Assembly (NCBI GenBank): GCA_017882145.1
Contig: JADGQB010000007.1
Location: 1-39,237 of the forward strand
Reading direction: 5' to 3'
DNA length: 39,237 nt
DNA from: Anaerolineales bacterium
GTDB taxonomy: Bacteria; Chloroflexota; Anaerolineae; Anaerolineales; Villigracilaceae
The number at the start of each line of letters is the position of its first letter. The stretch's first letter is position 1. The notes below the pieces were generated by a model. The model worked only from the letters and a program-made list of their open reading frames with translations. It made no database searches and was not told the DNA's origin. A program made the translations under genes and the position numbers. Below, in pieces: positions 1 to 39,237 of the stretch.

Positions 1-624
1 TTGATCTTCTTGTGGGTGATCCTCCTTGGGATCATCTCTTATTCAGTGTGGGGATTGATCAGAGCCTTTTTTGATCCACTCCAAAAGGGTAATGACATGA
101 AAGGCCTGCTTACCCGCTTTGGATTTTTTGCCAGTGCTTTGGGTTACGCATTCCTGGCGATTACCACCTACGGCTATATTAAGGGTGCTTCGCAATCCGC
201 CGGTGGATCCCAAACCAAGATGCTGTCCTCGGTTATGGCAATGCCATTCGGCCGTTGGGCGATCGGCCTCCTGGGTTTGATTGTCGTGGCAGTAGGTTTG
301 TACCAGATTTATCTGGGATTAAAGGCCGGTTTCGAGAAACAATTCCAGACTTATAACCTGACTCCGAAGGAAGTAAAGGTGGTTACGGACATAGGACGAT
401 TTGGCACCGCCGCGCGCGGGGTTGTCTTTGCTTTGGTGGGAGGCCTAATATTCCTGGCGGCTTACAATGCCAATCCCAGCCAACCGGTGGGCATAGATGC
501 GGCCCTCGCAACCCTGGTGAAGCAGCCTTATGGTATTTGGCTCCTGGGCGTAGTCGCACTGGGTCTGATGGCATTTGGGTTCTATTCCCTTCTAGGCGCA
601 TTGTGGTTCCGGTTTAGGAAGTAA
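1..624 (+). CDS. DUF1206 domain membrane protein (5' end probably truncated by window)
   Basis: Open from base 1; several TM segments; repeated 'GR.A.G.....VG....Y' pattern typical of DUF1206. Confidence 0.7.
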   Translation: MIFLWVILLGIISYSVWGLIRAFFDPLQKGNDMKGLLTRFGFFASALGYAFLAITTYGYIKGASQSAGGSQTKMLSSVMAMPFGRWAIGLLGLIVVAVGLYQIYLGLKAGFEKQFQTYNLTPKEVKVVTDIGRFGTAARGVVFALVGGLIFLAAYNANPSQPVGIDAALATLVKQPYGIWLLGVVALGLMAFGFYSLLGALWFRFRK

Positions 625-639
625 GTGAAGGATATTCAA

Positions 640-1383
640 ATGACTACCAATAAATTGGTTGCTTCCCCTGTTAGAGTGCGCCAACTTCGTGATTTAGATA
701 ATTCTGGCGTGCGCTCTCCGGGGCTGTTGGCGAAGACGCCGATGATCGGATTGCTCATGTTCCTTTTCGGTGGGCTGTTATTTGGCGCGCTTTACTATAA
801 CTTGCGTGTCCAGGGTCCGCTTCTGCAATGGGATCGGGCGCTTGCAACTGCTTTGCCGGCTATTGGCTTGCAGAACCCGACCACTCTGAAACCCATCATG
901 GATGCCGGGTATTATCTGGGGGGCTGGGGGGTAATTATTATCTCGATTCTTTTTGGGATTTACTTCATTGCCAAACGATACTGGCGGGAATTGGCGATGC
1001 TGGCGGTCGGGATGGGAGGAGAATCGCTGCTCTTTTTGGTGCTGTCAAATTTGATTGGACGCGTGCGCCCGCCAACGCAGATCTGGATCATCTTGAAGAT
1101 CCCGGGATTTCCGAGTGGCCACACCATGGCCTCAGTGGTGTTGTTTGGGTTTCTGGCTTATCTGTTAGTGCCGAAAATGCAGTCTGCTTTTGGAAAGGGC
1201 TTCGTAGTTGTACTGGCGATCCTTATCATGCTTTTTATTGGCTTTACCCGGGTTTTCACAGCCGCGCATTATTTGACGGATGTAGTCGCCGGTTATGCCA
1301 TGGGGATCGCCTGGTCCGGTGCAGTGTATACGTTGGTTGAAATTTATTTCAAAAAAAGACAGAGTCAAAATGTCAAAAGATAA
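640..1383 (+). CDS. PAP2-superfamily phosphatase, copy 1
   Basis: PSGHT and TRVFTAAHYLTDV motifs, multi-TM; ATG at 640 preferred over GTG at 625. Confidence 0.85.
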   Translation: MTTNKLVASPVRVRQLRDLDNSGVRSPGLLAKTPMIGLLMFLFGGLLFGALYYNLRVQGPLLQWDRALATALPAIGLQNPTTLKPIMDAGYYLGGWGVIIISILFGIYFIAKRYWRELAMLAVGMGGESLLFLVLSNLIGRVRPPTQIWIILKIPGFPSGHTMASVVLFGFLAYLLVPKMQSAFGKGFVVVLAILIMLFIGFTRVFTAAHYLTDVVAGYAMGIAWSGAVYTLVEIYFKKRQSQNVKR

Positions 1384-1465
1384 TAAATCCATCCAAACGG
1401 GTTTTAATATTATTCCAGGCTCAGCGTGTTCTGGCGCCGTACTAAAAGATTGGTCGCAGAGATAA
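1370..1465 (+). pseudogene. Vestigial 5' end of a lipid-kinase gene left by tandem duplication (31-codon ORF MSKDNKSIQTGF...)
   Basis: gtcaaaATGtcaaaa-gataataaatccatcc matches the start of the real kinase at 2200 (gtcaaaATGtcaaaaaagaataaattcatcc), then similarity stops. Confidence 0.55.
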
Positions 1466-1469
1466 TTTG

Positions 1470-2216
1470 ATGACAACTCATGAAGTGCTGGCAACCCATA
1501 TTCGAGATCAACACCTGCGCAAAAACGATTCTACCGGCTTGTACTCTTCAGGCCTGCTTGCAAGGGTGCCCTTGATTGGTCTGCTCATGTTCCTTTTTGG
1601 CGGACTGGTGTTTGGTGCCCTCTACTACAACTTGCATGCCCAGGGCCCCATTTTGCAATGGGATAAGTCGCTTGCAATTTCTTTGCCGCCCATTGGTTTA
1701 CAGAACCCGGCAATTCTGAGACCCATCATGGATGCCGGTTATTACCTGGGAGCCTGGGGGGTGATCCTTCTTGGGATAATTTTTGCCATTTACTTCATTG
1801 CCAAACGGTACTGGCAGGAATTAGCAATGCTAGTGATCGGCAATATAGGAACATCATTGCTCTTTTGGTCTCTCTCGAACTTGATTGGCCGCCTCCGGCC
1901 GCCAAACCAGATCTGGATCATCTTAAAGATTCCGGGTTTTCCAAGCGGACATGCCCTTTCTGTGGTTACTTTCTTCGGGCTGTTGGCTTACTTGCTGGTA
2001 CCGAAAATGCACTCTGCCTTTGGGAAGGGCTTCGTGGTTGTCTCGGCGATCCTTATCATGCTATTTGTTGGCTTCACCCGGGTCTTCACAGCCGCCCATT
2101 ATTTGACGGATGTACTCTCCGGCTATGCACTCGGAATCGCATGGTCCGGTGCGGCTTACACGTTGATTGAAATCTATTTCCAAAAAAGAAGGAGTCAAAA
2201 TGTCAAAAAAGAATAA
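1470..2216 (+). CDS. PAP2-superfamily phosphatase, copy 2 (tandem paralog of 640..1383)
   Basis: Near-colinear protein and DNA similarity to the preceding gene; PSGHA and TRVFTAAHYLTDV motifs. Confidence 0.85.
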   Translation: MTTHEVLATHIRDQHLRKNDSTGLYSSGLLARVPLIGLLMFLFGGLVFGALYYNLHAQGPILQWDKSLAISLPPIGLQNPAILRPIMDAGYYLGAWGVILLGIIFAIYFIAKRYWQELAMLVIGNIGTSLLFWSLSNLIGRLRPPNQIWIILKIPGFPSGHALSVVTFFGLLAYLLVPKMHSAFGKGFVVVSAILIMLFVGFTRVFTAAHYLTDVLSGYALGIAWSGAAYTLIEIYFQKRRSQNVKKE

Positions 2217-3369
2217 ATTCATCCGTGTCAAATTGATCGTCAACCCGGGCGCCGGGAGCGCCATCGATGCAGACGATAACCTGAAGCTGGTTACCGGCTA
2301 TTTGAAGAAGAATGGTTTAAAGGCAGATGTGGCCCGGGCCAAACCAAAAGTAAAAGCCACTCCTCTCGCAAGGAAGGCTATAAAGGATGGCTATAAGATT
2401 GTAATTGCCATGGGGGGTGACGGTACTGTCGAAGCGGTCATGCGTGGGATGGTAGGGTCCAAAGTCCGCCTGGGTATTGTCCCGGCCGGGGTGGAGAACA
2501 ATATTGCCAAAAGCCTGGGCATCCCCGTGAACCTGGAAGAAGCCTGTGCCCTGATCGCCACCAATAAGACCCGCAAGTTGGATGTGGGTCAGGTGAAAAC
2601 CGGTAAAGGCAAAAGTTTCCCATTCTTCGAGATGGCTGGCATAGGATTGTCGACCGCCTTGTATCCCGCTGCCAATCTGCCAGCTGCCGGAGAACCATCT
2701 GGCCTCCCGTCTGCTCTACCCACTTCTGTCCGACCGGAGACCAGTCCGAAGGTTATTTTGACTTTGGATGACAAGGATCAGATTGAGGTCGACAGCATGT
2801 TGGTGGTTGTCTCGAATACGTCTGTTTTTGGGAAAAAATTCCTGGTAGCTCCAAATGCTTCTTTACAGGATGGTTACCTGGATATTTCGATTTATCAGAA
2901 CTTCAGCAAAACCGATCTCAGCGGATATTATGCCAGCATGATGGAAGGAGGCTACTCTGGTAATGGCAAGGTTCTGCGTTATCAGGCGCGCAAACTGAAG
3001 GTGAGATCCCTCCCCAGGTTGAAAATAATGGCGGATGGGATCGAGCAGGGCAAAGGTACAGTAACGATCAAGATGCGATCCGGTGCCCTGCGAGTAATTG
3101 CAGATAAGAAAAGCTTATGGCTGGAAAGCCCGGCAAAAGCTGAAGGTGTCCCTATTCCGGCAAGGGATGCGGCTATCCCGGTTGTTGCACATGATGAGTT
3201 AATCCCGGTTTCTGCTTCGGATGCGGTTGTACCGGTTACCGTACAGAATGAAGATCTCCCGGCACCAGTGGAGCAATCCCGGTTTCAGCACGAGCCGCAT
3301 GATGAAGGCGAGAAATTATCAGCATCTGATCCTAAGACTAAGAAATCGGCTCCCCGTGAAAAAGGATAA
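2200..3369 (+). CDS. Diacylglycerol/lipid kinase family protein, divergent, with C-terminal repeat extension
   Basis: MSKKNKFIRVKLIVNPGAG..., GGDGT motif; ATG at 2200 with AAGGAG upstream; overlaps PAP2 end by 17 bp. Confidence 0.8.
   Translation: MSKKNKFIRVKLIVNPGAGSAIDADDNLKLVTGYLKKNGLKADVARAKPKVKATPLARKAIKDGYKIVIAMGGDGTVEAVMRGMVGSKVRLGIVPAGVENNIAKSLGIPVNLEEACALIATNKTRKLDVGQVKTGKGKSFPFFEMAGIGLSTALYPAANLPAAGEPSGLPSALPTSVRPETSPKVILTLDDKDQIEVDSMLVVVSNTSVFGKKFLVAPNASLQDGYLDISIYQNFSKTDLSGYYASMMEGGYSGNGKVLRYQARKLKVRSLPRLKIMADGIEQGKGTVTIKMRSGALRVIADKKSLWLESPAKAEGVPIPARDAAIPVVAHDELIPVSASDAVVPVTVQNEDLPAPVEQSRFQHEPHDEGEKLSASDPKTKKSAPREKG
3148..3282 (+). repeat. Five degenerate 27-nt (9-aa) in-frame repeats, [V/I/L]PVxAxDxx
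   Basis: VPIPARDAA / IPVVAHDEL / IPVSASDAV / VPVTVQNED / LPAPVEQSR. Confidence 0.7.
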
Positions 3370-3405
3370 TCGTACTATTTCATAAGGATAGGATAAAAGT
3401 ACAGA

Positions 3406-4218
3406 ATGTCAGCACAAACGAGCAAAAAACCTCATGCAAAGGCAGTTACTAAGCCTGTAATAAAACCTGTTAAAAAAATCAAAGCAGGAGCCGACAAGGT
3501 TGCGGGTGCCGCGCGTGCCGCTACTGCGCCGGCTCCTGTCCGGCGCTATCGGGCTTGGCTGTTTCTTGTAGTGCTGTTGATCATAACAGCCGCCTTTGGT
3601 GTTTTGACTTTCCTGGTCAAAACGACCCCTTCTTTCCCCCTTGACCTCCAAATAACGTTAGGCATCCAGTCAATTAATATCCCGTTTTTTGGAGAGGTGA
3701 TGACTGCCATAAGCTGGTTGGGTTTTTCACCGCAGTCGGTGATCATTACTGTGGCGATCATTTTATTGATCCTTGGTCTTGGACTGCAGTGGGAAGCGCT
3801 GGTAGCGTTAATCGCTGCGCTCCTTTCCATCGGGCTGAATGTGCTGGTAAAGGATCTTATCGCGCGTCCGCGGCCTGCTGCCACCCTGGTGCATGTGCTC
3901 GCCACGCTGAAAGATTTCAGTTTCCCAAGCGGCCACGTTATGTACTATACCGGTTTTTTTGGTTTCATCGTGTTCCTGGCTTTCACCTTGCTGAAACCAT
4001 CTTTGAAACGCACCCTGTTGGTGGTGTTCTTTGGCTTGCTTGTGCTTCTGGTTGGCATCTCACGCATTTACGTGGGTGAACACTGGGCCAGCGATGTGGT
4101 GGGAGCCTACTTGTTGGGCGCCCTCACACTCGTAGCTATCATCCAGCTATATCGCTGGGGAAAGCCTCGCTTCTTCGTTAGGCAACCAACTGCAAAGGCT
4201 GAATCGGCGAAGGTATAA
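3406..4218 (+). CDS. PAP2-superfamily phosphatase with basic N-terminal extension
   Basis: KDLIARPRP, PSGH and SRIYVGEHWASD: all three canonical PAP2 motifs. Confidence 0.88.
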   Translation: MSAQTSKKPHAKAVTKPVIKPVKKIKAGADKVAGAARAATAPAPVRRYRAWLFLVVLLIITAAFGVLTFLVKTTPSFPLDLQITLGIQSINIPFFGEVMTAISWLGFSPQSVIITVAIILLILGLGLQWEALVALIAALLSIGLNVLVKDLIARPRPAATLVHVLATLKDFSFPSGHVMYYTGFFGFIVFLAFTLLKPSLKRTLLVVFFGLLVLLVGISRIYVGEHWASDVVGAYLLGALTLVAIIQLYRWGKPRFFVRQPTAKAESAKV

Positions 4219-4298
4219 AGAGATCGATAAAACTTGTTCCTTCATTAGCTTGAACCTGCTGCCAGACACCAATAAATTGCCTGTGAGGAGAATTTGCC

Positions 4299-5285
4299 AT
4301 GTCCAAGAAAGATAAACCTATGCGTGTAAAATTGATCGCCAACCCCGGCGCTGGGGATACGCGCTTGGCGGCCTCGCGCTTTGAGGAAGTTACAAATTAT
4401 TTAAAGGATGCCGGAGTAAAGGTGGATGTGGCATTTGCCAAACCCAAAAAAGAAGCCATCCCGATTGCACAGAGGGCCGTAAAAGAAGGCTACGATGTTA
4501 TCATCGCCATGGGCGGGGATGGCACGATAGGGGCGGTAATCCGTGGAATTGCAGGCTCGAAGGCCCGCCTGGGAATTATCCCGGCCGGAACTGAGAATGA
4601 TATTGCCAGGAGCCTGGGGATTCCAGAAGACCTTAAGGAGGCCTGTGCGATTATCGCCTCGGGTAACACACGCAAGGTGGATCTGGGTTGTATAACCACC
4701 AAGGACGAAAAAAACCACTATTTCTTTATGATGATTGCCATTGGCCTCACGGCTACTCTCTATCCCATGGTCAACGATGTTCCCAACGGCAAATTCGGCG
4801 GCGTCATGGAGGCGATCAAGACCATTTTAAAATATAAACCAAACCCTATCGTGAATCTGACCCTGGATGATGACAGTAAGATCGAAGTCGAGACAATGTT
4901 GGTGACAATTACAAACACTCCGATTACTGGAGTAAAAAACCTGGTAGCTCCGGATGCTTCTATGGAGGATGGATTACTGGATATTTCTGTATATCCGGGT
5001 TTTACCAAAGCTGAATTGATTAATTATTTCGTCAAGACAGCCAATGAAGGTACAACTCCGGATGGCCGTATCCAGCGCTATCGGGCGAAAAAAATCAAGG
5101 TGAAAACTTCCCCCAAGCTTGATATTTCCTCAGAGGGCATTATCGTGGGGAGAGGCACAGCCTGGATCAAGCTGCTTCCTGGAGCGATGCGGGTGATTGC
5201 CCCAGACCCGGGCGCAGGTGCGGAGAAACCGCAAGAAAAGAATGTCAAGAAAAAGCCTGCCCCCGTTTCGCCGGTTTCCGTTTAA
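4299..5285 (+). CDS. Diacylglycerol/lipid kinase family protein (canonical motifs)
   Basis: GGDGT and PAGTENDIARSLGIP motifs; strong colinear similarity to 2200..3369. Confidence 0.88.
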   Translation: MSKKDKPMRVKLIANPGAGDTRLAASRFEEVTNYLKDAGVKVDVAFAKPKKEAIPIAQRAVKEGYDVIIAMGGDGTIGAVIRGIAGSKARLGIIPAGTENDIARSLGIPEDLKEACAIIASGNTRKVDLGCITTKDEKNHYFFMMIAIGLTATLYPMVNDVPNGKFGGVMEAIKTILKYKPNPIVNLTLDDDSKIEVETMLVTITNTPITGVKNLVAPDASMEDGLLDISVYPGFTKAELINYFVKTANEGTTPDGRIQRYRAKKIKVKTSPKLDISSEGIIVGRGTAWIKLLPGAMRVIAPDPGAGAEKPQEKNVKKKPAPVSPVSV

Positions 5286-5584
5286 TCTTGATTTATTGGA
5301 GATCAGGGTAATAGCTCAAGCATAAATCCCGATCACCACACAACCTCCGGCGAAAGCTGTCGAGATTGCCAGGGATGTCCACCCGATTGAGAAAGCATTG
5401 GTATTTGACAAGCCGGCCGATAAGAATCCTGAGGCAACACCAAAATGTGGATACGCCGAGGGTTGGCGACCATATTGTAGGTTTTCAAGGAACAAATTTT
5501 GTTCAAAGGGCAGCGCAGACTGGAAACCCAGATTACCTGCTAAAGCCCTATACCCGGCAATTTTGCCCAGGCTGGTTTTTTTGA

Positions 5585-6481
5585 ATGAAAGAAGAAATGA
5601 ATACCAATTCCAATGATTTTCAGGTAATAAAAAGTGAAACGGTCAAACTCAAAAAATGGCCGACGCGGATAAAGGCTGGCTACAAGTCCAAGGAACAATA
5701 TCGGGAAATACTTAGTGAACACATACGTAAACTGAGTGCCCAGCAAAGTCTGCTCTATGCATCTAATCACTATTCGCTGCTCTTGATATTTCAGGGCATG
5801 GACACTTCGGGTAAAGATGGAGTCATCAAGCATGTGATGTCCGGAATCAATCCGCAAGGTTGTGAGGTTTTCAGTTTTAAACAGCCGTGTGCCGATGAAC
5901 TGGAACACGATTTTCTTTGGCGCACGACCGGTAAACTTCCGGAACGGGGACACATTGGAATTTTTAATCGTTCCTATTATGAGGAAGTGCTGATCGTTCG
6001 CGTACATCCGGAGATTCTCCACAGCCAGGGGCTGCCAGATGAATTAATCGAGGCGAACATTTGGGAGGAACGCTATCGCTCCATCGTAGATCTGGAAAAT
6101 CATCTCTATCGGAACGGAACCCGGATCCTCAAATTCTTCCTGCACCTGTCGAAAGGCGAACAGAGCAAGCGCCTGCTCGCGCGCATTGATGATCCCGAAA
6201 AGAACTGGAAATTAAGCCTGGCTGACATCCAGGAGCGGAAATTTTGGAATCATTACCGCAAGGCATACGAAGCGTGCCTGAGTGCAACCAGCACAAAGAA
6301 AGCACCTTGGTATGTAATACCTGCCGATGATAAAGATAATGCCCGTTTGATCGTTTCCCAAATTATCCTTGATACGCTGGATGAACTTGGAATGGCCTAT
6401 CCTGTAGCGGATAAGGCTCACATTAAAGAATTGCGGTCCATCCATAAACTACTTTTGAATGAAGGCCAGGATGCAGAGTAA
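5585..6481 (+). CDS. ppk2: Polyphosphate kinase 2 family (PPK2)
   Basis: [31 protein letters not shown] Walker A region, [17 protein letters not shown]; alternative start ATG 5597. Confidence 0.9.
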
Positions 6482-6594
6482 AAGCAGGTAAGATCCACAA
6501 AAGCCTGGCCCGATTCCATGATAACAAAAATGGTGAGCCGTATCCAAATTGAGGCAACCCGATCCGTCATCCTGGCAAATTCATGAAGTTTGAT

Positions 6595-6665
6595 GCCTCC
6601 CCCAAGTGGCGGAGGCAAACATTCCCCGGCAGGTGGATGCGGCCGGGGAGTGTTTAGTATAAGAT
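6595..6665 (+). repeat. Intergenic double-hairpin repeat, copy A
   Basis: gCCTCCCCCAAGTGGCGGAGGcAAACATTCCCCGGCaggtggatgcgGCCGGGGAGTGTTTagTATAAGAT. Confidence 0.85.
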
Positions 6666-6696
6666 ATGAATGTGTGAAGAATCGAAAGGATTAGCC

Positions 6697-7707
6697 ATGT
6701 TCGACCCTATTCTTGTACCGTTGGATGGTTCGCTACTTGCAGAATGCGTCCTGCCGCAGGTAATCGCGATAGGCCAGGCTTTCAATGCAAAAATAGTGCT
6801 GTTGCACGTGATGGACAAGAACCCATCGGATGCTTCAGATAAATTTATTGACCTATTAAACTGGCAAATCAATAAAACGGAAGCAAAGCTGTATCTTGAA
6901 AGAATTACTGATCGGCTTGAAAAAGTGGGATTGCGGACAAAATCAATCGTCCTGGAGGGGCCAGTGGCTGACTCAATCACAGAATTTGCCCGTAGTCAGG
7001 GAATGAAATTGGTAATCCTGAGCAGTCATGGTTCCGGCGGGGTGAGAAAATGCGGAATAAGCAGTGTCACGGATAAAATAACCCTCAGCGCACCAACATC
7101 AGTGCTCATCGTCCGGGTGCATCAAACGCAGGAACAACCTTTAAGGCGAATATTGGTACCATTGGATGGCTCCTGGCGGGCAGAATATTTGCTGCCAATG
7201 GTCTCACTATTGGCGCGATTCCACAATTCACAGGTTCAAATTGTACATGTGGTGAAAACGCCGGAAATGGCCCGCCATCTGCCTATCGCGCAGGAAGATA
7301 TCGATTTATCAAATCGTGTGGTAACACGCAATCGGGAAGAAGCGTTGCAATATCTGGAACAGATCCAATCGGTTTCACCCCTGGCTGCCATCGATGTAAA
7401 AACCCAATTGATCGTCAGTGACAACGCGCCGCTAGCCATCCATGAAATTGTCGATCAGCAGAAAATTGACTTGGTAGCATTGAACGCACACGGTTATTCG
7501 GGAAATAACCAGTGGCCGTATGGAAGCATGGTCAATAATTTTATCCTGTATGGAAAAGTGCCTTTGTTAATTGTTCAAGACCACCCCATCAAAGAAGAAA
7601 CAAGTCAGGTGCAAATCACAGTAAGAGAACAAACGATGCATTTACCTATGCAGGCGGATCTTAGTGGTATTGCTGCCAGGCCAGTCCAAGGGCAGAATTT
7701 CGACTGA
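6697..7707 (+). CDS. Universal stress protein, two UspA domains
   Basis: FDPILVPLDGSLLAE... and RRILVPLDGSWRAE... tandem domains; ATG 6697 preferred over upstream GTG. Confidence 0.9.
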   Translation: MFDPILVPLDGSLLAECVLPQVIAIGQAFNAKIVLLHVMDKNPSDASDKFIDLLNWQINKTEAKLYLERITDRLEKVGLRTKSIVLEGPVADSITEFARSQGMKLVILSSHGSGGVRKCGISSVTDKITLSAPTSVLIVRVHQTQEQPLRRILVPLDGSWRAEYLLPMVSLLARFHNSQVQIVHVVKTPEMARHLPIAQEDIDLSNRVVTRNREEALQYLEQIQSVSPLAAIDVKTQLIVSDNAPLAIHEIVDQQKIDLVALNAHGYSGNNQWPYGSMVNNFILYGKVPLLIVQDHPIKEETSQVQITVREQTMHLPMQADLSGIAARPVQGQNFD

Positions 7708-7744
7708 ATGCCCGGGAGATCGATCAACCGGAAATCCCAGCCCG

Positions 7745-7814
7745 GTCTCCCCCAAGTGGCGGAGGCAAACACTCCCCGGCCGAAGGATGTGGCTGGGAGT
7801 GTTTGTCATAAGAT
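7745..7814 (+). repeat. Intergenic double-hairpin repeat, copy B
   Basis: gTCTCCCCCAAGTGGCGGAGGcAAACACTCCCCGGCcgaaggatgtgGCTGGGAGTGTTTgtCATAAGAT. Confidence 0.85.
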
Positions 7815-7844
7815 AAGGTGAGTTGCCTAACGACGGAGGAACCG

Positions 7845-9524
7845 ATGAATATCAGCCCTCTAGCAGGAATGCCTGTTGACCCTGCCGCGCTGGTTAATGT
7901 ACCCAATCTCATTACAGCCTATTATTCGGAAATTCCCGATCCCTCGGTTCCGGAGCAGCGGGTTGTATTTGGCACTTCCGGACATCGTGGTTCGGCTTTT
8001 GAGAAATCTTTTAACGAATGGCACATCCTCGCCATAAGTCAGTCCATATGCCAATATCGAAAACAGCAGGATATCGATGGTCCCCTGTTCCTGGGTATGG
8101 ATACGCATGCACTCTCGATACCGGCGCTGGCCAGTGCTTTGGAAGTGCTGGCTGCCAATAATGTCGAAGTAATGATCGCAGAAGGGGACGAATATACCCC
8201 GACCCCCGCAATTTCGCTCGCCATCCTTACATATAACCGAGGTCGCAAAACCGGCCTGGCCGATGGAATCGTCATCACACCTTCCCATAATCCACCCCAT
8301 GACGGCGGTTTTAAGTATAACCCGCCCAACGGCGGTCCGGCGGAGGACGTCATTACCGGTTGGATCGAAGCCAGGGCAAACGAGTTTCTCGAGCGCGGGT
8401 TGAAGGGGGTAAACAGGATTTCCCTGGAGAAAGCCCGACAGGCTGCCACGACTCATCGCTACGATTTTCTCAATGCCTATATCGCTGATCTCGCCAATGT
8501 TGTGGATATGGATGTGATCCGCAATGCTCAGATCAGCCTGGGGGTCGATCCTCTCGGCGGCGCAGGGGTTCATTATTGGGGACCGATCGCCGGACACTAT
8601 AAGCTGGACCTGACGGTCGTCAACCGGACCGTCGATCCCACCTTCCGATTCATGACGGTGGATTGGGATGGCCAGATCCGCATGGACCCTTCCTCCCCTT
8701 ATGCGATGCAGCGGTTGATCGGAATGAAGGATCAATATGTAACCGCTTTTGCCTGTGACACGGACCATGACCGGCATGGGATCGTCACACGTACGAAGGG
8801 GTTGCTTCCACCCAACGCTTACCTGGCTGTGGCCATCCACTACCTCTTCCAGCACCGGCCGAAGTGGCCCGGCACGACTGCTGTTGGCAAGACGCTGGTG
8901 AGCAGCCAGTTGATCGACCGCGTCACCGCAAAGCTTGGCCGCAAGCTTTACGAGGTACCGGTGGGCTTTAAGTGGTTTGTGGATGGCTTGCTCGACGGCT
9001 CGCTGGGTTTTGGCGGCGAAGAGAGTGCCGGCGCATCTTTTGTTCGAATGGATGGCGGCGTTTGGACGACAGACAAGGATGGAATCATCCTGGCTTTACT
9101 GGCGGCGGAGATCACTGCCAAAATGGGGCGCGACCCTGGTGAGATCTATGACGACCTAACGCGTGAGTTTGGGGAACCGTTCTACGAGCGCATGGACGCT
9201 CCGGCTACGCCTGAACAGAAAGAGATCCTGGCTAAACTTTCGCCGCAGCAGGTACAGACCAGGGAACTGGCAGGCGAAAGAATCCAGACCATCCTGACCA
9301 GCGCGCCGGGTAATGACGCTCCGATTGAAGGGTTGAAGGTGGTGGCGGAGAACGGCTGGTTCGCAGCACGTCCCTCCGGGACTGAAAACATCTACAAGAT
9401 TTATGCAGAAAGCTTCCAGGGAGCGGACCATCTGCATCGCATCCAGGAGGAGGCGCAGGAAATAGTCAGCGCTGCTCTTGCAGTCGGTGCAACACCGGGA
9501 AATGCTTTGAGGAAAGACCTATGA
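7845..9524 (+). CDS. pgm: Phosphoglucomutase (alpha-D-glucose phosphate-specific)
   Basis: FGTSGHRGSAFEKSFNEWHI, ITPSHNPPHDGGFKYNPPNGGPA, RPSGTENIYKIYAES; SD GGAGGA before ATG 7845. Confidence 0.95.
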   Translation: MNISPLAGMPVDPAALVNVPNLITAYYSEIPDPSVPEQRVVFGTSGHRGSAFEKSFNEWHILAISQSICQYRKQQDIDGPLFLGMDTHALSIPALASALEVLAANNVEVMIAEGDEYTPTPAISLAILTYNRGRKTGLADGIVITPSHNPPHDGGFKYNPPNGGPAEDVITGWIEARANEFLERGLKGVNRISLEKARQAATTHRYDFLNAYIADLANVVDMDVIRNAQISLGVDPLGGAGVHYWGPIAGHYKLDLTVVNRTVDPTFRFMTVDWDGQIRMDPSSPYAMQRLIGMKDQYVTAFACDTDHDRHGIVTRTKGLLPPNAYLAVAIHYLFQHRPKWPGTTAVGKTLVSSQLIDRVTAKLGRKLYEVPVGFKWFVDGLLDGSLGFGGEESAGASFVRMDGGVWTTDKDGIILALLAAEITAKMGRDPGEIYDDLTREFGEPFYERMDAPATPEQKEILAKLSPQQVQTRELAGERIQTILTSAPGNDAPIEGLKVVAENGWFAARPSGTENIYKIYAESFQGADHLHRIQEEAQEIVSAALAVGATPGNALRKDL

Positions 9525-10819
9525 GCGGCCATAAACTAACGGTCGAAGCCGAGCTGGAAAAGCTTCAGCACGTTTCATTCAAATACTTTTTGAATGAAAC
9601 GAATCCAGTCAACGGGTTAGTGCGTGACAGGGACGCAGCAGATTGGCCTGCCAGTATTGCCGCCACAGGTCTGGCTCTGGCATCTTATCCGGTGGCTGTC
9701 GAGCGCGGATTTATGTCGCATGCCGCGGCAGTGGAACGGACGCTGGCAACGCTGCGTTTCTTATGGAACAGCCCGCAAGGCCCTGAACCGGATGCCACCG
9801 GTTACCGCGGATTTTATTATCATTTTCTCGACATGCAGACCGGCCGGCGCGCATGGCAAAGTGAATTGTCAACAGTGGATAGCACTTTTCTGTTGGCAGG
9901 TGCTTTAACGGCGGGAGTTTATTTCAACTCTGATAAACCCGAGGAGCTTGAAATCCGAACCCTCGCCGACGCCATTTATCGCCGGGCGGATTGGCAATGG
10001 GCGCAAGACCAGGGCAGAACGGTTACACACGGTTGGAAACCAGAAGACGGATTTCTAAAGTACTGTTGGGAAGGGTACGATGAGGCAATGCTTCTTTATA
10101 TCCTTGGGCTGGGCTCGCCAACTCATCCGTTGCCTGAGAGCAACTACGCAGCCTGGGCTTCCACATACCGCTGGGAACACTGCTACGGATATGAATATCT
10201 TTTTGCCGGGCCGTTATTCACCCACCAGCTCTCGCATATCTGGATTGATTTTCGCGGCATCCAGGATGAGTTCATGCGCGCAAAAGGCATCGATTATTTC
10301 GAGAACAGCCGTCGCGCCACTTATGTCCAGCAACAGTACGCAATCGACAATCCGCTCAAGTTCACGGGCTATAACGCGTGGTGCTGGGGAATTACAGCGA
10401 GCGATGGCCCCGGCCCCAACACGCTCAAAGTGAACGGTGTCCAACGCCAATTCTTCGATTATATGGGACGTGGTGTGCCATACGGTCCTGACGATGGCAC
10501 GATCGCGCCATGGGCAGTCGTGGCTTCACTGCCGTTTGCACCCGAGATCGTGCTGCCCACGCTGGACTATTTTATTAACCAGGCTAAATTAACAGAAGCA
10601 AACCCCTACGGCTTCAAAGCGACTTATAACCTCACCTACCCGGTAAAATCCAACAATCCCTCAGGCTGGGTATCACCCTGGCATTATGGGCTCAATCAAG
10701 GGCCGATCGTTTTGATGATCGAAAATTATAGTACCGGGCTGGTATGGCGATTGATGCGAGACTGCCCATACATCGCCAACGGCTTGCAGCGAGCCGGTTT
10801 TAGCGGGGGTTGGTTATGA
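9521..10819 (+). CDS. Glucoamylase-like domain protein (Glycoamylase family PF10091, GH144-like), no evident signal peptide
   Basis: WEGYDEAMLLYILGLGSPTHPLP, AGPLFTHQLSHIWIDFRGIQDEFMR, GIDYFENSRRATY; ATGA overlap with pgm. Confidence 0.85.
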   Translation: MSGHKLTVEAELEKLQHVSFKYFLNETNPVNGLVRDRDAADWPASIAATGLALASYPVAVERGFMSHAAAVERTLATLRFLWNSPQGPEPDATGYRGFYYHFLDMQTGRRAWQSELSTVDSTFLLAGALTAGVYFNSDKPEELEIRTLADAIYRRADWQWAQDQGRTVTHGWKPEDGFLKYCWEGYDEAMLLYILGLGSPTHPLPESNYAAWASTYRWEHCYGYEYLFAGPLFTHQLSHIWIDFRGIQDEFMRAKGIDYFENSRRATYVQQQYAIDNPLKFTGYNAWCWGITASDGPGPNTLKVNGVQRQFFDYMGRGVPYGPDDGTIAPWAVVASLPFAPEIVLPTLDYFINQAKLTEANPYGFKATYNLTYPVKSNNPSGWVSPWHYGLNQGPIVLMIENYSTGLVWRLMRDCPYIANGLQRAGFSGGWL

Positions 10820-10949
10820 ACCTTGTATTACTGAAAAAGATTATTTTCCCTCCGCTCTGGAGGAATCAAAAATTCATCATCGCTGACACTTTGGCGGTTT
10901 TAATGCAGCATACCAATAGCGCGGTTCCCTTGGAGGCTCTTCAAATCCC

Positions 10950-12185
10950 ATGGCAACGGTGAAACAAGCTAACCCACGCATCCTAACTATTAATGGCGGC
11001 TCATCGAGCATCAAGATGGCACTGTTCGAAGCCGGCGACTCGCTCCGAAGGACCCTGGAGGGCGGGATTGAGCGGATTGGACAACCAGAAGCCAAATTTG
11101 TAGCGAAAGGATCAAACCAGGCAGACAATTTTACCCGGTCAGTGACTGCGGCGAACCACAGCGAGGCTGTTGGGATACTGATGGATTGGATCGAGGAACG
11201 ATTCCGGCGCGGGGAGTTAACCGCAGTGGGGCATCGCGTGGTACATGGTGGCCCGAAGTATAGCGAACCGCAGCGGATCACAACGGAAATGGTTGAGGAG
11301 TTACACCAGCTTCAGCCTTTCGATCCCGATCATTTACCGGAAGAGATCCTGCTGACCGAGGCATTTCATCACCGGTTTCCAGACCTGGTACAAGTTGCAT
11401 GTTTCGATACGGCTTTTCACCACGAACTGCCGCGCGTCGCACAGTTATTGCCGATCCCGCGCGTTTATGAGGCAAAGGGCGTACGCCGGTACGGGTTTCA
11501 CGGATTGTCGTATGCGTATCTGGTGGAGGAACTGTCGCGCCTGGCTGGGCCTCAGGCGGCGCGCGGCCGCCTCATTCTCGCCCATCTTGGCAACGGGGCG
11601 AGCCTGGCTGCGGTTTATGAAGGCAAATCTGTGGATACCAGCATGGGTCTAACGCCGACCGGAGGTGTGCCGATGAGCACCCGCTCGGGAGATCTCGATC
11701 CCGGCCTGGTCTGGTATCTGGCACGCACCGAAAAAATCACTGCGAAAAAATTCAATGAAATGGTTAATTTCCAGTCGGGGCTGCTGGGTGTTTCTGAGAC
11801 CAGCTCCGACATGCGTGACTTGCTTGACCGTGAAACACGGGACGTACGGGCGGCCGAAGCGGTCGCCGTGTTTTGTTACCAGGTGAAAAAATGGATCGGC
11901 GCATTTGCGGCAGCATTGAGTGGATTGGACACACTGGTTTTCGCGGGCGGCATTGGAGAGAATTCCCCAAAGGTTCGGGCCCGGATCTGCGATGGGTTGG
12001 GATTCCTTGGAATCGAACTCGATGAAAAGCGAAACGCGTCGAATGAAGGCTTGATTTCAACGGTGGCCAGCCGGGTCCCCGTTCGCGTCATGCACACGGA
12101 CGAGGAATGGATGATCGCAAAGATGGTCTGTGGCGTTCTCGGCCTCGGAGCCCCAAAAGAAAGTTCAAGCATGAAAACAAGGTAA
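10950..12185 (+). CDS. ackA: Acetate kinase
   Basis: INGGSSSIKMALF, GHRVVHGG, HLGNGASLAAV, DTSMGLTPTGGVPMSTRSGDLDPG. Confidence 0.95.
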   Translation: MATVKQANPRILTINGGSSSIKMALFEAGDSLRRTLEGGIERIGQPEAKFVAKGSNQADNFTRSVTAANHSEAVGILMDWIEERFRRGELTAVGHRVVHGGPKYSEPQRITTEMVEELHQLQPFDPDHLPEEILLTEAFHHRFPDLVQVACFDTAFHHELPRVAQLLPIPRVYEAKGVRRYGFHGLSYAYLVEELSRLAGPQAARGRLILAHLGNGASLAAVYEGKSVDTSMGLTPTGGVPMSTRSGDLDPGLVWYLARTEKITAKKFNEMVNFQSGLLGVSETSSDMRDLLDRETRDVRAAEAVAVFCYQVKKWIGAFAAALSGLDTLVFAGGIGENSPKVRARICDGLGFLGIELDEKRNASNEGLISTVASRVPVRVMHTDEEWMIAKMVCGVLGLGAPKESSSMKTR

Positions 12186-12203
12186 TCATTGGAGATCCTA
12201 CCG

Positions 12204-12425
12204 ATGAAAAAAGATTTTAAAGTTGGAGATCATGTGGAGTGGAACTCGGAAGCCGGCCATGTCCGAGGAACAATCAAGAAAAAAGTCACATCGGCCATCA
12301 CGTTCAAGGGCTACACAGTCCGCGCCTCGAAGGATGAGCCACAATATTTGATCAAAAGTGACACGACCGACCATCTGGCGATGCATAAGGGATCGGCGCT
12401 CAAGAAAATCAGGAGCAAACCATGA
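12204..12425 (+). CDS. Hypervirulence-associated TUDOR domain (DUF2945-like) small protein
   Basis: [29 protein letters not shown]...[34 protein letters not shown]. Confidence 0.8.
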
Positions 12426-14803
12426 CGAAAAACACGCTCACCCCTGAAATGCTGCATAGCATGAATGCTTACTGGCGTGCCGCCAACTATTTATCGGTCG
12501 GTCAGATTTATTTGTACAACAACCCACTGCTTAGAAAGCCGTTGAGGCTGGAAGATGTGAAGCCGCGCCTGATGGGCCATTGGGGTACCACACCGGGTTT
12601 GAACTTCATCTATGTCCACCTCAACCGGATCATAAAGGACTTTGACCTTAACATGATCAATGTCACCGGTCCTGGTCACGGTGCACCGGGGATAGTTGCC
12701 AATGTATATCTCGAGGGCACTTACAGCGAGTTGTACCCGGACATCTCCCAGGACGAACAGGGTATGAAAAAACTCTTCACCCAATTTTCGTTTCCTGGCG
12801 GTATTCCAAGTCACGTCGCGCCGGAGACGCCCGGTTCCATTAACGAAGGCGGCGAACTCGGCTATTCCTTAGTGCACGCTTACGGTGCCGCGTTCGACAA
12901 CCCAGGCTTGATCGTTGCCTGTGTCGTGGGCGATGGAGAAGCGGAAACCGGCCCGCTGGCAACCAGTTGGCACTCGAATAAATTCTTAAATCCCGTCCAA
13001 GACGGGGCCGTGCTGCCCATTCTGCATTTGAACGGATATAAAATTTCCGGACCAACTGTGCTGGCCCGCATTCCCCGCGACGAGCTCGAAGCGCTTTTTC
13101 GCGGCTACGGTTATACCCCGTATTTCGTGGAAGGCGATGACCCTTTGAAGATGCACCAGCTCATGGCCGCCACGCTTGACAGCGTGATCGCAGAGATTAA
13201 ACGCATCCAACACGAGGCCCGCCACAACGGGTTTCACGAGCGTCCACGCTGGCCGATGATCATCCTGCGGTCGCCCAAGGGTTGGACTGGCCCGAAGGTG
13301 GTTGACGGCAAACCGGTCGAAGGGACATTTCGCGCCCATCAGGTGCCGGTGGAAGAATTCGCCACCAAGCCTGAAAATCTAAAAATACTTGAGACATGGT
13401 TGAAGAGCTATAAGCCCAGGGAATTATTTGACAAGAACGGCAGACTCCTTCCAGAACTGGCTGAACTGGCGCCCAAGGGTGAGCGGCGGATGGGAGCGAA
13501 CCCAAACGCCAATGGAGGCATCCTGCTTAAAGAGCTGAAAATACCGAACTTCCGTGATTACGCGGTGAAGGTTTCGAAACCCGGTGCCGTGATCAGCGAG
13601 TCAACGCGCATCCAGGGTCAGTTCATCCGTGACGTGTTCCAGGTCAACGCCGGGGCACGCAACTTCCGCATCTTCAGCCCGGATGAAACCAGCTCGAACC
13701 GTTGGAATGCCGTGTTCGATGCGACGAACCGCTGCTCGACTGCAGAAATCCTTCCCACCGACGAGCATGTCGCTCCCGATGGCCGGGTGATGGAGATGTT
13801 GAGCGAAACACAGTGTGAGGGTTGGCTCGAAGGATACCTTCTGACGGGCCGCCATGGCTTTTTCTCTTGCTACGAAGCGTTCATTCACATCATCGATTCG
13901 ATGTTCAACCAGCACGCCAAGTGGCTCGAGGTGTCGCGCCACGTTCCCTGGAGGCGGCCGATTGCTTCCCTGAACTACCTGCTATCGTCGCATGTGTGGC
14001 GACAGGACCACAATGGATTCAGCCATCAGGACCCGGGCTTTATTGACCACGTAATGAACAAGAAGGCAGACATCATCCGAGTGTATCTCCCGCCTGACGC
14101 CAATACGCTGCTGTCGGTCACCGACCATTGCTTACGAAGCCGCAATTATGTCAATGTCATTGTGGCGGGCAAGCAGCCGGAACTGCAATGGCTGGACATG
14201 GATGCGGCCATCAAGCATTGCACGGCCGGGCTGGGGATCTGGGAATGGGCCAGTAACGATCAGGGAGGCGACCCTGATGTAGTGATGGCTTGCTGTGGTG
14301 ACGTACCCACGCTGGAGACACTGGCCGCGGTCGAAATCTTACGAAAGAACTTCCCGGACCTGAAAATCCGAGTCATTAACGTGGTGGACCTGATGACGCT
14401 CCAGCCGCAGAGCGAGCACCCGCATGGTCTGAGCGACAAGGATTTCGATGTGCTCTTCACAAAGGACAAGCCAATCATATTCGCCTTTCATGGGTACCCC
14501 TTGCTGATCCATGAGCTCACGTATCGCCGCACGAATCACGACAACATGCATGTGCGCGGTTTCAAGGAGGAAGGTACTACAACGACACCATTTGACATGG
14601 TGGTGTTGAATGAACTGGATCGTTTCCATCTGGTCGGTGAAGTGATCGACCGGGTGCCAAGTCTGGGCTCACGCGGTGCCTACGTTAAACAGGTTTTGCG
14701 TGACAAACTGCTGGACCATAAGGCTTACATTCATAAACACGGCGAAGACATGCCTGAAATTCGCAAATGGCAATGGAGCTTGCCCAAAGCGGGCAACCAA
14801 TGA
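12422..14803 (+). CDS. xfp: Phosphoketolase (xylulose-5-P/fructose-6-P)
   Basis: [74 protein letters not shown]. Confidence 0.96.
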
Positions 14804-17403
14804 AAATTACCCCTGGACCTTCTTCCAACAAACCCTCCGCGAAGGGACAAAAGGTTGGCCAGGCGGCTCCAGCGAACTATTGGAACATAACGCCCGAGCA
14901 GCTTCTCACCACGTTGCATGCCACACCTGCCGGACTCCAACAGGCAGATGCTGAGCAGCGCCTTAAGCAATATGGGCCAAACACAATCAGGGCACAGCAG
15001 CGAACAACTGCATTGCGTCTATTATTGAGCCAATTCAAAAGCCCGCTTGTCCTCATCCTTATCTTTGCCGCCATTGTCTCCGCCTTTGTAGGAGAATGGG
15101 TGGATGCCAGTATTGTGCTTGCCATCGTGCTTGGAAGCACAATCCTCAGTTTTGTCCAGGAATACACTGCCGGCAACGCCGTCGAGAAATTGCGCTCACA
15201 AGTCACCATCAAATCCAGCGTGCTGCGAGGCGGCCAGCCGCAGACATTACCATCAGAACAAGTGGTGCCTGGCGATGTGGTGGTGCTATCCGCGGGCAGC
15301 CTGATCCCGGCGGATGGCATCGTACTGGAAGCAAAAGATTTCTTTGTAAACCAGGCTGTGCTGACGGGCGAGACCTTCCTGGTTGAGAAAAAGCCGGGAA
15401 CCGTACCGGCAAATGCCAGTCTGGCGGAAAGGACCAACTGCGCCTTCACGGGAACCAGCACGGCCAGCGGAACGGCGCACATGTTGGTTGTAGAAACGGG
15501 AGAGACAACAGTATTCGGCCAGGTGGCGGAACATCTGAAACTGCGCCCGCCGGAGACTGAGTTCGAACGCGGCATCCGTCACTTCGGTAACCTGCTCACG
15601 CAGGTTATGCTGGTGATGGTAGTCATCGTTTTGGGAGTCAACATCTTCCTGAAAAAACCATTCCTGGACTCTATTCTCTTTGCGCTGGCACTGGCAGTCG
15701 GCCTGACGCCTGAACTCTTGCCCGCCATCATCAGTATCACGCTCTCACACGGCGCTCAAGAGATGGCCAAACGTGGGGTGATCGTACGCCGCCTGACATC
15801 GATTGAGAACTTCGGCAGCATGGATATCCTGTGCACCGATAAGACCGGCACGCTGACCGAAGGGGTCGTTAGCCTCGACGGTGCGCATGACGCGCAAGGG
15901 CAAGCCTCAGATGCAATTTTGCGCTATGCCTATCTCAACGCGCACTTCCAGACCGGATTGACCAACCCGCTGGATGATGCGATTCAGGCTGCTGCTCAGA
16001 AGGCCAAGCTGGACGTCAGCGCCGAGAAAAAAGTGGATGAAATCCCCTACGATTTTTCCCGCAAACTATTGAGCGTAATCACTGCCAATGACAAGGGGGA
16101 GCATACCCTCATCACCAAGGGTGCACTGGATAACGTTCTGGCGATCTGCACCAACCTGCAGTCAGGGGATGGACTCCACCCGCTGGACGCTCCAGCGCGG
16201 ACAGAGATTGAAAAGCGCTTCAGCGAATGGAGCGAACAAGGCTTCCGCGTTCTCGGCTTGGCAACCAAAAGGATAGATGGTCAGCATGCAGCCTATTCGC
16301 ACACCGATGAAAATGGGCTCACCTTCACCGGTTTCCTGCTTTTCTTCGATCCCCCCAAGACGGATGTGCAACAAGTCATCGCAGATCTGACAAAACGCGG
16401 GGTACAACTCAAGATTATCACAGGTGACAACCAGAAAGTGGCTCGCCACGTTGCCGAGGCGGTGAACCTCCCGCTCATGGGAGTACTCACTGGCAGAGAG
16501 CTGAACGGTTTGAAGGATGAGGCTCTCTGGCATCTAGCCGAACGCACCACCCTCTTCGCGGAAGTCGATCCCAACCAGAAAGAGCGCATCATTCTCGCGC
16601 TAAAAAAGACCGGGCACGTAGTTGGCTATATGGGTGATGGCATCAATGATGCGCCGGCTTTGCATGCTGCCGACGTGGGTATCTCCGTCGATACAGCAGT
16701 GGATGTGGCCAAAGAAGCCGCCGATTTTGTGCTGCTTAAGAAGGATCTGGCTATTTTGAAGCAAGGCATCGATGAAGGCCGCGTGACGTTCGCCAACACG
16801 ATCAAGTACATCCTCACCACGATCAGCGCCAGTTTTGGCAACATGTTCAGCATGGCCGGGGCTTCTTTGTTACTCTCATTTTTACCAATGCTCGCTCCGC
16901 AAATCCTGCTTGAAAATTTCCTTTCTGATATTCCTGCCACGACCATCGCGGGTGACAATGTGGATCCGGAAATGGTGGAAAAGCCGCACCGTTGGAACAC
17001 CAAGTTCATTCGTAACTACATGGTGCTATTCGGTCTGGTCAGCTCAATCTTTGACTTCCTGACCTTCGGGACTCTGCTGTTCCTATTCCGAGCCTCGCCG
17101 GAGGTGTTCCAAACTGGCTGGTTCATCGAGTCTTTGTTAACTGAGTTGGTCATCGCTCTGGTGGTCCGAACACGGCATGTCTTCTTCCGCAGTCGGCCGG
17201 GCAAACTATTGCTGGTGAGTTCGTTGATCTTCATTGGAATTACCCTCGTTTTGCCGTATCTGCCATTCGTCTCGGTGTTCGGTTTTGTCCCGTTGCCTTT
17301 ACCGCTCATGCTGGCAATGCTCGGGTTGACGGCGCTCTATGTACTGGCCACTGAGTTGGCCAAGAAGTATTTCTACTCCATACTGGCGAATGCTAATGCT
17401 TAG
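14800..17403 (+). CDS. Magnesium-translocating-type P-type ATPase (MgtA-like)
   Basis: [43 protein letters not shown]; start ATG 14800 in ATGA overlap with xfp. Confidence 0.9.
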
Positions 17404-17565
17404 GCTGGGTCCATACCAGGGATTCGTAAAGTACTTGAGAGTGAGGTCCATAATGACGAGTGATAGGTCAGAAGCGCGATCAGCGCAGCACATCCGCCAT
17501 GGAATTCCAATATTCACAGGCTTTGTGGAGAGAAGAATGAATAAATCGATGCGGAGCAATCCTAA

Positions 17566-18588
17566 ATGAATACACACGAGCTTATCGATACCGCGAGGGA
17601 ACTGGTCGCCGGCGATAAGGGCCTGCTGGCAATGGATGAAAGTAATCCTACCTGTAACAAACGATTTGCCGGGTTGGGGATTCCCCAGACCGAGCAGGCC
17701 CGGCGCGCTTATCGGGAGTTGATTGTGACCACGCCCGGTCTCGGTGAGTGTATTAATGGCGCGATCCTCTTCGATGAAACGATCCGCCAGCAGAAGAAAG
17801 ATGGCACTCCCTTTGTTAAAGCCATCAGCGATGCAGGGATCATTCCCGGCATCAAAGTTGACAGCGGTGCAAAGGATATGGCAGGTTTTCCTGGTGAGAA
17901 GATCACCGAAGGCTTGGATGGTTTACGCGAACGCCTGGCGGATTACTCTCAAATGGGCGTCCGTTTTGCCAAGTGGCGCGCAGTCTTCGCAGTGGGTGAT
18001 GGTATTCCGAGCCGGGCTTGCATCGAGGTCAATGCACAGATTTTGGCTTGCTATGCTGCGCTATGCCAGGAAGCCGGACTGGTCCCCATCGTCGAACCGG
18101 AAGTGCTCATGGAGGGTGAGCATACCCTGGAGCGATGCCGCAATGTAACAGAGGAAGTCTTGCGAACGGTTTTCAGCCAGCTTTACACACAAAGGGTATT
18201 GCTGGAAGGGTTGATCCTGAAGCCCAATATGGTTCTACCGGGATTGACCTGCCTCAAGCAGGAAGGGGTGGACGAGGTGGCCGATGCCACGGTGAGCTGT
18301 CTTTTACGAGCTGTCCCCGCTGCCGTTCCGGGGATCGCATTCCTATCGGGCGGCCAATCCCCTGAACTGGCCTCGGCTCGTTTGAATGCCATGAATCTCA
18401 GGTTCAAGTCACGCCTGCCTTGGGCGTTGGCGTTTTCGTTTTCGCGTGCCATCCAACAACCGGCCCTGGAGATTTGGCGGGGCCAGGATGCCAACGTTTC
18501 AGCGGCACAGCAGGCTCTGTACCATCGAGCCAGTTGCAACCGGGCTGCACGACGAGGCGAATATAACGCCGCCATGGAAAGAACATGA
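17566..18588 (+). CDS. Class I fructose-bisphosphate aldolase
   Basis: [65 protein letters not shown]. Confidence 0.93.
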
Positions 18589-20678
18589 TCATGATAACTA
18601 CTTCAAAGCTTGATACAGGTCAATTGGATCGTCTATCCATCAACACGATCCGCTTTCTATCCATCGATGCAGTCCAGAAGGCCAACAGCGGGCATCCAGG
18701 CTTGCCGATGGGCGCGGCCGCTTTCGCATACGTTTTGTGGACACGCTTTCTGAAGCACAATCCATCCAACCCACAATGGTTCGACCGCGACCGATTCATC
18801 CTCTCGGCCGGCCATGGGTCGATGCTGCTGTACAGCTTGCTTCATCTCACCGGTTATGACCTCTCCATCGACCAGATCAAGCAGTTCCGGCAGTGGGGCA
18901 GCCTGACTCCCGGTCACCCTGAACGCGGCCTCACCCCAGGAGTCGAAGTGACTTCCGGACCCCTCGGCCAGGGTGTTGGAAATGCCGTGGGGATGGCGAT
19001 GGCTGAAGCCTTTCTCGCAGCCCGTTATAACCGGCCGGGGCATAAGATCATTGATCACAATACCTATGTCCTGGCGAGCGATGGCGATTTGATGGAAGGT
19101 GTGGCGGCGGAGGCCGCCTCGCTGGCCGGCCATTTGCGGTTGGGCAAGCTGATCGCTCTCTATGATGACAACCACGTAACCTTATCGGCTGCCACCGATC
19201 TCACTTTCACGGAAAATGTTAAGCAGCGCTTCAGCGCTTACGGCTGGCATACTCAATCCGTGCAGGATGGGAATGACCTGCTGGCGGTTGAACTCGCCAT
19301 CCGAAATGCACGCAGAAATAAACAGCGCCCATCGCTCATCTTGCTGCATACTCATCTGGGGTATGGTTCGCCCCATAAACAGGACACTTTCGAAGCCCAC
19401 GGTTCCCCCCTGGGCGAGGCGGAGGTGCGCCTGACCAAGCAAAACCTTGACTGGCCGCTCGAGCCGGCTTTCTACATCCCGGAGGCCGCCCTGGCGAATT
19501 TCAGGACGGCTATCGAAAAAGGCAGGCAGAGCGAAAGGGATTGGGAGCTACGATTTTCTGCCTACGAAGAAGCTTTTCCAGACCTGGCTCAGGAACTACA
19601 GCGGGTGATGCAAGGTGAATTACCCGAAGGATGGGATAAGGATATTCCGGCGTTTATTCCGGAGGCCAAGGGCATGGCCACACGTGTCGCCTCCGGGAAA
19701 GTTATGAATGCAATCGCATCCCAATTCCCCACGTTTATTGGCGGTTCGGCAGACCTGGATCCCTCCACTTACACCGCCCTGGCAGGGAAGGGCGACTTCG
19801 AAAGCCCCCGGGAGACAATCGACGATTCGCAGGGGTCTGTAGGAGGCGGCTGGCAGTACGCGGGCAATAACCTCCATTTTGGGGTGCGGGAACACGGGAT
19901 GGGATCGATCATGAACGGCATGGCTGCTCATGGAGGATTGGTTCCCTTTGGAGCTACCTTCCTGATCTTCTCTGATTATATGCGGCCTTCGATGCGCCTG
20001 GCTGCCCTGATGGGTCTGCACGTGATCTATGTTTTTACGCATGACAGCCTCGCCCTGGGTGAAGACGGCCCCACGCACCAACCGGTCGAACAGTTGCTGG
20101 GGCTGCGTTCGATCCCGGGCTTTACCGTCATCCGCCCGGCCGACGCCAACGAGACTGCTGCAGCCTGGCAAACCGCCATCGAACATATGGACGGACCAGT
20201 CGCTTTGGTCCTCACCCGCCAGAATCTTCCGATCCTGGATTTGCAGAGCTACCCCCAGCTCCCTCTCGGTGTCCATTCCGGCGGCTACGTGCTTGAGCCG
20301 GCCAGCGGGAATGCGCCTGCCGATATCACATTGATCGCCACCGGTTCCGAGGTGCAGTTGGCGTTGGCAGCGCGTAAAAAACTGGATACGCAAGGCGTCA
20401 GAGCTCGCGTGGTCAGCCTGCCCAGTTGGAACCTTTTCGATGTTCAGCCAATCGAATATCGAGAGGCAGTCTTGCCGCCGGAGGTGCCCATGCTGGCCAT
20501 CGAAGCTGGGACTCCTCTGGGTTGGCGACCTTACGTGGGCCCGGGAATCGCAGTAATCGGAGTGGACCGCTTCGGGGCTTCTGCTCCCGGAAACGTAGTG
20601 ATGAACGAGTACGGTTTTAATATCGATCAAGTCGTCCGGCAGGCTCTGGCAGTAGTAAAGCAGCAGAAGAAAACCTGA
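18585..20678 (+). CDS. tkt: Transketolase
   Basis: [65 protein letters not shown]. Confidence 0.96.
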
Positions 20679-20700
20679 CGTTTTCTGGAAGAGGCTAAAA

Positions 20701-21156
20701 ATGCAAATCGGATTTGCAACAGACCATGGTGGTTTTGTCTTGAAGGAACCCATCCTGGAAGTATTGCGTAAGTCCGGGCACAAGGTGCAGGATTTTGGCG
20801 CTCAGCATCTGGATCCAGAGGATGATTACCCGGATTTTGTCATCCCGCTGGCCCGGGCGGTTGCACAAGGGAAAGTAGAGCGCGGTATCGCCATTTGCGG
20901 CAGCGGAGTGGGTGCAAGTTTCGCTGCCAACAAAGTGATCGGGGTCAGGTCCGCCCTGATCCATGAGAGTTACTCCGCCCACCAGGGTGTCGAAGATGAC
21001 AACATGAACCTGCTATGCCTGGGCGGGCGCGTGGTCGGTTTTGCGCTGGCCTGGGAGATCATTCAAATATATCTTGCAGCTCATTACGCCCGGGCCGAGC
21101 GGTTCGAACGCCGTCTGGCGAAGGTGGCGGCTATCGAATGCAAGGAGCAAATATGA
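20701..21156 (+). CDS. rpiB: Ribose-5-phosphate isomerase B family (RpiB/LacAB)
   Basis: IGFATDHGGFVLKEPI, GIAICGSGVGASFAANKVIGVRSAL, NMNLLCLGGRVVG. Confidence 0.92.
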   Translation: MQIGFATDHGGFVLKEPILEVLRKSGHKVQDFGAQHLDPEDDYPDFVIPLARAVAQGKVERGIAICGSGVGASFAANKVIGVRSALIHESYSAHQGVEDDNMNLLCLGGRVVGFALAWEIIQIYLAAHYARAERFERRLAKVAAIECKEQI

Positions 21157-21218
21157 CGATTCGCTATCACACTGATGCCAGATTTCCTGCCCGACTATTC
21201 ATGAGATGACGGATTTGT

Positions 21219-22112
21219 ATGATATATCAAAAGCTGCCTGATTCAGAGAAAGTAACTCAAGTTTTACCTGAAGGGAAACAGTTACCGCTTGAGGGACTGT
21301 ATCTTGGCCAAAGATTGGCCGCGAAGTCCGCAAAAATCGGGAGATCCCTGGTGATCACCGATTTCTTAACTGACAGGAATGGGGTTATTGCCAAAGCGGA
21401 CGAACATCATCATTTTCAGGTTCCTGTTGAATTAAAAAACGCTTCCGATTGGAGGCTTTCCCAAGAGTTAATGGCCCAAGCGGATATCATTATCAGCGGA
21501 GGGTCTTATATCAAACGAGTTTCAGTTCCCGGTAACCATGCTGAAGACATCCTCTATCAATTTGAACCGGGGGGAGAATTTGAAAAATTAGGGAAATGGA
21601 GACTGGAAGCGGGCTACAAAAAAAGAAGTCCGGACTTGGCCATCGTAACCCGCAGCCTGGATTTTAAGATTCCCGAAGAAGTGCTGAGAATGGACCGAAG
21701 AATTGTTATCTTTACTATTTATGGAATTGCCAATTCTGCCAAGGCCAAGGCATTAACAACTTCGGGAACGGTTGTGATCGGTGCCGGCGATGAAGGGATT
21801 GATGGTAACCGGTTAATCGATACCCTTAGTAATGGAATGGGCTATCGCGTCATCATGATGGCAACCGGGCCAAGTGTGCTTGAACTTTTACTCGAAGCAA
21901 ATCGCCTGGATCTATTTTATGTGACTGAGGCTCAACGTGAAATCTCATTTGATGATTCCTCCACTGTGAAGACAATTTTACCGAACGGTGAAAAAGTTAA
22001 TGAGCTCAAAGAGTTTCTTATTACCCATCGGTATATCCAAGAAAATGTATTTACGGAAGATGGCTCACGCATATCCCAGTTTTTTATCAGGTATGACAAA
22101 AAGGGCATCTAG
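21219..22112 (+). CDS. RibD C-terminal / dihydrofolate-reductase-like reductase
   Basis: IITDFLTDRNGVIAKAD, MAQADIIISGGSYIKR, GPSVLELLLEANRLDLFYVTEAQ resemble the RibD_C fold; no deaminase domain. Confidence 0.65.
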   Translation: MIYQKLPDSEKVTQVLPEGKQLPLEGLYLGQRLAAKSAKIGRSLVITDFLTDRNGVIAKADEHHHFQVPVELKNASDWRLSQELMAQADIIISGGSYIKRVSVPGNHAEDILYQFEPGGEFEKLGKWRLEAGYKKRSPDLAIVTRSLDFKIPEEVLRMDRRIVIFTIYGIANSAKAKALTTSGTVVIGAGDEGIDGNRLIDTLSNGMGYRVIMMATGPSVLELLLEANRLDLFYVTEAQREISFDDSSTVKTILPNGEKVNELKEFLITHRYIQENVFTEDGSRISQFFIRYDKKGI

Positions 22113-22220
22113 GCCGGCCGCTAATGAAACAATTCCTGAATCAATCTCCAGACTATGCCACCTTCGTAGGTCAGTCTGGTTGAATAAGATAACTGCAAGA
22201 GATTGCAAGGAGATTACAGA

Positions 22221-25070
22221 ATGAATAAAAACCCTTTATTGGACCTTGAGAGCTTTGGACAGAGCATCTGGCTCGATTTCCTGCGCCGCAATGCCCTGGA
22301 TAATGGAGAACTTCAACAGTACATAGACCAGGATGGAGCCAGCGGCCTGACATCGAATCCTTCCATTTTTGAAAAGGCCATCGCGGGCAGCCATGACTAT
22401 GATCAGGCGATCCGTGCCTTGTCTTTGGAGGGCAAAAGTATCCAGGAAATCTACCAGGCGCTGACTGTGGAAGATATTCAACGCGCCGCCGATCTCTTTC
22501 GCCCCAGATACGACCGGCTGGAAGGGCGGGACGGGTTTGTGAGCCTGGAAGTTTCGCCTCAACTGGCGCAGGATACCGCCGGAACGATTTCAGAAGCGCG
22601 CCGCTTATGGGAAGCAGTCGACCGCCCCAATCTGTTCATCAAGGTACCTGCCACCCGGGCGGGCCTGCCGGCCATCCAGCAATTGATTGGGGAAGGGATA
22701 AATGTCAACATCACTTTGCTCTTCGGGTTGCCGCGTTACCGGGAGGTGGCGGAGGCCTACCTGCTCGGGCTGGAAACGCTGGCGGCACGCGGCCGGCCCT
22801 TGGACAGGATCGCTTCGGTAGCGAGTTTCTTCCTGAGCCGGATTGATGTCCTGGTCGACCCCATCCTGGAGAAATTAATGCTTCCGGGAGGGTCCGTCGC
22901 AGAGAAAGCAGCTGACCTGCATGGGGAGGTGGCAATTGCCAGTGCCAGGGTGGCTTATCAGATCTACAAGGAAATCTTTGCAAGCGAGCGTTACCAAAAG
23001 CTCTCCCGCCAGGGTGCCCGTACCCAGCGGCTGCTGTGGGCCAGCACAGGTACCAAGAACCCGGAATACAGCGACGTAAAGTACATTGATACGTTGATCG
23101 GCCGGGACACCATTAACACTATTCCGCTCGAGACCCTGACCGCATACCGGGAGCATGGCAAGCCGGCTGCGCGTTTGGAAGAGGGTACGCAGGAGGCCCG
23201 GCATGTACTGGATGGTTTACTCCAGGCCGGGATTGACCTGGACGCAATCACACAGCAACTGGAAGATGAAGGTGTGAAGAAATTCAGCCAGGCCTTCGAG
23301 CAATTAATGGCTGCATTGCATGAAAAACAAACCGTCTCCTTTCAAGAGCCGCTGGACCGGCAGGTTTTCGGATTGGGAAACTATCAAAAAGCTTTTCATG
23401 AGCAGATTGCCAAGCTCGAAGCGACGCATTTCAGTACCCGTTTGTGGCGGAAGGATCCGGCCCTCTGGAAAAGTGATCCAAAAGAGCAGGATGAGATCCG
23501 TAATAGCCTGGGATGGCTGCATGTAGCCGAAAAAATGGAAGAAAACTTGAGGGAGATCAGTACATTCAAGGATGAGATTCTTAAAGACGGCTTTCGGCAC
23601 GTCGTGCTGATGGGTATGGGCGGCAGCAGCCTGACTCCACTGGTCTTTGAACGCACATTTCCACCGGATCCGCAAGCGTTGCCCCTGACAGTTTTGGATT
23701 CCACCGACCCTGCCACCATCCTGAAAGTTGGACGAGCGCTGCCCATCCAGGATACCCTGTTCATTGTCGCAAGCAAATCTGGCACCACCGCTGAACCGTT
23801 GGCTTTTGCAGAGTATTTCTACCAGAAGGTGAAGAAGATCAAGGGCGAGCGCGCCGGTGAGAACTTCTGCGTGATCACGGACCCGGGCACCCCATTGGTG
23901 AAAATGGCCCGCGAGCGGTCTTACCGTAAAACTTTCCTTAACTTTGCCGATATTGGCGGTCGATACTCCGCCCTTTCGTATTTCGGCCTGGTCCCGGCTG
24001 CCTTGATGGGGGTGAACGTTAGCGAACTGCTGGCGCGTGCCCTGCGTATGCGGCACGCCTGTGACTCATTCGTTCCAACCCGGGAAAACCCGGGATTGAT
24101 GCTCGGCGCTGCGTTGGGCGAACTGGCCTTGAACCATAAGCGCAACAAAGTGACTTTCCTTGTTCCCAAAACGATCGCCTCCCTGGGGATATGGCTGGAG
24201 CAGCTCCTGGCCGAAAGCACCGGGAAAGAAGGCAAAGGGCTCCTACCGGTGGCCGGGGAACCGGTTGGTGAGCCGGAAGTCTATCGAAATGACCGGGTCT
24301 TCATCTACATCCGCATGAAGGATACGACAGATAAAAACTTGCAGACCAGTGTATCCCTTCTTCGTGAAGCCGGCCAACCTGTGATCACCATCTTTTTGGA
24401 TGATCTTCTGGATCTGGGTCAGGAATTCTTCCGTTGGGAGATTGCCACCGCCACCGCCGGTGCGATCCTGGGCATCAATGCATTCAACCAACCCAATGTC
24501 CAGGAAAGCAAGGACAACACGAACCGCCTTCTGGCCATGGTGCGTGCTGAAGGTAAATTGCCCGAAGAAAAACCATCGCTGGTCAAACGTCCCCTGAGAA
24601 TCTATTTCAAGGAATCCGCCTCCACCGTTCCGGCAACGCTGAGACAGTTTCTGGCCAAGGTCCGCCCGGGAGACTACCTGGCATTGATGGCGTATATTGC
24701 CGAGAACCCGGTCAATCAGCGGGCATTGCAGGATATCCGCCGCATGTTGCAGGAACGCCTGCACCTAATTACCACTCTGGGCTATGGCCCGCGCTTCCTG
24801 CATTCCACCGGACAGTTCCATAAAGGCGGCCCAAACAAGGGTCTGTTTTTGCAATTGACTGCCGGAGATGCCCGGGATCTCCCGATCCCTGGCGCACCCT
24901 ATACTTTTGGAGAATTCAAACGCGCCCAGGCGCTGGGGGACTTGGAGGCGTTGCAGAAGCATAGGCGGCGGGTCGGGCATATAGATCTTGGACCGGATAT
25001 TACCCTGGGGTTGGCAGCCTTGAGAAAAGCCCTGGAGTCTGCTTTGAAATCCGTGCAGGTGAAGCCATGA
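22221..25070 (+). CDS. tal-pgi: Bifunctional transaldolase / glucose-6-phosphate isomerase fusion
   Basis: N-term SIWLDFLRR...GASGLTSNPSIFEKAI...NLFIKVPATRAGLPAIQQLIGEGINVNITLLF; C-term VVLMGMGGSSLTPLVFE...VASKSGTTAEPLAF...; ATG 22221. Confidence 0.94.
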   Translation: MNKNPLLDLESFGQSIWLDFLRRNALDNGELQQYIDQDGASGLTSNPSIFEKAIAGSHDYDQAIRALSLEGKSIQEIYQALTVEDIQRAADLFRPRYDRLEGRDGFVSLEVSPQLAQDTAGTISEARRLWEAVDRPNLFIKVPATRAGLPAIQQLIGEGINVNITLLFGLPRYREVAEAYLLGLETLAARGRPLDRIASVASFFLSRIDVLVDPILEKLMLPGGSVAEKAADLHGEVAIASARVAYQIYKEIFASERYQKLSRQGARTQRLLWASTGTKNPEYSDVKYIDTLIGRDTINTIPLETLTAYREHGKPAARLEEGTQEARHVLDGLLQAGIDLDAITQQLEDEGVKKFSQAFEQLMAALHEKQTVSFQEPLDRQVFGLGNYQKAFHEQIAKLEATHFSTRLWRKDPALWKSDPKEQDEIRNSLGWLHVAEKMEENLREISTFKDEILKDGFRHVVLMGMGGSSLTPLVFERTFPPDPQALPLTVLDSTDPATILKVGRALPIQDTLFIVASKSGTTAEPLAFAEYFYQKVKKIKGERAGENFCVITDPGTPLVKMARERSYRKTFLNFADIGGRYSALSYFGLVPAALMGVNVSELLARALRMRHACDSFVPTRENPGLMLGAALGELALNHKRNKVTFLVPKTIASLGIWLEQLLAESTGKEGKGLLPVAGEPVGEPEVYRNDRVFIYIRMKDTTDKNLQTSVSLLREAGQPVITIFLDDLLDLGQEFFRWEIATATAGAILGINAFNQPNVQESKDNTNRLLAMVRAEGKLPEEKPSLVKRPLRIYFKESASTVPATLRQFLAKVRPGDYLALMAYIAENPVNQRALQDIRRMLQERLHLITTLGYGPRFLHSTGQFHKGGPNKGLFLQLTAGDARDLPIPGAPYTFGEFKRAQALGDLEALQKHRRRVGHIDLGPDITLGLAALRKALESALKSVQVKP

Positions 25071-25693
25071 GCTCAGCCTCCCCGATCACAACTTTATTCC
25101 TGGATATCGGTGGGGTCTTGCTTACAAATGGTTGGGACCACCATGAACGGACGCTTGCTGCTGAAAAATTCAATCTGGACTATGACGAGATGAACGAGCG
25201 CCATCACCTCACCTTTGACACGTACGAAGAGGGCAAGCTCAGCCTGGACGAGTATTTGGACCGGGTCGTCTTTTACCAGGCGCGCACGTTCTCAAAGGAG
25301 GAATTCAAAGCATTCATGTTTGCCCAATCCCGGCCTTTCCCGGAGATGATCGAACTGGTGGGCAAGCTGAAGAATCAATATTGTCTACAGGTCGCAGCTG
25401 TCAGCAATGAAGGACGCGAGCTTACGGTCTACCGCGTCCAGCAATTTAGACTGGGCACTTTCATTGACTTCTTTATCTCATCCTGCTTTGTTCACTACCG
25501 CAAGCCGGATGCCGACCTTTACCATATTGCTCTTGACATTGCACAAGTGAATCCTGAACAAGTGGTCTATATTGATGATCGGGCCATGTTTGTCGAGGTG
25601 GCCCAGGGGCTGGGGATAAAAGGCATTCTCCATACAGGTTACCCCGCAACACGAAAGGCCCTTGAGGGTCTGGGACTTTTGCTGGCGAGCTGA
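25067..25693 (+). CDS. HAD-superfamily hydrolase
   Basis: LFLDIGGVLLTNG, AAVSNEGRE, RKPDADLYHIAL, VVYIDDRAMFVEVAQGLG; ATGA overlap with tal-pgi. Confidence 0.85.
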   Translation: MSSASPITTLFLDIGGVLLTNGWDHHERTLAAEKFNLDYDEMNERHHLTFDTYEEGKLSLDEYLDRVVFYQARTFSKEEFKAFMFAQSRPFPEMIELVGKLKNQYCLQVAAVSNEGRELTVYRVQQFRLGTFIDFFISSCFVHYRKPDADLYHIALDIAQVNPEQVVYIDDRAMFVEVAQGLGIKGILHTGYPATRKALEGLGLLLAS

Positions 25694-25729
25694 TAGTCCG
25701 GGTGATATTCAGGATAAGGAGCGACTCAC

Positions 25730-27235
25730 ATGACAACTTCTGTGGAACCGACCATTCTCGTAATCTTTGGCGGTATGGGTGACCTGACATGGCGCAAGCT
25801 GGCTCCGGCTATCTTCAATCTATTGCTTGACAAGGTATTGCCTGAGCGTTTTGCTGTGATTGGATTGGATATCAAGGTCGGCAGCCCGGATGAATTCCGA
25901 CTGCGCTTGCGGGATGGCGTGAATGGCTTCTGTGAATGTGGGAAGATTGACGAGAAAATCTGGAACAGGTTTTCCGCTAATCTTACGTATATATCAGGTG
26001 ACTTTGCCGATCCGGCTACCTACGCAACATTGAGCGCTCAGCTTAAGGCCCGGGAAAAAGAGTGGAAGCTTCCGGCCAATCATATTTATTATCTGGCTAC
26101 CCCACCAGGGATCGTCGGAACCATTGTTGAAGGGCTCGGCAAGGCTGGCCTGGCTCTGGACAGACAACGCGTCCGGATTGTTGTAGAGAAACCTTTTGGC
26201 CAGGATCTGCCTTCGGCAATTGCCCTGAATGGCGTGCTCACGGCGGTTTTTGATGAATCCCAAATCTACCGGATCGATCATTATCTGGGCAAGGAAACCG
26301 TTCAAAACATACTTGCCTTTCGCTTTGCCAATGCGCTCTTCGAACCGATCTGGAACCGTCGTTACATCGACCATGTGCAAATTACGGTTGCGGAACAGGT
26401 GGGCGTGGAGCACAGAGGCGCGTATTACGAGCACGCCGGGGCTTTGCGCGACATGATCCAGAACCACCTGATGCAAATCCTGACCCTGATCGCTATGGAA
26501 CCAATGGTCTCCTTTGACGCAGATGAAATTCGCAATAAGAAAGTGGACGTACTAAAGGCCATCCGTCCGACTTCCAAGGAGCAGGTTCAGGAGCTGGCCG
26601 TGCGCGGCCAATATGGGGCAGGCCGGATGGCAGGGAAAAAGGTGCCCGCTTATCGCAGCGAGCCGGGCGTCAAAAGCGATTCGTCCGCCGAAACATTTGC
26701 GGCGATCAAGTTATATGTAGACAATTGGCGCTGGCAGGATGTCCCGTTTTATCTGCGGACAGGTAAACGGCTAAAGACGCAGGCTTCCGAAGTGACGATC
26801 CAATTCCGGCCTGTTCCACACCAATCATTTCCAAAAACGGCCACATCTGGCTGGCAGCCCAACCTCCTGACCATTCATATCCAGCCCCAGGAAGGGATCG
26901 TATTAAGCTTTCAAGCCAAGCAGCCTGGTCCAACCCTGCACCTGAGTCCCGTGGATATGCACTTTTCCTATCAGGAAGCCTTTAAATCAAAGTCGCCTCA
27001 GGCATATGAAACCTTGCTGGCGGATGTGATGCTGGGAGATGCAACCCTCTTCATGCGCGCAGATCAGGTTGAAGCTTCGTGGTCAGCCCTCACACCGATC
27101 TTGAATGCCTGGGCGGATCTCAAGCCGGTTAACTTCCCCAATTATCCGTCCGGTAGCCGGGGCCCGGAAGCCGCGAATGCGCTGATTGCAAAGGATGGCC
27201 GGAGCTGGTTTGAGCCCATCCTCAGAGAAGATTAG
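25730..27235 (+). CDS. zwf: Glucose-6-phosphate 1-dehydrogenase
   Basis: [55 protein letters not shown]. Confidence 0.95.
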
Positions 27236-27254
27236 GAAGATGATTAATTCGATA

Positions 27255-27329
27255 GCCCCTCCCCCAACAGGGGGAGGAGAACACTCCCCGGCGGGTGGAT
27301 GCGACTGCGGTAGTTCCGTCGTATGATGA
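27255..27329 (+). repeat. Intergenic double-hairpin repeat, copy C (second hairpin degenerated)
   Basis: CCTCCCCCaacaGGGGGAGG perfect hairpin, AACACTCCCCGGCgggtggatgcg conserved, right arm lost, tail TATGATGA. Confidence 0.75.
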
Positions 27330-27413
27330 ATACATAACTGGTCCTTTGGTTTGACCCAACCGGGTAACGTATTCTAGGGATCCGGATAATTTGATTTGGT
27401 ATGGAGGTGCAAA

Positions 27414-28043
27414 GTGGATATTCCTTTAAATGCTCAGGTTGAATGTACGGACGGTGTCTGTGGTCGTTCAGAGTACGTACTGATAAACCCCGTGATCGAC
27501 CAGGTGACCCATTTGGTAGTGAAAGAAGATTCGTCTCCCAACACAGAGTATATCGTGCCGGTGGATTCTATGGCTGAAACGGTCGCCGGAACGATCCACT
27601 TGCGCTGCACCAAGGCAGAATTGGAAAAGATGGATCCGTTCATAAAAACGACATTCATCGAAGAGAAGCTGCCTGTAATAAATCCTGGCTATGGGGCTGG
27701 TTTGGGAACATACTTCTACTTACCTTTAGTTACTCCCTTAGAAACCGTGCAAGTGCCCGTGGAGAATAAACAGGTCCCGGCGGGCGAGCTGGCTGTACGG
27801 CGCGGTACACGTGTAGAGGCAACGGATGGCTACGTTGGCAAAGTGGACGAATTCGTGGTTAATCCAGAGAGCGGCCACATTACCCATTTGGTGATGCGGG
27901 AAGGACACCTGTGGGGAAAGAAAGATGTGATCATTCCCCTTTCCGCGATGGGCGATACGCATGCGGATACCGTATTTCTGAAGGTCGATAAGCATCAGAT
28001 CGAGTCCCTGCCGACCTTCCCTCTGCACAGGCGCTGGTCCTGA
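27414..28043 (+). CDS. Two-PRC-barrel domain protein
   Basis: Repeated 'EC/EATDG..G.V..FVINP....ITHLVV.E' units; GTG 27414 with GGAGG. Confidence 0.8.
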   Translation: MDIPLNAQVECTDGVCGRSEYVLINPVIDQVTHLVVKEDSSPNTEYIVPVDSMAETVAGTIHLRCTKAELEKMDPFIKTTFIEEKLPVINPGYGAGLGTYFYLPLVTPLETVQVPVENKQVPAGELAVRRGTRVEATDGYVGKVDEFVVNPESGHITHLVMREGHLWGKKDVIIPLSAMGDTHADTVFLKVDKHQIESLPTFPLHRRWS

Positions 28044-28071
28044 GGTTTTTGATTGATGGAGGATTTTTATT

Positions 28072-28377
28072 ATGCCTAGTTTTGGATCACCGTTTTCTGG
28101 TTTTGCGTCCGAGCACAAACTGACCAAAGAAGAATTGGTCCGAGCCGTTCGCTTCCTCGTGGCTTCAGAGTACGAAGCTACGCAGCTATATACACAGCTT
28201 GCTGACTCGATTGACCATCCCTTTGCTCAAGCAGTGTTGAAGGATGTCGCCGACGAAGAGCGGGTCCATGCCGGACAGTTCTTAAAACTCCTCTATCACC
28301 TTGCCCCTGATGAGGAGAAACTTTACGAGAAGGGCGCCAAAGAAGATGAAGAAATCCTGAAAAAAGTGAAGAAGTAA
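28072..28377 (+). CDS. Short ferritin-like protein (encapsulated-ferritin/rubrerythrin-like)
   Basis: LTKEELVRAVRFLVASEYEATQLYTQLADSIDH..AQAVLKDVADEERVHAGQFLKLLYHLAPDEE: Glu and ExxH metal-ligand pattern. Confidence 0.75.
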   Translation: MPSFGSPFSGFASEHKLTKEELVRAVRFLVASEYEATQLYTQLADSIDHPFAQAVLKDVADEERVHAGQFLKLLYHLAPDEEKLYEKGAKEDEEILKKVKK

Positions 28378-28396
28378 CGCGCCAAGGAGAATCGAT

Positions 28397-29572
28397 ATGA
28401 CTCATTATAAATATTTAATCATCGGTGCCGGCATGACCGCAGATGCTGCAGTTAAGGGTATTCGCGAGCTGGATCCAAATGGAAGTATCGCTTTACTTGG
28501 GAATGAAAGCAATCCACCATATGACCGCCCGCTATTAACTAAAGGCCTGTGGAAGGGAAAGCCGCTTGACAGCATTTGGCGTAAGACGGAAGAACATAAA
28601 GCAGATCTATTGCTTGGACGAAAGGTTCTTTCGATCGACCCGCAAAAGAAGCAAGTACAGGATGACCACCAGGAGAGTTATACCTATCAAAAACTGCTCC
28701 TGGCAACCGGCGGAACGCCCCACAAATTGCCGTTTGGCGGAGATAATATCATTTACTTCCGTACCCTGGAGGATTATCGGAGGTTGCGGGGTATGTGTGG
28801 ACAAAACCAGCATTTTGGTGTGATCGGCGGTGGTTTTATTGGCTCAGAGATCGCTGCAGCTCTGACCATGAATGGTGAAAGAGTGACCATGCTGTTCCCC
28901 GAAGAAGGAATTGGGGCACGCGTTTACCCGCGTGAGCTTTCCCTGTATTTGAATGGTTTCTTCTGCACGAAAGGGGTGGAACTGTTGCCCGGTACGAATG
29001 TCAAAAGCCTGAAAAAAAGCAATAATTCAAATCTTCTTATTACCGACCAGGATCATCAAGTTCCGGTTGACTGTGTGATTGCCGGGATCGGGATCCTGCC
29101 GAATGTTGAGCTGGCCCAATCTGCTGGTTTAAAAACTGGAAACGGGATCGTCGTGGACGAAATGTTGCGCACCAACGAACCTGAGATTTATGCCGCAGGA
29201 GATGTGGCGGAATTTAACCAGCTTGTCCTGGGAAAACGCCTGCGGGTCGAACATGAAGACAATGACAACGAGATGGGCAAACAGGCCGGGCGAAACATGG
29301 CTGGCGCCGACGAACCCTACCATCACCTTTCCTATTTTTACTCGGATCTATTCGAACTTGGGTATGAGGCGGTTGGCGAGCTCGATCCCCGAATGGAGAC
29401 TTTTGCGGATTGGGAGGAACCCTTCAAAAAAGGGGTGATCTACTATTTGGCCAATGGGAGGGTACGGGGGGTGTTGCTATGGAATGTTTGGGATACTGTA
29501 CCGGCTGCCCGCCTCCTGATCGCCGAACCAGGTCCATTCATTGCGGCTGACCTGAAAAAACGGCTGCCCTAA
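28397..29572 (+). CDS. FAD-dependent pyridine nucleotide-disulfide oxidoreductase (AIF/ferredoxin-reductase-like)
   Basis: YLIIGAGMTADAAVKGI, LLLATGGTP, GVIGGGFIGSEIAAAL, EIYAAGDVAEF. Confidence 0.87.
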   Translation: MTHYKYLIIGAGMTADAAVKGIRELDPNGSIALLGNESNPPYDRPLLTKGLWKGKPLDSIWRKTEEHKADLLLGRKVLSIDPQKKQVQDDHQESYTYQKLLLATGGTPHKLPFGGDNIIYFRTLEDYRRLRGMCGQNQHFGVIGGGFIGSEIAAALTMNGERVTMLFPEEGIGARVYPRELSLYLNGFFCTKGVELLPGTNVKSLKKSNNSNLLITDQDHQVPVDCVIAGIGILPNVELAQSAGLKTGNGIVVDEMLRTNEPEIYAAGDVAEFNQLVLGKRLRVEHEDNDNEMGKQAGRNMAGADEPYHHLSYFYSDLFELGYEAVGELDPRMETFADWEEPFKKGVIYYLANGRVRGVLLWNVWDTVPAARLLIAEPGPFIAADLKKRLP

Positions 29573-29630
29573 GATCTGAGCCAATGGTGTCGATGATTAG
29601 CCCAATTTTTTATTATCGTAAAGAGATCCC

Positions 29631-29990
29631 ATGGATGAATTAGCGCAACTGCATTGTAGTCGCATAGAAGCGACCACACCACGGCTTAGCGAACCTGAGG
29701 CACACCAATTAATGGCAAAACTGCCTGGCTGGCAGATGCCCGAAAAAGATGGTGAACTGCGCTTGGAGAAAGTTTTCAAGTTCGAAGATTTTCGTAATGC
29801 TCTGGCTTTCACCAACCAGATCGCACAATTGGCCAATGAAGAGGACCATCATCCTTCTATTCTTACTGAATGGGGAAAAGTAACCTTTTCCTGGTGGACC
29901 CACAAAATAAAAGGTCTGCACCAGAACGACTTTATCATGGCCGCAAAAACTGAACAAATTTATGGAGGCCGGTATGCAAGCCATTCTTGA
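29631..29990 (+). CDS. Pterin-4a-carbinolamine dehydratase
   Basis: ANEEDHHPSILTEWGKVTFSWWTHKIKGLHQNDF signature. Confidence 0.88.
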   Translation: MDELAQLHCSRIEATTPRLSEPEAHQLMAKLPGWQMPEKDGELRLEKVFKFEDFRNALAFTNQIAQLANEEDHHPSILTEWGKVTFSWWTHKIKGLHQNDFIMAAKTEQIYGGRYASHS

Positions 29991-30624
29991 ATATAAAGAG
30001 GAAGAACTCAATGAAGTGGTCGATCTGATAAAACGTAAAATCCCTGAGGCGCAGAAGCGCAAATTTGAAGGTTATGCGGCCGAAATCCTTGGCGCCCTCG
30101 GTATGGAATTGAACACTCCGAGTACAGCCGATACCCCCTGTCGTTTCATTCAGGCGTTAATCGATGCCACAGAGGGGTACGACGGGGATCCAAAGTTGAT
30201 CAAAACCTTCCAGACTGAATGCCGCGGCGAACCGGACTGCCATCTGAGCCAGGTGATCGAAGGTCCAATCCGTTTCTTTTCTTTATGCGAGCATCATGCC
30301 TTCCCTTTCTTTGGCGATGCATATGTCGGTTACATCGCCCACGAGAACATCCTTGGCATCTCCAAACTGACTCGGCTCGTGCATCTATTTTCCAAACGAT
30401 TCGCGGTCCAGGAGAGGATTGGGCAGCAGGTGGCCGATACCCTTGAAGCGATGCTCCATCCACACGGCGTTGCAGTGTATCTGGAAGCGCATCATCTCTG
30501 TGTTCAGATGCGCGGGGTCAGGGAATTGGCGCCTCTGACACGCACCACGGTCTGGCGGGGATATTACGCCAATGATGCCTCCCTCCGGGATGAATTTTTT
30601 ACCAGCTGCGGTTTGAAACGATAA
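29974..30624 (+). CDS. folE: GTP cyclohydrolase I
   Basis: FFSLCEHHAFPFFGDAYVGYI, GISKLTRLVHLFSKRFAVQERI, LEAHHLCVQMRGV; ATG 29974 with GGAGG. Confidence 0.94.
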   Translation: MQAILEYKEEELNEVVDLIKRKIPEAQKRKFEGYAAEILGALGMELNTPSTADTPCRFIQALIDATEGYDGDPKLIKTFQTECRGEPDCHLSQVIEGPIRFFSLCEHHAFPFFGDAYVGYIAHENILGISKLTRLVHLFSKRFAVQERIGQQVADTLEAMLHPHGVAVYLEAHHLCVQMRGVRELAPLTRTTVWRGYYANDASLRDEFFTSCGLKR

Positions 30625-30648
30625 GCATTCACCCGGCAGGGATATAGC

Positions 30649-31392
30649 ATGAAAAATCAGGAAGATATGTCCCTCAATGGAAAAACAATCCTCATTACCG
30701 GAGCAGCCCTCCGGATCGGCCGTTCGCTGGCTCTGGCAGTTGCCCAGGCTGGCGGTGATGTTGTAATACACTACGGAAAATCACAAAAAGAAGCGGAAAG
30801 CCTCAAGTTGGAGATCCAGGCAGCCGGCCGGAAGGCATTTATCCTGCAGGCGGACCTGACAGACCCTGCCCAGGTGGTGGATTTGATTCCAAGAGCCTGG
30901 AAGTATGCTCCCATATTTGCCCTTGTGAACAATGCCTCGGTTTTCGAACCGATCGGCTGGGAGGATACCAGCCTGGAGCAATGGAACCTGGCCATGATGG
31001 TCAACCTGACGGCGCCATTCCTGCTCAGCCAGGCCTTCGCCCGCTCTGTGGAACCCGGAGGGGACGGACGCATCGTCAATTTGATCGATTGGCGCGGCCT
31101 TCGCCCCGGGCCTGATCACCTGCCGTATACGATCAGTAATTCCGCCCTGGCCGCCCTGACACACTCTCTTGCCATCGCCCTGGCACCCCGCATAATCGTG
31201 AATGGGCTGGCATTGGGAGCCATTCTGGCCCCAAGCAACGGGGCGCCCACTAAAGTAAACCTCGATCTGATTCCTGCACACAGATGGGCCAACCTGGAAG
31301 AGGTGGGGCAGGCTCTGATCTTTTTGCTGGACGGTCCGGCGTATATTACTGGAGAGATCATTCATGTTGATGGGGGTAGACACCTGGTATAG
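30649..31392 (+). CDS. SDR-family oxidoreductase, FolM/pteridine-reductase-like
   Basis: ILITGAALRIGRSLALAVAQAGGDVVIHYG, NNAS, IVNLIDWRGLRPGPDHLPYTISNSAL, HVDGGRHL. Confidence 0.82.
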   Translation: MKNQEDMSLNGKTILITGAALRIGRSLALAVAQAGGDVVIHYGKSQKEAESLKLEIQAAGRKAFILQADLTDPAQVVDLIPRAWKYAPIFALVNNASVFEPIGWEDTSLEQWNLAMMVNLTAPFLLSQAFARSVEPGGDGRIVNLIDWRGLRPGPDHLPYTISNSALAALTHSLAIALAPRIIVNGLALGAILAPSNGAPTKVNLDLIPAHRWANLEEVGQALIFLLDGPAYITGEIIHVDGGRHLV

Positions 31393-31402
31393 GACTCGAT
31401 AT

Positions 31403-31475
31403 ACCTCCCCCAAGTGGCGGAGATAAACACTCCCCTGCGGATGGATGCGGACGGGGAGTGTTCGTTGTAATATGA
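31403..31475 (+). repeat. Intergenic double-hairpin repeat, copy D
   Basis: aCCTCCCCCAAGTGGCGGAGAtAAACACTCCCCtgcggatggatgcggacGGGGAGTGTTcgttgTAATATGA. Confidence 0.85.
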
Positions 31476-31479
31476 AACT

Positions 31480-31851
31480 ATGACACGCGTATATTTAGCC
31501 GATGCCCAACACGAAGAGCGCTCTGCACTTCACCTGTTGTTGCTGGACCTCAACATGGTCGTGGTCGGTGAAGCCGCCGATTGGACCACTACTTTGGCCC
31601 AGGCCCCAGCTACCTTACTGGATATGCTGTTGGTGGATTGGGACTTGCTGCCGGTTAGTCAGGGAGTGCAATCCCTGGCAGAGTTGCGCCAGGCCTGTCC
31701 AAATGCGATCGTGGTTGTCCTCATCAGTCATATGGATGCCCGCCATCAGGCCGCCCTCTCCGCCGGCGCGGATGCATTTATCAGCAAAGGAGAGACTCCT
31801 GAACGCGTCGCCGAACGCCTGCGAGCCGCGGCAGAAAGCATCCGCATTTAG
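31480..31851 (+). CDS. Stand-alone response-regulator receiver domain protein
   Basis: VYLADAQHEERSALHLLL...LLVDWDLLP...VVVLISHMDARHQAALSAGADAFISKG: REC fold residues. Confidence 0.82.
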   Translation: MTRVYLADAQHEERSALHLLLLDLNMVVVGEAADWTTTLAQAPATLLDMLLVDWDLLPVSQGVQSLAELRQACPNAIVVVLISHMDARHQAALSAGADAFISKGETPERVAERLRAAAESIRI

Positions 31852-31966
31852 GTTTTGCCGGGCGAGTCTCAAAACGGGTAAGTGGTTTGAAAAACCGGCG
31901 CAATAAGCTGCCCCGAGCGCCGGCGCAAACTGGGACAGCTTTTTCAAATGATCGGAGGATCAAACG

Positions 31967-32182
31967 ATGAACAAAGATATATTAACAGGCAAATGGAAAC
32001 AAATCCGAGGCCAGGCCAAAGGCTGGTGGGGCAAACTCACCGACGATGACCTGGACCGGGCCAATGGCAAGCTCGACGTCCTGACCGGCCTTCTTCAGGA
32101 AAAGTATGGCTATACCCGCCAGCGCGCTGCCGATGAGATCGATAAGCGAATGAAGGAGTTTGAGGCCGGCTTGAAAAAGTAA
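31967..32182 (+). CDS. CsbD family stress protein
   Basis: MNKDILTGKWKQIRGQAKGWWGKLTDDDLDRANGKLDVLTGLLQEKYGYTRQRAADEIDKRM. Confidence 0.92.
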   Translation: MNKDILTGKWKQIRGQAKGWWGKLTDDDLDRANGKLDVLTGLLQEKYGYTRQRAADEIDKRMKEFEAGLKK

Positions 32183-32308
32183 ACGCCACCCGTTCTCGCC
32201 AAACGATCGGAGATGCGCCATAACCCCTCCCTCCGGGAAGGTGAATGATTGATTACAAACATACACGGTATTCCGTGCAATCTGGACCTACTCATTGGAG
32301 ATACGAAA

Positions 32309-32575
32309 ATGAATATCATCATCTACTTAATTGTTGCCGCAGTGATCGGTTGGATCGCGACCGAGCTCATGCATGACCGTTCAAACCTGCTCATTAATAT
32401 CGTTGTGGCCGTCCTGGGTGCATTCCTGGCCGGTTACTTCCTCAGCCCCATCTTCCACGTTGGGACGATCAACCAGGCCATCACCATTCCGACCATGCTG
32501 TTGACCCTTGCGGGTGCCGTCATCCTGCTGTTTGTTGTCAATCTCTTCCGCAGAAGCAGCCGGCACTCACGCTAG
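32309..32575 (+). CDS. GlsB/YeaQ/YmgE-family membrane protein
   Basis: IYLIVAAVIGWIATELM...INIVVAVLGAFLAGYFL; three TM segments. Confidence 0.8.
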   Translation: MNIIIYLIVAAVIGWIATELMHDRSNLLINIVVAVLGAFLAGYFLSPIFHVGTINQAITIPTMLLTLAGAVILLFVVNLFRRSSRHSR

Positions 32576-32597
32576 TTCTTTAAGTATCCTGGAAATG

Positions 32598-32653
32598 CAG
32601 GCCGGTTGCATCATTGCAACCCTCGTAAAGGATTGTACGGAAAGACCGGCCTG
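32598..32653 (+). promoter_or_regulatory. Nested inverted repeat in the leader of the YggT-like gene
   Basis: Outer arms CAGGCCGGT/ACCGGCCTG (9 bp perfect) enclosing TTGCA-tcat-TGCAA. Confidence 0.45.
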
Positions 32654-32681
32654 TATGCTTTCATTGGTAAAGGAGTTCAAA

Positions 32682-33080
32682 ATGGCAATCAATACGGTAT
32701 CAGAAGTTCAAACGACCCAAAAAGAACCCGAACGTGAACGACGAATTTTCACCTTCAAAGCCACCCAGGTGGTCTGGCTGTTACTCAGCATATTCGAAGC
32801 ATTGCTGGCGCTGCGCTTCGTCTTGAAACTGATCGGGGCCAACCCGGCCAGCCCGTTTGCGGTTGCTCTTTATGGTTTCACCGGCCTGTTCCTGTTCCCC
32901 TTTACAAGCTTGATCGGGGCACCTGCATTGGGCGGCATGGTATTGGAAGTCTCAACCTTGATCGCCATGCTGGTCTATGGCTTGATTGCATGGGCGGTTG
33001 AAAGAATAATCTTTGTGATCTTCTATCGCCCGCGCGGACCCGTCACGGAAACCACCACCACCGATCAGCACTCTCAATAA
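32682..33080 (+). CDS. YggT-like membrane protein
   Basis: FKATQVVWLLLSIFEALLALRFVLKLIGANPASPFAVALYGFTGLFLFPF; ATG 32682 with AGGAG. Confidence 0.7.
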   Translation: MAINTVSEVQTTQKEPERERRIFTFKATQVVWLLLSIFEALLALRFVLKLIGANPASPFAVALYGFTGLFLFPFTSLIGAPALGGMVLEVSTLIAMLVYGLIAWAVERIIFVIFYRPRGPVTETTTTDQHSQ

Positions 33081-33095
33081 AATAAAGGGAAAAGT

Positions 33096-33287
33096 ATGGA
33101 CAATCCGTCTGATAATTACAAATCGAATCCGGGTACCCAATCGGGCCCCTTACAGACCTTATTAGGGACTATCGAAAGCCTCATCAGACCGGTGATCGGA
33201 TTATTTACATTGACAGATGATGAGCAAGCCAAGGCTGGCATCTATCTGGGCGGCGAAGGCCGTGATTTTGATCAAGGAGATGATTAA
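33096..33287 (+). CDS. Small acidic hypothetical protein (63 aa)
   Basis: ATG 33096, AAAGGGAAAA upstream, stop directly abuts next ATG. Confidence 0.6.
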   Translation: MDNPSDNYKSNPGTQSGPLQTLLGTIESLIRPVIGLFTLTDDEQAKAGIYLGGEGRDFDQGDD

Positions 33288-33641
33288 ATGGAAAACAATA
33301 CCGAAGAGAACGTCTACAACAAGTTTGGACCTTTGGCCGTATTAATTGGCGCATTGGTCGGCGGCCTGGCCGGCGCGACCGCCATGTGGCTGTTTGCTCC
33401 CCAATCCGGAAGACGGACACGCGCCCAAATTCAAAACAAAACCATCCAGTTGCGTGACCAAACGACCAAGAATATCAAGAAAGCAGTTGCGCAGGTTCGT
33501 ACTGAAACCGACAAGCTCACAGCTGGAGTATCGGAGAAGGCCGGAGAACTGAAACAGCTTGGCCAGGATAAGCTCGTTCAACAGATGGACCGTGTGACCG
33601 CAGCTCTGGACGCCGGCAAAACGGTAGTTGAGACTGCTTGA
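33288..33641 (+). CDS. YtxH-domain-like protein
   Basis: GPLAVLIGALVGGLAGATAMWLFAPQSGRRTRAQIQNKTIQLRDQT then coiled-coil-like helix. Confidence 0.78.
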   Translation: MENNTEENVYNKFGPLAVLIGALVGGLAGATAMWLFAPQSGRRTRAQIQNKTIQLRDQTTKNIKKAVAQVRTETDKLTAGVSEKAGELKQLGQDKLVQQMDRVTAALDAGKTVVETA

Positions 33642-33729
33642 GATCAGATAATCCATATCCGGCCTGGCGGTTGACAAGGAACGCTGACCTGAAAACCGCC
33701 ATTCATTTAGGTTTGAGAGGAGCACCACT

Positions 33730-33885
33730 ATGAGATTCACCAAAAATATAGGCTTCCTGTTGTTAGCAATCTTCCTCATCCTGTACGGGCTGATTGCATT
33801 GTTCAGCTTGAGCTTCGCGGGCCTGGGCGTGATCATGGGGCTGCTCGCCATAGCGGCTGGAATCTTCATCCTGCTGGGCCGCTAA
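33730..33885 (+). CDS. Small membrane protein (51 aa), absent from supplied ORF track
   Basis: MRFTKNIGFLLLAIFLILYGLIALFSLSFAGLGVIMGLLAIAAGIFILLGR; AGAGGAGCACCACT before ATG. Confidence 0.75.
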   Translation: MRFTKNIGFLLLAIFLILYGLIALFSLSFAGLGVIMGLLAIAAGIFILLGR

Positions 33886-33943
33886 TCGACCTCCACCCGG
33901 CATTGAGCCGGGACCTACTAGTGACCGATAAAGGAGAAACCTT

Positions 33944-34102
33944 ATGATTTGGACCATCATTGTAATTCTATTAATATTATGGCTGCTCGGCTTTTTCGGC
34001 CGGAGGATCAGCCCAAGCTTCCCGCAGACCGGCGGGTGGATCCATATTCTGATCGTTATTGTGGTCATCCTGGTGATCTTGAACCTCCTGCATGTCATTT
34101 AG
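33944..34102 (+). CDS. Small membrane protein (52 aa), lmo0937/DUF5670-like, absent from supplied ORF track
   Basis: MIWTIIVILLILWLLGFFGRRISPSFPQTGGWIHILIVIVVILVILNLLHVI; AAGGAG before ATG. Confidence 0.82.
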   Translation: MIWTIIVILLILWLLGFFGRRISPSFPQTGGWIHILIVIVVILVILNLLHVI

Positions 34103-34176
34103 TTCCGTGCTTCGACGATCAAACCGGATCTGTCGAAGCGGATGACCTCTTCATTTTGCCAGTCCGCAAAGCAATC

Positions 34177-34206
34177 TGGCCACCCAGTCTAACGGCTGGG
34201 TGGCCA
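34177..34206 (+). terminator. Strong hairpin, possible terminator (no clean T-tract)
   Basis: TGGCCACCCAG-tctaacgg-CTGGGTGGCCA, 11-bp perfect stem. Confidence 0.5.
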
Positions 34207-34276
34207 AGATTGTTGGACGGTATTGATTCCCGGCCTGCCGGGAGATTATTCCTATTCAAAAGAGGAGAACTAGAAT

Positions 34277-34714
34277 ATGAAGAAATGTGAAGAAGTAATG
34301 ACAAAAAAAACCGTTTGCTGCCTGCCAAATGACATGGTGGCAAAAGCGGCACAATTGATGAAACGCGAGAACATCGGTGCGATACTTGTAATTGAAGATC
34401 AACAGACTCAAAAGTTGGTCGGTATCGTAACCGATCGTGATCTGGCTTTGAAGATTGTGGCTGAAGAGCGCGATGCCAAATCCACGAAAGTGGAGTCGAT
34501 AATGTCGCGCAAGGTGGTGACTTGCCGCGCTGAAGATGATTTGCAGAAAGCGCTGGACGCGATGTCCGAGCATCAATTGCGCCGCATTCCAGTTGTGGAC
34601 AACGGCAACAAGATTTTGGGGATTATTGCCCAGGCGGATGTGGCAACTCGCGTTAACCAACCGGAAAAAACTGCCGAAGTAGTAAAGCAAATTTCGCAAG
34701 CTAACGAGAAGTAA
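34277..34714 (+). CDS. CBS-domain-pair protein
   Basis: CEEVMTKKTVCCLPNDMVAKAAQLM..GAILVIED..LVGIVTDRDLALKIV; VESIMSRKVVTCRAEDDLQKALDAMSEHQLRRIPVVDN. Confidence 0.92.
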   Translation: MKKCEEVMTKKTVCCLPNDMVAKAAQLMKRENIGAILVIEDQQTQKLVGIVTDRDLALKIVAEERDAKSTKVESIMSRKVVTCRAEDDLQKALDAMSEHQLRRIPVVDNGNKILGIIAQADVATRVNQPEKTAEVVKQISQANEK

Positions 34715-34763
34715 TAAGCTTGTTATCGTCAAGAAAACGATTGATAAGCAAAAGAGATAAGAA

Positions 34764-35072
34764 ATGACTGACAAAAGAATGAGCAAGTCCCAGTTCGTGG
34801 CAGCCCTTTCCGAGAAAAGTGGCCTCACTAAGTTGCAAGCCACCTCCGCGCTCGATACGATCAACGCGATCGTGGCCGAGCAACTCGGTAAGCGCGGACC
34901 CGGCGAAGTTATCCTCCCAGGCCTGCTTAAACTCAATGTCGTAGACAAGCCGGCTACGCCTAAGCACGAAGGCATTAACCCATTCACCAAGCAGCCGATG
35001 ACCTACAAGGCAAAAGCGGCCAGCAAAGTGATCAAGGTAAGGCCTCTCAAAGCGCTGAAAGACTCCGTATAA
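34764..35072 (+). CDS. HU-family DNA-binding protein
   Basis: MSKSQFVAALSEKSGLTKLQATSALDTI...PGLLKLNVVDKPATPKHEGINPFTKQPMTYKAKAASKVIKVRPL. Confidence 0.87.
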   Translation: MTDKRMSKSQFVAALSEKSGLTKLQATSALDTINAIVAEQLGKRGPGEVILPGLLKLNVVDKPATPKHEGINPFTKQPMTYKAKAASKVIKVRPLKALKDSV

Positions 35073-35078
35073 GTATCT

Positions 35079-35124
35079 GCCAACTGCCTGCCTTCTTGCA
35101 AGTGCGGTTGGCGACTTCTTTTCT
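35079..35124 (+). terminator. Rho-independent-like terminator after HU gene
   Basis: GCCAACTGC ... GCGGTTGGC stem followed by gacTTCTTTTCTT. Confidence 0.6.
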
Positions 35125-35224
35125 TGCCGGACAGTCAGATAAACTGCGACCCGGTTTTCTAGTCGGGTGGCCAGGGGTGTTTTTCTACTTCCGGGCCATT
35201 TACATGTAATTTGTAGGAGTTGCG

Positions 35225-35297
35225 GCCTCCCCCAAGTGGTGGAGACAAACACTCCCCGGCGGATGGATGTGGCCGGGGAGAGTTTATTGTATGATAA
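35225..35297 (+). repeat. Intergenic double-hairpin repeat, copy E
   Basis: gCCTCCCCCAAGTGGTGGAGAcAAACACTCCCCGGCggatggatgtGGCCGGGGAGAGTTTattgTATGATAA. Confidence 0.85.
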
Positions 35298-35334
35298 GTT
35301 TATGCTTTACATATGGAAGGCTAGAGTTGTCTCG

Positions 35335-36273
35335 ATGCATCGACATCTGTCTATTGCCGTTATTTCGGCATTGATACTGCTGTTGGTGACCCTGGTGGCC
35401 TGTGGAACGATCCCGCCAGCTTCACCCGCGCCGGTTGTGGTGATACTCCTGGGTACACCTGTCGGAGCGAATGACCAGGTAACCCTGGCAGCTCTACTGA
35501 CCCAGGAGCAGAATAACACCGATTTCCAGGCTGCAGCAACCGCCGAAATAATGCGCGCCAATGCCCAGGCAACCTTGAATTCCGCCAATGCAACCTTGAA
35601 CGCGGTTCAGACCCAGAACCAAAACAATGCCAATCTTGTTGCAGCCCAGATTGCGGCTACAGCCCAAATCGTACGCGCCAATGCACAGGCAACCCTGGTT
35701 GCAGCCGGTTCAACGCAGAGTGCCGCCCTAACCCAGGACGCGATGCGGCAGACTCAGACACAATACGAATTGCAGGTTACGCAGGCAGCCGGGACACAGA
35801 GTGCGGATGCCATCCTGGTCCAGCAATATAAAAACGATCTTGCCTCAGGCACCCAAACGGCCGTTGCCAATAATATCGCCACGCAAACCCAGGTGGCCGT
35901 GGTGACAGCCCAATTTTATGCCGACCAATCGCGCCAGGTCTCTGCGCAAAGGCAGGTTCCACTCACGTTCCTGTTGGTGTGGTGCCTGCCGGCATTTCTT
36001 GTGCTGGCAGCGGTTGTGGTCATCTGGGGAATCTGGCGCGGGATCAGGATTCAGCAGGCCAACCAGCGGATTCTCGACAACCCCATTGAAAAGTTACCAC
36101 CCCCTGAACGACCTCAACAAGATGATTCCTCGGTGTATTCTGATAGTGACATTATCGATAGTCACTTTAAACTCACAAAGCCGGTCGACCAGTCACGCCG
36201 GTGGATCGATGAAGTCAAGCGCAAGCTGCTGAGCAGCGATAAGAAAGATGAAGATGATCATACCGACGATTGA
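35335..36273 (+). CDS. Putative lipoprotein with Ala/Gln/Thr/Asn-rich helical region and C-terminal TM segment
   Basis: MHRHLSIAVISALILLLVTLVACG (lipobox-like LVAC); AQATL repeats; TM VPLTFLLVWCLPAFLVLAAVVVIWGIW; alternative start ATG 35302. Confidence 0.7.
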   Translation: MHRHLSIAVISALILLLVTLVACGTIPPASPAPVVVILLGTPVGANDQVTLAALLTQEQNNTDFQAAATAEIMRANAQATLNSANATLNAVQTQNQNNANLVAAQIAATAQIVRANAQATLVAAGSTQSAALTQDAMRQTQTQYELQVTQAAGTQSADAILVQQYKNDLASGTQTAVANNIATQTQVAVVTAQFYADQSRQVSAQRQVPLTFLLVWCLPAFLVLAAVVVIWGIWRGIRIQQANQRILDNPIEKLPPPERPQQDDSSVYSDSDIIDSHFKLTKPVDQSRRWIDEVKRKLLSSDKKDEDDHTDD

Positions 36274-36907
36274 TCCACGTCATTTCGATCCTAAGGTTCG
36301 GCGGATCCGGATGCACGTATCGGCAGTCTTGAGAAAACGGGGATTGCTGCCCCGCTTTAAACGCTGGCGGTTGACTCAAGATCCAGGCACTGGAATGATG
36401 GTACTGTTTGGCATCCTCAATAACAAATATATTGCCACGCATACCTCGATCCCTTTCAGTGATTACTTCGATCCGCGCTTGTTGCATGATCTCGCCAATG
36501 ATCTGCAGATGGAAATAGTGTCTTGCAACAGCGATGGTCTCCGTTACGCCTTCATCCTGGAGCGGGGCTCACTGGTCAAATTACCCACACACATCGATTA
36601 TCCCTTCCTGGAGGGTGACAGGCTTTTTGTCCGTGTCGTCTATGCGGATCAGCCGGTAGCGGAATTGATGACCCCTCAAGTCAAGTCTGTTCCACCCTTT
36701 ACTGTCGATAGTGTTGAAGATCGAACCCTGGTCAACCGGGATGTAATTGCTTTCTTGAAAGTTTTGGATGATATTAAACTAAAGGAGGAGGCTGCCTCAA
36801 AACTTGCGGCTCAAGGTCTGCCCGATGTTGTTGCGATAGATCAGGCAGAATTCAATAAACGGGTAGCCGAGCACAAGCTCACTTGGCAGAAGAGCCACCC
36901 ATCCTAG
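36248..36907 (+). CDS. Hypothetical protein (219 aa), no family recognised
   Basis: Long ORF overlapping the lipoprotein 3' end; same strand; terminator follows. Confidence 0.75.
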   Translation: MKMIIPTIDPRHFDPKVRRIRMHVSAVLRKRGLLPRFKRWRLTQDPGTGMMVLFGILNNKYIATHTSIPFSDYFDPRLLHDLANDLQMEIVSCNSDGLRYAFILERGSLVKLPTHIDYPFLEGDRLFVRVVYADQPVAELMTPQVKSVPPFTVDSVEDRTLVNRDVIAFLKVLDDIKLKEEAASKLAAQGLPDVVAIDQAEFNKRVAEHKLTWQKSHPS

Positions 36908-36916
36908 AGGATAGCG

Positions 36917-36948
36917 ACGATTGTTTGGATTTACCCAATCGTTTTTCT
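36917..36948 (+). terminator. Rho-independent terminator
   Basis: ACGATTG-tttggatttacc-CAATCGT followed by TTTTC. Confidence 0.7.
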
Positions 36949-36995
36949 ACCATGTAAAAAACACAGATCGTTTGCATGACCTCAGTCAAAACATA

Positions 36996-37021
36996 GCCTC
37001 CCTTCAATAAGTAAGGGAGGC
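36996..37021 (+). promoter_or_regulatory. 9-bp perfect hairpin in leader of GlsB-like gene
   Basis: GCCTCCCTT-caataagt-AAGGGAGGC. Confidence 0.45.
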
Positions 37022-37056
37022 TGCAAAAAATAGTACAAAAAGAAAAGGAGCTCAGA

Positions 37057-37317
37057 ATGGGAATACTTTCCTGGATTGTCGTTGGTTTGATCGCCGGCTG
37101 GTTGGCCGGGGTGGTCGTAAAAGGGGGCGGTTACGGGTGCGTTGGTGACATCGTTGTCGGCGTAATTGGCGGATTGTTGGGCGGCTGGATTGCTTCCCAT
37201 TTCTTCCATATGGGCGACCCGATCTCAGGCATCAACCTACCATCCATTTTGGTCGCATTTGTCGGCGCGGTGATCTTTGTAATCATATTACGCCTGCTAA
37301 GTGGTAGGAGGGCCTAG
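37057..37317 (+). CDS. GlsB/YeaQ/YmgE-family membrane protein
   Basis: MGILSWIVVGLIAGWLAGVVVKGGGYGCVGDIVVGVIGGLLGGWI; AAGGAG before ATG. Confidence 0.93.
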   Translation: MGILSWIVVGLIAGWLAGVVVKGGGYGCVGDIVVGVIGGLLGGWIASHFFHMGDPISGINLPSILVAFVGAVIFVIILRLLSGRRA

Positions 37318-37370
37318 CATATCGAAGTATTGGGATTTTCCGATTTAAAGTATAGAAAGTATAGAGACGC

Positions 37371-38648
37371 ATGGCATTCGAATCACCTTCGCAACTATAT
37401 AACTGGACATTCCGGCGGGTCGTGTGGGCCACCCTCGTTCTGGTTCTTGTTGCGCTTGGATTCTGGCTGCTTTACCGGTTTAACCAGGTTGTATTCATCC
37501 TGTTCATCGCCATCGTCCTGGGCACGGTCATCCGGCCGGTCGTAACCTGGCTTCACCGGCGCGGACTCCCTCGCATGCTCGGGCTCATTCTTGTTTACAT
37601 CCTGCTGCTCGCCCTGTTTATCGGTTTCGTACTTTTATTGGTTCCATTGATCCTCAAGCAAGGCACTACGATTACAGCCGCGGTCCCGGGTTACTATCAA
37701 AGCCTGCGCGCATGGATGGCTAATTACCCCAATCAGTTGATGGTGCGCCTGGGTGCGTTTCTCCCGGCGACATTACCAAGCCTGATGCCGGCACTCCAGC
37801 CAACCGGACCTCAGGTGCTGGCTAATGCAGAGCAGGCACTGGGTTATATATCCATGACGGCCAGGAGCATATTTACGACCATCGTTATTCTGGTTTTGGC
37901 CTTTTACTGGACTCTGGATGGACCGCGTACCATCCAGTCCTTGTTATTATTGGTTCCACAAGGCCAGCGCGAGAGCATTAGCAAACTTATATTGGCCATG
38001 GAAACCAAGGTGAGTTCCTTCATTGCCGGACAAGGTGTCCTGTGCCTGGTCATAGGCATCCTGGCGCTGGTTGCCTATCTTATCATCGGCTTGCCCAATG
38101 CCCTGGTGCTGGCGCTAGTGGCGGGCATTATGGAGGCCGTACCGATGATCGGGCCTTTGCTTGGCGCCACCGCCGCAGGGCTGGTTGCGTTGTCCATTGC
38201 GCCGATCAAGCTGGTTTGGGTTATTCTCGCGACAGTCATTATTCAGCAATTGGAGAACAACTTGCTGGTGCCACGCGTTATGCGTAAGGCAGTCGGGGTC
38301 AATCCTTTTGTCACCCTATTGGCGTTTTTTGCTTTTAGCTCCTTGTTCGGCATAGCCGGCGCACTTATGGCGATTCCCATGGCAGCCATTATCCAGCTCT
38401 TGCTGGATCGCTTCGTCTTTCATACAGCAGTGCTCGAATCGGAGGTTTCGTCCGGACGTGATTATGCCAGTCGGCTGCGTTATGAAGCCCAGGATCTGGC
38501 TCAGGACCTGCGTAAACAGGCGCGCCTCACGAAAGGCGGCTCAGATCTGAGGATCAAGCAGATTGACCAGGTTCTGGATGAAATCGAGACCATTACTACC
38601 GACCTGGATGCGCTACTGGCTCAGGTCCACACAACAGGCGCATTATGA
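37371..38648 (+). CDS. AI-2E family transporter / PerM-like permease
   Basis: FILFIAIVLGTVIRPVVTWLHRRGLPR, IVILVLAFYWTLDGPR, GIMEAVPMIGPLLGA, QQLENNLLVPRVMRKAVGVNPFVTLLA. Confidence 0.9.
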   Translation: MAFESPSQLYNWTFRRVVWATLVLVLVALGFWLLYRFNQVVFILFIAIVLGTVIRPVVTWLHRRGLPRMLGLILVYILLLALFIGFVLLLVPLILKQGTTITAAVPGYYQSLRAWMANYPNQLMVRLGAFLPATLPSLMPALQPTGPQVLANAEQALGYISMTARSIFTTIVILVLAFYWTLDGPRTIQSLLLLVPQGQRESISKLILAMETKVSSFIAGQGVLCLVIGILALVAYLIIGLPNALVLALVAGIMEAVPMIGPLLGATAAGLVALSIAPIKLVWVILATVIIQQLENNLLVPRVMRKAVGVNPFVTLLAFFAFSSLFGIAGALMAIPMAAIIQLLLDRFVFHTAVLESEVSSGRDYASRLRYEAQDLAQDLRKQARLTKGGSDLRIKQIDQVLDEIETITTDLDALLAQVHTTGAL

Positions 38649-39237
38649 CGAAGCACATAATCCGGATCGGCGCAGCCGTCATGACCACTTTGCTGGCGCT
38701 GGTGGTGCTGTGGCAGTTCCGGATGGCTGTCGTTTATGTATTGATCTCGCTTGCGCTTGCGGCTGCGCTGCGCCCTTTGGTTAACCGCCTGGTCGGGCGT
38801 CGCTTCGTTGTACGCGCGGCCTGGATCCTTCTGTATGTGGTGGCTCTGGGCAGTTTTGGTTTCTTGATCTTCCAGATCGGTCAGGCCGTGGTCAGCGAGA
38901 TTCAACATTTGGCCCAAACAGTATCGGTGCAGGATGCGTGGAGGCTGCCGGAATGGTTGCAGGGCAGCGCTTTCCAACAGACGTTGGTTGGGCGGCTGCC
39001 ACCACCGAGCAAACTCTTCGAAGCAGTGACCGGCAGTCAGGGACAGCTCGTTCTTCCGGCGGTACTCGGCTTCACACAGGGCATTGGCGGGGTTGTAAGC
39101 GCTGTACTGGTCATTTTGCTCTTGAGCCTGTATTGGAGCATCAATCAAATCCATTTTGAACGACTCTGGCTGTCACTCCTTCCACCGGGCCAGCGCAAAC
39201 AGGCGCGTGGCATTTGGAGAACGATCGAGCCTGACCT
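38645..39237 (+). CDS. Second AI-2E/PerM-like permease, 3' truncated by window
   Basis: ATGA overlap with previous gene; MTKHIIRIGAAVMTTLLALVVLWQFRMAVVYVLISLALAAALRPLVNRLVGRR...; open to window end, absent from ORF track. Confidence 0.75.
   Translation, partial: MTKHIIRIGAAVMTTLLALVVLWQFRMAVVYVLISLALAAALRPLVNRLVGRRFVVRAAWILLYVVALGSFGFLIFQIGQAVVSEIQHLAQTVSVQDAWRLPEWLQGSAFQQTLVGRLPPPSKLFEAVTGSQGQLVLPAVLGFTQGIGGVVSAVLVILLLSLYWSINQIHFERLWLSLLPPGQRKQARGIWRTIEPD

Follow-up and report, generated by a model that had tools for sequence, protein, structure and literature searches.

A 79-nucleotide repeated element of Anaerolineales as a probable activator-dependent promoter of a predicted general-stress regulon

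Several described systems resemble in part the repeated element reported here. VraR/LiaR-type response regulators, of which VraR acts in cell-wall stress in Firmicutes, combine a REC-GerE domain layout with a HisKA_3-type kinase. The sigma-B general stress regulons of Bacillus are linked to a set of CsbD, GlsB/Transgly_assoc, YtxH, universal stress (USP) and CBS proteins. Intrinsic terminators between tandem genes display an A-rich 5′ flank, a GC-rich stem and a U-rich 3′ flank, directly past stop codons. Earlier work on Chloroflexi described leaderless genes bearing a TAtaaT signal (PMC3160421). Closest in mode are the DosR/DevR dormancy regulon of Mycobacterium and the OsdR regulon of Streptomyces, in which a NarL-type response regulator, paired with a kinase, governs universal stress proteins and further stress genes via short palindromes (PMC5069765, PMC10034137). 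The system described here has in common with these regulons a candidate NarL-type response regulator and kinase, stress genes and short palindromic sites; it differs in belonging to another phylum and in its fixed 79-nucleotide unit with a palindrome around the −35 region, a counterpart of which was not seen in the passages of those reports that were consulted (PMC5069765, PMC10034137). The best reading of its sequence is that the element acts like a DosR-type regulon in mode; we do not claim identity with the DosR type, the predicted operator differing from the DevR/OsdR consensus.

The window, a stretch of 39,237 nucleotides from an Anaerolineales bacterium (assembly GCA_017882145.1, contig JADGQB010000007.1), contains five copies of the element, designated here by position (6595, 7745, 27255, 31403 and 35225). 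They lie where an earlier note on this DNA had placed them, on the + strand in intergenic sequence, each 5′ of the gene it had named (USP, phosphoglucomutase, PRC-barrel, REC-only and lipoprotein-like). Their layout is rigid: a unit of 79 nucleotides comprises a first inverted repeat (CTCCCCCAAGTGG-NNNAG; ‘H1’), a palindrome with GGATG in its loop (‘H2’) and a hexamer, TANNAT, exactly 25 nucleotides after GGATG. Anchored on CTCCCCCAA at positions 6597, 7747, 27259, 31405 and 35227, four copies align without gaps over the 79 nucleotides, as the common architecture proposed in the note would have it. The proposal needs amendment for copy 7745, which carries a one-nucleotide deletion in the 3′ arm of H2, and for copy 27255, in which the pairing of H2 is lost and H1 is a different, fully paired variant (CCTCCCCCAACAGGGGGAGG). 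The A/T-rich tail, described in the note as having fixed spacing, does have it, and can be refined to the TANNAT hexamer (24 nucleotides past GGATG in copy 7745).

The first copy (6594–6672) contains H1 at 6596–6615, H2 at 6617–6655, GGATG at 6635–6639 and a putative −10 hexamer, TAAGAT, at 6660–6665; it precedes a tandem universal stress protein gene (6670–7707, + strand; PF00582) that starts at 6670 or 6697. The second (7744–7821; H1 7746–7765, H2 about 7767–7804, GGATG 7785–7789, TAAGAT 7809–7814) precedes a phosphoglucomutase/phosphomannomutase gene (7845–9524, + strand) with GGAGG before its start at 7845, followed by a run of sugar-phosphate genes to 27235. The third (27256–27334; H1 27258–27277, unpaired H2 region 27279–27317, GGATG 27297–27301, TATGAT 27322–27327) is followed by the PRC-barrel gene (27396–28043, + strand; called start 27396 or 27414). 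The fourth (31402–31480; H1 31404–31423, H2 31425–31463, GGATG 31443–31447, TAATAT 31468–31473) adjoins a gene for a REC-only response regulator (31480–31851, + strand), the commonest gene type 3′ of an element, and the fifth (35224–35302; H1 35226–35245, H2 35247–35285, GGATG 35265–35269, TATGAT 35290–35295) adjoins the gene for a lipoprotein-like protein without a Pfam family (35302–36273, + strand). In these last two of the five, the downstream ATG (at 31480 and 35302) lies exactly 6 nucleotides past TANNAT, and the genes would be leaderless by position.

We consider it likely that the copies are activator-dependent, sigma-70-type promoters of one Anaerolineales regulon, in which H2 probably serves also as a terminator for the upstream gene. 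Across 221 gapless copies, constraint falls on H1 (CTCCCCCAAGTGG and NNNAG), the H2 5′ arm (ACTCCCC), the GGATG of the H2 loop and TANNAT. Part of this set had been picked by a pattern that fixes some of the constrained positions, and the analysis was therefore repeated on 61 copies picked without the pattern, which gave the same conservation profile. TANNAT is present in nearly all copies. When ORFs of at least 60 amino acids were counted at offsets up to 59 nucleotides, an ATG was found exactly 6 nucleotides past TANNAT in 43 copies and at any other offset in at most 5; the majority of the 43 genes belong to one REC-only family, so that these cases are not independent events. The peak marks TANNAT as the putative −10 box and the genes at this offset as probably leaderless. 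Fixed spacing and leaderless starts thus bear out the suggestion of the note that the tail supplies a −10 element. Transcription would start about 7 nucleotides downstream of TANNAT, in many cases on the A of the initiation codon. Taking the start at that ATG, GGATG falls near −35 and the centre of H1, some three helical turns farther 5′, near −66. A −10 hexamer at a fixed distance from the start is the arrangement of a sigma-70-type promoter; a canonical TTGACA −35 element at 16–18 nucleotides is absent and its position is occupied by GGATGYGG, which suggests a dependence on an activator. Called downstream genes lie on the same strand as the element in 201 of 208 cases.

The properties of H1 are those of a protein operator, conserved by sequence rather than by pairing, and we predict that it is bound. 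Its arms do not covary (best antidiagonal MI 0.02 vs 0.10 for H2), and variants of its 3′ arm (ACTAG or CCTAG) disrupt pairing. All 12 exact H1 motifs in the source genome are inside elements (a reversed control pattern gave 0), as are 10 of 12 in genome G017. At two loci (L139 and L161) a pair of divergent copies has a single H1 in common, each copy with its own H2 and −10 hexamer, the arrangement to be expected of a near-palindromic site for a protein. Its retention as sequence, its absence outside elements in the source genome and its sharing by divergent copies together point to H1 (YCTCCCCCAAGTGGCGGAGR) as the operator. A reading of H1 as a second terminator hairpin was rejected for want of covariation. 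The predicted operator (CTCCCCCAAGTGGCGGAG) is distinct from the OsdR site (AGGGCCGATCGGCCCT), and the H1 consensus is unlike the OsdR/DevR consensus given in PMC5069765. Neither the conservation of H1 as a sequence rather than a hairpin, nor the association of the element with a two-component response regulator described below, had appeared in the earlier note.

The most likely activator, and putative binder of H1, is a NarL/FixJ-family response regulator with a PAS-GAF-HisKA_3 kinase. Clustering of neighbouring genes placed the regulator at 27 loci and the kinase at 21, and in most of the 27 the stop codon of the regulator lies 1–50 nucleotides 5′ of a copy on the same strand. Pfam domains, adjacency and co-occurrence agree in placing a REC-GerE regulator and a HisKA_3 kinase near the targets. 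Solved relatives of the regulator are VraR, NarL and DevR (3c3w), the closest being VraR (5hev, E 7e-63); the targets here are general-stress genes, which sets the system apart from VraR/LiaR. Among 241 genomes, elements (E ≤ 1e-7) occur in 24 of 24 with an ortholog of the regulator (22 full, at 375 bits or more, and 2 truncated) and in 6 of 217 without (Fisher p = 8e-28, a value that overstates independence because the genomes are related). The 21 genomes whose best match is a more distant relative (310–349 bits) have 0 elements at E ≤ 1e-7. The pattern of element and regulator is patchy within genera and families, and the co-occurrence could come partly from inheritance of one linked block. 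We infer that the regulator, whose operon with the kinase usually ends beside a copy, binds H1 and activates the promoter.

Two sets of observations count against this assignment. Behind the regulator gene of the source genome (C273:5217–5894) lies a degenerate copy in which just GATGGATGCG and the −10 hexamer survive; this reduction to GATGGATG plus −10 is accompanied by an adjacent kinase ORF with only an ATPase domain. In addition, nine element-bearing genomes, most but not all of them fragmented assemblies, lack a detected regulator ortholog; they include G003 (9 copies, 96% complete), G226 (97% complete) and G037 (99% complete). These nine genomes, together with the non-canonical −35 sequence (GGATG) and the membership of REC-only proteins in the regulon, would also suit an arrangement in which an alternative sigma factor or another activator controls the promoter and the response regulator is just a linked regulon member. 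We judge that arrangement unlikely, given the co-occurrence profile, the lack of association for regulator paralogs, the H1 dyad of about 20 bp, which fits a NarL-type dimer, and the absence of the regulator gene from the first place downstream of any element; the NarL/FixJ regulator is retained as the most likely activator. In genome G041, from the group with a more distant relative, a weak element lies directly 3′ of its regulator.

The five copies in the window are far beyond chance, and the pattern in reverse has zero matches. Further copies, for which the earlier note had proposed a genome-wide search, are present: 13 strong copies (E about 1e-17 or better) and one weak copy in the 4.15-Mb source genome, by a covariance model built from those same 13, which plain BLAST had found beforehand. 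The model found matches in 22 genomes among 61 relatives and, at E ≤ 1e-7, in 30 of 241 genomes of the order (about 1 in 8). Hundreds of copies lie outside the source genome, in places clustered (for example, eight within about 20 kb in G017). When GTDB species genomes were scanned with a strict pattern, at least 113 stretches matched, nearly all titled Anaerolineales, Anaerolineae or Chloroflexi; in the sampled genomes essentially all copies belong to the Anaerolineales, mostly uncultured Chloroflexota. The few other titles were Herpetosiphon, Bacteroidetes and Methylomicrobium MAGs.

Such numbers of dispersed and sometimes tightly clustered copies might be expected of a mobile or MITE/REP-like repeat that carries a promoter by chance, and the note had raised a mobile cassette as one interpretation. 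Identity between copies is the same within genomes (0.672) as between genomes (0.669), however, and so gives no sign of recent spread, and nearly all copies precede a same-strand gene and co-occur with a regulator; we rejected this explanation, which we regard as extremely improbable. Rfam searches returned no gathering-threshold match across the window and none at E ≤ 1 over the first two copies, in keeping, as regards RNA, with the remark of the note that the element is not a named family. No description of it was found in a literature search that left most subscription journals outside its reach.

The genes that follow the elements resemble a general-stress regulon. REC-only proteins are encoded by 40 of 158 scanned first downstream genes, followed by GlsB-like proteins (8), dodecin (8) and CsbD (4), with PAS-GGDEF proteins, histidine kinases, USP, AI-2E transporters, CBS proteins and others making up further cases; the window contributes PPK2, the sugar-phosphate gene run and rubrerythrin-like, YtxH and HU-like genes. 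The targets are similar to those of sigma-B regulons; what differs is the apparent means of control, an activator working at a TANNAT promoter in place of a sigma-B motif. Each copy would divide two units within a tandem stress-gene array. The regulon looks previously unrecognised, and a large, mostly uncultured group of Chloroflexota would thereby gain a predicted general-stress regulon with an operator, a promoter and a candidate two-component regulator.

The arms of H2, unlike those of H1, covary strongly (antidiagonal signal 0.101, the highest of all registers; next 0.036). Its 3′ flank is U-rich, with about 5 T in the 8 nucleotides past the stem, and of 189 co-directional upstream genes, 109 have their end no more than 40 nucleotides from a copy. 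With an A-rich 5′ flank, a GC-rich stem and a U-tract, close behind upstream stop codons, H2 has the form of an intrinsic terminator, and the palindrome, with GGATG in its loop, would double as one for the preceding gene. Scored as broken when its fold energy is above −12 kcal/mol, H2 is broken in 7–17% of copies when a co-directional upstream gene ends less than 40 nucleotides away, in 29–36% when that gene is farther off and in 50% with a divergent upstream gene, half of the divergent copies keeping it (Spearman p = 5.5e-5, Fisher p = 0.01). With a single copy taken from each locus, rho was 0.27 (p 0.005). The remaining parts of the element are as intact in one class as in the other (22.4 against 22.0 of 23 positions).

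From these observations H2 probably also terminates the upstream gene, as the earlier note had suggested. Ordinary intrinsic terminators differ in that the hairpin here holds within it the GGATG that lies at about −35 of the following promoter, and borders on the −10 hexamer; a palindrome that ends one gene while enclosing the −35 region of the next would be an unusual layout for tandem genes. They differ also in that G-U pairs are not favoured here: 237 G-U were counted vs 275 A-C, both depleted alike against shuffles and in every context, so that an RNA-strand signature (G-U tolerated over A-C) was not found in the H2 stem by this test, which is uncalibrated on known terminators. A purely RNA terminator, favoured at first by the covariation, is weakened by this comparison, and a DNA-level role for H2 is therefore kept alongside termination.

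The same regulon promoter might instead use H2 at the DNA level only, as a further palindromic operator or as a cruciform in which GGATG is exposed, and not as a terminator. Its dyad is strictly Watson-Crick and strand-symmetric in all contexts, including divergent copies, and the half-site of H1 recurs in its 5′ arm, CTCCCC, which remains conserved where the 3′ arm has decayed (82% vs 57%). That H2 pairing varies with how far away the upstream gene is and which way it faces suits a terminator better, as does the U-rich 3′ flank, and in about a quarter of copies H2 is broken with the rest intact, so that it is dispensable for the promoter core; we therefore hold this alternative to be unlikely. 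Its specific form, in which Watson-Crick, strand-symmetric arms form a cruciform or a co-varying palindromic operator presenting GGATG near −35, strikes us as decidedly improbable. Were H2 to work as DNA, the promoter would be coupled to supercoiling or to incoming upstream transcription, and each copy would be a combined insulator and switch. Strand-symmetric covariation could also stem from template-switch correction of a quasi-palindrome.

The earlier note had further considered a structured regulatory RNA. Stable folds in some copies (z to −5.5) and the covariation of H2 would accord with a riboswitch-like leader within the 5′ UTRs of the genes that follow. We rejected it as very unlikely because the leaderless geometry places the inferred start 3′ of both hairpins; moreover, H1 pairing is not maintained, Rfam has no match and G-U pairs are not in excess. 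The promoter with an upstream terminator thus keeps the −10 tail, the plausible terminator and the lack of a named RNA family from the original interpretation, and drops its mobile cassette and structured RNA. A similar hairpin, with seven Ts in a row, comes after a relative of the regulator in genome G043.

The gene most commonly found 3' of the element encodes a REC-only protein that begins with the conserved sequence MTRVYLADA (for example, window positions 31480–31851). These genes are, almost without exception, leaderless by position, with the ATG lying exactly 6 nucleotides past the TANNAT box. The protein may partner the kinase, either in feedback or as a phosphate sink.

In the genome from which the window comes (G000, contig C273), the reading frame (locus L229, 4717–5238; 173 amino acids) that precedes the candidate response regulator has an ATPase domain only, whereas the corresponding partner at other loci is a PAS-GAF-HisKA_3 protein. 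The element copy 3' of the regulator in that contig is likewise degenerate. Another genome, G236, retains four elements despite an in-frame TAG within its match to the regulator ortholog (contig C41, 5257–5805).

Two divergent pairs of elements, at loci L139 (1547–1680) and L161 (1517–1649), each have one hairpin 1 in common, and a CsbD-like gene flanks one side of the former.

Elsewhere in the window, two pairs of tandem duplicates that have diverged (631–930 and 1461–1760; 2290–2589 and 4389–4688; ∼70% DNA identity) apparently represent PAP2 and YegS/DAGK-type genes. A single open reading frame (22203–25070) carries both transaldolase and phosphoglucose isomerase domains, and sits within a run of sugar-phosphate genes that includes phosphoketolase, acetate kinase, transketolase, RpiB and G6PD.
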